DNA from: Gymnopilus junonius
Taxonomy: Eukaryota; Basidiomycota; Agaricomycetes; Agaricales; Galerinaceae
Direction of reading: 5' to 3'
NCBI GenBank assembly: GCA_015501075.1
Contig: JADNYJ010000016.1
Coordinates: 1 to 64,000, forward strand
Length of the DNA: 64,000 nt
Below, piece by piece: positions 1 through 64,000 of this stretch. The translations under genes were made by a program, and so were the position numbers. Position 1 is the first letter of the stretch. Each line of letters begins with the position of its first letter. The notes below the pieces were generated by a model that did no database searches, had not been told where the DNA came from, and saw nothing but the letters and a program-made list of their open reading frames with translations.

Positions 1-1350
1 ACGCCCTTGATTCAGCCTGAAATATGCCCATTATTTGACCGATACCTGCTCAAGAGATGACAAACACTATTGTCAAAGACGTGAGGGCTTTATATCCACC
101 TATTCTCCTCATGACTGTGCCATGGTCTTTTGCCGCAGCAAGGCTACACAGAAAAGGTCGCCAGTGCACTAGGGTTGCAGTGTATGTAGCCCAGGAAACC
201 GACGATGGCAAAGCCAAGAATTCTGGGCTTATGAAGGCATGGCATAGCAGTATATCCAAAGTCATGGTGTTGACAAGTATTCTGGGATGTGGCATAGACT
301 ATCCAGTGTGTGACATGTCATTCATTATGATATTGCTCACAGCATGTTGGATCAACACCAGCAAGAGTCTTGTGGAGGAAGAGATGGACAACCATGTACC
401 ACATCACTTATGTTCCAGTAGCATGGATTCATTTTCTGTCAAGGACAAAGAGCTGGGCAAAAGGCAGCTCTATGAATGGTCCATGGATACCAATCAGTGT
501 ATGAGGACTGTTCCGAGTCTCTTCCTTGATGGTGTGGTTGTCACTTGCACTGCCATTCCAGGTTGCATCCTATGTGCCTTTTGCACAAAATTATGAGAGC
601 AGAACAATCCAATACACCTCAGTCTGGAATGGTGCCCAGCTCTCCATCTTTACTTGGAGCATGCCCACAACTCTGGCAGCATTCTCGTTCTCAAGGCCTC
701 ACACTGAACCCACATCCTCTGGTGGTGCAAGGTAAATCTGCCTATATATTCCTCAATTTTTTTTTAAAATGCCCTTATTGTAGGTCTGTTTCGAACAAGT
801 ACCACAATGAAGAAGATCACCCTCAGGAGAAACGTATCTGACTATGTCAAGACTCTTCCAGTTCTGACATCAAAAACATGCATGCCCATTTTGCTTGAGT
901 CAGACCAAATCCTCCACATCCAAGACTGCTCCTCTGCCAGTAACTGACTCTTGTCCTACTCCTGTCACCTCTTCATCAGCCACTCACCTATCACAATGTC
1001 TGCTGCAGCAGGATTGGTGTCGAGGCCAGTCATAGGCATCAACATGAGAATTGATAATAAAGATGGCTGAACATTATAGCCAAGTCTTCTGGTACGAGGT
1101 CACTGTCCCCATGCAAAATGCCCTAGAAAAATTGCATGGACACTGCCTTACATGCACGCTTTTACAAAAGGCTAACCCAGACATTCATGTTGACAACAAT
1201 TGCATGCATGGTTTGGTGACCAATCTGAGTGACATAAACTTTTGCATCTTTGTGAAAGCATTCAAAATCAATCACAACAGCTGGTGTTGGCATTGTTGTC
1301 ATCATACAGTAAGCAGTTTTCTGCCTTCTTTCTAGACTCATGAATACATG
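1..1350. other. Stretch without a supportable gene
   Basis: The longest open frame is 57-596 on the plus strand (179 codons). It has no domain I recognise, an opposing frame overlaps it, and no intron structure ties it to its neighbours. Open frames of this size arise by chance here. I annotate no product. Confidence 0.4.
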
Positions 1351-1359
1351 ACCCATTTG

Positions 1360-1690
1360 TTCATTAGATTGATTTCTGCCACCCAACCTGACCACCTGGA
1401 GAAATCTGCCCCAATTGTAGGATTCTACTCCGGACTGCATATGCATTCTTTGCTTTGGATGATGAGGAAGATACCATTTTTGGGGATTATTCCAATGCAC
1501 CGGCCAACATTGCAGAACTCTGCCAAGATGTTGAAAAACCAGCCACTTTTATTGAATGGGCTCTCAGTCTTGTAAAACCACCTCCATACCCAGGGATTAT
1601 GTACATCAACGTACAGCCTCTCTTTTTGTGGATTATGAGATGGCGAGGATTCCTACCACCTGAGCTGACTCTTAGATTAGTAGCATGACC
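1360..1690 (+). pseudogene. Possible gene remnant, unknown
   Basis: An open stretch encodes an acidic segment (DDEEDTIFGDYSN) followed by a hydrophobic, tryptophan-containing tail ending near 1688. A second frame upstream contains a CPNC-type cysteine pair. The two parts are in different frames, so this is either spliced or decayed. I do not recognise the family and call it only a possible remnant. Confidence 0.2.
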
Positions 1691-2190
1691 AATAAATATC
1701 GTGTTTTCTGAAATTTGACCCAATAAGGAATGTCCCAGGAGAGACATTCTATATATAGAAAGCTCCCATCAGCTTCAATGTCCTTACCACTATCTGCCCT
1801 TTATATCTTAACCACCATGCCTCCCCATGCACGCAAGGGCCAGAAGAATGAAGGGTATGCCACATCGATGCCTGCAATGTATACTGCATTCATCTGAATA
1901 TTTCATGATCATAGCAAAGGAAAAGGAAAAGGAAAAGGTGCTCATGGGTGAGTTTAGTCTATATCACATGTCCTTTCAACTCAGGTTTGTTTTCAGGAAT
2001 AGAAAGAGTAAAATTAAAGGCGAATGGTATTCGACTGCATTACTGATGTTGATTTTGAGTAGAAAAACCTGTTGATTGTAACCAAAGGTGAGTATATGCA
2101 TATCATCTTTTGGATATTCATCACTGACATACATCCAACAGCATGCTGGTTTTCCATAAACCTATCATCAAAGGATCCTCAACCAGCAAG

Positions 2191-3270
2191 ATGGTGGACA
2201 AAACCAGCAAGCCTATCTCCAAGACTGCGGCGGACCCCATGGAATACTTTTCTCAATTGGAAGGAGATATCAGCAACAAAGAATTACCAGAATTCTCTCC
2301 TTTGAATGAAGAGGTGCATTGATATGTTGAGCTCTATTCTCCATTTACATACTCTCAGGAAATCAATGCCCTTGTGTGATCATGCAAGGTAAGGTTGCAT
2401 AACACAGCAACTTGCCAACTACGCACTCATAAATGATTAGCGTTTATACCAAGAAATCATGGCAAGCATTTTATATACCGCATTTTCTTTCATTTTCCTT
2501 GACATGTTGCAGGGAATTTACTCCAATGCTGAAGGTGATGTTCGAAACAATCAGCTGCATACTTTTGAGGTGTTATATCTTTGAATTTGTGCATATGTCT
2601 GACTTACCATGGAACCCAGCATAAAACATGGGAAAAAGTTTTATCTCAAGCCCATGCGCATGACAGACTGCCCACTATGGTGTGGGCTAGAGGTTATATG
2701 ACACCCATGCCACAGTCCAAAAATCGGATGCATGTCATCAACATGCTCAGTCGCATCAGCGATTCCATCTTTATTCCATTTGACCAGAAGAAAATTCCAG
2801 GCCTGGAGCATTTAGATGAGGTGTGTTCAGACCCAGTTAATTTTGCATCTCTTGTAGAGCACTTGATTTCTTCACAAACCACCATCATTGTCACCTGTGC
2901 AAACATGCCTTGGATATTTCCCCAACTCAACTACTTGTACAACTACTTTGCTCTCTATCCTGATGAAATTGCTGAAGTCTCTAGTATGTTTTGTTTTCCC
3001 TTTTTCATCTTAGGGTTCCATAAACCTGTTTTGATTTAGAGTGTGATGTGCCAATGACCACACCCATGACTATTGCTGATTTTCTTTCTTGTTACCAAAC
3101 AGAGAATCTGTCAATCCAAGATCATTTTATCCGATGCAGTGACATGCCCATATTCCTTGAGTAAGCCTTTACATTTATGTTTGGTTCATATTTGGATAAT
3201 TCATAGACATCTTGACCACAGATACACCTTTGGATGGGGTTTCAATGTGCCCAAGCAAAATGCCCCACCC
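2191..3270 (+). pseudogene. Spliced gene of unknown function, cut by element E1
   Basis: A first exon starting at 2191 encodes MVDKTSKPISK and an acidic segment. A longer coding block at about 2590-2985 follows (motifs WARGYMTPMPQSKNR, IPFDQKKIPGLEHLDEV, LYPDEIAEV). It breaks into a short exon at 3103-3160 (ENLSIQDHFIRCSDMPIFLE), flanked by ..CAG and GTAAG. Small exons with fungal splice signals favour a real gene. The coding signal stops about 60 bases before the E1 terminus at 3334, so the insertion probably removed the rest. No known domain is recognised. Confidence 0.35.
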
Positions 3271-3333
3271 AGTTGCCCTTTTACAATAGAATGTTTACAC
3301 TCATCTGTACAATTTTATTGTGCCATGTTCTTT

Positions 3334-3365
3334 CATCAGGAAAACCACTTAAGAACCCAGAGCCA
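3334..3365. repeat. Terminal inverted repeat, left end of element E1
   Basis: The sequence begins CATCAGGAAAA and continues CCACTT-AGAACCC-GAGC, nearly identical to the start of element X at 20755. It lies about 220 bases beyond the 3' end of a minus-strand Plavaka gene, the same geometry as in X. No matching inverted copy was seen to the right. Confidence 0.7.
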
Positions 3366-3555
3366 ACCTGATATGGTTCATGAGAAATGATACAGTCTAT
3401 GATTGCATGTGATCATTGTAGAGTATCATGGATTACTCTGTGGGGCTCTGAGCTGCCCCCAAGTATATAGGTCTGTAGAGAAACATTGGACAGTTTGTAT
3501 TTCATTCATGGAACATATAATATATATCATATCACAGTCTATTAAATTATACCAA

Positions 3556-6015
3556 TTACCAGAGAGTCTGATATGTGGATTTACTAACCCAGTTATTAAT
3601 TAGAAACTTGTCTGCCCTGTCCAAGACATTTGTTGTCTTCCAACTTGTCTCATCTGGATCTTCTTTGAATACAGGGAAAAGCATACAACTCTGCCTGATG
3701 TTTGACAGAGGAACTATTTCCCCTGGAACCCTCCCATTGCTGTCTGGCTTTCCCTTCGCTATTTGATACATTCCATGCACGTTGTTGGCCTGAGGACCCT
3801 GGTGGGTATACCACTTGATATATGCAAGAGGTTCCTTTGGCCAGGAAGATGGTGCAGAGATAGGTAGACCTGGAGCTGTGATTTTGGTTGGGAGAGTAAA
3901 TATGACTTTGACACATCCAATCCTTGTGCCTAGCTGGCAGTCAGCAGTGTTCAACAATTTAAGCATTTATGTCGCTTACCAGCTAGGCCATGAGTCTCTG
4001 CAAGGTCGTTAAAAAGGACAACAACTGTATCAAATCGTCCAGAAGGATGCTTGCAAGACCTGGGAACAGCCTTTACAATATCTTTCTCCTCCTCATTATC
4101 TTCCAAAGGTTCAGGACAGAAGCGAAACATCTTATAGACATCAAGCCAGCTGAAAGGTAAAGATGCCTCACCTAGAGTCTGATTCATAAATCTAGAGTCA
4201 TGGAAACTGCTGAGAAATTTTTTGAGGTGGAAACTGAAGTGAGGAGCAGCATGGCATTGTTCAATAGTAGAAATAGGGCAGCCAGGATAGTGAGGGTACT
4301 TAGCAACTGCTTTCAGTGGCATAGATGCAGCAGGGGTTGAAGGCATTGATGGATTCTGAGACACAGTTGATGAGGGATTCATGGAAGAAGGTGAGTTGTC
4401 AGAAGTCTGAGCTGGGGGAGCTGTTTGTAGTTCCAGTAGTTTATTGAAATATGTCATCTTCTCCTGATGAGAGAGCCATCTGATCATCTGAGGGAACTCA
4501 TCTCATTGATTAGTTTGGCACACCAGCCATGTTTGCAAAGTCAATGTGAAGTTGTTCAAACATTTCTGTGCTGTAGTTGTCGGTAGTTCCAAAGAGCTCT
4601 ATACTCTCAACATAATGCATGAGGGAGTGAAGTTTTGGAAGATTGAGATGTTCACAACATTGGACCTCGATGAAGTAGTTTTTATGTTGATGAAATTCTT
4701 TGAGAGCAGCCACCATGTAACCTAGAGTAGTGTTGTTGTGAGCAGTATACTGAGCAAGATAAATGAAGTCAAGAAGTGCTTTGACTGCCTTGATCCCTGT
4801 GGTGCCATGACACCAATGAGACAACTGAGGAGAATCTTGGCCATGTTTTTACACTCTGACCCTGTTATCTGTGAGAGGTGTGATATCCCATTCTTGAACT
4901 GGCAGAGACCATAGCCCAAGGGAAGAGATTGTATTCAATGATCAAGAACCTTTTCCCCGAGGACTCTCTGACACCAACCAATGAGATGCTTGAATATTCC
5001 TTGATATAGCTGGTGGAGGACATCAGGCATTATGCACTTGTGGATATCCATATAGGGTAGATCCTGCCAGAAGGGAACATATATGCCTCCAGTGACATCA
5101 TGCATCATGCATTCCTTATGGAACTCCTTCGGTGAACTGCCTGCATTGGCCTTTGCTTCGTTGATGACTCCTTCTGTCCAGAGCCTAGTTCGCGGTGATG
5201 CCTTCTCCAGGTCTTGTAGATTACTTGCTGGGCATCGACATTTCGGACAGGTTCCATACTTGCTGCAAGTGACTATTATTATAGGATAGGCCAAGCTTCT
5301 CCTTGAGCTGCAAGAGAGGTTAGAAGAGAAGACTACGAAACTCTGGAGGATGCACCTCTGGAATCGACAGTAAATGATCCATACCACTCTGACCTGGTCC
5401 ATCTTTCATGGCCCACTCTGCAAATTTCCAATCCATTCCTGAGCTAAATGGCACAAACTCAGATGATGCTTCACCCATGAGAGTGTCACCTTCAGGGTCT
5501 ACTTGATATGGTCACCTTGGAGCTTCATGGCCATAGACTTTCCCTGCCATTGGATGAAGATCCTCAACAAGGGTATTTGGAAGAGTGTCATCAAGATCTC
5601 ATTGATCATCTGGGTCTTCACTTGGTCCTGTTGAAGGACCTGCTCGAGGTTGGGAAGTAGATGGCAGAAGGATCAACTCATCTTGATCGATATCCTCAGA
5701 GGGATCTATATCGACATAGGGGTCATCTTCCCAGAAATCAGGCACCTCTGAGTCCCATTGATCCCATTCAAGAGGTATTTCATTGGCCATGATCTGAGTA
5801 TCTTGAGGCCTCAGAGGTGCTGGATCTGAACTTGTTGGCTGAGGGGAAGGTGCCTGGGGCTCGAGATCTTGAAGGGTTAGTTCCCTGATCTTGCCTTTAC
5901 AATACCAACTGCAGGACTTGGCTGTCAAGAGGTGGCAGTTGAGGCCCTGGCTGGTCTTGAAGTTCTTTCCACAGGCTGGACATTGGGGAATAGACTCATC
6001 AAGAAAAAATGGCAT
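3556..6015 (-). pseudogene. Plavaka-type transposase, internally deleted copy A
   Basis: DNA transposase of the Plavaka group (CMC-like cut-and-paste elements). The chosen start at 6015 gives MPFFLDESIPQCPACGKNF, a C2H2 zinc finger (CPAC...H...C) that would bind DNA. The C-terminal half is well kept: [50 protein letters not shown] and the final FLINNWVSKSTYQTLW. Compared with copies B and C, the middle is missing: around 5280 the KEKLGLSYNN segment runs directly into CSKYGTC. This removes roughly 230 residues, including the IIIATDKTQL block that probably carries the first catalytic aspartate. It cannot encode an active enzyme. Splicing and small frame breaks also occur. Confidence 0.8.
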
Positions 6016-6090
6016 AGTGATAGAAAGCAGTGAAGTACAACACAGCAAGGTCAACGACAGCAAGATGACAGATCTTAGTTAACTGTCTAT

Positions 6091-6118
6091 GATATATATA
6101 TCACTGGTCTATAAATAT
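6091..6118 (-). promoter_or_regulatory. TATA-type promoter of transposase copy A
   Basis: Reading the minus strand, TATTTATA lies about 100 bases before the start codon at 6015 and is followed by a TATATATATC run. Copy B has the same pair of elements at the same distance, so this looks like a retained core promoter. Confidence 0.5.
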
Positions 6119-6299
6119 GAAGTCAGTCCAGCCAGTCGAACTCGAGTTGCAAGAAATTGACTTACTATATAGGTGAGTGGAAAGAATGGCTGACAAAATG
6201 AGTGGAATGAACATAGCAATTAAGGACTCAGAAGTGACAAAGGAGGGGACAGCATCACGGAAAGCAGATGCAAGAGTGGACTCAGAGAGGATTGCATTC

Positions 6300-6640
6300 A
6301 GGAAGAATAGTAATGGCAGACATGTTTATAGACAATGATCTCCTTGGATTTTGGATGAAACACTAATAGCAGAGAAGTATCAGCATGCATACAAAGACAG
6401 GCAGGTGTAGAAAGACACACAGGTAGCTGTAACTTTATGCCATATTTCCACTATTCTCTGTCAGTACTTGATCCAACCCTCATATGCAATCTGGGTGGAT
6501 GCTTTCAAACAAGGCAGTCAGTATGGCATGGTACACGATTAGTTCATTGACTTACCATCCTCGTCTTTCTCCCAATGGTGCTGAATTATAGTGGGTGTCT
6601 CTGAGCAGATCGAGTCCAAGGAGATAATTCTCCTGTGTTC
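6300..6640 (-). pseudogene. Conserved block downstream of the small membrane gene (E1)
   Basis: Translated fragments resemble a block in X (24460-24818): an LGL...R...Y segment followed by YEGWI-Y. In E1 the second part has at least two in-frame stops (after the YEGWIKY motif and further on), so it is decayed. Function unknown. It could be the 3' exons of the small gene at 6642-6794. Confidence 0.3.
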
Positions 6641-6641
6641 T

Positions 6642-6794
6642 TTAAATGAACCAGCTTGGATAATCATCATTGTCACCATCTCTGAGGTTCTCGATGATAT
6701 TGTCCAGTTCTGGGGTCGACAATAGACGGTAGAGGGAGTAGTACGCAATAGTGAGTATTAGAAGAAGTGGACCCTGGATAAATAGAGTGTACAT
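6642..6794 (-). CDS. Small single-pass membrane protein, about 50 residues (E1)
   Basis: The frame encodes one hydrophobic helix (GPLLLILTIAYYSLYRLL), then TPELDNII and an acidic C-terminus ending SWFI. Element X has a clearly related 49-residue protein at 24820-24969 (LLLTLLLSFSALYRLL, APEIDEII, NNWLI). The order in both is transposase, small membrane gene, accessory gene, all on one strand. I place the start at the internal methionine at 6794 because it gives the same length as X; the frame stays open to 6887. Role unknown. Confidence 0.5.
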   Translation of the reverse strand: MYTLFIQGPLLLILTIAYYSLYRLLSTPELDNIIENLRDGDNDDYPSWFI

Positions 6795-6958
6795 GGAAGT
6801 GGAGGGAGGAGCATTGTTTTTTACTTTTAGTATGAAGCTAGCCTGATTTGATTTGTTGTGGCCATTATTTATTCTATGCAGAGCCATAAACTATATCTCG
6901 TATTAAACATATTGTCGACAGACTAATTAGTAGTGTACTACTCTCAGTACCTAGCACA

Positions 6959-7590
6959 TTAATCTCTATAGTAAACATCCCAAAGTGCCTTTCGTCCTTG
7001 TAGATGGTTACAAAGTAGATATAATTTAAATAAAACATTTGTCAGCTGATGTCTCATCCATTTTGCTCTTCTAGAGTGTCGATCTGGGTGGCAATGAAGA
7101 AGATGGCTGAGCTGTTGATGGTTATCTAGAAGGACAACCAACTTATCTGTCAAAATTTCTATACCACATGGAGAAGGACAGTGGTCAAAATCCAGCAGGG
7201 GTTCAGATATGAACATTGGAATGGGCTGAGGAACATTTGGGAGTATAGGGGCCAGACAAAATGCACCATCCGAGGCCTGAGTTGCTCCAGGGGGTGAGAA
7301 AGGCACTTCGTCACCTTGATCTTGCTCAGAGATGTTGGAGGCACCATCATCGATAGGTCAGTATTGAGAAATCTTGGACTTGACCCAGGGTAGATGGACA
7401 AAATAGTAGATGGATTGATCAGGTTCAAAATCTTTCATGGGCTAGCAAAGGGCATTGAGGGTAGTATAGAAGAGATAGAAGTACTATCACATACCTTGTA
7501 GTCAGGGTCTATATATCTATTGTTGTGGCAGAGCCATTCATTGGAGTTTGGAAAATTGAACGACAAAGCTCACTTCTTCAATGAGGACAT
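6959..7590 (-). pseudogene. Accessory gene of the element, E1 copy
   Basis: Related exon by exon to the intact-looking gene at 25134-25954 in X. Exon 1 carries FPNSNEW versus X YPNINEF and ends with a GT donor. Exon 2 starts MKDFEPDQSIYYF versus X RIEGFTPHPNIFY. The last 60 residues (HLLHCHPDRHSR...ALWDVYYRD) match X (HLLRWHPDKRSE...TLWEIYYED). In-frame stops occur soon after the start codon at 7590 and in exon 2, so this copy is broken. The basic, helical C-terminus might bind nucleic acid. No known domain. Confidence 0.55.
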
Positions 7591-7849
7591 GGCGAAGCCT
7601 TCTGATCAATGAATAGGTAATTCGATATTGTATAATAAAACTCTCACATGATGTCTATATGACAAGGGAGAACTAGAGAGAGGATCACTCGACAAAGCCA
7701 TTTGCGGCTGGATGATGAAGAGGGAAGATGGTGTTGAGGAAAGCGGTGTTGACGATTACATTGTGTGAGCCATCAATGTCACATGATAAAAAGCCACTGC
7801 ATAAAAAGACCAAGAAATAAGAAACAAGGTGGGAATTTGGAAAGTACAG

Positions 7850-7970
7850 AGGAAAGACAGATAATTCTCTGTATTTTCCCAGAGGGAGGAGTCAACAAAG
7901 GAGACATGAGACCCACCAAGTGCGTCTGAAACCAAGATCATGTGATTATGTCACATACGCATTTGTTACC
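7850..7970 (-). promoter_or_regulatory. Conserved upstream block, E1
   Basis: The minus strand contains TTTGTTGACTCC-CCCTCTGGGAAAA followed by a TTTCC...TTCCCACCTT stretch. Similar blocks occur in X at 25990-26200 and 29900-30070, upstream of coding regions on the same strand. It is likely a shared promoter segment. Confidence 0.35.
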
Positions 7971-8100
7971 ACCTGTCCGATAATCACTGAGAGTGCTGTG
8001 TGTTGCTGGTTGAGATTGAAGAGGTTGGCCCTGTCTTGACCTATGTGGTGTGTTGCTTTGAGGACATAAAGAGAACAAGTCATTATAACCTATCATGATA

Positions 8101-8577
8101 TTATCTGACCAAAGGACTGACAGAAGCTGAAAGCTGAACCTTGTGTCCTGTTGTTTTTGTTTTCTTCCTCTGGATGGTGGCAGGGACTTGGAGCTCCCGC
8201 ATCCTCTCCTCCATCATCTCCCTCAACATCAACACATTGTGCTTCATCCCCTCATGCTCAACAAGCACACTCTCAAGTGCACGCACCTTGTCGAGGTGCA
8301 ACGAGAGTGAGGATTGGGTGTCCTGGAGCTGGGATTGGAGGTCGACAATGGCTGCTGTGGAGATGGTCACTGCTGCACCGTTCACGTTTGCAGAGGCAGA
8401 TGATGTTTAGAAAAGAAATTTACCATGTCCCGGTACAATGCCTTCTTGTTTTTGTTGAACTCCTCCTCGGAGTGCACAAATTGGCGCAGCTTCGCCTCCC
8501 AGGCATCCATCATCTGGTTGACCTTCATTCGGAGAGCGGCCATCTCCTGTTCCATGGCATTCTTCGTGTCTGTGGCC
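8101..8577 (-). CDS. Small coiled-coil protein, unknown
   Basis: Two adjoining minus-strand frames probably form one spliced gene. The first begins MATDTKNAMEQEMAALRMKV (start 8577) and has heptad-like spacing through EEFNKNKKALYRDM. A GT donor follows and the second block (IVDLQSQLQDTQSSLSLHL, VRALESVLVEH, MMEERMRELQV) ends in a basic tail at 8101. The exact splice phase does not resolve cleanly by eye. The whole is predicted alpha-helical coiled coil. It could be a structural or DNA-associated protein carried by E1, but nothing in the sequence gives a specific function. Confidence 0.45.
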
Positions 8578-8797
8578 ATGGTCGGTATAAGTGAATGTGA
8601 AGATGGTATGAGAGATGGAAGACAAGAAGGAAGAGCGCGTCGTACTGGTTCAACCATGTGCCAAACAGGAACAATCGGTCATGTGACGCCGAAGTCTGAA
8701 CTTCAAAGTATTTTGATCATTGACTAGATAACGATCCCTGTTTCCTTTCATTACACTTCAGTCACCGCTCAATTTTGGAGAGCGTTCAAATTCCAAG

Positions 8798-10029
8798 ATG
8801 AGTGATGATCTCGAGAATGCAGTACATGGTGAGGTACGTATACTGTATATAAATTCATTTAAGCAGAGCTAATGATGCCTTCAAAATACTTCTTGCATCA
8901 GCTGCTCATATAGTGATGCCCATTGCGGGACTTAACATGCAATTGTTTACCTACAAGATCGTCCTTTTAAGCTTACCAGTAAGTGAGGTGTACGATTTGC
9001 CACCCTCAAACTAGGTAAATAGAAGTGACAGAAAGCTATTCCAACTGACATTCATGCCATTTACAATTAGATGAAGATCCACAACCCATCCTGGTCTCTA
9101 ATATCGCTGACAGCCCCGATAAATTTTCAGTCGCGGCCTCCGCCAATATTCAGAAAGAGCCTGCTTCAGAATGGCGCTGCCAACGATTGATGAAGGATGA
9201 CGTTAAATCATTGTTGGAGGATCCCACACCACCTCCACAATGTCGAAAACGTTTAACCAAGGAGGACATTCTGGAATTATGGGAAGATCCTATTTCAGAG
9301 GAGGATCATTTGACCGAAGACCATAAGTTAGCAATGGGTGGGTGAATAGTTGGTTGATGGGGCCGAACTGACTTGCGCTTACCAGAGCCAGAGATGGAGG
9401 CCAACAGTAGTGCAAATAAGAGCCTCTCCGAATCGAACTTTGATGTCGGCCTCTGCAATTCTCGCTCTGAGACGGTAAATCATGGCCTCCGCGAATTTCG
9501 ATCTGAGCCAATCTCGATAAATCACGGCCTCCCTAAGCACCTTCCCAATTTGCCTGGTCTTGTCGAATATATGCTGGAGGACCACAGTCCACCAATCTCC
9601 AACTCAAACCACTGCATGCCTCCTCCCGAAGCAAGGTTTACTTCTAATCACAACTATTCCTCTCTCCCATTGCCGCTAAAGCCTGAAGCACCTCACGAAG
9701 CGGCCTGTCAAGCCAGCGACATTGAATTAGACTCCACTAATTGCATGTCAAACTTTGATCCTCCCTTTACATTTGTGAGTATTTTTCTCCAAGATGTCTA
9801 TCACCATCTTAAAGGTATTTGATAGGCCTACACAGAGCAGCAATTGCATAATGTGCACCTCGGGGTTTTGGACTCTGATTTGGATAACCCCACCTATGAA
9901 AACAAATTGCATGTCCTATCCAGTGCTCGCCGAAATCAACTGCACCTGGAATTACATAACGTCAAGGTACTTTCTGACATTCGTGGAGACCTTGACATGC
10001 TGGAGGCCCTTCTACGCCCCTATGTTTGA
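8798..10029 (+). CDS. Spliced gene of unknown function
   Basis: The start ATGAGTGATGATCTCGAG at 8798 sits about 220 bases from the divergent coiled-coil gene, so the two may share a promoter region. Exons recognised by GT...AG edges: 8798-about 8835, about 8920-8982, about 9075-9343, about 9385-9774 and about 9833-10029. The protein is acidic, with repeated short motifs (LLEDPTPPP, LWEDPISEED), a Ser/Asn/Pro-rich middle and a helical C-terminus ending LEALLRPYV. The middle exon has internal DNA repeats around GGCCTCCGC-AAT. No domain recognised. Confidence 0.45.
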
Positions 10030-10129
10030 TTTTGCAGGACAGATAGTGGTTTTCTAATCCGGTTGAAGCTCATAATACATTGTAAATACATTTTCGAATA
10101 AACGAGCTGCCTATAATCTGCATTGAATG

Positions 10130-10370
10130 GCACCCGAGAGCCAGACAGCCCTGCACCTAAATACAGCATCGGCGCCCCGGTCCCGTGTCTGAGGTGAAGA
10201 AAAACAGACATCCGAATCACTACTCTAAATAATTGAAATGTACTATCATCGGCGCCCCGGGCCCATGTCTGATTTCCATCCGGTTGCCGAGTTAACTCGC
10301 CCTGTAGATAAATACAGCATCGGCGCTCCGGGTCCCAATCATATTTCCATCCGGTTGCCGTATTTGTACC
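10130..10370. repeat. Short dispersed repeat cluster
   Basis: CATCGGCGCCCCGG or a close variant appears three times (near 10168, 10247 and 10318). TTTCCATCCGGTTGCCG appears twice (near 10273 and 10345). The minus frame running through it (to 10541) is probably fortuitous. Confidence 0.6.
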
Positions 10371-10540
10371 TATTTCAGCCACCCAGATCAGGCTGAACCG
10401 TGCTGTGTGTCTACGTCTTACCTTTTCCAGCCGTACTGCACAAAAATAGATGACCATCAAATCTGACTCGCTTCGGCTGGCGCTGTGGGTTTCGTGATGT
10501 CTTACTTCCCCGGGCAACTGTGTGTCACAGATGATGGTCA

Positions 10541-11520
10541 CTATTGTATGTGAGATAACCAGATTGCCTTTAACTCGGCATGACTAGGGCCGTTTAGAGT
10601 CGCAGGATGAAGGACGGATGGGAAAGACCTAAAGTTAGCAAAAATACCAGATGGAAAGACTTTGCAAGTCAGTTTCAGCACTAAAGAAAGGTCAGGGATA
10701 ATAGCATGAGAGGGACTGCCATTAAGATGAAGGCCTAGACTGACAGAGGAAATAGTGAAATGAGAGGATTCTTCCAGGCTTCCAAGACTGTAGCCTTTGC
10801 CGAAAGCAGAGACGGGGAAGGAATGATTAGCACCACAGCAAGAAAGGGTGAGCTTACTGCGAACCCAATCGATGTCCAGGTTATGCTGCTTGAGCCAATC
10901 GAGACCAAGGAGAATGGGGTATGGCATGTTGACAACGCTGAGATGGAGGACTTCAGAATGATCGTGCACTTTTAATTTAGCAATGATGTCATGCGTAAGA
11001 AGTCCAGAGGTAAGGGGTCAATCATCGATCATATAAATCGGGATCGGGTGAGGCTTGGCAATGCGGGGTAAGGAATGACATTGAGAGAACCAATTACTGA
11101 TATGAGATTTCATCGAGCCACAGTCTATGAATGTGAAAGTCTTGGTGCTTTTCTGGTTGGGAAAGGACAGAGTGATAGGAATGAAGAAATGAGCTCTGTT
11201 CAAAGGATCGGTATGGACATGATGATGCAACAAGAAATTAGGAATTGAAGAAATAGAAAACCAATCACCATTCTTGGCTTGGATGAAAGGCGGGGCTCGA
11301 TGGAGAGGGAGAAACCTGGTTTTCCGTCAAGACACCAAACATGCGCGTGAGGTCAGTCACATATTGGGGTTGATTCTCAGTCATAGTGACCTCATGAGGG
11401 AGAACTTGAGGCACAGCAGGATACGGATTGTTGATAGTCTGATTGCCTACATTGGGAGCCGCAGACAAGGGAAGTTGGGTGAGATTGTTCAAGACGGATG
11501 CCATGGGCGAGGCTGACAAT
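10541..11520 (-). pseudogene. Ty3/gypsy retrotransposon remnant: gag end and protease
   Basis: Minus-strand frames in order: a Pro/Ser/Asn-rich gag-like segment starting MSASPMASVLNNLTQL near 11519; then TFTFIDCGSMKSHIS, an aspartic-protease active-site motif (D-C-G-S in place of D-S/T-G); then VVNMPYPILLGLDWLKQHN, the standard ILGLxWLxxHNPxID segment that precedes reverse transcriptase in Ty3/gypsy elements. Frames are broken between these blocks. Coding ends near 10541 with no reverse transcriptase, RNase H or integrase, so the element is truncated. Confidence 0.65.
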
Positions 11521-11640
11521 CAAGGGAAAGATGGTTGACAGCTCGTTGACAGTTCCAAGGCAGTGGTTGACAGTCCAGAAAACATCGACAGTGACCAGAG
11601 GTTTATTGACAGTCAAGAAGAATGTTGACAGTAGTTTGGA
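11515..11640. repeat. Clustered TTGACAGT-type repeats
   Basis: TTGACAGT or TTGACAG occurs at least six times in about 125 bases at irregular 15-25 base spacing. It lies at the 5' side of the retrotransposon remnant, so it may be leader or LTR-derived, but I could not pair two LTRs. Confidence 0.5.
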
Positions 11641-12010
11641 GGTAGGATCAAACTTGTAAAGATCCGTGATCCGAGTTGAGAATGAAAAGGAGAGAGAATG
11701 ACTCAGAGGCAGAATGAACGTGGGAATGGATCAATACTATTGGAGTTGATCCTACGAGGAATTTACAAGTGAAGCAATGGAGGCTTTTATAGGAAAAGGA
11801 AAGGAGAGGCTAACGAGAAGAAAAGGAGTGGCTAATGAGAAAAAGAAGGAGTGGCTAACTGGTTAATAGTCCAATAGTCCGAGAATGAATGAAGGAAATG
11901 ATGAGTCAAGGAATGAATGAAATATGATCAAGTCCAATAGATGAGAATGAGATGCTAAAACTATACTGAGTGCTAAAAATATACCGAGTCCTTGCCGAGT
12001 CTGAAGACGC
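11641..12010. other. Stretch without a gene
   Basis: A and G rich on the plus strand, with GAATGAATGA and GTGGCTAA-GAG short repeats around 11800-11930. I see no coding pattern. Confidence 0.4.
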
Positions 12011-12039
12011 ATCTCGATGAGCGATTCATCACAAGACAT

Positions 12040-12362
12040 CAAGCCTGACAGTGAGGGTTACATTACTTGCCCGGACTGTGGAGAAAAGAAATGGTGTGGC
12101 ACAAGACCAAGGTGATTGCATATGTGAAGAAGAACTCAATCACTCCACTGACAATGTAATTGAATGCAGAAGACCTGGATGTGAGATGCAATGGGTAAAT
12201 ATTCTGACATATTTTTCTGACTTTCACTGACCAAAAAAAATTGTTATGCATCACAGTATCACCTGGCATGTGTAAAACTTCAACAAAAGCCCCATAATTG
12301 TACTTGCGAGGCTTGCAAGAAGTCAGATGGTGGGCAAGGAGGAAAGGTAGCATGGCAATGAT
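12040..12362 (+). pseudogene. PHD-finger-like fragment
   Basis: Two short coding blocks separated by a GT...CAG intron. The first ends NVIECRRPGCEMQW; the second begins YHLACVKLQQKPHN and continues CTCEACKK before a stop. The C-x4-C...H-x2-C...C-x-C-x2-C spacing is that of the second half of a PHD-type zinc finger, with the intron directly before the YH-x2-C motif. Upstream, CPDCGEKKWC at about 12050 may be the first cysteine pair, in a disturbed frame. No complete gene surrounds it. Confidence 0.45.
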
Positions 12363-12369
12363 GTCATAT

Positions 12370-12985
12370 TTCCTTATTTAGACAATGTGCCTGATTACGT
12401 GGCTGGTTGGTTCAGCCAATGGGTCATTAAAAAAAATATGGAGGATAGTTAAATATTTTTTATCCTGGGACCCCCTTGTCATGTGTTGTCATTATATAAG
12501 CAGCAAAATATGCTTGACCAAAATTTGAACTTTTTTTCTCTCGTTGTTAATTGTGTTTTTAGAGCATTTACATCAGCAAAACCAGAAAGAGTTTACCTTG
12601 CAAGACCTTGCTAGGTAATCCATGTCTTGCACAAAATGTGACTATAGAAGGTATCAGGATTACCTTGCAGTTTTTGCACATGCAAATGTCATAATCTTTT
12701 ACCATGATCAAGGATTTGGAGATCCTGGTGAAGATTGTCAACTTTGACAATCTTTCTGCCCTTTGCAATTTATGAAATTGTGGCTCAAATATACCCTGTA
12801 TGCCAAGATTAATATCTGGTTCACTGCATCAGAAAGAATAGTGTGAAGGTAAAGTAGAAAATCTTGATTTGAATCCACAATCTCCTGCCTAGTAAACAGT
12901 CAAGGTAATGCCCAGCAATCTAACTGTCCTCTTACAATGTTCATTTTAGATGGGGCATAGGGTAATTTCAAAACAGGTTGCAAAT
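12370..12985. other. Stretch without a gene
   Basis: AT-rich with A and T runs. Only short frames occur on either strand and nothing recognisable was found. Confidence 0.4.
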
Positions 12986-13178
12986 CAGTTTATTTAGCAT
13001 GATAATTATACAGCAGTAGAGCAAAGCAGCAATCTAGAATACAAGGAAGAGTCCAATGCATTGAGTGACCAAGAGCCTGAGCCAAATCTATAATTAAGGC
13101 AAAGTCCAAGGAAGCCTGAATGAGATGACAGACGTGAGAGTGAGAGCCACTTGATAGCATGCATGATGGCAACAGAAT

Positions 13179-14680
13179 CTATTTTTTGCAAGCTGTGTGC
13201 TTACCCATCTTCCAAATCAGCTTCTCCCAGTTTGCAAGAGGACGATCCAATGAGACATTGGTGGCACACAAAGGAGAAAATGGCTGATGAGGTGGAGATG
13301 AGGGTGCTGGTGGAGATGATGTATGGGGTGGAGTTGCAAAAGGAGGGGAACTAGCAGGCACATGAGCCCTTGCATTTTTGGTGTCAGAAGCCTCGTCGAG
13401 TGAGAAGGGAGTTCCTGAATGGCGTTCTGAGGTGCATGAGGGAATCAGGCCATAAAAAATTTGCTTGGCTTACCATTTACTCCAGCTTCTGCATGAGATG
13501 GGCCTTCTTCAGCATTGATACCAGGAGCTCCAGCTTCCAGGGCCGCAGCAGCTTCAGCCTCAGCTGCTGCCACTGCTGCCTCTTCAGCCCCAGCAGCAGC
13601 AGCCTTTGTAGCACACTGTTCACACAAGCACTGGAGTGTCATGGCTTGAAGAGGGGTGTTGCTCTCATCATCTGACTTCTCTGGGATGATGCCAAGAGCT
13701 TGGCTAATAAGATACACATCGCATGAGTCACAAAGTCTTGTAAGAGTTGAAAAGCATACTAGTTCCACCAGTCTAATGTCTCCTGTCACCAAAAGCAATT
13801 GGACTCAGAGTCATCATCCCATTCTTCAAACAGCAAATATAGAACCTCACAGAGAGACAATCGGTCCATATGATCATTGTCACTATGCCAGTCACCAATA
13901 GCTGAGATGTTATACCAGCACTGTGGGTACCTATCAGCAAAGAATTATGGGAATGAGCAGGCTATGACAGATGTACCATAAGGGCTGAATATACAATTGA
14001 ACCCAATGTAACTTCTTTCATGTCATTTTTGAAAGCCTGACCTGTCTTCTGCTTGGGCTTAACACCAAAATTTCATAGTGCTGTTTTTGGGGACGTGAAT
14101 ATATGTTACCAGAACTATAGATTAGTGCAGCAATTGAAGGTATCAGAAGAATCAGTGACTTACATGAACAAGTGTCAAGTTCTGAAGCAAATCTGCCTCA
14201 ATGTCATCAGGATCATAACTGTTGGGTTGAGGGTAGAGCATCATCAGAAAATCTTCATCATTGCACTTGATGCTGCCTTGTAGAACTTTCTGGTGAAACC
14301 TGCCCAACAGTGAGCATGAGAAAGAGAAATAAATATAATCATATGCTTCGGGATCTTTATCAAATTCCTCCAAATACCTCACAGGGCAAAGCAGGCGAGA
14401 TAATGCAATGTGGTTATGGCCATGAACCTTGTCTTTGTTGTCCTCTGGATCAATGGGGGGTTCGAGTTTGCCTCCCGGGAGATCATGACCAACATAGATG
14501 AGGCCCTTTGTGAGCAGACCCTTGATGTCATTACCATGGGCACCTCTAGCTGCATCATTCATCTGAGAGATAATATGAGAGGAGTATATGCGCATATGTA
14601 TAAGAACTTTCTACTACTCACCAGTTTTGCAAGTGCATTGCATCATACAGTGATGAGATCATTACACAGCTATGTGTGAA
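13179..14680 (-). CDS. DUF6698-like protein, possibly decayed
   Basis: Exons on the minus strand, in order: a short exon at about 14640-14680 (SSLYDAMHLQN); 14190-14560 with MNDAARGAHGNDIKGL, PPIDPEDNKDKVHGHNH and LSRLLCPVRYLEEFDKDPEAY; about 13985-14060 (KTGQAFKNDMKEVTLGSIVYSAL); about 13800-13930 (ISAIGDWHSDNDHMDRLSL); and 13445-13798, an Ala/Glu-rich low-complexity tail. The ARG-x-ND, PPID...H-x2-LSRLLCP pattern is what I recall for DUF6698, expanded in Agaricomycetes and of unknown function. A Pro/Ser-rich frame at 13179-13361 may be a further exon. Exon joins are by eye. Confidence 0.5.
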
Positions 14681-14719
14681 AATGGGCCATCCCCATTATT
14701 TTCGACCATCTCTATAAAT

Positions 14720-15900
14720 TAATATAGGTTGTTGAGAGCCTTCCCAAGCTTAGACATCCCAAATATACTCAAGAAAACCACATTTGAACATTAAAAGCTT
14801 AATATCAAGAAGATATAATGATTATGATAACCTAGTAATCATTAATCATTTATTATAAGATACACAAGTGAATTACTACAGTCCTTACAACACTAGTAGG
14901 GGCCTCAAGTTATTTAAAATTACTACCAAGGGAGCACGGAGATGTGCACAGACAATGGGAACAGCCTTTGACCTGATATAGAAATGCAGAATGGCAGACT
15001 AAACAAGTCAATTACTCTGAAGTGGTGTAATCTATTTTTATCATCCAGAGGAATGTAACCGGAAATGGAATGATCCACAATGATCGACATTGGAGCAGAT
15101 GCTATTTTTGGTAATATGAAGACGTGACACAAGGATGCTTGTCCCCTTGTGCTACCTCATAAAACTAATAAGAATACACCTATCCTAGACACATTAGCAA
15201 TCCCCTGAGGGCTCAGACAAATCCTCTGCGAGGTAGATAAAATATTAAAGACACTATAATGTACTGGCCATTGCAAGATCGCAACAGCAGGAATATTAAT
15301 CCGATAAAATGCCTTAAATGGCAATGAGATAAATATTTGGTGCTTGATGAATATGCCCTACCAATGGCATAATTCCCCTCACTCCGAAGCGGACCAATGA
15401 CGAGATAACTAATTACACAGCACTTATCAATTTAGCTTAGTAAGACATCCAGAAAAATAGTATAAAAACCCAGTAGAATTAGTGTAGAAAAGGAAGCAGA
15501 CAGCACCCCTCGAGTCGTAGCAATACAATCAAGCATCTGGCTTCTAAACTAGATAATAGAAAGACAATTGATTGATATAAAAGTGCAGAAGCTTCAGACA
15601 AACTAAGAATTGAGCTCAGAATAGAGATAGATTAAGCAAAGGCTTATTATTCAAGTCAGGACCTAGTTGAGTAGTTGGGAGTAGACAGAGCATCACTCAG
15701 CTACAAAAGTATGAAGTCTTTTAGTCCAAAAGCATAGCCAGAGTCTAGTTTTACCTCAAGAAGAGATTATTCAAGTTTAGAGAAGTTCCAAGCCAGAAAG
15801 TCAATTAAAGTGATCCTTTATCCAAAGAGTCCCTACAATTCATTGTAAACCCATAAAAGCGAATTTAATTAAAAGACATTGATACTTAACACTCCCCAGA
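14720..15900. other. AT-rich stretch without a gene
   Basis: No frame longer than about 70 codons and no recognisable motif on either strand. Base composition is more AT-rich than the flanks. Confidence 0.5.
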
Positions 15901-15919
15901 ACTTACACAAGCCAAGGAT

Positions 15920-16561
15920 ATTTGTTGGGTTCAATAAAAGTGATCTACTTCATTTTTCATACCTACAAACTACCTAAACTTATCAATGGGTTTGTGTTTC
16001 AACTTCTCCAAGCACTCTTCAAAGTTGGAGATAGCAATTTTCATCTGAAAAAAAACCTCGAGCTCTTTATAATACTTCTTAACAAACCTGAAGGCTTCAC
16101 TAGAGACATGGGATAAGAAGATAGAGGTGCATATACCCACTTTTCAGTGGTCAACTTGCCAAATTTGTTGTTCTCATATCGCACTCCATAGTCAAGGACA
16201 TTGTAGAAGCTTGCAAATGCATTTTGAGACCATATGTGCCATGCAGCAAACTTGTGATAAGGAGAGAACTTGTCAATGACTTCCTCCTCTTTCTCAACTT
16301 TTTTGGGTCTGTTGAACCAAGTGAGTCATAGATCACCTCACTCAGTCAGAAAACTCACCTCTTTTGCTTTGTATAGCCCTGAGATTTCTTTGTAGGCCCA
16401 TGCTTTCTCTTCCATAGCTCAGCAACAGTCTTGGGTTGATTGGACTCACTATCAGAAGATGACCCAGTTCCAGAGTCACTAGATGATGAGGATATGTCCA
16501 CTTGAGGGGCTGAGGACAGATTGTGGGGACGGGAAGAGGATGGAGGAGCAGAGGAGGGCAT
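15920..16561 (-). CDS. Unknown spliced gene divergent from transposase D
   Basis: Exon 1 (start 16561) encodes MPSSAPPSSSRPHN, a serine/aspartate-rich segment, then AELWKRKHGPTKKSQGY. A GTGAGT donor follows at 16358 and an intron of about 50 bases ending in CAACAG. Exon 2 encodes KVEKEEEVIDKFSPYHKFAAW, then HIWSQNAFASFYNVLDYGVR and a KLTTEKW segment. The start is about 150 bases from the divergent start of transposase D, suggesting a shared promoter. It could be the N-terminal part of the same gene family as the DUF6698-like gene that follows on this strand, but I cannot link them. Confidence 0.4.
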
Positions 16562-16714
16562 GGTGGTGGTTCAGAAGAAAGAGAGAATCACCTCGGCACT
16601 GCCAGAAATGCGTTCGAGTTTAGGTCATGTGACCCAAAAGTCACATTGCATCAGGATCTGCACAAGTGCCCGGTGGCATGTTCGACTTATTCTCCTCCCT
16701 CCACTATTTCTACT

Positions 16715-19700
16715 ATGCTCAAACGCAAGAGACAAGAAAAGAAGCATATTTGCTCTGGATGTGACAAAGGGTTTGACACAATCCAAGGCCTCACAACTCA
16801 TTGAAATACTTGCTCCGAACTCATGGTGGAAGAAGAAGCACCAAGGAAGAAAAAAAGAAAACACAAACTCCTCATGCCTGTTTTATCAGTCACCAGGTCT
16901 AGTAACAAGAAAGATATTTTAGATAATGTATTTCATAGTGTCATATGCCCCAGAAACAATTGTTAACTCATGCAATGACTGCTTTGTGATTAGGTTCCTG
17001 TTTTAGATCCTGGCAAGCTGTTTACAAATGTTCAGGATGCTGGTCCAAGCCAAGAAGCTCCGGTTCTACCTCCAGTCACTCCAGTTACTTCCATTTTTGT
17101 TCCTGAACCCACTTGCTCAGGACATCCATGCCGATTTCCTGCTATATTCAAAGATTTTGTACCTCCAACTAGATCGCGAGTCCCTCATATGCCACCACCT
17201 CTACCACCTCAGGCTCAGCCTAAACCCCTCATCAAGTGATAGTGAAGTCGACACTACTTTCACAACCAATCCTGATGAATTTGGTCTCTTTTGGGTCTAT
17301 CCTTGCAAACCATATGCGGAACCAGAGGAAAATGATGGTGAAGCAACTGTGATGTCATCTTCAAATTGTTGGTGGAAAGGATTTAACCTGAGAAAGGAAA
17401 AAGCGCGAACATCACCATGAAGCAATTGGTTTGCACCACTCAGCAGTGCAACATCCTTTCAGATTCTGAAATGGTTCTATGGTGGATCCAGGCAGAAGTC
17501 CCAATCTGAGCTTAATTCTCTGGTACAAAACGTCCTCAAGGCTGACAACTTTGATTTAGGTGAAGCTACCAAGTTCAATTTTGCACAAGAGACTGCCCAG
17601 CTTGACTCTGTAGGTGATCCTGATGTTCTGTTCACTGATATCGGTATCTGGAAGGAGGCAATGATCAAGATTCCGCTTCCATGTGAATGAAAAAAATTTG
17701 CATCAGAAGAGCAAGTGCACCACATATGAATATGGGGTGTTTGTCACCACAGCTTGTGTGAAGTAATGTGTACTGCTGCTCAGGATGAGTCTTCGAAATT
17801 GTGGCATAACATCCCCTTCAAACTTTTCTGGAAGTCAAGTCCTACCAGCACACCTCAGCGAGTGGTTGGAGAGCTTTACACTTGCGATGCCTTTCTTGAA
17901 GAAGATGCAAAAATTGCCAAGCTCCCTCTTCACCTACCCACTGATCCTCCCAATTTGAAGCCAGTCGAGAATGTTATATTTGCTATCATGCTCTGGTCTG
18001 ACTCGACTCACCTGGCTAATTTCAGCAATGCATCCATGTGGCCGATATATTTCTACCCTGGCAACCAATCAAAATATCCTCATGGAAGGCCAAGTCAACA
18101 TTCTGCCCACCATGTTGCACATATACCATCAGTGAGCTGAGATTCTATCAAGCCAGCAGTGTTCTGATGTTCATAAAAATTAGGTGCCCGATGACTTTGA
18201 GGATATATACATGAGAAAATATGGAAAGCCTCCCTCGAAGGCTGTATTGACTCATGTGAAGCAAGAGATTATTCAGAAGGTCTGGGAATTGCTTTTGGAC
18301 AAAGATTTCATGGCTGCATATCAGCACAGAATTATTATCCAGTGTGCAGATACACTGGTTCAGCGCTTTTTTCCTCACTTTTTCACCTATTCTGCTGATT
18401 ACCCAGAAAAGTAAGTCCTTCAACTCATCTGCCTTTCAGTCAGTATACTGTATGATCTTTTCTCAGAGTCCTTATTTCTACTATTCGACAACTTGCCATC
18501 TGTCCATCTCCTAGAACTGTGATGCTCAAGAAATTTATTTCATGGCTTGGTATGAAAGTTGACAAACAATGCCGAGCCCATCTACATATTGACAATCAAG
18601 CTCACCATGACCATGTAGAGGCTGCTAGAAAACTCATCTTCCTTCATGGTGTCAGAGTCACTGGGGCACAAGTTGAGGAGCGACTTCAGGAGCACTCTAT
18701 GATGCCAACTAGGGTAAATAATCTTCGTACCATGTCTAATTTTTCTCGATGCTTATTATTACCTTCAGAATGCATTCTCTGAGAAGCTCAGAGAATTTGA
18801 TTTCAATTACTTTTCCATGCTTGTCTCAGATTTACTGCACAAGATAGAGCTGGGAAACTGGAAGGCAGTCTTTACCCATCTAATGCAAATCCTCCAATTA
18901 ATTAGGAATGCAACTCCCACCTTGAATAGAAGGTGAGTATCACAAGACCTCTACTCTGTAACAAGAAGTTAATTTCCCACTATGAAGGTACCAAGCTGTT
19001 CCAACTTTTGGCTCACAAACCATTCACCGCTTCACTACAAATGCGTCTGAGATGAAGAAGCTTGCCACTCAGGATTATGAAGACCTTCTCCAAGTATATT
19101 TTTGTCTGACACCTATTTGAATTCCTTTTCAACTATATTTACACAGTGTGCTCTTCCAGTTTTTGAAGACCTTCTACCCACTGCTCACAATAAGATTGTC
19201 CTGGACCTTATATTCATGATGGGAGCCTGGCATGCTTGTGCTAAACTTAGGATTCAAACAGAGTCAATGCTAGGATTTCTCCAGACTCAGACATGCAAAC
19301 TTGGAGCAGCCCTCCAGCTGTTTGCTAAAAAGGTTTGCACTGCTTATCAGACTCATGAGTTGCAAAGTGAAGCAGGAGCCCACCTTCGTCGAGGTGCAAA
19401 TGCTGTCAAGACAGGAAAGGTGCCCACAGGGAAACCAGGTAAAGACTCAAAACTGATGAAGTCTTTCAACCTCAACACATACAAGATCTACACCATGGGA
19501 CATTATGTTGAAGACATACAATGCTTCGGTACAACAGATAATTATTCCACCCTTATTGTAAGCATCTAATTTCATTCATTTAACCTTAATTTTGATATTC
19601 CGGCCACAACATATTCCAGGGAGAGCTTGAACATAAGCAAACAAGGAAATTATATAGCCAGATGAATAAACGAAAGGACTTCATCAAACAAGCAACTGTC

Positions 19701-20750
19701 CATTATCAAAGAGCAGAATTTCTAAGACAGATGGACAGTCAGGAAAAGACTGTGGCTGATAACACTGATGCCAACTCATGACAAGGACATGCAGACTTAT
19801 GAGAGACAAGCCCAACCATACCAGCTGATGCACGAGATGCTCTGCCCTTCATGCACCCTCACGAGCACCACCGAATCTCAAAGTCTGAAAAGGTACATGC
19901 AAGCATCATTCGGTTTGTCCACCAGAATTGGCTTGACCCTGCTGTGAAGCTAAGGTATTGTATATCATTTTCAAGTCACTTATTCACACAAGAGCTCAGG
20001 ATTTCATCCCCAATTTGAAAGACCATATATTAGGACATCTGCTCAGTCTAGATCACTACCAAAATTTTACAGACAATGAGCATGATGCCCTTCATATAAT
20101 CTCAAACAAACTCTATGATCACGGAACACTGCAAATCAATTACATGACTTACAACATGCATAGGAGCCAGGATTCAATCAATCCAAAGACCCATCCCGAC
20201 ATCCTCATGCTTGCTCTGACATCCTCGGATGATTCTCACCCATACATACCTGTATGCTCGAGTAATCGGCATCTATCATGTGGATATCACCCACTCAACT
20301 CTTTCTTCTTATCCTCAGCATATCAAGTTCCTTCATGTCTGATATTTCAAAATGGATGAAAACTTCGAAGGTGGCTTCAAGTCCTGCAGATTTCATCGTC
20401 TCTCCTTCATTGACAGTGATGAACTGGATGCATTTGGCTTCATCAATCCAGCCAGAGTAATTTGTGGTACCCACATCATTCCAGCCTTTGCTCATGGGAC
20501 CACCAATGACTTCCTCGGACAGTCAATTGCAAGGGTCTACACTGATGATGATGCCACAGGTGTCGACTGGAGATATTACTATGTCAACATGTTTGTAGCA
20601 TTCATATTAATCTTAACTTGAGCTTGCACTTACCATGAAATTTTTGTCATAGGTTTGTCGATCAGGACATGTTCATGTGTTCATGCAGAGCCCAAAGATG
20701 AAGACAGTGACTTTGACAATGATTATGGCTATAATTATAACAAGTTAATG
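16715..20750 (+). pseudogene. Plavaka-type transposase D, a divergent subfamily
   Basis: The start at 16715 gives a basic leader and a C2H2 finger (KHICSGCDKGFDTIQGL). A TGA stop lies inside the finger at 16801, before the final NTC. Many spliced blocks follow: FTYSADYPEK (18395), LAICPSPRTVMLKKFISWLG, PTR-NAFSEKLREFDFNYF, KLATQDYEDLLQCALPVFE and YVEDIQCFGTTDNYSTLIGELEH (19530-19625), ending VDQDMFM near 20680. The order matches Plavaka proteins of mushroom fungi, but sequence identity to copies A-C is low, so this is a separate lineage. Element X begins exactly at its 3' end. Confidence 0.7.
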
Positions 20751-20754
20751 GGAC

Positions 20755-20785
20755 CATCAGGAAAACCACTTTAGAACCCGGAGCT
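20755..20785. repeat. Left terminal inverted repeat of X
   Basis: Begins CATCAGGAAAA, nearly identical to the E1 terminus at 3334 and paired with the right end at 39215. The subterminal part to 20970 holds TGGACTGCTCTGG and GTGCTCTAGAGGG, similar in kind to the subterminal GCTGCTCTGGG motifs of Y. Confidence 0.75.
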
Positions 20786-20973
20786 AATCGTGGGATCTTT
20801 GGGAGAAAGACGTGACATAGGTGACTCCCAGATAGTCATCCAGTGCACTGGACTGCTCTGGTGTGCTCTAGAGGGCTCCTTGGGTAGAAATTACAATCGG
20901 CAACAGCCAAATGACAGAAAATGTATTAAAACTGCCATAATATTACAACTAATGATGATATAGCTTCTACGTG

Positions 20974-23900
20974 TTACCATAATGTCTGGTATGAATATTT
21001 ACTCAGCCAATTATTGATTAAGAATTTCTCTGCCTTGTCTAAAATGTTGGATGGCTTCCAATACTTCTCATCAGGGGCCTCTCTGAAAACAGGAAAGAGC
21101 ATGCAACTCTGTCTAATGCTTGACAGAGGTATGACTTCACCTGGGCACCTACCATCCTTGTCAGGCTTTGATTTGGATATTTGATACATTCCATGTGTTG
21201 AATTGGCAAGTGGGGGTTGACGTGTATACCATTCAACATATGCCAGAGGCATTTTTGGCCAGGAGGCAGGCACTGAGATAGGCTGGCCAGGAGCTGGAAG
21301 TTTGTCTGGAAGAGAGAAAATAACTTTGACTCTCCCAATTCTTGTACCTATCAGAAAATCAAGAAAATTGGAAAATTGAAATCACATTAGAAAAACAAGA
21401 CTTACCAGTCAGACCATGAGACTCAGCCTCATCTGTGGCAAGGACAACGACAGTATCAAACCTCCCATGAGGGAATCCTTTAGATCTTGGCACTGCTTTG
21501 ACAATATCTTTTTCCTCTTCACCATCTTGCAAGGCCTCAGGACAGAACCGAAACATCTTGTAGACATCCAGATGGGCAAAAGGAAGAGACAAATCCACCA
21601 AGGAGCGGTTTGTGAAACGTGAGTCATGGAAGGTACTGAGATATTTCTTGAGATGAAAAGAAAAATCAGGCACATCATGACGTTGCTGGATAACAGAGAT
21701 GGCACATCGAGGATAGTGAGGATACTTTGCAATGGCTTTGAGAGGGCGATGTGGTGTTGAACCAGTAGGGAGTCTATTTGAAGACTGATTACTTTGAGTG
21801 GTAGCTGAAGTTGAAGAAGGTTGTTGTGGTAGCTGGCCTTTTTTTGCTTGGAGCTTTATGTCTAATGATGTGTTAAAGTAAGTTATCTTTTCCTGTTGAG
21901 ACAACCAACGTATCATCTGTGGGAACTCATCTCATTGATTAGTTGCTCGCCAACCATGCTTTGCAAAGTCGATATGGAGATGTTCAAACATCTCAGTGTT
22001 GTAGTTGTTGGTCATCCCAAAGAGCTCGATACTGTCGACGTAGTGTATTAGAGAGTGAAGTTTTGGGAGATTAAGATGTTCTTGGCACTGAATGTTGATG
22101 AAGTATTGTTTGTTATCATGGAACTCCTCCAGAGCGTTCTTCATGTAGTCCAAAGTTTCCTTGTTGTGAGAGGTATACTGAGCTAGATAAATAAAATCGA
22201 GAAGGGCTTTGACAGCCTTGATTCCTTGTTGAGCCATCAGGCTGACCAAGCAGCCAAGAAGGATCTTCGCCATGTTTTTGCATTCACTGCCAGAGATCTG
22301 AGAAAGCTTGGATATGCCATTCTTGAATTGCCATAAACCATACCCTAGAGGAAGAGACTGGATGCATTGGTCAAGGACCTTCTCTCCAAGTATCCTCTGA
22401 CACCACCCAATCAGATGTTTGAATATACCCTGGTACAGCTGATGGAGAACATCGGGAGTGATAGACTTGTGGATGTTGGTGTAGGGGAGATCCTTCCAAA
22501 ATGGAGCAAAGACACCTCCTGCCACGTCTTGGGACATACATTCCTTGTGAAACTCCTTGGGTGAATCACCAGCATTTCTTCATGTGGTATTAATGACACC
22601 CTCTGTCCAAAGCTTTGTGCAGGGTTCTGATGTTCTCAGCTCATGTAGGGAGATTGCAGGGCACTGGCATTTTGGGCATGTTCCATACTTCGTGCAGGCA
22701 ACAAGACACTGCTCAGGGTAGTCCGCAACATAAGAAGCAAGGATTAAAATACCAGATGAACACCCCCATCACTGCAAGGCATAAGAACACCATCCTTTCT
22801 GGCCTTCACAAATGGCTCCAAGATAATCCTCATGGCTTCATGGAATATTCATTGGACCTTTGAGTGATGTTCGAATTCTGTCATTTTGCTACGATCGAGT
22901 TTGTCAACAGAAAGGTAAGCGATGAGGATACAAGCATTTTTGCTTGGTTTGCGCCTTGTAGCCTTGGAAGGTTTCCGATTGTCAGATATACAGGATATGC
23001 TGATTTTCCTCCAGAGAACCGAGTGAGCTGGGTCTTGTCTGTTGCAATGATAATTGGTGCCACTGTTGCCCCTTCTGGTAACAGTGCCTACAAAAGAGGA
23101 TTCAGTGAGGCTCAGAAGGTTGAAGTATTTCAACAGTACCTGGACTGCGTGCCACCATTTGGCTGTCCACATTTCAGAAAAGATACGTGAAGTCCTAGAT
23201 GTGTGCTTAGCATACACCTTCTTCGGTGCATATATGATTTCCATCTTGAAAGCAGGATCTGCAAAGAGCATCTTGACTGCTTCGACTGGATCTCGGAATC
23301 GTATGGTATAAACATCATTGGGATTGCTTCTGAATGAAAGGCTTCTCTCTTGCCAGACACCCACACGATCTGGAATTGAATCAACCTTCTGTAGTAGAGC
23401 GCGCATGTTGTTATAAGATAGACCAAGCTTCTCTCTTATCTGTGTGAACTATAAGACATGAGATGCAGTCCTGGAGACAAAGAGACGTACCCCAGGCACT
23501 GATAGTAAACGATCAGTTGCGTTCTGACCTGGCCCATCTTTGACAGCCCACTCTGCAAATCTCCAGTCCAACTCAGAGCTGAATGGCATGTAATCCGATA
23601 TGGGCTCATCCATGACAGTGTCGCCTTCAGGATCAGTTTGGAAAACAGTAGTTGAAGGGGTCCGACCAAAGATCTTTCCAGCTGTTGGGTGCGGCACCTC
23701 TTCATGGGAGTCTTGTCTTCATCATCATCCAGGCTTCAATGCCTATTAGGTTGTTCTCCAGTCCTTGACAGCCCTGCTCGAGGTGGATCTGAAGGCAACA
23801 GAACATACTCATCATGATCAATGTCCTCTCTGGGCTCAATCTCCCAATCCGCTTCATTGTCTTCACCAATTCAGGAGGAAAATCCCGTTCATTCCATTCC

Positions 23901-24175
23901 ATAGGTATTCCATCACTTGCAACATCTGTATCAGGCTGATGTCTGGATCTGGTTTGGTTGCTTGCTGAATGTGGCTCCGAAGGCGATGGTGGCCTTGGTG
24001 TTGGCAATGGAGGTAGGACATCAAGATCTTGAACCTCTAACTCCCTAATCTTGCCTTTATGATACCATGAGCATGATTTTGCAGCTGAAAGATGGGTGTT
24101 GAGCCTGCGACTGGTCTTAAAGTGTCGTCCACATGCAGGGCACTGGGGAACGGATTCTTCTAGTATGAGCGGCAT
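20974..24175 (-). pseudogene. Plavaka-type transposase B (element X)
   Basis: Start at 24175: MPLILEESVPQCPACGRHFKTSR, a C2H2 finger with H...C. Then a variable acidic linker, FSSELDWRFAEWAVKDGPGQN, EKLGLSYNNMRAL, FRDPVEAVKMLF, and KWWHAVQ at the end of an exon. A 60-base intron is followed by LPEGATVAPIIIATDKTQLTR, the presumed first catalytic aspartate block. After SAYPVYLTIGN come RRKPSKNACILIAYLSVDK, DVLHQLYQGIFKHLIGWCQ, SIELFGMTNNYNTEMFEHLH and FLINNWLSKYSYQTLW. All domains are present, but the linker and the region near 22950 change frame, so it is probably inactive as it stands. Confidence 0.8.
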
Positions 24176-24234
24176 ATCGATAAAGTAGCAGGTAATGTCA
24201 GATGTCAATGTATAGGATTACTTGATCATCTACA

Positions 24235-24262
24235 GGGTATATATATCTGATTCTATAAATAC
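24235..24262 (-). promoter_or_regulatory. TATA-type promoter of transposase B
   Basis: TATTTATA on the minus strand, about 85 bases before the start at 24175, with an adjoining ATATATAT run. It has the same arrangement as upstream of copy A. Confidence 0.5.
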
Positions 24263-24459
24263 AGTTGTCAGAATGAGAGGAAGACAGACGTAGAGAGAGA
24301 TTTTCTTACAAGAGATACGACAGGAGGACAGCAAGATTGAAAGTGCAGATGAATGGGATATACTGATAGCAATGATTGTGACATGGAAAGGAGTGGTAGA
24401 CAGTTGGCAATAAAGGTCCAAGGGGGTATATGGGAAGTCAAATGTGAGTGAGTGAATAT

Positions 24460-24818
24460 AGATTATGCTGCTGGAACTTCAAGACTCTGACTCTTCTTGA
24501 CTTCCTTCCATACAACAATCATGTCTGTTTGAGGTCTAAATACTAACAGTCCATCACATATAAGGCCCAGAAGATCCAAAGAGTATAGAATAGTAGCACT
24601 CACAAAGTCTCTGAAATTTAGACCAAAAAGTTCTGACTGCCGACGGTAATGAATCCACCCTTCATATTTGATTTCTAGGAAGACTTCAATACAAGTCAGT
24701 CAGATGGCAGTCATTGGTCAATTATCAGCCTTGCCCTGTCCCTCTATCTCCCAATCTGACTCATAATAGTTGGCATTTCTGACAACAGAGAGTCCAAGGA
24801 TGACCTTTCGACTTTATG
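24460..24818 (-). CDS. Conserved block downstream of the small membrane gene (X)
   Basis: The minus strand encodes KVILGLSVVRNANYYESDWEI, then after an apparent intron ending CCTAG a block with KYEGWIHYRRQSELFGLNF, FVSATILYSLDLLGL and VFRPQTDMIVVWKEV, ending near 24475. Element E1 has a recognisable but broken counterpart (YEGWI-Y). Conservation of protein rather than DNA suggests a real gene or the 3' exons of the small gene at 24820. Function unknown. Confidence 0.35.
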
Positions 24819-24819
24819 G

Positions 24820-24969
24820 CTAGATAAGCCAGTTGTTGTCCATGCTGTCCTCTCTAAGCTGAGAGATAATGATTTCATCAATTTCAGGAGCAGCTAGCAG
24901 TCTGTAAAGAGCTGAGAAGGACAACAACAGAGTAAGGAGAAGGAAGGATTCAACAAGAAAGGCTGGCAT
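24820..24969 (-). CDS. Small single-pass membrane protein, 49 residues (X)
   Basis: MPAFLVESF, a hydrophobic helix (LLLTLLLSFSALYRLL), then APEIDEIIISQL and an acidic tail ending NNWLI. An upstream ATG is followed by a stop, so the start at 24969 is the only one in this frame. The related 50-residue frame in E1 has the same helix-YRLL-xPE-D-II layout. Both copies keep the stop at the same place. It may be a true small protein or the first exon of a larger one. Confidence 0.5.
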   Translation of the reverse strand: MPAFLVESFLLLTLLLSFSALYRLLAAPEIDEIIISQLREDSMDNNWLI

Positions 24970-25133
24970 CAGAGGGACATGGAAGCGAAGGAAGAGATGC
25001 TTATTTTTGGACTCTTACAGAAGCCAAGTTGAATATTTCTCAGCCTCCAGAGATTATTACAGAGCTTTGCAAGACATCTATCTATTGACTGAACAGAGGA
25101 ACACATATGTATATAGGATATCTAACATAAAAT

Positions 25134-25954
25134 TCAATCTTCATAGTAAATTTCCCAAAGAGTCCTTCTCCTCTGAAGGCATCCTTGTAGAGACTTCATT
25201 TGAAGAGTCACTGCATTAAGACGCCTTGTCAGCCGTCTCCCTCCCTCAGACCTCTTGTCAGGGTGCCACCGCAGCAGATGTTGAAGGCTGTGGTATTTAT
25301 CAGAAAGAATGATAATTTTTGCCTTGAGGGTGACCACTTTATTCTGCTTATCAAACGGCTTGCGAGAGCGGACTCTCACCCCCTTCTGCAGAGGTTCTGA
25401 AAGATGGAATGGGGAAAGGAGCTGCTGAGAACTGACAGGCTGTGACCCTTCTTGCAGACGCTGAGGTGTGAGAGGCTGAGAGGCTATGAGTTGCTGAGAC
25501 GAAGATTCACAGCGTACAGTGGAGCTGTCTGCTGTAGATAGAAAATTGTTGGCCTGTTGCTGGACCTCGTTAACTGTATTAGAATTTGATACGGTTGGAG
25601 GGATGACTTTAAGTAGAATGGGGCTTGAACTCTCATTCGTTGCGTGATGCCCAGAGGAAGGCCAATCATAAAAAATGTTGGGATGAGGCGTGAAACCTTC
25701 AATACGCTAAACATGTACTTGAATTAGAAGCTACTTAATATGAATGAAAACATTACATGTACCTGATATCCAAAATCCTCAGCATCACGATTATGCGCCA
25801 AGTTGAACTCATTGATGTTGGGATAATTGCCAGGCCCAATGAAGGGAGAAGAGTACTGCCTCTCAGAGAGAGGAGCTGGAGAACTTTCCCCAGAAACACT
25901 TGAGGGGACTTTCTCTGCAGCAACAATCATAGAGAGAAGGAGGAAGCTCGACAT
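25134..25954 (-). CDS. Accessory gene of the element, X copy
   Basis: Two exons: 25763-25954 (64 codons, start MSSFLLLSMIVAAEK) and 25134-25706 (190 codons plus stop). The intron has GTACAT...TTTAG edges and leaves the phase intact, giving 254 residues. The N-terminus is hydrophobic and may be a signal peptide. The middle is Gln/Ser-rich (LTPQRLQEGSQPVSSQQLLS). The C-terminus is basic and helical (RSRKPFDKQNKVVTLKAKII, WHPDKRSEGGRRL, TLWEIYYED). E1 has a broken orthologue. It lies upstream of the transposase on the same strand, a constant position. No known domain. Confidence 0.6.
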
Positions 25955-25989
25955 GGTGGTGTGGAAAGACGTTAGATGCTGATTGTATA

Positions 25990-26200
25990 AGTTGTTTGTC
26001 TGCCCAGAAGGGTAGTGCCATACGTGTTAAGACTGCCAGGGTCGCATTGTCAGAGACGTAGGTGGGAATGTCGAAGGGAAAACTTGACTTTTCCTTCCAC
26101 TTTCCCAGAGAGAGTGTAATCAACAAACAGTTTAAAGCAAGACGCGTGAAGACGGACGCATTAACATGGGTCAGAGAAAGTCACGTGAAAAGAAAAGCGT
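25990..26200 (-). promoter_or_regulatory. Repeated upstream block, first copy in X
   Basis: Minus strand: TTTGTTGATTACACTCTCTC then TGGGAA-GT-GAAG and GACTTTTCCCTTC, with a CACGTGA core further upstream. The same order is found at 29900-30070. It immediately precedes the accessory gene start, so it probably includes that gene's promoter. Confidence 0.4.
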
Positions 26201-26439
26201 GTCTGAAATGACATCAGTCTACCGTAGTTGAAGCTCTAATAGTTGGTAATGAACTTTCTGAGTCAGTCAAACCAGCAAAGTAAGATTTAGACATGAAATT
26301 TTTTAGCCATTGATTGAAAACAAGACATTTTGCTGAGGAGGCAGACGGGACATGCCAGGTGAGGTGCCAGGTGTTGCTTGTGAAGGCATCAACCAGGCAG
26401 ATTCATGGCCGAGACTGTTGTTGCGCTTTCATTCTTCAT

Positions 26440-28071
26440 GGTGCTGCTTGATCTCTTCCTCTCATTTGCGGAACTCTTCTTCTCCCTTGACCTGATTCCA
26501 TATCCTGGTTTGCTCTTCGACTAACCAAGGGTCGAGATTGTAAAGCTCGTCTTCCTGACGTCGACGTTCAGCCTCCTGCTGTTGACGTTTGGTCTCCTGT
26601 TCAAGACGAGCCCTATCAGCTTTGATCTTCGCTTCCTCTTGCCTTGCTGCCTCTCTCTTTGTGTTCTCTGCCTTGATTCGAGCCTCCTCTGCACGTCACT
26701 TCTCCTCCTCTTCCAACTTCTTCGCTTGCTGCTCTTTCCTCCTCACATCGTCCTCCTTTCTCTTCGCCTCCACTTCATGCTGCTTGACTTCCTCCTCACG
26801 CGTGAATAAAGCAGCCTCCCGCTCCCAGATCTCTTTCTCCTTCCTCCGCGTCTCTTCCTCGAGCTTCTGGTATCCAGGTAAGGTTAAGGCTTGGAAGCTC
26901 TGTTGGACATATGGTACCGATCTTCAGCGAATGACGATTTGGATGAGAGAGGTCTGAGATTGGAAGAGGAAGTCGCGTACTGCATGGTCGCTGACGATGA
27001 CCCAGCTGAGCGATGGCCTGAAGGTCCTATAGATTCCTCGTGATGAAGGGCCGCTACATCGACAGGGCTCGGCCGACTCTCTCATTGCCTGGCAGGTCGC
27101 TTCTCTCTTTCACGTAATTTGTCACCGGATTTGCATCTCTCGTGCTCATAGTTCTTGTCATTATTGCGTTCCGAACTGTCAAGAGGTTCTTCTGCTAGAA
27201 CATGGTCCTCCTTTTCGGGTATAGTTTCTGTGATAGAAGGCCGAATACTATTGCCAGATCCAGTAGACCTCATACTTGCAGTGCTGCCTCATCTCCCAAG
27301 GATGTAGGGTTTGGGGGGCATGTCGCTGTCCTCGGCAGCAGAGATAGTCAGTTTCCATACCTCGGGTTTGGGAGGAGACCAGCCAATGCTGCGGTCAGAT
27401 GCAACAGAGCGGATGGAGCCCGATGAATGACCCAGAGAACCTTCCCACCTATCAGGGGTCACTGGAGGTTTGTCGACAGGTGGTTTGCTACGAGAGGGTT
27501 GAGATTGAGATAGTTCGTCTGGCTCTTCGACGACGTCATGCGATATCCAGGGGTCGGCAACGGAGGGTGTTCATGAGTTGGTCCATGAGGGCGGGGTACT
27601 GGGGGGTGCATGTCCATCCTGATCATGAGATAGCATGCTCCTCGAGTCCGAAGGACGATGGGCACTGCATGTTGGAGGGGGAACTGATGACTTCTCGCAT
27701 TCTTCCTGGTGCTGCGGGGGTTGGGGTGGAGGTGGCTGGGCCGGAACTTCGACATGAGGAGCCTCGTTCACAGGTGCAGTCCGCCCGCCAGGTGGCCATT
27801 CCTCTGTGGGACTCTCTCCAGGATTCCTTGGCACAGAACTTTCAGCACTCTGTTTGATGCTATTCATGATGTTCTGCTGCTCCTCGAGTATGATACTCTT
27901 CCAGTTCGGATTCACTGGGGCACCAGCGGCCCAGCGGCGTTGGGAGCGTTCCCATTCAAGCTCTATTGTATAGCCTGGTCTGGGATACAGAGAGAGCCTA
28001 AAAACAAAGGAGGGAGAGATGCAGTCAGTCAGGTAAGGCCTATGAGCTCCAGTCCAGGTCAGAGAAGCCAC
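26440..28071 (-). pseudogene. Coiled-coil protein gene, decayed (X)
   Basis: A near-continuous minus frame is interrupted by stops. The upstream part encodes PGYTIELEWERSQRRWAAG and a Pro-rich region (PAQPPPPQPPQHQEE). The middle is polar (ETIPEKEDHVLAEEP). The downstream part is a long charged helix, EEARIKAENTKREAARQ and ETKRQQQEAERRRQEDELY, typical of coiled coils. At least four in-frame stops lie in the downstream half. The plus-strand frames at 26582-26957 are only its antisense. It may correspond in position to the small coiled-coil gene of E1, but the sequences are not clearly alike. Confidence 0.45.
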
Positions 28072-28204
28072 TCACTTCGTCTCTTTTGACTACAAGTCTC
28101 CGGCAGCTACACGACCACCCAATGGCGAAGTCCTGGATCATGAATCACCCCTCGTCAAGCTCTATACAGCTCGCCAGGGACCTGGAAGCTCACGACCTTG
28201 ATTC

Positions 28205-28650
28205 GGGTTCCGCGATCGCCGAATATGAATGAATATCTCTTGATTTGGACTTTCTGTCAGCCGAGAGGTCATAGGGCATGGCTGGAGCTCTCGACGGCTG
28301 GCTAGGAGACTAAATGGAGCAGAGGCATGAGCAGTGTGGCTGAGGAGGGAGTCAGTTCAGTTGCTCGAGGCCCACTTTCAGCTGGAGGCATTCCTAACCT
28401 TGCATCTTTCGGCTCGTCATAGGGAGCTCGCTGTCGACCTGAAAGTCAACAGCTCACCTATCACTCCGCGATCGCCAAATATGAATACTGTCCATATTTT
28501 CAAGGCATTCAGCTCGTTAGGGACTGGAGAACTTACATGTTTGACTACCGCTCTGCGATCTCCGAATATGGATAGCTCAAGACTTCACCTTTCAGCCTTC
28601 AAGCAAGGAACAGCTCACTTGCCGCTCCGCGATCTCCGAATATGAATATT
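28205..28650. repeat. Spaced repeat with GCGATC-CC-AATATG core
   Basis: Four copies of CGCGATCGCCGAATATGAAT or a close variant, near 28211, 28468, 28552 and 28627. The last three are 75-84 bases apart, with AGCTCA and TCACCT words recurring between them. Partial tandem array, no coding signal. Confidence 0.6.
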
Positions 28651-28854
28651 GTCAAGATCAAGATCTCGACCCGTGGATGTCGAGTACCTTCCTCGCCATT
28701 TGGTAGGGCCCGGGGTTGGCAAAGATCTGTTTTGGCTTCACCGGAGCATTATGCTGCATTATGAATCAGAAAATGAATCACCGAGCAGGTCAGAGACACT
28801 ACCTTTCCTGATGGACAACTCTGAAGTCATTGTGCACTAAAAGGATATTTTCAG

Positions 28855-29195
28855 GCTTCAGGCCGGTATTCAAAAACGAAGGATAGTGCCTTCAAACAAC
28901 CCATGCATACGTTGAGTTCAGTGGTAGGGTATCCATTCAGAATGGTCAGTATGCAGGTGAAAGGACCACAGGTTCTTGCAATGATGGCGATAGCGACGGT
29001 ACTGCACACTCGACTCTGACGCTCTTGCACTCGCAAGTTGGTGAATGGCCAGACGAGGTCGTCGAGCCTGTATGACACAAGTGCTCTCCATAAGAAGGGG
29101 AAGGATCTTGTCGAATAGAGGGCCTGCGCCAAACTCGCGAGCCTTATCGGTGATCTGGTGAAGGGCAGTTTTACGAAGTGCCGTTGTTGAAGGAA
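28855..29195 (-). pseudogene. SF3B1: SF3B1 (HSH155) fragments captured by X
   Basis: SF3B1 is the HEAT-repeat core of the U2 snRNP SF3b complex. The first block reads [20 protein letters not shown] and continues [12 protein letters not shown], a well-known conserved stretch of the early HEAT repeats. After a frame change, [10 protein letters not shown] follows. It then jumps directly to [40 protein letters not shown], which belongs several hundred residues further on in the normal protein. An internal deletion plus a frame change makes this a nonfunctional piece. It is about 115 codons of a normal 1200 or more. Alternative readings are unlikely given the length of match. Confidence 0.8.
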
Positions 29196-29599
29196 AGACA
29201 CATCATTGGTTGCACCAGCTTCCCTGACATCATCCGTAGTGGCAGCGCTTCAGATAGTAGCTTAAAGGAACGGCTTCAGTTAGTGTCAAGAAAGAAAGGA
29301 AAAGTGTTACTCACGATACATCGAGAGGGCACCGCGAGTTGGTATTGCCACTTCGATCGCAGCCTCGAAGTATAACGACGTTGGAGAGGTGCGATCCGAG
29401 GAAGGGAGTAGGGCCATGAGAGCAGGTGGGTATGGAAGCCTGAGAGGCAGACCTTCGTCACTTAGAAGAGGGTTAGCAATGTTGAAGACAGAAGGAGATG
29501 TGCAAACTTACCAACAAGGGATGGGGAGGCAGCTACAGGGCAGCTACTCGAGTATGAGACCATCGCACATCGAGCACAATACCAGTCGCTGAGGGGAGC

Positions 29600-30070
29600 A
29601 GGGAAGATGACAAATGACTAATGGACTAAACAGAGATGGGTCAATATACTGCAAAACAGAATTATTTCTTTCTTACCTACCTCATTGATCAGCGAGCTCC
29701 ATGACTTTCCCGACCCTCCATCCATGGCTGCGACTCCCTCGATGCAGTCTTGCTTGATCATGTGCACAACGAGATCTGAAGGTGATGACATCGAGCACGG
29801 ATGTTGCCTTTCGAAGGGGGCGAGTCGACTTAGAGTATGGCCATGCGGCCTTGCAGGGATTCGGAAATCGGGCATTATGTCATAGCCGGTACATGCCTTC
29901 CGGGTCCAGAGGATGAGGAGGTGGGAAAGTTGAAGGGAAAAGTCGGTTTTCACTTCAACATTCCCAGAGACAGCAGGGATTAAACAAAGCTATGAGGACA
30001 AGAAGAAAGACGCGACCCGCATTGGTGAGTGCATGACCCAATTAAACCACGTGATTTTTCTGACAACGTG
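29600..30070 (-). other. Repeated upstream block and short frame, second copy in X
   Basis: At 29900-30070 the minus strand repeats the block at 25990-26200 (TCTCTGGGAA, GACTTTTCCCTTC, TTCCCACCT, CACGTG). The following frame (29618-29953) contains MSSPSDLVVHMIKQD but nothing recognisable. Probably a duplicated promoter fragment joined to decayed sequence. Confidence 0.35.
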
Positions 30071-30079
30071 CCTTGTCAC

Positions 30080-31050
30080 AAGAATTGATTTCGACTTCGA
30101 GTCTTATCTACCTCCTCCCTAACCTGTTCCGATGCCCTGGGATTGATGACACCCCACTACACCTCTCCTGAAGGCCGAGCGGAAGTCACGATAGATCTCA
30201 ATCTACCTTGTTGTTGCCAATGTGTATGGCGGCTGCAGAATGTCGAAGGATGGTGGCTCGAATGTCCAGGGCAATGGGTAAGTTCCTCTCTGCATAGGCC
30301 TGTATGTGAATACTTACCCCACATAGCTCGCTCTCGGTGCTTGACTGGCTTATCAGTCGTGCTATATGTGTTTGCCGATAACGGGAACCACGCAGAACAT
30401 GGGCAAGTGGATTATTGGGACATGGTACGCCTCTTTCACTATCCGGTGCTACCTTAGTCACTTTGCTGTTCTGATCCTCTCTGAGCAAGATTAACGAAGT
30501 TCGATAAAGATCGTAGGGATCTCAGGTCTGCATGGAGTTGCAGGACATGCAGGAAGATCTCGTATGTTACTTGGTAAGCCTTTTCTTATTCCAATACATC
30601 TCTTCGTACGGCTCACCCTCCTCCCTTGCAGGCTTTATGAACGTGGTTGCACTTGTTCAGGGATCCGTGGCCACCCGTGTCGCAGCCTACACCTGCAGCA
30701 TCACTGGAGCTTGCAACACACGCAGCCGCCTTTTCCTTGCAAGGTCTTGTAGACTCTGAGTCGCCGAGAGCAGTGGAGATCTCCTAGATCCACAGAATGA
30801 TGGCAGAGATGTGCTGGGACAAACAGCGATCTTCCGGGCGAGGGATCATTGACCTGCAAGCCCTACACTTGTGCCCTTCGCCTCCCACTAGTCTTCTGGC
30901 CAAGAGGCCTGTCTGCGCAGAGGTAAGCAGAAAATTGTTATGATACCACTTGATACTTGCTCCTCTGCACTTCAGCCACACCTCCCGCTTCGCAGTCAAC
31001 ATCTAGAGCACCACTGCAGCCCCAGACACACGCCGCGACTTCCTCTGTTC
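30080..31050. other. Stretch without a supportable gene
   Basis: Short overlapping frames on both strands (30143-30457, 30532-30759 and 30784-31002) contain some Cys/Trp-rich words such as CCCQCVWRL and HKCRACRSMI. None joins into a known domain. Confidence 0.3.
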
Positions 31051-31058
31051 GCTCTGCT

Positions 31059-31770
31059 TCACGCTCTGGGTCGCCGAGAGTGGGTGGCCTTGACATCCGG
31101 GAAATCCGGCTCTTCTTCCACTTCCTCCTCATTGTCCCCGTCCACACCAACAATGCCAGTAGCTGCCTGGGGTGGAACGACCTCCGCCGGCATGTCATCC
31201 ATGTCCATGGTGTACTGCTGGCCGGGTCTCCGGCGGCCGCCTTTGCGACCACCAGCACCAGCAGAGGGAGCAGCAGCACCATCAGCGGCGGCCATCGTAA
31301 CCTCCGGAGCTTTGTACAGGTTGATCCCCTGGCGCAGCTCCAGGTCCTCCTCAAGATCCCTCAAAAACAGCTCATAGTCCTGCTCAACCTTCCTCTGGTC
31401 CCTGCCTCCCATCCGTCCAATCGCACCCCTTGCCCCACTCGTCTCCCCCTCCTCCCCAGCCTCTTTCGCGATACTGCGCAACTTCCAGTTCCGGGGCCTG
31501 TTCTTCTTCCTGTGGTTCGGGTGGGTCTTCTTCACGAGGATGAGGTCCAGGATGCGGTCAGCGGGGAGGGAGGCGAAGTGGTCCGAGTTGAAGTTGGCAT
31601 TGGTGAGGAAGTACCCGAGGGCAGTGTCGCCTGGTTGGAGGATTGCACTGAGGTGTGTGTGGGTGTGGTAGACAAGGGAGGTGCTGCCCGAGGCTTTGTA
31701 GTACATCATGTCGGGCATCGACGTACAAGCCCCACACCCGCATCCTCGCCTTTGGGTCATCTTCTGGACA
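31059..31770 (-). pseudogene. NMD3: NMD3 C-terminal fragment captured by X
   Basis: NMD3 is the adaptor that links the 60S ribosomal subunit to the CRM1 exporter. The minus frame contains ILQPGDTALGYFLTNANFNS, FASLPADRILDLILVKKTHP, NHRKKNRPRNWKLRSIAKE and DYELFLRDLEEDLELRQGIN then LYKAP, the conserved C-terminal part of NMD3. The acidic tail (GDNEEEVEEEPDFPDV) fits the family too. The N-terminal zinc-binding region and core are absent (about 230 of about 500 residues remain). Coding quality is high and the frame is uninterrupted, so capture may be recent. The large plus-strand frame 30957-32042 is its antisense shadow. Confidence 0.85.
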
Positions 31771-32578
31771 AGAGCTGTGCCTGCAAGAAAGGTGAGCAAA
31801 AGATTTCCATGGTTCGAACCAGTACTCACTTTCTCTGCAATTTAGGCACCTCTCTCACCTCACAGACCACGTCAACCGCAATTCACAAGGTCCAGCCGCT
31901 CACAATGAGGGAAGAGCTCCCGAACCTTCACGGAGCAGCGAGGTCTTGTTGCTGCCTTCCAGCTCGACCAAATCATGGCAGGGAGGGTTGGGACAACCAC
32001 AGACATGCCCATGCTCCTCAGAGGGTGTCAAGAGGGAGCTAGATGAAATGGTAAGCCTCTGACTGGAACCACGGTGAATGAGTTCTCATCACTATCACCT
32101 ACACCCTCTTAGGCGTGTCCTTTCGGACCCCGCAGACACCAGACCCTCCCGACGAACTCCAACGTCTTCCAGCTCCTGTCAACAGTGTTGGAAGTGACCA
32201 GAATAGGCCTGACTGCTTGCTGGTCTTGGGACGTGAGAGCAGCTGATCCGCGACCTTCCTGGGATGGCAGCGTTTGTCCTGGACCTCTGAGAATGCAGGA
32301 GGAAGATGAAGGTCCAGGATGAGTGGTTGAGGGGTCGAGCTCCAGCACCACGTTGAGATGCTCGCCTCTTACCCTTTGGCACAGTTGGATTCCTTTTCTG
32401 CACTTTTTGCCAGGATCTATTTTTCATTTATAATGTAGATTAAAGTACCTGAATGTGATATTCGACTCTTGCTACAATGGACAAATGCTGTTAGCGCGGG
32501 AATGTGATGTGTCGCGTCATTTGTTCCATTTTTGGCCTCAACGTATGTTTCTCTTTGCTCTACCAAATTGATAACTCA

Positions 32579-35500
32579 ATGTCTTCCATATCTCTCTCAG
32601 CTTCCGACGTCCTTCAGATTGTTGCTGCACTTCAAAATTCTGCTCGACATGATGGTCCTGAAGAATCCCACTGTGCCCTATTGGCCCAGACATTTGAGCA
32701 GGCAATTGACACCACCTTTTTTTCGGGGACTGGGTTCTCTCAGGCAGTGGTTTCATTTTCAGCTGGAATTCCTAATGTACCAAATGAACTTCAGGTATGC
32801 CAGCTTGTATATTCACTCAGTGAAATTCTGACAAGAGATCTGCTCCAGATGTTTGACTTCGGCCAACCCACGTCTGTCATACAGAGTTCGTGCTCGATGT
32901 CACACAGCACTTCCCTCGGAACCGTATCAGTGCTTGACAGGATCGGAAACTATTCCTTAAACTTAGAGCTTCCGCAACGCTACAGGACCGGAGCCTTCCC
33001 TGCTTCAACGGGACTGGGATTATCCAACACAATCGGACATGCTTCCGAGAACACTGACTTTATGCTCGGCAATTTCGTTTTGACATCCTGCACACCAGAT
33101 CAACTATGGTTTCCTCCTAATGCCTTGGAAGATGATTTCATGTTAAGAAATTACTTGGTATGCTGTCAACCCTTTGAACTGGAAAATTGAACTCACATAT
33201 TTTTCCAGACTTCAAACATATCCAATGGTCTGGCTGAGGATATCGTGTCGCCTATGGAAACCATTAATCCCAGGTCCCTATTACCTATGTCATGGACTAA
33301 TGATGCCAACTCGGAGCAAACTACAGTCTACGATGGAAGTTTCCATACCGATTTGGATCCTATGAATGACCAGGACCGGGTGCAGGAAGAGCCAGACAAC
33401 GGTTTAGGACAAGAGAATACCCAGGAACTCTTGAACTGGCTAGAAATGGGTAACGGATATGTCGATCCCTTCCGTCAGGGGAGACAGGGAGGTGGTGGCA
33501 GAGGTAGGGGTGGCGGTGGTGGAGATGGCGGCGGCGGAGGCAGCAGAGGGAATGGGAATGGGAATGGAGGTGGTGGTGGTGGTGTGGTGGCGGAAACGGT
33601 GGTGGTGGTGGTGGAAATGGAGGTGGTGGTGGGTGGAGGTGGTGGTGGTGATAATTGCCATGGACGTGGGGGAGAGGTTTTCCGCGACAATGGTCGACAA
33701 CGCCGACGTGCTGATGCATGGCTGCAAGACCCTGCACCCGATGAGAATGCCATTGACGACTTAATGAGACCCAGTAATGATGAAGGGTCAGTCTCTGGGC
33801 ATTCTGAAGAATCTGACCAGGACGATCCCATGGATTCTGAAGAGGAATCCAGCTCTGAGCCTTCGGGTGCTGCTCGCCATTGTGGTCCACCAACATATTC
33901 AAATGCTAGCAGTATCCCAGTGCCCGAAGAGCCTCCCCAAAACTTCGTCTTCCGACAATTCTTCAGAGCAATATGCGCATATGCAGAACAGTGTATCGGA
34001 CCTGATAGAGAGTCAGCGCGGCCTATCAAAATCCTGAAGCTGATATGTGGTCATTCCTCAGCTGCTGAATATTCGGCATTTTTCAATGGGATTGATAATG
34101 CACCTGCTGAATCCTGCCCACTCCAGCGGATACTTCATTTCACCAATGCTTGCCATGCTACAGAATGCCGAATCTTTGAATCAACTGGTGTATTATCTGA
34201 ATACCTTCAAGTTGGCTTGCTTAGTTCAACAGTGAGTCTTGAGTCGATGTCTACTTGCGTCACTAGGTCTCAAGCAATCTGAGAACAGATTCCTCAATGA
34301 AAATAAAGCTTATTTGCCGAGCGACCTAATCAACAAGCTGGCGCCTCTCACCACCTTGACCAAGGAACAATTAAGAAGATTTCTGGCACATGGTGTAGCT
34401 ACCATCCGATTAGCTGGTGCAGGTATGATAATAACCTTACAAGTTAATGGAGTGTTCTGACCTGTTGTAGGATCGGTATACATGCTGATCTTCATTGCGA
34501 GTGCAAAAATCAAAACAGAACTTTCCTCTATAGATGGGGCGACAATCGGTGTTCTGGCTCGTTTCATTCGTTGTCCTACAGGTGAACACATAGCAGCATT
34601 TTTTTTTTGTTTCCCACTGATCTTTATTCAACAGAGGACAGTTCCCTCGGATGCATGATCAGGGATTCCTTGATACCTGCAATTGCACTCTTGCGAAAGG
34701 AGTACCTGGTCAGAATGACGGTGTTCTTTCCAGTGGCATTCCTACAGACTCTGTATATTACAGAGGACGTTAACTGCACTGACCTGAATGCCACTGATAC
34801 AATTCTGGATAACTTTTGCATGTTCAAGTATGTCTCCAATCATTCATTACTATCTGTCTTCTGAAATAGCTTGTCAAGTGATTTTATCAAAGCTAGAGAT
34901 TGGAAGAGCTGGCTTTCCTGTTACGACCCTGTTCTGTCAGTTCCCAAACCAATGGATCTCCTCAATACTGGCTTCTTCACTCCTATCAACCTCTCAACTG
35001 CTCTTGCAGTGGCTGAACAGAATTCCTCACCCTCGGACTCTCCATCTGCTCAGACTGGCAATGCCCCAGGAAATTTGCCTACACCCCCTAGAGATACATC
35101 TCCGACATCAGTGCCCGATGTAGAGGAGCCAACTTCTCCTGACTGGAACGCACCAATGCAGCATGAGAAGCTCAGGACATTCAAGGTCAATTTCAAGCCA
35201 AGACTGGCCTATAATACGAAGATTCGGTTCTCCAGAGAGAAAGAGAAGCGATTCTTAGATATGGAGGAACAGAGAAAGCTTGCAGACCATGCACCCTGGG
35301 CTAAAGACGTAGACGACTTCGAAAAACGAGTAAGCATTTGGATTTTCGAGCTCAGTTACTCAGAACGACTCATGCGAATGGAATATTCTAGCTCCGGAAA
35401 CAGCTGACATCAGGACAAAGACCAAATCTGGCAACCTATCTTGCTTTTGATATGGCTCTTGTGGATGGGTATGTTGTCATACCATTACTGCTACTGCATC

Positions 35501-36442
35501 CAGTTTATCTTGACTCTTTGAAGGGAGATGCTTAGGATCAACAATGCTGACGGCGACATATTGGTCATGCTAATTTGTGATATGCCTGATTCTCTTGCTT
35601 CTCCTTTGCCAGATCATTTAGACTTTGTCCTTGGTGGCAAATTCCGTGTCATTGACACCAAGTCCGAGGGTAGTTCCAATACGTTTGATGCCCTTCACGT
35701 CAAACATTATGCCAAGTTCGGCAAAAAGGTATTGTTTCATTGTCTCTCAAATTCCTACTTTCTTACACTTTATATGCAGGGTTACGGAACACCTATTTAT
35801 GCGGACCCCTCAACATTACAGAGGGATGGACGTCGACCCGTCAATACCAGCCTCAATGTTCCTCGGTTTAGCCAGGAGGCCAAGGACAATCCTGAGATGT
35901 GCAAGATGATTACAGAGGCCCTTCAGCCTGCCTTTGACCACATTAGAGTTCGGGTAAGAGTATTCAGCTTCAGCAATCTTCACACTGCTGATTGTCAAAA
36001 AGCTTGAGGAATTTTTTGGGCAGCAGTTCAAGGAGCTAGAACTTTTTGTCAACCATCTGCCGAATTGTGGGGTCTCACCAGTCTACCCTTTTGCTGGGTA
36101 TGTTCTCAACATAAATGTCTCAACCAGGATCCACAGAGACTTTGGTGACAAGGATATTTGCCTGATTCTTGTCATTTGCGACTGCCTTGGTGGGGAAGTG
36201 GTTTTGGTAGAGCGGGCATAGTGCTGAGGGTCAGAAACGGTGATATCATCATCTTTCCTTCCAAAGACATCAGCCATTTCAACAAGCACTTCCTTGGAAG
36301 AAGGGCTTCTGTTGTCCTCCATACTGACGGACAGTCCAAAGCTTGGGTTGAAGATGGCAATGGTTGGAAAGACAATAGATGCTTCCCTGGATCAGAGATG
36401 CCGATGGTGATCAGATTGAGGAGGTCTTGTTGTAGCCAGTAA
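32579..36442 (+). pseudogene. TET/JBP-like 2OG-Fe(II) dioxygenase gene of X, frameshifted
   Basis: About ten exons, start MSSISLSASDVLQ at 32579. Order: N-terminal region; Gly/Val low-complexity tract from GGT repeats (33480-33660); acidic Ser/Glu segment; conserved helical region (GPDRESARPIKILKLICGHS, CMIRDSLIPAIALLRKEYLV); Pro/Ser linker (34990-35150); FKVNFKPRLAYNTKIRFSRE; LRINNADGDILVMLICD; KFRVIDTKSEGSSNTFDALH; and the catalytic core PFAGYVLNINVSTRIHRDFG, NGDIIIFPSKDISHFN, GRRASVVLHTD. HRD (36132-36140), the second His (36275) and Arg fit the TET/JBP iron and 2-oxoglutarate ligands. Between GGEVVLVE and AGIVLRV the frame shifts by one base near 36210. If active it would oxidise methylated bases in nuclear DNA. 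Another 2OG hydroxylase family is the alternative. Confidence 0.65.
33480..33660 (+). repeat. GGT/GGA-rich low-complexity tract in the dioxygenase gene
   Basis: About 180 bases of almost pure G/T/A on the plus strand, encoding glycine runs and then valine/glutamate runs. It makes long spurious frames on both strands, and the Y homologue lacks it at this length. Confidence 0.8.
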
Positions 36443-36676
36443 GACTTCTGGACGTGCTAAACACATTTGTGAGTCTCTAATGTTCTTTACTTTAGCGTAA
36501 TTTTGCTTGATTTATTTTAACAAAGCATATTATTTGAATATCATGTGGCGGAATTTTTAGTCTCAAATTTGATGATGGACTGCCATCCTGCATCTTCCAG
36601 AACCATTTAAGAGACAGTATCTCCAGTTCTTTCTAGCATCTCTTCCCTTTCTTCTCCCTTCATTGACTCATTGACT

Positions 36677-38754
36677 ATGCCAATCACAACCAGGAATGGT
36701 GCTGCTACTGCCAACAGGGGTCCAGACAAGGAGTTGAAATTGCCAGCAAAGAGGAAGGCCAAGCCAGCAAGTATGTTTTATTGATGTCATCTAATACTGT
36801 AACTTGCTGAATTAATTTTCATATCAGATAAAGTATCTGAATCCCAAGGGAAATCCAACAGTCCTCCTAGTGCAAAAGCAACAGACGATGTGCTTGTGAA
36901 TGCTAAGGACTATAAAGAGTTCCTAGAGTTCAAGAACGGCAGTAAATTGGGCTCCGGAGCTCAGAAGACTGCGCAGGAAGCTCAAAAGGCTCAGGAGGAT
37001 CTAGGTATGCTTTCTACTAAGTTGTATGCATCTACTTGACTCTGTTGCCTCTAGCCATCCAGGCAAGAAACAAAACCATGAGAGACCAGGAACGAGACCA
37101 GGAAGAAGGGAGCGGAAGTGAGGATGAAGAAGACCGCCCACCTTCAAAATGCTCCAAGACAACTCCTCTCGTTTTGAGTGACGACGAAGAAGCCCTTGCT
37201 AGTGAACTCAGAGGCAACCAAGATGCAGCTGCAGGGCAAGCAGATGTTGAGATGGACAATGAGGATGAGCAGGAAAGGGAAGATGAAGGAGGAGATGTTG
37301 CGAAAGATCAGACTGACCAGGAAGAAGAGGACAACAGGGATGACCAGGATGGGGCAGAATCCTACAATGCAATGGAAGGGCAGACTGCTGGATCGAATAC
37401 TGGTGACCATGAGGCAGGACCTCTAGATGACAATGGGGTATTTTTTTTTTGTGTTTCTGTTTGCCATCCTACTGACTAATTTCTAGTTGGATGTCATTGA
37501 CCCCAGTACTGATGATGCCAAAAAAAATATGTTGACTAGCAAGAAAGGTACTAAAATTGGCAGTGAAGCTCCCAACAAAAGCAAGCGAACCACCAAACCT
37601 GCATCGAAGCAGGGCTACAAAGTTGTCCATGACAATTTCAGCTCCTCTGCTGAAATTCTTCTGCTTGCTGACTGCTCCAAATCATTCATGCATATGAGGA
37701 TTTGCTTTGGGGATTGGATTTTGGATTCAGATGACAAAAGGATAGAGTGGGCTTGGACAATCATCAATGAGACTCCAGCACTCCTTTCTCCTTCTGCTTC
37801 TGCGACAGCAGTACATGGACTCAAGCTTGTGACCCAGGATGAGAAGCTCAAGCATGAATTGCTTACCTATGTGGGTCTTGATTTTGTTTGCTCGGACATT
37901 TCTAATGTGTTGCTAGGTTCTATATGGGAAGACTGTATTGTTCAATACAATTATCACTAAGGCTCGACAGCGCGTTGCTGGCTACTTTCACCTTACAGTT
38001 GGCTCTGTTGAGGAAATCAAAGACAAGGTGACATGGTTATTGACTAAGTCAAACTTCTTCTATGGTGACCTTGATGTGAATGTATGTCCTTGAATGCTAC
38101 TACCTGTTCTTCTAACCATTTGATTTTCTAGAAGCGAACCTTCAATAAAAGCAAGCCATTTGGAAGTCCACTCATCTGCGACATGATCCAGACCTTATGG
38201 TTCAATGCATCAAAGAATGGCTCAAAGGCAGAAGCAATGACCACCAGGCGCATGTTTGAAAACAAGGAAATTCCTTTGAGCATTGTTTTTCTTGTTGTTG
38301 TGGCAGTAACTTCCTTACCTCCTTTTCCATGAATTCATTTTTGACACATCATTTGTAGATAGAACATAGTATTGGAGAGTATTGAGATGGAACAGAGAAG
38401 ACAACGCCTTTCCGAGAGTCTCAAATTCAGACACGGTATGTCTAATGTATGTCCTTTGATACCATACTCATAATAATTCTACATCAGCTTTATACATGAA
38501 AGCCAGACATGGAAAGGCCTTGCTAAAAAGTCAGTGAAGTGGGCCGACCTCTATCCTAAGATGGCATTCAAGAATATTGTGTATGTTCTATGTCATTGGA
38601 ATACTCCCAACTAATTTCTCTTTCTGCTAGACAAGCAAGTGGTGACTTGTTGCACTTACTGATAGATGAAGATGAAGCCAATGAGGAGGATATTGAAGAT
38701 GTCACACCTGAAGACCTGGACAATATTGCAAACAATCAAATGGATATCTTTTGA
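36677..38754 (+). CDS. DUF6532-like protein of X
   Basis: Start MPITTRNGAATANRGPDKEL at 36677, stop TGA at 38752. Several short introns. The N-terminal half is basic, then acidic low complexity (DNEDEQEREDEGGDVAKDQ). The C-terminal domain reads AEILLLADCSKSFMHMRICF, ITKARQRVAGYFHLTVGS, KDKVTWLLTKSNFFYGDLDV, FGSPLICDMIQTLWFNASKN and ENKEIPLSIVFLVVVAV, matching the layout I know for DUF6532 (helical, mushroom fungi, function unknown). Segments around 38340-38400 may hold a frame break. It follows the dioxygenase gene by about 235 bases on the same strand, and the same pair occurs in Y. Confidence 0.6.
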
Positions 38755-39186
38755 CAGCTTATAAGGTTTGCCTAGGCCATTGTTTGAAGGCTACGTCTAC
38801 TTCTCTTTCTGTCCATCATGGTGACCAGCTACAATATCATTTTCATGAGCCTTTAGAATCCACTATGCCTCCATTGCACATTTTTCCTGCTGCACATATT
38901 ATTTTATATAGCATTATTAATCTAGATTTGAATATATCCTGTTCTGTGAATACCCCAGAGCACAGTAGAGATCCTGAGAGAACATTGAATTGAAGCAAAA
39001 TAATTATTCTAGCTATCCAGATTCTTGTTCTGGGACAACAGAAGATCTTCTGAGAAGTGGCCAGAGAATCCCAGAGACAATGTCTCTGAGGGACCTTTGC
39101 CAGCGATACTCTTTGATGCACTGGCACAAAAAGTGCCCTGTGAGGATCTGAGCTGCTCCGAGTGTCTCTTGATTTCTCTGGTGTGA

Positions 39187-39215
39187 CCCTGGGTGACAAA
39201 GTGTTTTTCCTGATG
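39187..39215. repeat. Right terminal inverted repeat of X
   Basis: Ends TTTTTCCTGATG. Read in reverse complement it matches the left end of X in the CACTTT...ACCC positions as well as the shared CATCAGGAAAA. Inside it, GAGCTGCTCCGAGTGTCTC at about 39148 resembles GCTGCTCTGGGTGTCTTTAG near the left end of Y. Confidence 0.75.
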
Positions 39216-39229
39216 AAACTTACTTTCTT

Positions 39230-40663
39230 CAAGGGAAAACCAGGTACACTCATGTACTGATGATGATGCCCAATCGACCTCCTGCCAATCAATACTCAAT
39301 GCAAGGTCCCTTAGAGCATGATATGGCTTTGTACGGCCCTCCGATAGACAGAATACTGTTTTCCAACAAGCCATCTCAACATTTAGAACAGTTGGAGGTT
39401 TGTCAGGGCCAAGTTGTGAGGAATGATCTAGGACTGTGCAATGACCAAAAGATTTTTTAGCGAGTTTGAAGGGCATCCAAAGGTAGAAAGGCATAATTAA
39501 CTCTGCAACAGTAAGCATGACATGATCAGCAGCAAGATTGTTCTTAGGCTTGTCAGCACCATAGTCAATGAATTTGTAGCGATATGACTGGGACACAGTG
39601 AGGTCAACACCCAGTGAACTATCTGCCTCTTGATTGGTAGTAGGGCTTAAATTGAATTAGCACAAATATGATGGAGGTGATCACCACTCACCTATAACCT
39701 AGCTTTTGGAGATCACCAGGCAAATCTGGCACCATGTGCTCAGGGAAAACAACCATCCTCTGACAGCCAACATGAATCACAGCACATATAAAGTTACTCT
39801 TGATCACATTGTATGACATCTTCTTCTCATTGGCATGAAGCATGCAAAGCAAGGACTCGATAGGATTGCTGGGAAGAGACACAGGGATTTCAGGTTCTTT
39901 ATCCACATAACTTTCAACAGCAGCCTTGAAACTGTAAGCCAGGCTGATCCAATCATGCAATTTTGTGTAGCCCTGCAAAAATGTAAGTACATATAGCACC
40001 CAAACAATAGAACAGACATTACATAGAGGTCCTCCTTCTCATGAGATTGTCTGCCCAATTTGACTTTCAGAAGATGCAAGTGTGGATGGGTAGCAGAAGG
40101 AATACTTTGGGGCATACAGCCATGGAGTAATGCCGCAATCTCGAAAAGCTTGTAAGCAGAAATAAGAGAACAAATATCTAAATATTCAAAGACAGAGAGT
40201 TCATCTGGTTGTGTTATGCAGATCATACACTTCTCCGAGAGCTGAGAGGGAGTGTTCAGTTCAACCCTGAGAAGGCTCAACCTCTTGGGGTCCTGAAAAC
40301 TGAATAGATAGGACTCGTGATGATGCAGGCACTCAATGAAGTTCTAAGGAACTTATACTTAGAGAAATATGATAGAGAAGAATGCAGACAACGTACCTGA
40401 AACTGAGGCATAACTTTGACATAGTCCAAGATATGTTCAGGATGCAATACAATGCTGTCCCATTGCCATGGAAAAGCCACAAGCAGGGGTGAAAAGCAAC
40501 ATTGGAATTCAACCACTAGATCGAGTTCAAAGTAGGCACAAACTGTCAAAAGAAGAAAGTACTCACAAGTATCATGATCGAATTCCCAAGATCCAGTCAC
40601 CATTCCAGCAGAGGGTGTAATGCATATTGATAGACAAGGGAGAACTGATGAGAGAGAATCCAT
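39230..40663 (-). CDS. Unknown gene between the two giant elements
   Basis: A spliced minus-strand gene, probable start MDSLSSVLPCLSICITPSAG at 40663. Blocks: SPLLVAFPWQWDSIVLHPEH; PSQLSEKCMICITQPDELSV; IAALLHGCMPQSIPSATHPH; KLHDWISLAYSFKAAVESYV; VIHVGCQRMVVFPEHMVPDL; YRYKFIDYGADKPKNNLAAD; LDHSSQLGPDKPPTVLNVEM. Intron edges (GTAAGT...CAG type) separate them. The 3' end runs up to the X terminus at 39215, so the gene may have been truncated by X. I do not recognise the family. Confidence 0.45.
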
Positions 40664-41003
40664 GCATCATTTGTATTTGATGAGTCCAAATTGGGCAATC
40701 AACCTCGCCTGCATGACTCTGCATCATGATGTGCCAGATCATTTCGGGCTTCAGGAAATCACAAGCTGGGTCCAAAGCCAAACATTGTGCTTGGGTTGGC
40801 CTGGCTTTGGCATGACCTGGGGCTTCTGGCATCTATGTACAGTTTCTCATTCCTAACATCAAAACTAATACATATATACCTAACTACGTATTCTACATTG
40901 TTGGTACTCTACCCACTGCAGAGGCTCTCCCTGAACCTTCAGTCACAGGGGAACCCCACCCATATACCAGGCCCAACCTTATTAACCACCACAGCCACTG
41001 CTG

Positions 41004-41309
41004 ATGTCTCACCCCACTTCTAATTGTACTTCCAGCACCCATACTGATGCTGCCACAGATTCAAGATTCCCGGTCCAGCTCAAATTTGAAGGGGAGCATG
41101 GGTGGCATCGAAAGTCAAGATATCTCCACTTCCAGTGTGTTCTTGTGAGGGAAGGAGGTGAGGGAGCATCGACAGCATTAATTTTGGGTGTGAGAGAGGT
41201 GGGGGATGGACTGGCAGGGTCAATCTTCGATACCAGTCTACCTCTGGCTCACTCTGGGAAGCTGGGAAGGGGAAAGGGGCTCCACATTGTACAACCTGGC
41301 GAAATGTAG
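41004..41309 (+). other. Short open frame between elements, unknown
   Basis: A 101-codon frame (MSHPTSNCTSSTHTDAATDS..., LHFQCVLVREGGEGASTALI) with no domain recognised. It may be an exon of a decayed gene. Weak support. Confidence 0.2.
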
Positions 41310-41423
41310 GTCAGCATTGAGCATGTTATTTCGAGAAGCAAAATTATCATGATGGTCTTTATGACGTACCTAGTGGAAGTGTCCAGACAGAGGAGGAATC
41401 CACCTCCATACCCTTCTTGCATA

Positions 41424-41452
41424 CATCAGGAAAAAGGGGTCTGGTCCCAGAG
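41424..41452. repeat. Left terminal inverted repeat of Y
   Basis: CATCAGGAAAAAGG then GGTCCCAGAG. It pairs with the right end at 61249-61276 much better than with either end of X. Confidence 0.8.
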
Positions 41453-41459
41453 AAACCTA

Positions 41460-42060
41460 AGCTGCTCTGGGTGTCTTTAGAGACCATAAAGACTTCAAAG
41501 ATAAAAAGAATCCTAGACCTGCCTCAGAACTAAGTCCCTTGAGTTCGATTTTCACAGAGATACCTCAGAGACATTCAAAGGAGATGGAGATGGCTTTGAA
41601 ATGTGCTTGAAAGCAGCATCAAAGCAAAGCAACTAGGCTTCCATGACACCTTGAGGGCAGCCTGAAGCAATCTCAAAGCCATTTCAAAGCTATCCTCATG
41701 TCCTTGGGGGAAGAGTGAAAGCAAGCTGAATGGGCTTCCATGACACTTTGAGAGTAGTTGAGCATAGTTGAAAGCCAGCCTCATCTCCTTGAGAGAAGAG
41801 TGAAAGCAAACTCACTGGACTTCTAAAGCCTCTCCATAGCCTTCTGGATTGATCGTATAGCACATCTGAAGAGTGCTAATCAAGCAAACTCAAAGCACAT
41901 CCAAAGCTTTCTGAAAGAGTCTTTCCTGCTTACTAGAAGCAACTTCAGAGGAGCTTTGAGAGATGCTTCTCAGAGTCAGTAGCTTTCTGTAAAGCAGGCA
42001 TAAAGCATCCTCAAGGACAATTGAAAAGACTCTAGATTGCTTTACTGATTACCTAAATCT
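41460..42060. repeat. Subterminal repeat region of Y
   Basis: Imperfect direct repeats: GGCTTCCATGACAC at 41637 and 41728, and AGAGTGAAAGCAA at 41709 and 41802, each about 91-93 bases apart. Many CAAAGC and GAAAGC words follow. Subterminal repeat arrays of this kind are typical of CMC-type transposons, where they are transposase binding regions. No genes. Confidence 0.6.
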
Positions 42061-42205
42061 CAAATAATGGACCTAGTAGCTCTGAAACAATCAAAAATGA
42101 TGCTGTATTAATATTACTGACAAATATATAGAACATGCGGTGTTAGATGAAAGATAGGAGATCAAGAGTTTGCAAGGGCTTGAACGACAATAAAACCTAA
42201 GAAAA

Positions 42206-44299
42206 CTAAGACGCATTGTCATCATTAGTACCCATGATATCTTGTGGACCTGCATGGATTATGGTATGATCAGCAGCCCCCTCAGCAGTCCCTGCACCAA
42301 AATGATCACCTCCTTTGACAGCCTCCCAATTTTCACCAATCCTGTTGAGCTCATCAAAGTCAATGCTTTCTAAATCTTTCCCTTGGTCAGCATCATCCAG
42401 GAAATCATCACGGTTTGAGCTATGAGATAGTACAAAATTAGAAGTAAATAAGTTTATTAGAAAAGAAAACGTACAGGAGCTTCTCCATCAAATCATTCTT
42501 CCAGAATCTAACCCAAGCAGGTGCCTTCTCAGACATAGTTTTCCAATTGCCCAAATGGTGAGCATAGCTGGAACAAAAAGCAGTAAGCATTAATAGACAG
42601 ATGCTAAGAATTAAACTGAACCTAGACTTGGCAATGTCCTTGGTAAATGAAATCTGATTCGCCTTTTTGCCATTCTCCCACTCTTTTAGACCATGCTCAA
42701 TCTTTTTGTTCTCTATCAGCTATATCGTTAATCAAAATGAAGGGGACGTACCACTGAGAGAATTAGAAAAATAATAGAGAGTGGGATTTCTCGGTCGGCC
42801 GCTATCCTGGCAGTTGTCTCTCTGTCTACATTTGATGTTGCTGTAGAAAGCCATATACTTTCAATGATGTCTATCAAAAGATGAGTGCTGAATGGTTTCA
42901 TTTTGTCATAGGTACGTTTCTATAATCAAAGAAGTCAGTAGATTAGTATGAAAAAAACTCCTATTCATACCTCGACATTAACATCCCCATACATAAAGCG
43001 AGATTCTGTCAGCAACCACTGGACAGCCTCTCGGATTTGGTCTGCTGTTCCCATCAGATGATAGAACCCTCGGACTTTGGCATGAGCCTTTGTTATAAGA
43101 TTGCTGACGAATTGTGTCCTTCCATACATAGTCTGAATGTGGTTAAGTCAGCGACTATCAGATAATAGATAAGTGACTTACAAAAGTGACAAGCATCTTC
43201 TTGGTTCTTTCATTCTTTGACGCTTGTTTGAACGCATCCTTGACCTCCTTGTCATTAGTATCATTGGACGTTTCCTTGAGTGTTGTCCAAGCAAACTCGA
43301 TTTTCTGAAGACGCCACTAACAGAATGGAAAGGTCCACCTGGATGATACACAACGGCTGTTCGAACATGGGATTTTGCAGCAATGGCCAAGTGTCGAGTC
43401 CTCGGAGTGAAATCACTTTCCGTGACTTTATTAGATCCCTTGGATGATTTGGAATGCCTGGAAGATCTAAAAGATGAGGGAGTGCTTGAACGGGACCTCT
43501 GAGAGAATGAAGCTGTAGTTGTAGATCCATTGTCATCATCAAACATGGAAACCTAAATGTTGGTAATAAGTTCATATAACCTTACTGACAAAACTGAAAG
43601 CAAACCCCATTATCAACAAAACCAGTATCTTCGCCTCCATCCTCATCAGGCCACCCGTCAACATCAGCGTCGCCTTGCTCACTTTGTCCACCGTCAGCCT
43701 CACTGTCAGCCTCGCCATCAGCCTCGCCATCAGCCTCGCCCATTGCGTCACTGTCGATGTCAACATCTTGGTACTGCGACGTGGCGGCTGGAGTTGAACG
43801 TATGGGTCGAATGTCACCAGCATAAGCGGCTTCTTTGGAATCCAATATGATTTTACCTGTTCGAGGTTTTTTAGGAGGAGGTGAGTCAGCGTCTTCCTCT
43901 TGAGAACCTTCACTGTGGCCCGCTTCTTGTTCCATAAGCTGTTGGTTTTTGTTACGTATGGCTAAAAGAAGAAAAATCAGAATAATTCATAAAAATTAAA
44001 ACTACCATGCCTTCGTCCTTAGCAGCATTATCGGCTTTCTGCTGTGCCTTTAACTGTGAGTGTATTGAATTATAAAGGGCCAGCTGCTCTGGAGTAATTT
44101 TACTAGAAGTCCCAGTGGTAGAAGCAGCATTTTTGCCAGATCCGGTGGCGGTTCTGGTGCCAGTTCTGGTGCCAGTTTTGGTGCCAGTTTTGGTGCCAGT
44201 TTTGGTGCTGGCAGTGACCTTCCTTTTTGCCCTGGCAGCCTGAGTGTCAGAGCCTGTCGAGGAGTTGGGAGCTTGAGCCTTTGACTGACGAGTTTGCAT
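42206..44299 (-). CDS. DUF6532-like protein of Y
   Basis: Start MQTRQSKAQAPNSSTGS at 44299, stop TAG at 42206-42208. The N-terminus has a TKTGTKTGTKTGTRTGTRT repeat. An acidic section follows (MGEADGEADGEADSEADGG), then a Ser-rich segment (SRSSTPSSFRSSRHSKSSKG). The C-terminal domain reads GRTQFVSNLITKAHAKVRGF, YHLMGTADQIREAVQWLL, FMYGDVNVE and REIPLSIIFLILSAI, aligning block for block with the X gene (ARQRVAGYFHL, FFYGDLDV, KEIPLSIVFLVV). Exons are short with GT-AG edges, and the reading frame looks intact across them by eye. DUF6532 has no known activity; the constant pairing with the dioxygenase suggests a joint role. Confidence 0.6.
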
Positions 44300-44422
44300 T
44301 TTATGAAGGGGAAGAGTAATGGACAGGAACAAGACAGCAAGTGTTGTTGGAAGGTCAACCTTGGGAATTTGGAATTTAATAACCACTCATTTCGGGATTT
44401 CAATATACGCCTATTTTCCCAC

Positions 44423-44510
44423 ACCTCGTCGAATAATTATATACACCTCGTCGAATAATTATATACACCTCGTCGAATAATTATATACACCTCGTCGAAT
44501 AATTATATAG
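44423..44510. repeat. 22-base tandem repeat, four copies
   Basis: Four near-perfect copies of a unit beginning ACCTCGTCGAATAATTATAT, at 44423, 44445, 44467 and 44489. They lie in the 250-base gap between the dioxygenase stop (44546) and the DUF6532-like start (44299), upstream of the latter. Each unit carries AATTATAT, so the array may act as a promoter or binding-site cluster. Confidence 0.9.
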
Positions 44511-44545
44511 GTCGTATTTTAAAGTCTATCTAGGTTGTAGTCTAT

Positions 44546-47025
44546 CTATATATGCTTCTCTACATTCATATAGATATTATGCTCCCAGTTATTCCTATTT
44601 TCAACCCAATTATTGCCAGAGCTATCGGAATGGAGAACAAGAGAGGTGTGTTCACCTACAAAGTTCATGTTGAAATGGCTGATCTTGGCGGAAGAAAACA
44701 CAACCATATCACCACAAAGCAACTGAAGCCTGATACCAGGTTCCAGAAAGCAGATATCCCCCCCTTGGCATTGATCATCTGAGATGGCCATAACTATACA
44801 AAGCTTCTTGTCGTTTACATCCCGATGTATTTTGGTGCAAACATTGAAGTTGATGACAAAGCCACTGAATGGATAAGCAGGTGAGAACCCATCACCAGGA
44901 AGGACATCAGCATATTGGCTGATAATTTCATAATCATCAGGAAGAAGTTCCTTGAGCTAAATGCTGATTAAACTGGGTATATTAATGATTGGTGAATATC
45001 GCTTACAGTTTTGGCAATCCAATCAAATACATCTTGAAAGCACTCAGAGAGATGTTGGTATTCTTCTGTGTGCTGCTGAAACTCGCTTGAAGTGTGAGGT
45101 GTAAAGTTCGATGTATTAGGTCTTTTAAGACCATCCTTCCTTAGAGTTGCGGGCTCTGCATCTGAAGGAGCGCCTTTTCCCTGTAAATAAAATCTTTTAA
45201 GTAAAGGGAAAATGATTAAGATGGTAACATACACTCGTTGAGTAACGATTCCACCAGCAGAAATGTAGGGCATAGAATTCTTTTTCTTCAGCTGAATTAG
45301 TCTTTTTCATGTTGCCTGGACAAGCGGCCTTCAACGAAGACAAAAGCCATTCTTTATGATGTTGAGGAAGATCTGGGCAGGCCAATGCTATAATGTTTCC
45401 GTCAATGTCATTGATTCGAACCCATTTTCTGATATGGAAGATGTTGGGTCACTGAAAGTTAAAATTTTAGAAATGCGAACACTTACCCCTCCAAATTATC
45501 ATGAGTCAGACTCAAATATCTTCCTATGGCTTTTTGTCCTCGTTGTAATTGCTTTCTGGCCTATGAAGGTAAGGATTAATTAATTTAGTTCAACCAATGA
45601 TTGTTGATCATTGAAATCACAAACTTTCTGCGCAAAATCATCCAACGTCTTGCACTCGGCCACCTTCTCAGCAAATTTTCTTTCCTTCTGAGTGAACGTG
45701 TCCCGATTTGCTTTCGTATATGCCACTTTGGTATTATGTTCTCTTGAAGGGTCAAAGTTGGTGTTGATGATATACAACTCTGCTTTTGAGACTTCTTTGC
45801 TGCTTGAATCAAGGTTGAAGTTGCTCTCTTTGTCATCACTGAGACTGGAGAGTGGCGATGGAGCATCTTCTATTAATGAAAGGTTGAGACTTCCTGAATA
45901 CTGGGTAGACGTTGGCATTGATGACAACACAGAATGGTTGATCAGGTGATAAGGAATGATTGGAATGGAGTTCTGCAAAGTAGAATAGCAGCTACTCCAG
46001 GTCCTTAAGCTTCTACGTTTGATGAATGCACTAAAAAAGCTTCATTAATAAGAACTGACAATTAAGAATGAATCGACATACTTAAAAGTTATAGAGTTGA
46101 AAAACTCGTCAGATCTCTGTAAATCACCAGCCTCAACTTCTGGAAAGACTCCTCTGCTAAAGAGGAGCTCCTGGCTAAACATGGTGGAAAATTTTATATG
46201 AAACTTCTGTCGCAAAAGGGAAATTGCAGGAATGATATCTTGAATAATTACTTTTCCAAGTGGATGATCTGAAAGGTATGTTGAATTGGCATATAAATAA
46301 CAGTCAATTTGCTTACCCTGATTAGGGCACCTTAGAGCGTAATTGATCCTTAGAATTATATCATGTGTTAATCTTTGTATCACAGGCTTTAATCCTGCCG
46401 CTGCGGCTATAGCCAATATAAACAGGGATCCTATTAAGCAATTAGTAACACACTGAAATCTGGAAAGTACGGGCAAACCTCCTCCGGCTAACAAGCAAAA
46501 TTTAGCACCATCGGATACATAGCCTGCAAGCGTTCGATGTGTCTTTTTGCTGTTAATAGTCTTGAGAACTGCTTCCTTTGTACGTTTGGATTTATCACAT
46601 GTGCTAGATAGAGACTAGGAGTTTAGATTGAAGTCTGGACTGGCATAAGGAAAAACAAACCTGATGACTTTACAACGAAGTTGAATCGCATTAACCATAA
46701 ACACTAATTGAGTTATCACAATGGTTTCCTCAGCCTGACTACATCTTGCAGCAAGATTGTCAAGGCTATCGACCACCATGATGGCCCCAATCATCCCGGT
46801 TGTCGTCCTAGAGGATAGATTTGTTGGGTCGAGAAACTGGAATATTCTTGAGACAGGGTCCTCCTGATTAGAAGGGTCTGCCAGGAAGTTTCTGCAAGCA
46901 AGAGAGAGGTCGAAGACAAAATGAAGCCCAGTGCAATAAAGTACTTGGTTTTCTGGTTCCGATGGCAGGGTTAAAATGCCCTCAATTTGAATGCCCTCCT
47001 CGCTATCTTCTGTCTGTGGCGACAA
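44546..47025 (-). CDS. TET/JBP-like 2OG-Fe(II) dioxygenase gene of Y, catalytic Arg lost
   Basis: Exons from about 47025 (MSPQTEDSEEGIQIEG) down to the stop at 44546. Blocks match X in order: HFVFDLSLACRNFLADPSNQ; GSLFILAIAAAAGLKPVIQR; IIPAISLLRQKFHIKFSTMF; YIINTNFDPSREHNTKVAYT; WVRINDIDGNIIALACPDLP; KTNSAEEKEFYALHF; and the core YPFSGFVINFNVCTKIHRDV, CQGGDICFLEPGIRLQLLCG, MVVFSSAKISHFN, GEHTSLVLHSD. Iron ligands His (44825-44827), Asp (44819-44821) and His (44675-44677) are kept and the frame through the core is open. The G-x-R-x-S position that binds 2-oxoglutarate is His instead of Arg. It lacks the Gly/Val tract of X. The predicted role is oxidation of modified bases, but activity is doubtful. 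Confidence 0.65.
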
Positions 47026-47099
47026 ATGAAATTCTTGCTCTCTTAAATCCTCATCGTTGATACCTTCATTCGCGCTGCATAAGCGGGGGTCAACAACCC

Positions 47100-48113
47100 A
47101 TGCACGAGGGGCAACAGCTCCACGTGTTGGGCACCATGAAAGCCTGGCACACCCACTCGGGCGGGCTCAAAATAGGCACCTGCTCGCCCTCCTTCTGCTT
47201 CGGTGCCGGCACATGGGTCTCCTCGCATCCCTTCTTTGCCTGTTTGAACGACCCGTCCGGGAGCTTGCACTTCTGGTTCGACATCAAGTGACCACCCTGC
47301 AAGAACAACATGCTCTCCAAATCCACAGTACATTTGGGCTGCAAAGTCAATCGAGGAGTGAGAGTAGCAGTCTTGGGGACCTGCGTCAGTTTGGACTTGT
47401 CCACGTCCATCACGTCGGACCTGCTGGCCTTTGTCTCTCGATCGCCTGCTAGGTCGTGGAGGATCCATCCCAGCCCTTTCTCGCGTATCGCCACCTCGAT
47501 GCTGATTCTCTCTTCAGCGTCGCTTTGCATCAGCTTTGTGCACCACATGACGACCTCATGGTTCTTCAGGGATTTCATGGTGATGTGGAAGCTCTGGAAC
47601 TCAAAGAGCTCCATAAGCTGGTTTTCGGCGTCGCGCGCGCTAACCTGAGGAAGTAAGATGATTAAGTTTGGAACAGCGAAGAAACACACAAGACCTTATG
47701 TCAGGTTTATAGTGAGAAATCCACTCCAATGGTGAATCAGTCTCCCATATGGCTTGGATGCATATCTGCAAGAGAACCATCGCACCAAGGGCATTCGACC
47801 ATGCATTTGATGACATGACATCAATGCAGATGGAAAGAAGGTCGAGGACTTTCTCCAACACAAGAACCTGGCCCGCTTGCAAGGTCTGGAGGAAGTTGGA
47901 TATGAGAAAGGTGGACTTGAAGCAGGAGGAATGCTTTAAAGTGAGGGGCTTCAAAGTCAGCATGGTCGAGTTCGACTGGAACACGGTCATAGATGCACCC
48001 ACCTGATTGTCTGTGAACAGTTCCTCAATGACCGTCTTTGCGAGACATTCCCGCACAATGAATGGCAAATCCGAAGGGTAGCGACTCCTTAAGGTTACGG
48101 ACTTTGGCGCCAT
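47100..48113 (-). pseudogene. BRR2: BRR2 (SNRNP200) helicase fragments, order swapped, captured by Y
   Basis: BRR2 is the U5 snRNP helicase that unwinds U4/U6. The first block in reading order (48113-47706) has VLEKVLDLLSICIDVMSSNA, WSNALGAMVLLQICIQAIWE and TDSPLEWISHYKPD, from the second, C-terminal Sec63 module. An intron (GTCTTG...CTCAG) then leads into SARDAENQLMELFEFQSFHI, VDLESMLFLQGGHLMSNQKC and KLPDGSFKQAKKGCEETHVP with APK, which belongs near the N-terminus, before the first helicase cassette. The C-terminal piece therefore precedes the N-terminal piece. No helicase motifs remain. It ends just before the dioxygenase start. Confidence 0.8.
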
Positions 48114-48318
48114 CTGCGAGAAATGGTGTTTGCATTGAGATGGACTGACGTCAGTCGCTGAGGCAGCAATGGTACTGGGTGACAGTCAGCTGTACAATTT
48201 GAGAAAGGACAAGATGACTCACGTTTGGCAAGGCGTTTGAGGCAGTCAAATAATCAGAGCTGTGTTTGATCATGGTTGAAGATAAAGCGCGGGTCAAGTC
48301 ACTAAAATGTGACTGATT

Positions 48319-48885
48319 GTGGTTGTTCGGCCCGCCACTGACTTCGTCCAAATCATCCTCCATCCTATGGGCAAAGAAGTCACCATTGTCAAAACCACCA
48401 TTCCTTCCAAAACATTTCGAGTTTCTGGATACAGAAAGGTGTTCCGTATTTTCTATTCGACGCTTTTTGAGCCAAAAAGCAACATCGGTTCCACTGGCGA
48501 CATTTACCTCCTAGAAACAGGACACAAGTTGGCCATCTTCTGGAAAAGGTTAAGAGAGGATAGGGTAACAACTGTGTGGCGCGAATTTGGAGGAAGGGGA
48601 TACGACATTCCTCACCCAGTGAATGGAAATTTGGTTCTTCGGGGAACCTGCCACGGGAAATACCCTCATTGGTGCTGTCACTCATCGGATGATGACAACC
48701 TTGAAGAAGCATCCCGTCAATTTCTCAAAGATCATGGACATGGTTCTGCTATTTACCCAATAGATATAACTCTCAAGTGAGTTGCACCTGCATATCAGTC
48801 CTATAAGAACTGACTTGTATATAGTTCTGACTTTGAGTCTACATTGGGTTCACCATCCACGACCATTGATCTCACTATTGGGTAA
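48319..48885 (+). CDS. Two-exon gene of unknown function in Y
   Basis: Exon 1 runs 48319-48776 and exon 2 48825-48885. The intron has GTGAGT...TATAG edges and joins in phase to give about 172 residues, or 156 if the methionine at 48367 (MGKEVTIVKTTIPSKTFRVS) is used. Motifs: YRKVFRIFYSTLF, IYLLETGHKLAIFWKRLRED, TTVWREFGGRGYDIPHPVNG, YPHWCCHSSDDD. The C-terminus is ESTLGSPSTTIDLTIG. It reads against the neighbouring genes. Intact frame and clean splice signals suggest it is real. No family recognised. Confidence 0.55.
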
Positions 48886-48889
48886 GTTC

Positions 48890-49320
48890 TTGTCATAAGG
48901 CTATAGTTTTCTGGCATCTAAACCACCTTCAGCTAGTTTTGATCTTAATATGTTATATTCACAGAACCACCTTATTAGTTACATTTGCTCAAGTACACTC
49001 CTTCAAATGACATTCCTTTTACAAAAAAACACTAGGCGACGAGCAGATTTTTTACATAAAGAGAGCACAATCCAACCCTACAACAAGATCGAGTACAAGA
49101 AAGCGAATACAAGAAAATGAGGAGCACTATAAGAAGTATCGAGACAACTGAGGTGAGAAGATATCATGATGACTAAAGGAACAAGAGGTGTGTACATAAA
49201 TGGAAACAAAACATGGAGAAGCGATATATTGTTCAGGCCTGGACTTCAAGGATGATTGACTCATTGTTTTCTTGAACTGTGTGAAGCAGGCTACTGGGTG
49301 GCCATGTCGCCATCCAGTAC
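48890..49320. other. Short stretch without a gene
   Basis: A-rich around 49060-49210. Nothing recognisable on either strand. Confidence 0.4.
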
Positions 49321-49321
49321 A

Positions 49322-51586
49322 TTACCATTTCTGATCGTGACTGCGCATGATTGGGAAACCAGCTTGCCCTGGCCAGGAAACAGCTATGTTCCTGTGCGGT
49401 GGGTAGTTGACTTCACCAGCCAGCCCAGCCCAGTCGAAGTCAATGACCTTGATATAGGGTAAGTTGCTGCCCAGTCTCGAAAGGATCTTGCATATCAAAC
49501 TGCCATCCGCAAGAGTCGAGATCTCGATGTGCACCATCAGATTATTCATTCTCAGGTCGCCATGGACATAGCCTTTTTCCTTCAGCACATCGAGAATTTG
49601 AAGGAGGGCGCTCATTATTTGATCTTTGGAGCTTGATGCAACTTCTGGGTATTTTTGTTCTAAATCATACAGAAAAAGCCAGCCCTGCGACGAGGTATTC
49701 AATGGTGGGGGTGGGGGTGGACGTAGGTATTCCATGAAATAATAAACTTCAAGAGGAGGGCCGGGGATGTCCTTGAAATTATTGTGGTGGCACAGATAAT
49801 AATTGGGAGCCATGTCGTGCTGTGCTAGGTAGGCATGAACATCCAATCCATACCTCTCCATTAGGAGTCCGGAGTATATGATCTTGACTATGGATTCTTC
49901 CTCTCTGAGACGGGTGCGCAATGGCTCTGGGATGTGATCCCCTTGATAGTGATACTTTGTGAGGTATACGACGCCAGGAAAGAGAACGTCTGTGACTTCA
50001 ATGCGATCACCACTTTGGACTGAGAATCAGGGAATATCAAGTTTCATCTCCTGGGAGTCGACTTCAGCCCATGAGCTAGATACATTTAAAGCAAATTAAA
50101 AAGTGGTTAACATATTTATAAAGGTATAATTACATTGGAATGCTCTGTATAGCTTGGGTTAAAGCCCAAATATATTTTATTCCCTCTGTCAAGTTGTATC
50201 CAATTCTGTCTTCCTGCAAGTTCACTGTGCTCCCGAGTTGCAGGGCTACAGGAGGCTTGTCAATTGCATCGCAGAAACCTCCTGCAATACCTAGTTTTGT
50301 ACCTGGGAGGAATCAGTTAAGAATGGAAATTATACATAACATAGAACGATCTTACCGGCCAATTGAACAAAGAACATTGGTGGTGCACCGTTGAAGTGAG
50401 CAGTTGGATTCTTCTCGACGTATGCCTGATACAGGTGGTGGTTCTGCCAGAAGGCATTCCCACCAATACCCTCCTCCAGTTTGACCTCCAGAAATATAAT
50501 AGGAACTAGTGATCTCTTGTGCCGATAAACAGCATCCACTCTGTACTTGACCGACCCTTGGGATGTACCCTGATCAGCGGGTTCACTCAAGACCCATTGG
50601 TAATCTGAGCCCTCGTCGACCCGGAAACAATTCTGGAAAGCCAACCTAAAAGCTCTGAGCCTGTCATCGTGAGCGGAAAAGAAGCATGGCATCACTTGGA
50701 GCAATTCATTCACTGCCTGAAATACGCGGATGCGATCCTCCAGGTTGATATTGAGACCCTTCCGTTTGTCAGGTGTGGAGGAACCCAGCAAAGGAAGAGG
50801 CCAAGTGGCCCAGTAGGTAAATACGCGAAAGGCATGGTGGAAAAGCTCCAAAGGGAGGGGGAAATCGGTAGCACACCCATCGCGTACAGCAGCTTGGGGG
50901 TAACGCAGTTGCCAAAGCTTGTAGGTTGGGTATAGACAATACGTTGATGGTGCAGGTGGCTGGAATGAACTGCTAATTGCAATTCGGCGATGTCTATCCA
51001 GGTCTCGAAATTTGATTAGGAGCATATTGTAGCTATATTCATAGCCATCGGGGACATCCTTGTCAGGTGAGAAGGTGAAAGTGTCCGCAGATGAAAACCT
51101 GAACGCCTTCAACTCTGGGCGATCTACAAGCTCCAATCTGTGTGTGACAGTGAGGGGCAGCATCGGAATGAGCTGGCTACGAAGAACTAGGTCCTTGTAC
51201 CAGGGTTCATCTTTGTACTCTACGAAAGTTCTGATGATGCCCTCTAGTTCTTCAATGAGTGGGCCTATAAGTTCGGCGATTTCAGAAGCCTGGTCTTCAA
51301 GGTTGTCCTCATCTTCCTTCTGTTTCTTTCGCGTCGACTGACTGGGATCATCACCCGCCTTGCATTTTGATGTCTTGCTTCCTGATGAGGTCTTCCCTGT
51401 CATCTTGTCACCAAATGGTTTTCTAGCTGCCAGTGGTTTTTTGCCTGTGGATGGTTTTTTGGCCGTAGGGACGGCAGCCGCAACCTGGCCGGGAATTGTG
51501 GACTCCGCGGCTGTCACATGGATGGACATTGAGGGCTCCGATTTTTTTTGCTGTTCATAAGAGGTTGAGCGGAGAACGAGTAACAA
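49322..51586 (-). pseudogene. PD-(D/E)XK-like plus protein kinase gene (Crinkler-like architecture)
   Basis: N-terminal half (51586-50345): a basic, Ala/Lys/Pro-rich leader (KKPSTGKKPLAARKPFGD) with a likely nuclear signal, then a helical region and YRVDAVYRHKRSL...IIFLEVKLEEGIGG. This fits the D...E-x-K core of the PD-(D/E)XK nuclease fold, followed by an aromatic FWQNHHLYQAYV helix. After an intron (GTAAGA...CCCAG), GTKLGIAGGFCDAIDKPPVA leads to the kinase part: YYFMEYL hinge, GYVHGDLRMNNLMV catalytic loop, IKVIDFDWAG metal-binding motif and GEVNYPPHRN. The nuclease-kinase order is known from CRN-type effectors. An in-frame TGA at 50027-50029 separates the halves, so the copy is probably broken. 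Confidence 0.6.
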
Positions 51587-51599
51587 GCAGGAGGTTTAG

Positions 51600-54500
51600 G
51601 GACAGAGTCAGGAAGGAGGAAGGGGACACGTAGCCTCGATGTAACCTCAACAAACATGCGTGCTGTGGAAGTGTGAAATGATCAACAGAACCTTAGTTTA
51701 AACTTACCAATGGCAGGACACAACTTAGTTTATATTAGTAATATCACTGTCGTCTGTCAAGGACCTTGTTCTATTAAAGAGAGAAGTACAGTAAAGATGA
51801 TTTAATCTACAAAATGAAAATTTATCTTGTCCCTTGCAAGAAATATGAGCATCAAAACCACCCAGTATGAATGAACTCACCCAAGGAATAGAGTAAATGA
51901 GCGATATCCCTTGTTGTACCCTGAGATACCAAATGTCAAACACTCCAGCCACATGGCCAGTCTCAGCTGACATATCAGGTCATCCTGAGCCAAGGTATGG
52001 AATGTGAGACTGCTCCGGCAGACCAGCAGGTTCCTGAGAGAGAGAGATAGACTCGACAAGTTGAAGGAGCAAGATTGACGTTAATCTTGAGTCGAGACGT
52101 CACCGGTCGATATTCGCCATGTAACTTTAGGCTATTGGGTACATCAGCCCCATATTGGATGAGATCAGTGAATTAGATGACGCATACCAGTCTGCAGATT
52201 AATGCTCCAGGAGATCAAGGTGTCTGTGCAGTGCCTTCACAATTGGTTGAGAGGCATGACCACGCATTGACAGATGGGCAGGTCCATTATGAGAGAGGGA
52301 TAGACTTGAAAAACTGGAAGAAACGATGATGATATTGACATTGAAGTGGTTTTCAACATTCCCCGAGTAACCTTAGGGTATCAGAAAATCAACCCCATGT
52401 CCAACAAGAACGCTGGACCCTATATTGGATAAGGTTGTTCATTTATGCAGATGGTCTTGACTCTTAACTCTTAAAATGCCCGTCTTTGCTGAGCTAGAAA
52501 TTAAAACATTAGTACCAGTATTAAGAGTTGAACTTGAGGAGAAAGCCTACTGATCTGAGATCTGAAGCCATCGTCCACTGAGAGTGTAAGATGGAGGATA
52601 GACAGACTCGACAAGTTGAGAGGAATGAAATCGATGTTGGTGTTGAAGTGGTGTGTTAAAGTTGTCTAGTTAATGTCAGTGTCGGTCGAGGAATGACAAT
52701 GTGAAATGGGGCGACCAAACAAGGAAAAGCTCTTCCAAAAGTGTCTTCCATGCACCTACACGAGAATGTCAGTCGAACAGGAAGATCACGACAGGGTAGC
52801 ATGGAGGAAGGGAGCAAGGAAGCCATGATGGGGCCAATGATACAACTCCAGCCAGAGGATCTGGAATCGGTCAGTTCATTTAATCGGATTTCACAGATCA
52901 ACTGTTGTTAGGCTGGTGCTTCTTGCAAGAACTCGAGCTTGAGCTTTTAAATTGATTGAGGCCAAACCAGCATCAACTGGACTCATCTCAATTTCTCTCT
53001 CTCTGTCACGACGCCACCCTCTAGTACAGTTGCTTGCCAGTGGTGCAATTTAGTGCTTCTACTGTTCAGTCTGCTCGAACAACTTGGTCCCCTCACCAAA
53101 ATTGTGCCCACCAACAAACTTGAATCAACTCCATTCACGCATTAAAACGAAGAGCTGCAAGTCTCCTCCAAAGGCGTCGTTGACATGCTTCCCCTTCGCA
53201 GCCTTCTTTCTCGGTCTCGTGGCCCCGTGTCCACCTCCAGTGCACATTCCTCTTCCATCGTGGCCTCCAGCAGCATTGTTGACATTCTCGACTCGGATAC
53301 TCGCTCTCCTGTGCCTGCATCCATCGCTCTAGATGACGTGGTGACAACTGGAAATAGTCGAGACCACTGTTTGTCAGTTGCCTTGATGGTCTGTGGCCTT
53401 GGTACATTTTCCATCTTCCTCTGCAGCATGCACCCAAATCGCTAATGCCCATCCGTCGTAGCCCTCCTCCACAACATGCCCATGCCCCATGACAAGGAAG
53501 ATACGACAGCAATGACTCAAATAGTCGAGACCGCTGTCCATGTGTTAACTACAGGGCTATCAGGCCTGGTACGTTTACCTCTCTTATACTTCCATCATCT
53601 CCATTCTAGTGCACTAACTTGATTTGCATAGTACATTGGTGTCGATATTGTGTCCCACTGGCATCTCTATTGCCATTCATAGTGCTGTCTGTAAAAGTGA
53701 CACATGACGCAGGTAACCAGTTCCATGTGGTGAATCTCATTGGTTCGCTTCTTCTACCTCCTTTCATTTTATCTTGTCTCTGATTCTCTTTTATTTTGTA
53801 GTCATGACTTCTTCATCTCATGATTGTCGGTACCACCTCAGCTGCCACCACAACAAAGACATGGCTAGCGTCATTACCGGAACTCTTGCCAAATGATCAA
53901 ACCCTACCATAGCATTCCGTCAACTGAAAGCTGGACGGCTACCGCTCCCTAGATGTTTTCTCCCTAGATGTTTTCTCATTGGTACCTTGGGTATGAGCAT
54001 AATTATCACCACCATGACTGCAAGCCCACCATTTTTTGACAGTTGACAGTTCACCCACTCCCATTGTCATCATTTACGGCACAGCCGCAACCACAGTCAA
54101 CATTCATTGATCAACCACCGATAACAAGACCAACAGAAGTCGCTTCGGCACTAGCACCAACAGCATTGGCCGTACCACCAGCGCCACCACTAACATCTCT
54201 GGTGTCGACCAGAAAAATCATTTTGTGCCTGTCAGCGTGAGTCTCGGGGTTTTAGAGCACCACGTCAGCAGCGTCATCCACGTCCTCAGCGCTACCACCA
54301 GCACTACTGGCTTTCCTGCTTTATTACTTTACCAACAACTTTTGTCTCTATCCTCCTCTCGTCTCGTCCTACGTATGCCAGTACAGTACCTATCCTGATC
54401 TGCAGGAGGTGGATAACCTAGGGCCTGGCCTAACCTTGCGTGAACTTCTCTAGCTATTCTTCCAGGCTTTAGGATTTCGCTTCTGAAATCCAGCGGTGAG

Positions 54501-56480
54501 TTGTTGAAGTGTTGCTGGCCCCCGTCACCCCGAGATATTTATGGCATTGATACAGTTGTCACCTCCCAACCTGGTCCCTACTTCGCTCCAGTGTTTGTCG
54601 ACTACGGCCTGGTGTAGGTGTGTCAGTTTATCGATACTGTCACGCATGGAGGTGGCAATAGTTTGAACTAGAAACCCTACCCAGTGCCGTGCCGCCATCG
54701 CTCCTTCCCGTGTATGCTCCTTTTTATTTTCGTTTTCATTTTAATTTTAATTTAATTTAATATTTTCAGGAACTCCAAGCTTTACCCTCTTCGTCGTCTT
54801 ACCGCCACTGCGGTGGCAGTCTTTCCTGCCAACACCAAGGACCAGGCCTCGGTAGGGTCATTTTGTCTACTTAATCTACTCGCTGCCTTCATTGTCCGGC
54901 AGAGCCCACCACCAATACCAACTGGTAAGTTTTCCTTTGCACCTCAAGCCCCACCACATCTCTAATGCTCCCCCGGGCAGCTATCCTCCTCATTATTGCT
55001 CTTTGAGCTGTGAAACGAGGTAATAGATCGGGGGCTATGGCAGCTTCTTCTCAGTTGCGAGTCGTGGTTGGGCAGGCTTGGTGGATGGGTGATGTTAATG
55101 TTGAAAGTGACAGTGGCTGGTTCGAATGTGAGTTCCATGGCGGTAGCTTTTCGTTCTCACAATTTTTGACTGATTTTCACGCAGGCAGAGAGCAGGATGG
55201 CTTGGTGTGTGAGTGGTTGAGCTTGAGGTTGACGATGATGACAGCAGGTTCGAAGGTGAGTTTGATGGTCATTCTCGAGATGTCGAACTGATTCGATTTT
55301 CACGAAGGGTTTGCAGCAGCTTCAAGAAGGGGCAAGGAGGTGACAGGCACGGCACTGCATGAGTTTAAGCATGCTAGAAACAAGGCAAGTAAGCACAACA
55401 ACACCTACACTCAAGTCCTACACTACTCGGGTCGCCAATTATAGCATATACCTCTTAAGTTCGGGTTCCACTAGCATCAAAAAGGCATAACGAGGTTTCA
55501 ACCAGGACATTCCGGTGATGGGAAAGAGATTTTTCTGAACGAGGAGACCCTTTACCATTGTCCTCCTGGTGGTTAGTTGTTATTCATCATGGTTTGACCT
55601 ATATCTGACTTACTCGCCTATCCAGCATATCATATCCGCGTTATCTTCTATCCTCTTGCCTACAACATCCCAATATCCTCATTGACCTTATCCCGCACAG
55701 GATCATCTGCCCGATATCCTAAGACTGCAGGATGAACAGATGAACATCAGTCATCGTAATTTGTCTGCCTTTCAGGTTTAGTCCTCAATTCTGCTTTCGC
55801 TTGCTTACCACTTCGGCATCCAGTACATCAGGTTTCGAGGCTCCACGCCGGGTTCTGAGGCTCCACGCCGGGTTCTGAGCTGGCCATCACACCGACGCCC
55901 ATCCCGCTTTCGACCTCCCAGCAATGTTCTGCTGCAACAAGGGAGTGCTAGAGATGAGGTCAGTAAGTATTCAATATTAATGGACCAATCCTTACCTTGC
56001 CCTCCTCTTTAGCAGGCCACTATCTGAGGTGCGAGAGAGCTGTGACTAGAAGAAATAGCCGAGACCCTGTCCTGAGTCGACAGTGATTGCGGCTTCTTCC
56101 CAGCCATGGAGAGAGAGGAGGGGATGGCTTGATGGGCAAGTGAACTCGAAGACAGCGACGACAATGTGCGCTGCAGCTGCCGGTGCTGAAAATGAGATAA
56201 GTAGGTGTTTGATAGTAATGAAATGCCTTTTACTTACCCATTCACCTAGAACTATGAACCGTATTCCATGACGAGTTCTGGGTTCATGTTCTCGGCGGAT
56301 TTGAAGCAGGGTGTTCATGCACCATGGGTTATAGCCGATACCGCTCAAGTTTGTAGTGCTGAAGACGAGGTAAGTAATCATTTAGATACCAATGAACTGT
56401 TACTTACCTACCCACAGAGAGTTCGGTAGTTCGTTTGAGTTGTTTTTGTGGATGAGAATACGGAAATGCATTAAGTAAGT
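51600..56480. other. Long gene-poor part of Y
   Basis: No frame exceeds about 125 codons and none carries a recognisable domain. The plus frames near 53185-53445 and 54043-54240 and the minus frame 53135-53512 overlap in antisense and are Ser/Thr/Pro-rich. Small tandem repeats occur: a 16-base unit near 53942-53973 (CCCTAGATGTTTTCT twice), a 20-base unit near 55838-55877 (GGCTCCACGCCGGGTTCTGA, about twice) and GACTCGACAAGTTG words at 52051 and 52606. It could hold decayed cargo. Confidence 0.4.
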
Positions 56481-56913
56481 GATTTATCCCAATGAACATG
56501 GACTAACAATGCCTGCCAAGATGGGCAAAAGCTTTTATGCAGGGAACCGCAACTGCAAAGGGCCTGGATCTGCAACACAGTCCCCAGCTCCATCTGCACC
56601 GGTGACGCCTATTCCGACAATGGTCCCATTTTCACCTTCGCTGCAAGTACACTCTGCAGCATCATCCCTTTCACACAGGCAGGCAGCCTGCCTGCCTGTT
56701 TGTCAACCGCAGGCTTCCTCCTCTTCGACTAAGGCTCAGAATGGCCAGTACTCAGTGTTGTTCTCTTCTACTGGTGGCCTTTTAAAGCCTAGACATGATG
56801 TTTAGATTTGGTTACCATTCATCCTAGCACAGACTATACCCACACCCTCTTTAGCATCACCCTCAGCATGTTTAGCATTATCCATCCTGTACTCCTATCA
56901 TCAATATTCAGCA

Positions 56914-57770
56914 TTGTGGCCCCAGTTTTATGTACATGTTAAAGTACCAGTGCAATTGATGGAGGCATGTGACCTCGGTTTCATCTTCATCGAACTGTTC
57001 AACATTTGTCATTCAATGTTCAATGTTCAGCTGTTTGTCTCTATGCCTGGCTTAATTATACCCCACTCAGATGCCCCTACTTGCACCTCTCCAATTTCTG
57101 GTGCGTCATCACCAATCCGAGGAGGACTGAATGGATATGCCTCAAATCATGGTCTCTATGTCGGTACATGTCCAGTAAGATATCATCCACCAGTGCATCT
57201 TTTGTACTCAATCTTTCAGAGTTCTAGTCCGAACTTTCATGGGCCATATTTCTATGATGCATATGAACAGTGGTGTGCCTCTCAATTCAACAAATACCCT
57301 CCTATGTCACTGGCTCAGTTCAAGGTATACCATTGTCTTGTTATATTTTTACAATGTTTGACCATTTCTAGGCCACATTCTTGCAGTTACAGGATATCCA
57401 GAGCGCAAATCTTGCACTGCTTTCGAGTACTCCCACCCCCATCAAATATAAGGCCAAAAAAAGGACGAACACTCGTAAATTAACAAAAATAGACTGGCTC
57501 AAGGCTGATCTCCGGTTAAAACTCAAGTTAGCCAAGGAAAAAGAGACATTGAGAAAGAAGTGGGGTATTCCACACCACCGGCCTGACTTTCCTTGTAAAA
57601 TGGCAGATCATTTGGCACTCGAACTCATGCTTCTGGATAAAATGCGTCACCGTCTCAGGACGCAGCATCGCCATTGGAAGGAGATCTCAACCAGGGTGGG
57701 AGATATTTCCTGATACATAATATGTGGCAGTTGCAGGAATTTCTGAATGCCAAGGTGAGTCGTCAATGGA
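56914..57770 (+). CDS. Unknown spliced gene upstream of transposase C
   Basis: Exon 56914-57324 (ISGASSPIRGGLNGYASNHG, FQSSSPNFHGPYFYDAYEQW, SQFNKYPPMSLAQFK), then a GTATAC...TTTCTAG intron. The second exon runs 57373 to about 57692 and is strongly basic (KYKAKKRTNTRKLTKIDWLK, LRLKLKLAKEKETLRKKWGI, DKMRHRLRTQHRHWKEI). It has the same position and orientation relative to its transposase as the accessory genes of E1 and X. It also ends in a basic helical segment, but exon 1 does not look alike. It may be a diverged relative or a replacement. An upstream Ser/Pro-rich frame at 56512-56805 may be another exon. Confidence 0.4.
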
Positions 57771-57908
57771 TGTGGCAGTGACTGATATTGTCTAATTTAG
57801 TCTTAAGGATTATTCAGCTTGACCTTTAATGTCTATATCTATTCATGCTCTTCCTGTCAATACAATATATTCATCTTCCCCATCTTCCTCATCTCTCGTC
57901 TGCGCAAA

Positions 57909-60900
57909 ATGAGTATTCTCTGTGAAGCAAAATGTCGTCGTTGGTTTACAAGCATCGGTTCCATGAATTCGCACCTTAGTACTTCAAGAAGTTGTGCCTG
58001 GTATGCAAAGGGGAAGCTGAGAGATCTGGGGCTCGATGATGACGATGACACCAATCCATTACCACCACCACCACCACCAGAGCTAGAGGACGACAATTGG
58101 AGAGACTACGATCCTCAGCAAGATCCTGATATTGACATGGAATTTGGACCCTATGAAGACGAATATGATTTTCTTCCTCCTGTTGCAGGACCAGGACCAC
58201 AGACGGCAGAAAATCAAATCCTCCATGGAGCGGCTAATACAAGGGCTTCAGCTCTTGATATGGATGATGACAAACTTTTTATCCAAATTGACGAAACTGC
58301 TGGTAGGATTTATCGGCGTGATCCTCCTCCAAGGCACCTTCAAGTTGACAAGGATGGTGATAACCTCATGGATAATGATGGTGAACCCAATCCCTTCTTC
58401 CCATTTACTTCAGAATTGGACTGGCGAGTAGCCCAATGGGCTGTAAAAGACGGACCTGGACATAATGCCTTCAATCGACTGCTAGATATTCCAGGGGTAA
58501 GCAAATATAGAGTATTGTCTTCTATACTTTCTGATTTTATTCAGGTCATTGAAAAGCTCGGGCTTTCCTATCATAATATACGAGGACTTCACCAGAAACT
58601 GGATTCAATTCCTGAGAAGGCTGGCAATTGGAAATCTGTCAAGCTGAGTTTTGACTCGAATGAGAGGCCAAATGAATCTTTCACCCTTCGATATCATGAT
58701 CCTATCGAAGCAGTCAGAAGCCTTTGGAAGGACCCTCAGCTTTCTCCGGAGATGGTGTTTGCTGGTCAAAAGGTTTTTTCTGACAAGACACTGAACAATC
58801 GAATTTTTACTGAAATGAATATGGGAAAGTGGTGGCACATTCTTCAGGTATCGGTTCCACCAACTGGCACATTACGTATTCTAACAACCCATCCCAGTCT
58901 CATCTTCCTCCGGTGCTACTCTGGCTCCAATCATTATCGCGACTGACAAAACCCAACTTACTCAATTTTCTGGCAACAAGGCAGCGTATCCCGTTTATCT
59001 TACCATTGGAAATATCCCCAAGGCTACTCGAAGAAAACCTTCAAAACATGCGTGCATTCTCATCGCTTATCTTTCAGTTGAGAAGATGGATCGTTCCAGG
59101 ATGAATGACCAGCAACATCGTTCTCTTGTGCAGCGATTGTTCCACGAATCAATGCATATCATCCTGAAGCCTTTCATCAAAGCTGGCACTGATGGCGTTG
59201 AAATGACCAGTTCTGACGGTTCTGTTCGACGTGTTCATCCTATTCTTACATGTTATGTTGCCGACTACCCTGAACAATGCCTGGTTGCTTGCACAAAGTA
59301 CGGCACATGCGTTAAATGCAAGGCTCCCGCCAATGACCTTCAAAACCTGATACTGGCAGAAAAACGAACTCAGACATGGACCGAACAAATTATGAAGGAG
59401 GCGAAGCAGCAGGCAGATAACAAGCCGCAAAAATTTCACTCATACTGCATGTCACATGATGTTGCAGGCAGTGTATACCAGCCCTTCTGGGACGGTTTTC
59501 CACTCTGTGACATTCATCATTCAATAACACCTGATGTTTTGCACCAACTTTACCAAGGAGTTTTCAAGCATCTGGTCCATTGGTGCCAAAAAATTCTTTC
59601 TCCTCAGGAACTGGACCAGCGCATTCGGGCACTTCCTCCTGCCTATGGCCTCCGACACTTCAAAAATGGCATATTTGCCATGTCTCAAATATCTGGGACG
59701 GAAAGAAAAAATATGGCGAAAATCCTCCTTGGCTGCCTTATTGGTCGTATGCCCTCACAGGGAATAGCAGCCATCACGGCACTCTTGGATTTCATTCAGC
59801 TTGCTCAGTATACTGCCCATGATTCCACTACTCTTGGGTATCTGAAAGGTGCCCTGGATCGGTTTCATGCAAATCGAGACTATTTCATCCAAACCGGTGT
59901 TCAGGACAACTTCAATATTCCGAAGTTCCATTCTCTTCTCCACTACATTGAGGCTATTGAACTATTTGGAACCACTGATAATTACAACACAGAAATGTTT
60001 GAACGCCTCCATATTGATTTTGCAAAGAATGGATGGAGAGCATCAAATCAGCGGGACGAATTCCCCCAGATGATATGTTGGCTTTCAAGGCAAGAAAAAA
60101 TCACCAGCTTTGAATTCTACCAGAAGAATCTACAACAGTCCCATGTGAACGTCAACTCTGAAACTATTCTACAGCCAACACCAGTGAAAAAGAAACCGCA
60201 AATTTCAATACCAAAACACCCCAGCCACCCAAGGCGTCAGCTGTCATTAATAGAAGAACAGAACAATGCACCCGATTTTTCATACTACCTCAAAGCCTTT
60301 CTGAACGTACTAACCCCTGATAACTTGAAGGTTCCCCAGAGAAACCTGGACACAGCTGTACTTCCTTTCAAATATGTCAACGCCTACAACTCATTCCGAT
60401 TCCATCCCCAGAGCATACACGATGACCAAGAAGAGAATGACCTTGTCAGAGCCCTTCCCCGTATGGCCCAGAATCCACATGGGAGATTTGATACAATTAT
60501 AGCCATTATTAATGATGCAGCAGAATCGACGGGTCTGGCCGGTAAGCAATATAACTTTTATAACTTGAAGGCTGAGGCGCTAATTATTGCTACAAAGGCA
60601 CAAGAGTTGGACATGTCCGTGTTATTTTTACTCTTCCCAAACAGGTCAACTCGAGTTATGGAATTCGACCTCGACCAACAAACTGGCCAAAGGAACCTTT
60701 GGTTTATATTGAATGGTACTCAAGGTTGGAGAAAGCAGCAAACGAGAAGCACGGCTTGATGTATCGTATCAAAAAGGTCCTCTCAACATCCATGACAACA
60801 AACTCAACCAGAGTACAAGGTGCCATTCTTCCCTTATCCCATATTCGCCAAAGCTGCATGTTATTCCCTGTTTTTCCTGATTGAATCCCAACAAGTTGGA

Positions 60901-60983
60901 CTCCAAATACTGTTCTTGATCATGCCTCCTCATTTTTCATTAATAATTGGCTTAGTAAATACAGTTATCAGACAATCTGGTAG
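57909..60983 (+). pseudogene. Plavaka-type transposase C (element Y), nearly intact
   Basis: Start MSILCEAKCRRWFTSIGSMN at 57909, a C2H2-like finger (C-x3-C...H...C). Then an acidic linker, FTSELDWRVAQWAVKDGPGH, EKLGLSYHNIRGL, DPIEAVRSLW and KWWHILQ at 58848. An intron of about 50 bases follows. IIIATDKTQLTQ, SITPDVLHQLYQGVFKHLVH, AIELFGTTDNYNTEMFERLH and PLSHIRQSCMLFPVF come next, with a second intron from 60541. Two lesions are visible: one base appears to be missing near 58914 in the SHLPP-GATLAP segment, and TGA at 60882 precedes an in-frame stretch ending NNWLSKYSYQTIW and TAG at 60983, the ancestral end. Otherwise complete, it is the best source for the family. Confidence 0.85.
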
Positions 60984-61248
60984 ACACATAAACACTATAT
61001 TAGAATTTATTGTCCAAAGATGTCAGGAGGGCCATGAAGAATCTTAATATTTCCAAAGACATTTAAAATCCTCTCAGATAAATGTAACAAACACAGAGAC
61101 ACTCATGGCCCTCTTAGAGAAATTTAACAATTTCAAAGACCCCAGAGATCTGCAAGGAATTCTCAGCTTTTCCAAAGACACCCAGAGATGTCTTAGAGCA
61201 GCCCAGGTTGCTAAATATGCTTTTGGAAAGTAGGAATTACCTGAGCTG
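60984..61248. repeat. Subterminal region of Y, transposase side
   Basis: No gene. TTTCCAAAGACA occurs at 61050 and again near 61169, with TCTCAGA/TCTTAGA and GCAGCCCAGG/GAGCTGCTCTGGG words. The pattern is comparable to the opposite subterminal region at 41460-42060. Confidence 0.5.
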
Positions 61249-61276
61249 CTCTGGGACCAAAGGCCTTTTCCTGATG
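61249..61276. repeat. Right terminal inverted repeat of Y
   Basis: Ends TTTTCCTGATG. In reverse complement it reads CATCAGGAAAAGG then GGTCCCAGAG, the partner of 41424-41452. Confidence 0.8.
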
Positions 61277-61279
61277 TAG

Positions 61280-62470
61280 GAGGAGCCATCATGTGGTCAT
61301 AGCCAAAATGTCACTGTGAAGGATGTGCAGATAGCAGAGGCACCAGCGAGGGAATCCACGGATGCAGTAGAAAGTGTGCATAAGGATGCGTGGTCAACAT
61401 TAACACCTGGAATCTGTGATGTATAGCTTTGTTAGACATGTTCACTTAGGGAAAAAAAAAGGGGGCAAACTTGAATGCCATAACAATCATCATTGTGATC
61501 GAGTTTGTGACGTACCTCAGATGGTGGAGGGAGGTTTCGGGAGGGGATCCAGTCTGGCCATTGTTGTTGTAGCTGCATTCTTGTCATTGTAGTGAATGCA
61601 CAGTTGGTTCGACATGGTTTGGTGCACTGATCCAGGAGAAAGGGCACCGTTTGCCTTGGTGGAAATTCTCCATCTCGCGTTTGCAAGAGAGGGAGGTAAC
61701 AATGCAGCGGCAGTGGTGGGAGGTAGGAAACAAGTCAAACAAGTTGAGGTGCACCTGTGGGTGGAGGCCATTAGTGATGAAAAAACAAAGAAAAGATAGC
61801 GGAACAACTTCACGATGGTAAGTCATGAACTCATTGTGCTACATACCTTTATGAGCCTCCCACTACATGGGTCTCTCCTATTACTTGCTATTGCCCACCA
61901 TCATGTTCTGCCTGTAATGCATCCTGTAAGCAGTGGTGGAAGTAGGTATCATGGTATGAATCGCATACAATGATATTCTCCTGCAAAAGAGGTTAGTAAC
62001 ATTTCATATGCAGTTGACATACCTTGCTTACCTGGTGGTGAGCATCTGGAGCTCATCGCGTCTGTGGTAGAAGAGAAAGATGGTGGGGGAGAGTGAACAT
62101 GTTTGAACGTCAATCAAGATCATTCATCACACATCAGAAAGCAGAGTTTGAAATTGAGCATGACCTGCCATGAACTGCTTTCTGCATAGGGGTTTGCAAG
62201 GGAATGGAACCTGGTCTCATACCAGCTTACCTGGGCAGGATTCGTGCACCTGTGACAACCACTAACATTGGGTGGAGTTAGTCTAAACGAACAATGGATG
62301 TTGGCTCTTGATGGCAAGAGAGGTTGGCACTTGAAGAAGAAAAGACAAACAAAGGTCAGTACAGGTGGTGAAAAAGAAAAAAGCTGCAGTCATGTACCTA
62401 GAACCTTGCCTGAGCAAGGGGCAATGTAACGTGGAGAGATGAAGAGGTGGTGGGACATAGAAAGGATTGA
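61280..62470. other. Stretch without a supportable gene
   Basis: Overlapping short frames on both strands between 61432 and 61826 and near 62283-62543. None carries a motif I recognise. Confidence 0.35.
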
Positions 62471-62479
62471 TGGCCTGAG

Positions 62480-62800
62480 TTGACCAAATCCAGCAATTGA
62501 CCTCATCTAGATGAGGTCTCATACATAAGCAAGGAATGCACATGGTTGGTGTTACCTAATCGAGTAATTGACCTCATCTAGATGAGGTCTCACATGTAAG
62601 CACAAAAGCACATGATACGCTTTGCCCAATCCAGCAATTGACCTCATCTAGATGAGGTCTCATATGTAAGCAAGGATTGCACATGAGAGGCCTCCCTAAA
62701 TGCAGTAATTGACCTTGTCTAGACAATGTAAGGAAAACCTATGCCTAATTGGGTATTTGAACTCATCTAGACAAGATGTTATATGTAAGCTGAACTTATG
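62480..62800. repeat. Minisatellite of about 70 bases with a perfect 20-base palindrome
   Basis: GACCTCATCTAGATGAGGTC, a perfect palindrome, occurs at 62499, 62570 and 62640. Degenerate copies follow at 62711 and about 62759. Flanks repeat too: CAATTGACC before and TCATATGTAAGC after. Spacing is 70-71 bases for the first four. Confidence 0.9.
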
Positions 62801-63036
62801 ACAAATTGAACCTCATTTGGCTGAGATTCAGAGGCCATCAACTTAATACTTAATGTCAGGCCATCAACTTAAATTGAACAAATTTCATGAAACCAGCATG
62901 ATCTATTACATGGAATACAACCCAGTGCATCCAGTTAAGACACAATACACAAACACTGCAAGCAGCACTGTATGAAAATCGATATAAGAGTATTTACCAA
63001 AGGACTTGGGGCAAATTTTGATCAGAGTATATTCAT

Positions 63037-63907
63037 CTACTTGCCATCATTGCCAGTCATGCCGAGGTAAATAATGAACATAATATTGAAGGAGGCGCAA
63101 ACACCATCATTCTGCATGTGGAAAACATTGAAAGTGAATCCCATGGAAACAATGGCATATGGTGGAAGGTCTTTCTTCCCACCACAATAAAGAGGAAGAG
63201 ACTGCAGATTGTCAAAGTCCTTCTCTTTAAAGTTGAATCGTCCACCACGACCATCATATATAGGAACTACAGTATGTGTATGAGTAGATAAAACAGGGAG
63301 TGACATATTAACACACCATTGTCATCGAAGTTCAATGTCACCAGGAAAGAAGAGGGTCTCGACAAAGATGTAGTAGATTTCTGAAATAAGCCTGGTTTTT
63401 TAGGACTGGAAGAGCCAGCTGTAAAATAAAAGTCAGGGGATTTCACAGAGAAAGGTATTAGATTTACCTCGGGATCCATTTCCATGCCCAGCACCTTGTT
63501 TCATGGTGGCAAAAAGAAGAGATGATCCATAGAAATGGCAGCATGCTTCATCAAAGTTGGCCACCATCCCAAAAAAGCCAGCAAAATGATTGAAGTTCTC
63601 CTCAAAGATGAAGAGCATCAACTTCTTAGTTAGATAACCTTCTCCAGTTCCGTGCAAGGCACCAGATACAAGATTGCATTTGTTGATGGCACCAGTGAGA
63701 ATAAAAACAGTGTTGGAATTGCCTGGTTTGTGGACAATGTGTGTTTTGTTAATAGAAAACATTTCAGGGTCTGCAGAGATGGGATTGGCATAGATGCCAT
63801 GTGAGACAAATTTCTGGGATTGATGCAAGACCCTAAACACAATGATGAGTTTGAAAGAAAAGGAAGGACAATAGGTAATCATACCTTGCACTCTCATCAT
63901 CATCCAT
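63037..63907 (-). CDS. Spliced fungal gene of unknown function
   Basis: Start MDDDESAR at 63907, with a GTATGA donor directly after it. Exon 2 (63834 to about 63470) reads VLHQSQKFVSHGIYANPISA, TVFILTGAINKCNLVSGALH, EENFNHFAGFFGMVANFDEA. Exon 3 (about 63420-63318) has TSLSRPSSFLVTLNFDDN. Exon 4 (63266-63037) has VPIYDGRGGRFNFKEKDFDN, LPPYAIVSMGFTFNVF and ends MTGNDGK. The VPIYDGR...F...DF-NLQSLP pattern followed by a short beta-rich tail is, as I recall, common in hypothetical mushroom proteins. Their function is unknown. The frame is intact in all exons, so the gene appears functional. It lies outside the transposons. Confidence 0.6.
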
Positions 63908-64000
63908 TGCCTGCAATGTGGGAGCAAAGGTCAACAGTTGCTGATTTTGGATGCCATTGTATTGCATGTCTCTTTCCAAATGGAAAAATGGTAAAAGGAG

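Follow-up and report, generated by a model that had tools for sequence, protein, structure and literature searches.

Two transposons of nearly 20 kb, each of which pairs a TET/JBP-like gene with a DUF6532 gene, lie in mirror-image layout within the window (i.e., the whole 64,000-nucleotide stretch analysed here, positions 1 to 64,000 of Gymnopilus junonius contig JADNYJ010000016.1). Two proposals of the sequence-only reading, the mirrored layout and the existence of such large Plavaka-type elements with a recurring gene pair, were borne out. We consider it probable, taking all parts jointly, that these elements (X and Y) are giant PlavakaB-like cut-and-paste DNA transposons equipped with a putative anti-silencing TET-like enzyme and a candidate DUF6532 accessory factor. 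Their extents and termini, with those of a third related element, are as follows.

20755..39215, no strand: element X in its assembled form (18,461 bp), with ends from two copies of one family
20755..20765, + strand: left terminus of X, an exact CATCAGGAAAA copy; counterpart on contig C91 98.3% identical over 299 bp
39205..39215, - strand: right terminus of X, an exact copy; counterpart on contig C283 98.8% identical over 487 bp
41424..61276, no strand: element Y, 19,853 bp, complete, with a TA duplication; related empty site on contig C534
41424..41434, + strand: terminus of Y on the cassette side, an exact CATCAGGAAAA copy
61266..61276, - strand: terminus of Y on the transposase side, an exact CATCAGGAAAA copy
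41601..41842, no strand: degenerate direct repeats of 60 nt, close to the cassette-side end of Y
3334..3344, + strand: left end of the third element, the fifth exact CATCAGGAAAA copy in the window; transposase remains at 3559-7357 (- strand)

All four inverted termini originally said to define X and Y are exact, and Y is an intact unit; X, in this assembly, combines ends from two copies. The two Y ends resemble each other beyond the shared 11 bases better than expected by chance (local score 11, reached by 2 of 500 shuffles), as had been claimed for both elements; the X ends display no clear mutual match there (local score 7, reached by 148 of 500 shuffles). X is nonetheless a member of a real family, since both of its ends recur on other contigs (the first 299 bp on C91, the last 487 bp on C283), with both matches stopping at the terminus. 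Genome-wide, CATCAGGAAAA occurs in 196 exact copies, versus 32 for a reversed control pattern. A right end for the third element was looked for and not found, and CACTA-like subterminal repeats were clear in Y alone among the three elements examined (X, Y, and E135).

Joined at a single TA, the flanks of Y match C534 in one piece (93% identity over positions 1-598 of 600), and Y is therefore a complete element; the proposed search for empty sites and target duplications thus yielded a matching site and a 2-bp duplication for Y. Two 18.9-kb copies, E135 and E2, align over their full length and stop at the termini (98.7% identity over 18,802 aligned bases), which, together with the Y empty site, indicates that whole units have moved. 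No joint empty site was found for the flanks of X. On C534, which the right flank of X matches, the sequence upstream corresponds to the flank on C91 (96% over 150 bp, up to the junction) and not to the left flank of X; X as one clean insertion was rejected on this ground. The left partner of the X right flank is C91, a pairing that implies an AA duplication.

Among pairs that lack the full cassette, 14 of 15 had a matching 2-bp duplication; among complete pairs that carry it, 3 of 10 did, the latter figure being counted against our main explanation. For five of the seven misses (X, E135, C221, E2, and C476), one flank is found again on another contig, where the flank opposite it is a different one; the other two misses are E307 and E44. 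Within the M family, C135, C221, and C755 have their right flank in common, with differing left flanks in C135 and C221; C2 and C476 have a common left flank and differing right flanks. These mismatched flanks are accounted for by switching in the assembly or by recombination among copies, and given this sharing a new integration mode for the M family is not needed.

In each element the Plavaka transposase occupies one end, and the TET/JBP-like gene followed by the DUF6532 gene occupies the other, all reading outwards. Genes and gene fragments in X and Y are as follows.

20974..25340, - strand: Plavaka transposase gene of X (PF18759; homology to Y, E135, and E44), with in-frame stops in conserved parts
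57909..60884, + strand: Plavaka transposase of Y, 954-residue model, 3 exons, no internal stop
33225..36442, + strand: TET/JBP-like gene of X, 11-exon model, the reading frame apparently changing between HxD and the distal His
44546..46779, - strand: TET/JBP-like gene of Y, with HxD and the distal His; the following Arg/Lys of X and E2 is His in Y
36677..38754, + strand: DUF6532 gene of X, 534-residue model (PF20149)
42475..44299, - strand: DUF6532 gene of Y (PF20149), well supported only over the domain at 42749-43150
28854..29210, - strand: host HEAT-repeat gene fragment in X (PF22646), which we take to be SF3B1-like; 93% to the C283 copy, 69% to the host gene on C888
47171..47991, - strand: host helicase gene pieces in Y (PF18149, and PF02889 below cut-off), presumably Brr2-like and apparently out of order relative to the domain order we assume; 75% identical to the host gene on C30
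49325..51595, - strand: two open frames in Y, one weakly kinase-like (APH E 0.008, Pkinase E 0.014, below cut-off)

PF18759 at one end and PF20149 at the cassette end scored over cut-off in both X and Y, which upholds two of the three gene assignments first made; the third, TET/JBP, was a weak match. The C(2)C and H(3-4)H motifs preceding the last E were found in three of four transposase models (X, Y, and E135), whereas this pattern was not found in the E44 model, in which the first His reads Tyr. In the X model, the C(2)C pattern match fell on an earlier CxxC. The PlavakaB hallmarks of 5'-CATCA..TGATG-3' termini and a target site duplication of 2 or 3 bp (TA for Y) are both present. The transposase of X is broken and its dioxygenase apparently so, which we count against the main explanation.

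The dioxygenase in Y matched TET/JBP at 14 bits (E 0.024); in X, a Pfam search gave no TET/JBP match at E 0.1, and the gene was recognised via its relatives. Of nine relatives tested against PF12851, six scored 23.0-33.0 bits, under the curated cut-off of 34.9, and three gave no match. Tet_JBP was the best Pfam match for those six, and human TET2 was both the best PDB match and the first hit of a profile built from three models (E 0.18); as the TET assignment rests on these sub-threshold scores, it too is counted against the main explanation. Ten rows were aligned, several of which belong to the same families; all 10 have the H and D of HxD and none has the PE-type hallmark HxE, and the distal His is found in six, being missing or misaligned in P0002, P0005, P0006, and P0007. 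Structure prediction was poor, with a mean pLDDT of 39 for the TET-like protein P0004 and 38 for the DUF6532 protein P0008. When TET relatives were sought with a wider profile search, five proteins of the same type came up, and neither the AG nor the PE type was reached. Eleven further PF12851 matches in the genome score higher (48.9-66 bits), and we infer that these are AG type; among the eight aligned, five read in frame as HxDNGSAHPW (four) or HxDNRSAHPW (one), unlike the Plavaka-borne type, with the remaining three read outside the matching frame.

The gene pair recurs: a DUF6532 gene lies just downstream at 22 of 26 TET-like loci in the genome, and at 11 of these 26 a transposase also sits at the opposite end, the layout being the same throughout, in keeping with the expectation of several copies with the same gene order. 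The family pattern is the same for all three genes, with Y as the outlier. Among the first 100 of the 196 CATCAGGAAAA sites, 26 closed end pairs were identified, three of which carry the cassette; the 11-bp terminus thus marks a lineage and does not define the cassette. Twenty-one of the 26 pairs measure about 6 kb or less and have no cassette match, so that, in this sample, termini mostly lack the cassette, an outcome the sequence-only reading had named as weakening its case. Pairing of ends by the 11-mer alone was rejected, as the same 11-mer is also found at the ends of elements of 0.22, 2.5-3.3, and 4.9-6.0 kb; C145, with ends 17.3 kb apart, was likewise dismissed as a giant element, being a 3-kb element with a large insertion.

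DUF6532 also occurs apart from TET. C143, a 21.6-kb element, was initially set down as an interrupted case, an interpretation dropped in view of its mutually resembling ends, matching GC duplication, and gene content: alongside DUF6532 and a Plavaka transposase (55% to Y), it has host pieces resembling Spt6 and ClpB. Its best TET match (E 0.004) was to one relative without HxD, and a 10-row profile gave nothing below E 0.07; we find no convincing TET there and count none. DUF6532 and TET are thus not tied both ways. Not all elements follow the common layout: the C143 transposase sits in the middle and reads the same way as DUF6532, a further point against the main explanation. A DUF6532 gene also accompanies a distant Plavaka transposase on C889 and C240, with no TET match; element ends could not be fixed for either. 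The occurrence of DUF6532 with a Plavaka transposase in C143 is counted in favour of the main explanation, in which DUF6532 may have resided in the element before the TET gene.

TET-carrying Plavaka elements had been thought undescribed; however, Kojima 2025 (PMC12730594) describes PlavakaB families that are TET+ and have these same termini, known from Agaricus bisporus and Gymnopus confluens. X and Y share with these a Plavaka transposase, CATCA..TGATG termini, 2-3 bp duplications, and a TET/JBP-like gene aboard. According to the abstract of that paper (PMC12730594), its Plavaka TETs are of the PE type with HxE, in contrast to the HxD found here, and neither DUF6532 nor "gene fragment" occurs in its main text, whereas both features are present in our elements. 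TET+ Kyakuja/Zisupton (KDZ) elements with AG-type TET, including CcTET, are similarly DNA transposons bearing a TET/JBP gene with HxD, but their transposase differs, as do the higher-scoring TET rows of this genome around HxD. Large CACTA/EnSpm and plant Pack-type elements belong to the same broad clade (CMCT), are large, and hold captured host gene fragments; to our knowledge, a TET-like gene and DUF6532 are no part of them. The EnSpm elements of Chondrus crispus reach 16-20 kb (PMC6431247). New here are thus (i) an HxD rather than HxE enzyme, (ii) the DUF6532 partner, (iii) host gene fragments in the element middles, and (iv) CpG-biased C>T decay.

This decay affects 257 of 741 CpG sites versus 91 of 5280 other cytosines, i.e., an approximately 20-fold higher level at CpG, and suggests that the host methylates these elements. 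In the reading we favour, the Plavaka transposase would cut at the CATCAGGAAAA-core ends, and the TET-like enzyme would oxidise 5-methylcytosine on or near the element, relieving silencing by CpG methylation; DUF6532 would act as an accessory factor of the element, perhaps by binding DNA. The TET-like gene thus probably serves in escape from host silencing.

Should the dioxygenase instead act on another base or on RNA, or have some other role, it would be TET-like by ancestry only; its scores under the Tet_JBP cut-off, and the other activities that Kojima 2025 (PMC12730594) leaves possible for PU- and PE-type enzymes, make this conceivable. Nevertheless, with Tet_JBP and TET2 as the best matches and a CpG decay suggesting that the substrate is present, we regard it as rather unlikely. 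Still less likely, in our judgement, is that the TET-DUF6532 pair is passive cargo with no role for the element, akin to captured host fragments. The middles, which differ between families, do hold fragments of at least three host genes (SF3B1-, Brr2-, and Spt6-like), and most closed end pairs seen among the first 100 sites lack the cassette. Moreover, the M family TET and DUF6532 genes display little purifying selection (six comparisons, one at P 0.03), which we count against the main explanation; the M family transposase is under purifying selection in two of three comparisons. However, none of the host fragments of X, Y, and E135 is common to X, Y, E135, and E44, whereas the order and place of the TET-DUF6532 pair are kept across families whose transposases differ by 32-45%. 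The invariant HxD also argues against cargo, as does the excess of differences at third codon positions in 21 of 21 comparisons, albeit in alignments picked by protein similarity, which favours such a result.

That X and Y arise merely from a common 11-bp site pairing up by chance around genes with no relation to each other can be given almost no weight. The 11-mer is indeed abundant, the X ends match weakly beyond it, and the X flanks have no joint empty site; yet for Y the empty site refutes such a pairing, and the full-length E135/E2 copies and the X ends common to C91 and C283 speak against it more broadly.

Returning to the anti-silencing reading, a bolder and decidedly speculative extension, which we put forward at long odds, is that the enzymes of these elements make up a fourth type among the TET-like oxidases borne by transposons, one known to date only from a few genera of Agaricales. 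Here, DUF6532, which older elements would already have had, and the oxidase would form a two-part module, the former binding the element and bringing the latter to CpG sites; the giant element could thus re-open itself, as its variable middle shuffles host gene fragments. The absence of a convincing TET beside DUF6532 in C143 makes this extension less likely.

Ultimately, the near-identical copies, clean empty site, and CpG decay signal provide a concrete case of a transposon that may erase a host silencing mark, and the recurring DUF6532 partner places that family, whose function is unknown, in a functional context. Judging by the captured fragments, Plavaka elements of fungi may also acquire and disseminate parts of genes, as plant Pack-type elements do.

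The mirror-image arrangement of X (20755-39215) and Y (41424-61276), the two giant Plavaka-type transposons, is upheld: transposase exons lie at the outer left of X on the minus strand and at the outer right of Y on the plus strand, and the gene set common to both occupies their opposite ends. All four exact copies of the terminus CATCAGGAAAA on which the sequence-only reading had built are present, and a fifth, at 3334, is to be added to them.

3334, plus strand: exact CATCAGGAAAA
20755, plus strand: exact CATCAGGAAAA
22400-23415, minus strand: Pfam match to PF18759 in X
39205, minus strand: exact CATCAGGAAAA
41424, plus strand: exact CATCAGGAAAA
58569-59586, plus strand: Pfam match to PF18759 in Y
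61266, minus strand: exact CATCAGGAAAA

Allowing up to one mismatch, the window holds 15 such sites against 3.28 expected; exact sites number 196 genome-wide (58.0 Mb, 898 contigs searched), against 32 for a control pattern read backwards. A third element is represented at 3334-7357 by its left end and a decayed transposase, with DNA blocks 74-83% identical to X; its right end was sought and not found. Collinear matches extend across X, Y, E135 and E44 (E plus number being the element on the G. junonius contig C of that number). The Y transposase can be modelled as three exons encoding 954 residues without internal stops, and the conserved parts of that of X are interrupted by in-frame stops.

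The proposed ends of Y agree with a related empty site. When its flanks (300 bp each) are joined at a single TA, they align unbroken to C534:118911-119510 (93% identity), the alignment crossing the junction with TA present once; the site is not necessarily an allele, because the left flank of Y has an additional relative on C257 (85%). Among the giant elements like E135 (the M family), E135 and E2 align along their whole length, both termini included (98.7% over 18,802 aligned bases; left terminus of E2, TATCAGGAAAA), and E307 is a copy with a deletion in its middle.

That X belongs to a real family is shown by its two ends, the last 487 bp recurring on C283 (98.8%) and the first 299 bp on C91 (98.3%), each match stopping at the terminus. 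As assembled, it is a composite. Beyond the right flank of X, C534 runs into sequence that is 96% identical, over the 150 bp up to the junction, to the left flank of the C91 copy, and we rejected X as one clean insertion, the partner of its right flank there being the C91 left flank and not its own. Taken together, these two flanks imply a duplication of AA. Among M-family copies, a right flank is common to C135, C221 and C755, with the left flanks of C135 and C221 differing, and C2 and C476 share a left flank but not a right one. Such mixing is consistent with recombination between near-identical copies, or with the assembly having switched from one to another. Matching dinucleotides flank three of the ten complete cassette-carrying pairs (Y, C334 and C367; not X, E135, C221, E2, E307, E44 or C476) and 14 of 15 pairs without the full cassette, i.e., the TET/JBP-like dioxygenase gene with the DUF6532 (PF20149) gene.

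Exon matches clustered by eye gave 26 TET-like loci in the genome, a count in which some contigs may duplicate one insertion in the assembly. The pairing with DUF6532 does recur, a same-strand match lying no more than about 4 kb downstream at 22 of the 26; it is absent at C479, C334 (81-91 kb) and C316 (22.8 kb, plus strand), and also at C685, where <900 bp of contig remains. A divergent transposase match stands at the far side on the same contig at 11 loci (C2, C307, C334, C135, C221, C476, C44, C509, C367, X and Y), the contig ends at or before the expected place at six (C128, C755, C541, C283, C407 and C316), and the match is absent at nine (C240, C252, C685, C61, C601, C479, two other C334 loci and a second C316 locus); absences among the 26 loci are soft because the search scored only the best candidates.

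The terminus does not define the cassette. Among the first 100 listed out of the 196 exact sites, 26 pairs close within 25 kb. Four measure about 0.22 kb, 13 are 2.5-3.3 kb long, four 4.9-6.0 kb and five 17-22 kb. The last group consists of X, Y and C135, which carry the cassette, and of C143 and C145; the 21 smaller pairs, 13 of them fetched as sequence, gave no cassette match. Elements of about 3 kb in three fetched stretches (L020, L023, L027) have ends like those of the M family and are likely its non-autonomous relatives; further pairs of about 3 kb lie on C103, C113, C121 and C127. MITE-like 225-bp elements with the same terminus, each with a matching 2-bp duplication, occur in L021 and L028 (C26), with two further pairs of that size class on C102 and C168.

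DUF6532 exceeds the Pfam cut-off in both X and Y. The TET-like gene reaches E 0.024 in Y and goes unmatched at E 0.1 in X; Tet_JBP matches six of nine homologues scanned (23.0-33.0 bits, all below the 34.9 cut-off) and is without a match in three. A three-model profile searched against the PDB ranks human TET2 first (E 0.18), with HxD covered by the alignment. Across ten aligned rows of gene models and homologues, the H and D of HxD are invariant, and the distal His is found in six and missing or misaligned in four. Homologues with a named source come from Gymnopilus, Coprinellus, Candolleomyces, Pholiota and Ephemerocybe. In X the match frame shifts between HxD and the distal His; in Y, the distal His is followed by another His, where X and E2 have a basic residue. 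Also within Y, 49325-51595 (minus strand) holds two open frames, one with weak phosphotransferase/kinase matches below cut-off and one with a restriction-endonuclease-like motif judged by eye, which we take to be possibly a cargo effector-like gene.

The sequence-only reading knew of no described Plavaka-type carrier of nearly 20 kb with a fixed two-gene cassette. TET-carrying Plavaka elements have a precedent in the main text of Kojima 2025 (PMC12730594), where TET+ PlavakaB families with CATCA..TGATG termini and 2-3 bp duplications are described from Agaricus bisporus and Gymnopus confluens. That text places Plavaka in the PE type, with the hallmark HxE, whereas all ten rows here have HxD; DUF6532 is not mentioned in it, supplements apart. 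Eleven other TET matches in the genome (L029-L039) form a separate set; they exceed the Pfam cut-off (48.9-66 bits) and probably represent the AG type found in Kyakuja-like elements.

Amino-acid identity among X, E135 and E44 is 67-68% for the transposase and 49-54% for DUF6532, and that of TET, with E2 included, 47-54%; against Y it is lower in every gene (55-58%, 37-44% and 35-39%, respectively). Such a pattern is consistent with the three genes having descended together. Third codon positions are the most divergent in 21/21 comparisons, though the alignments were chosen by protein similarity, which favours such an outcome. In the M family, TET and DUF6532 carry about as many non-synonymous changes as expected at random (one of six comparisons has P 0.03), and the transposase carries clearly fewer in both comparisons with E307.

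The X/Y layout is common, not universal. The C143 giant (21,586 bp, GC duplication, mutually similar ends) has DUF6532 near its right end and, reading in the same direction, a Plavaka transposase (55% identical to that of Y) in mid-element; Pfam finds pieces of Spt6 HTH_44 (79.4 bits) and ClpB between the two. It holds no convincing TET, the best match (E 0.004, to one homologue) being without HxD; DUF6532 is therefore not tied to TET. Plavaka transposase and DUF6532 without convincing TET were seen in L011-L013 (C143), L055 (C889) and L056-L057 (C240). DUF6532 may have been associated with the transposase for longer, with TET added later.

The middles of X, Y, E135 and E44 are unlike one another, and fragments of conserved host genes sit in element middles. 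X carries a HEAT-repeat fragment (PF22646; host gene on C888, 69% identical; a 93% copy in C283), presumably SF3B1-like; Y, Helicase_PWI and Sec63 pieces (host gene on C30, 75%), presumably Brr2-like; and E135, HAM1_N and SH2_2 pieces, the latter, which we assume to be Spt6-like, recurring at 94-100% on C221, C755, C2 and C476 (host gene on C445, 80%). The parts of E44 scanned at the limits used, its frames being incompletely covered, gave no match. From an Spt6-like host gene, two giant families carry different parts: HTH_44 in L012 (C143) and SH2_2 in L009 (C135).

Taking the majority state among E135, E2 and E307 as ancestral, an approximate polarity, C>T changes affect 257/741 CpG sites versus 91/5280 other cytosines, the mark that would be expected from CpG methylation. 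Oxidation of 5mC by the element's own enzyme would be a sensible function, one that CpG decay does not itself prove; escape from methylation-based silencing is what the main text of Kojima 2025 (PMC12730594) proposes.
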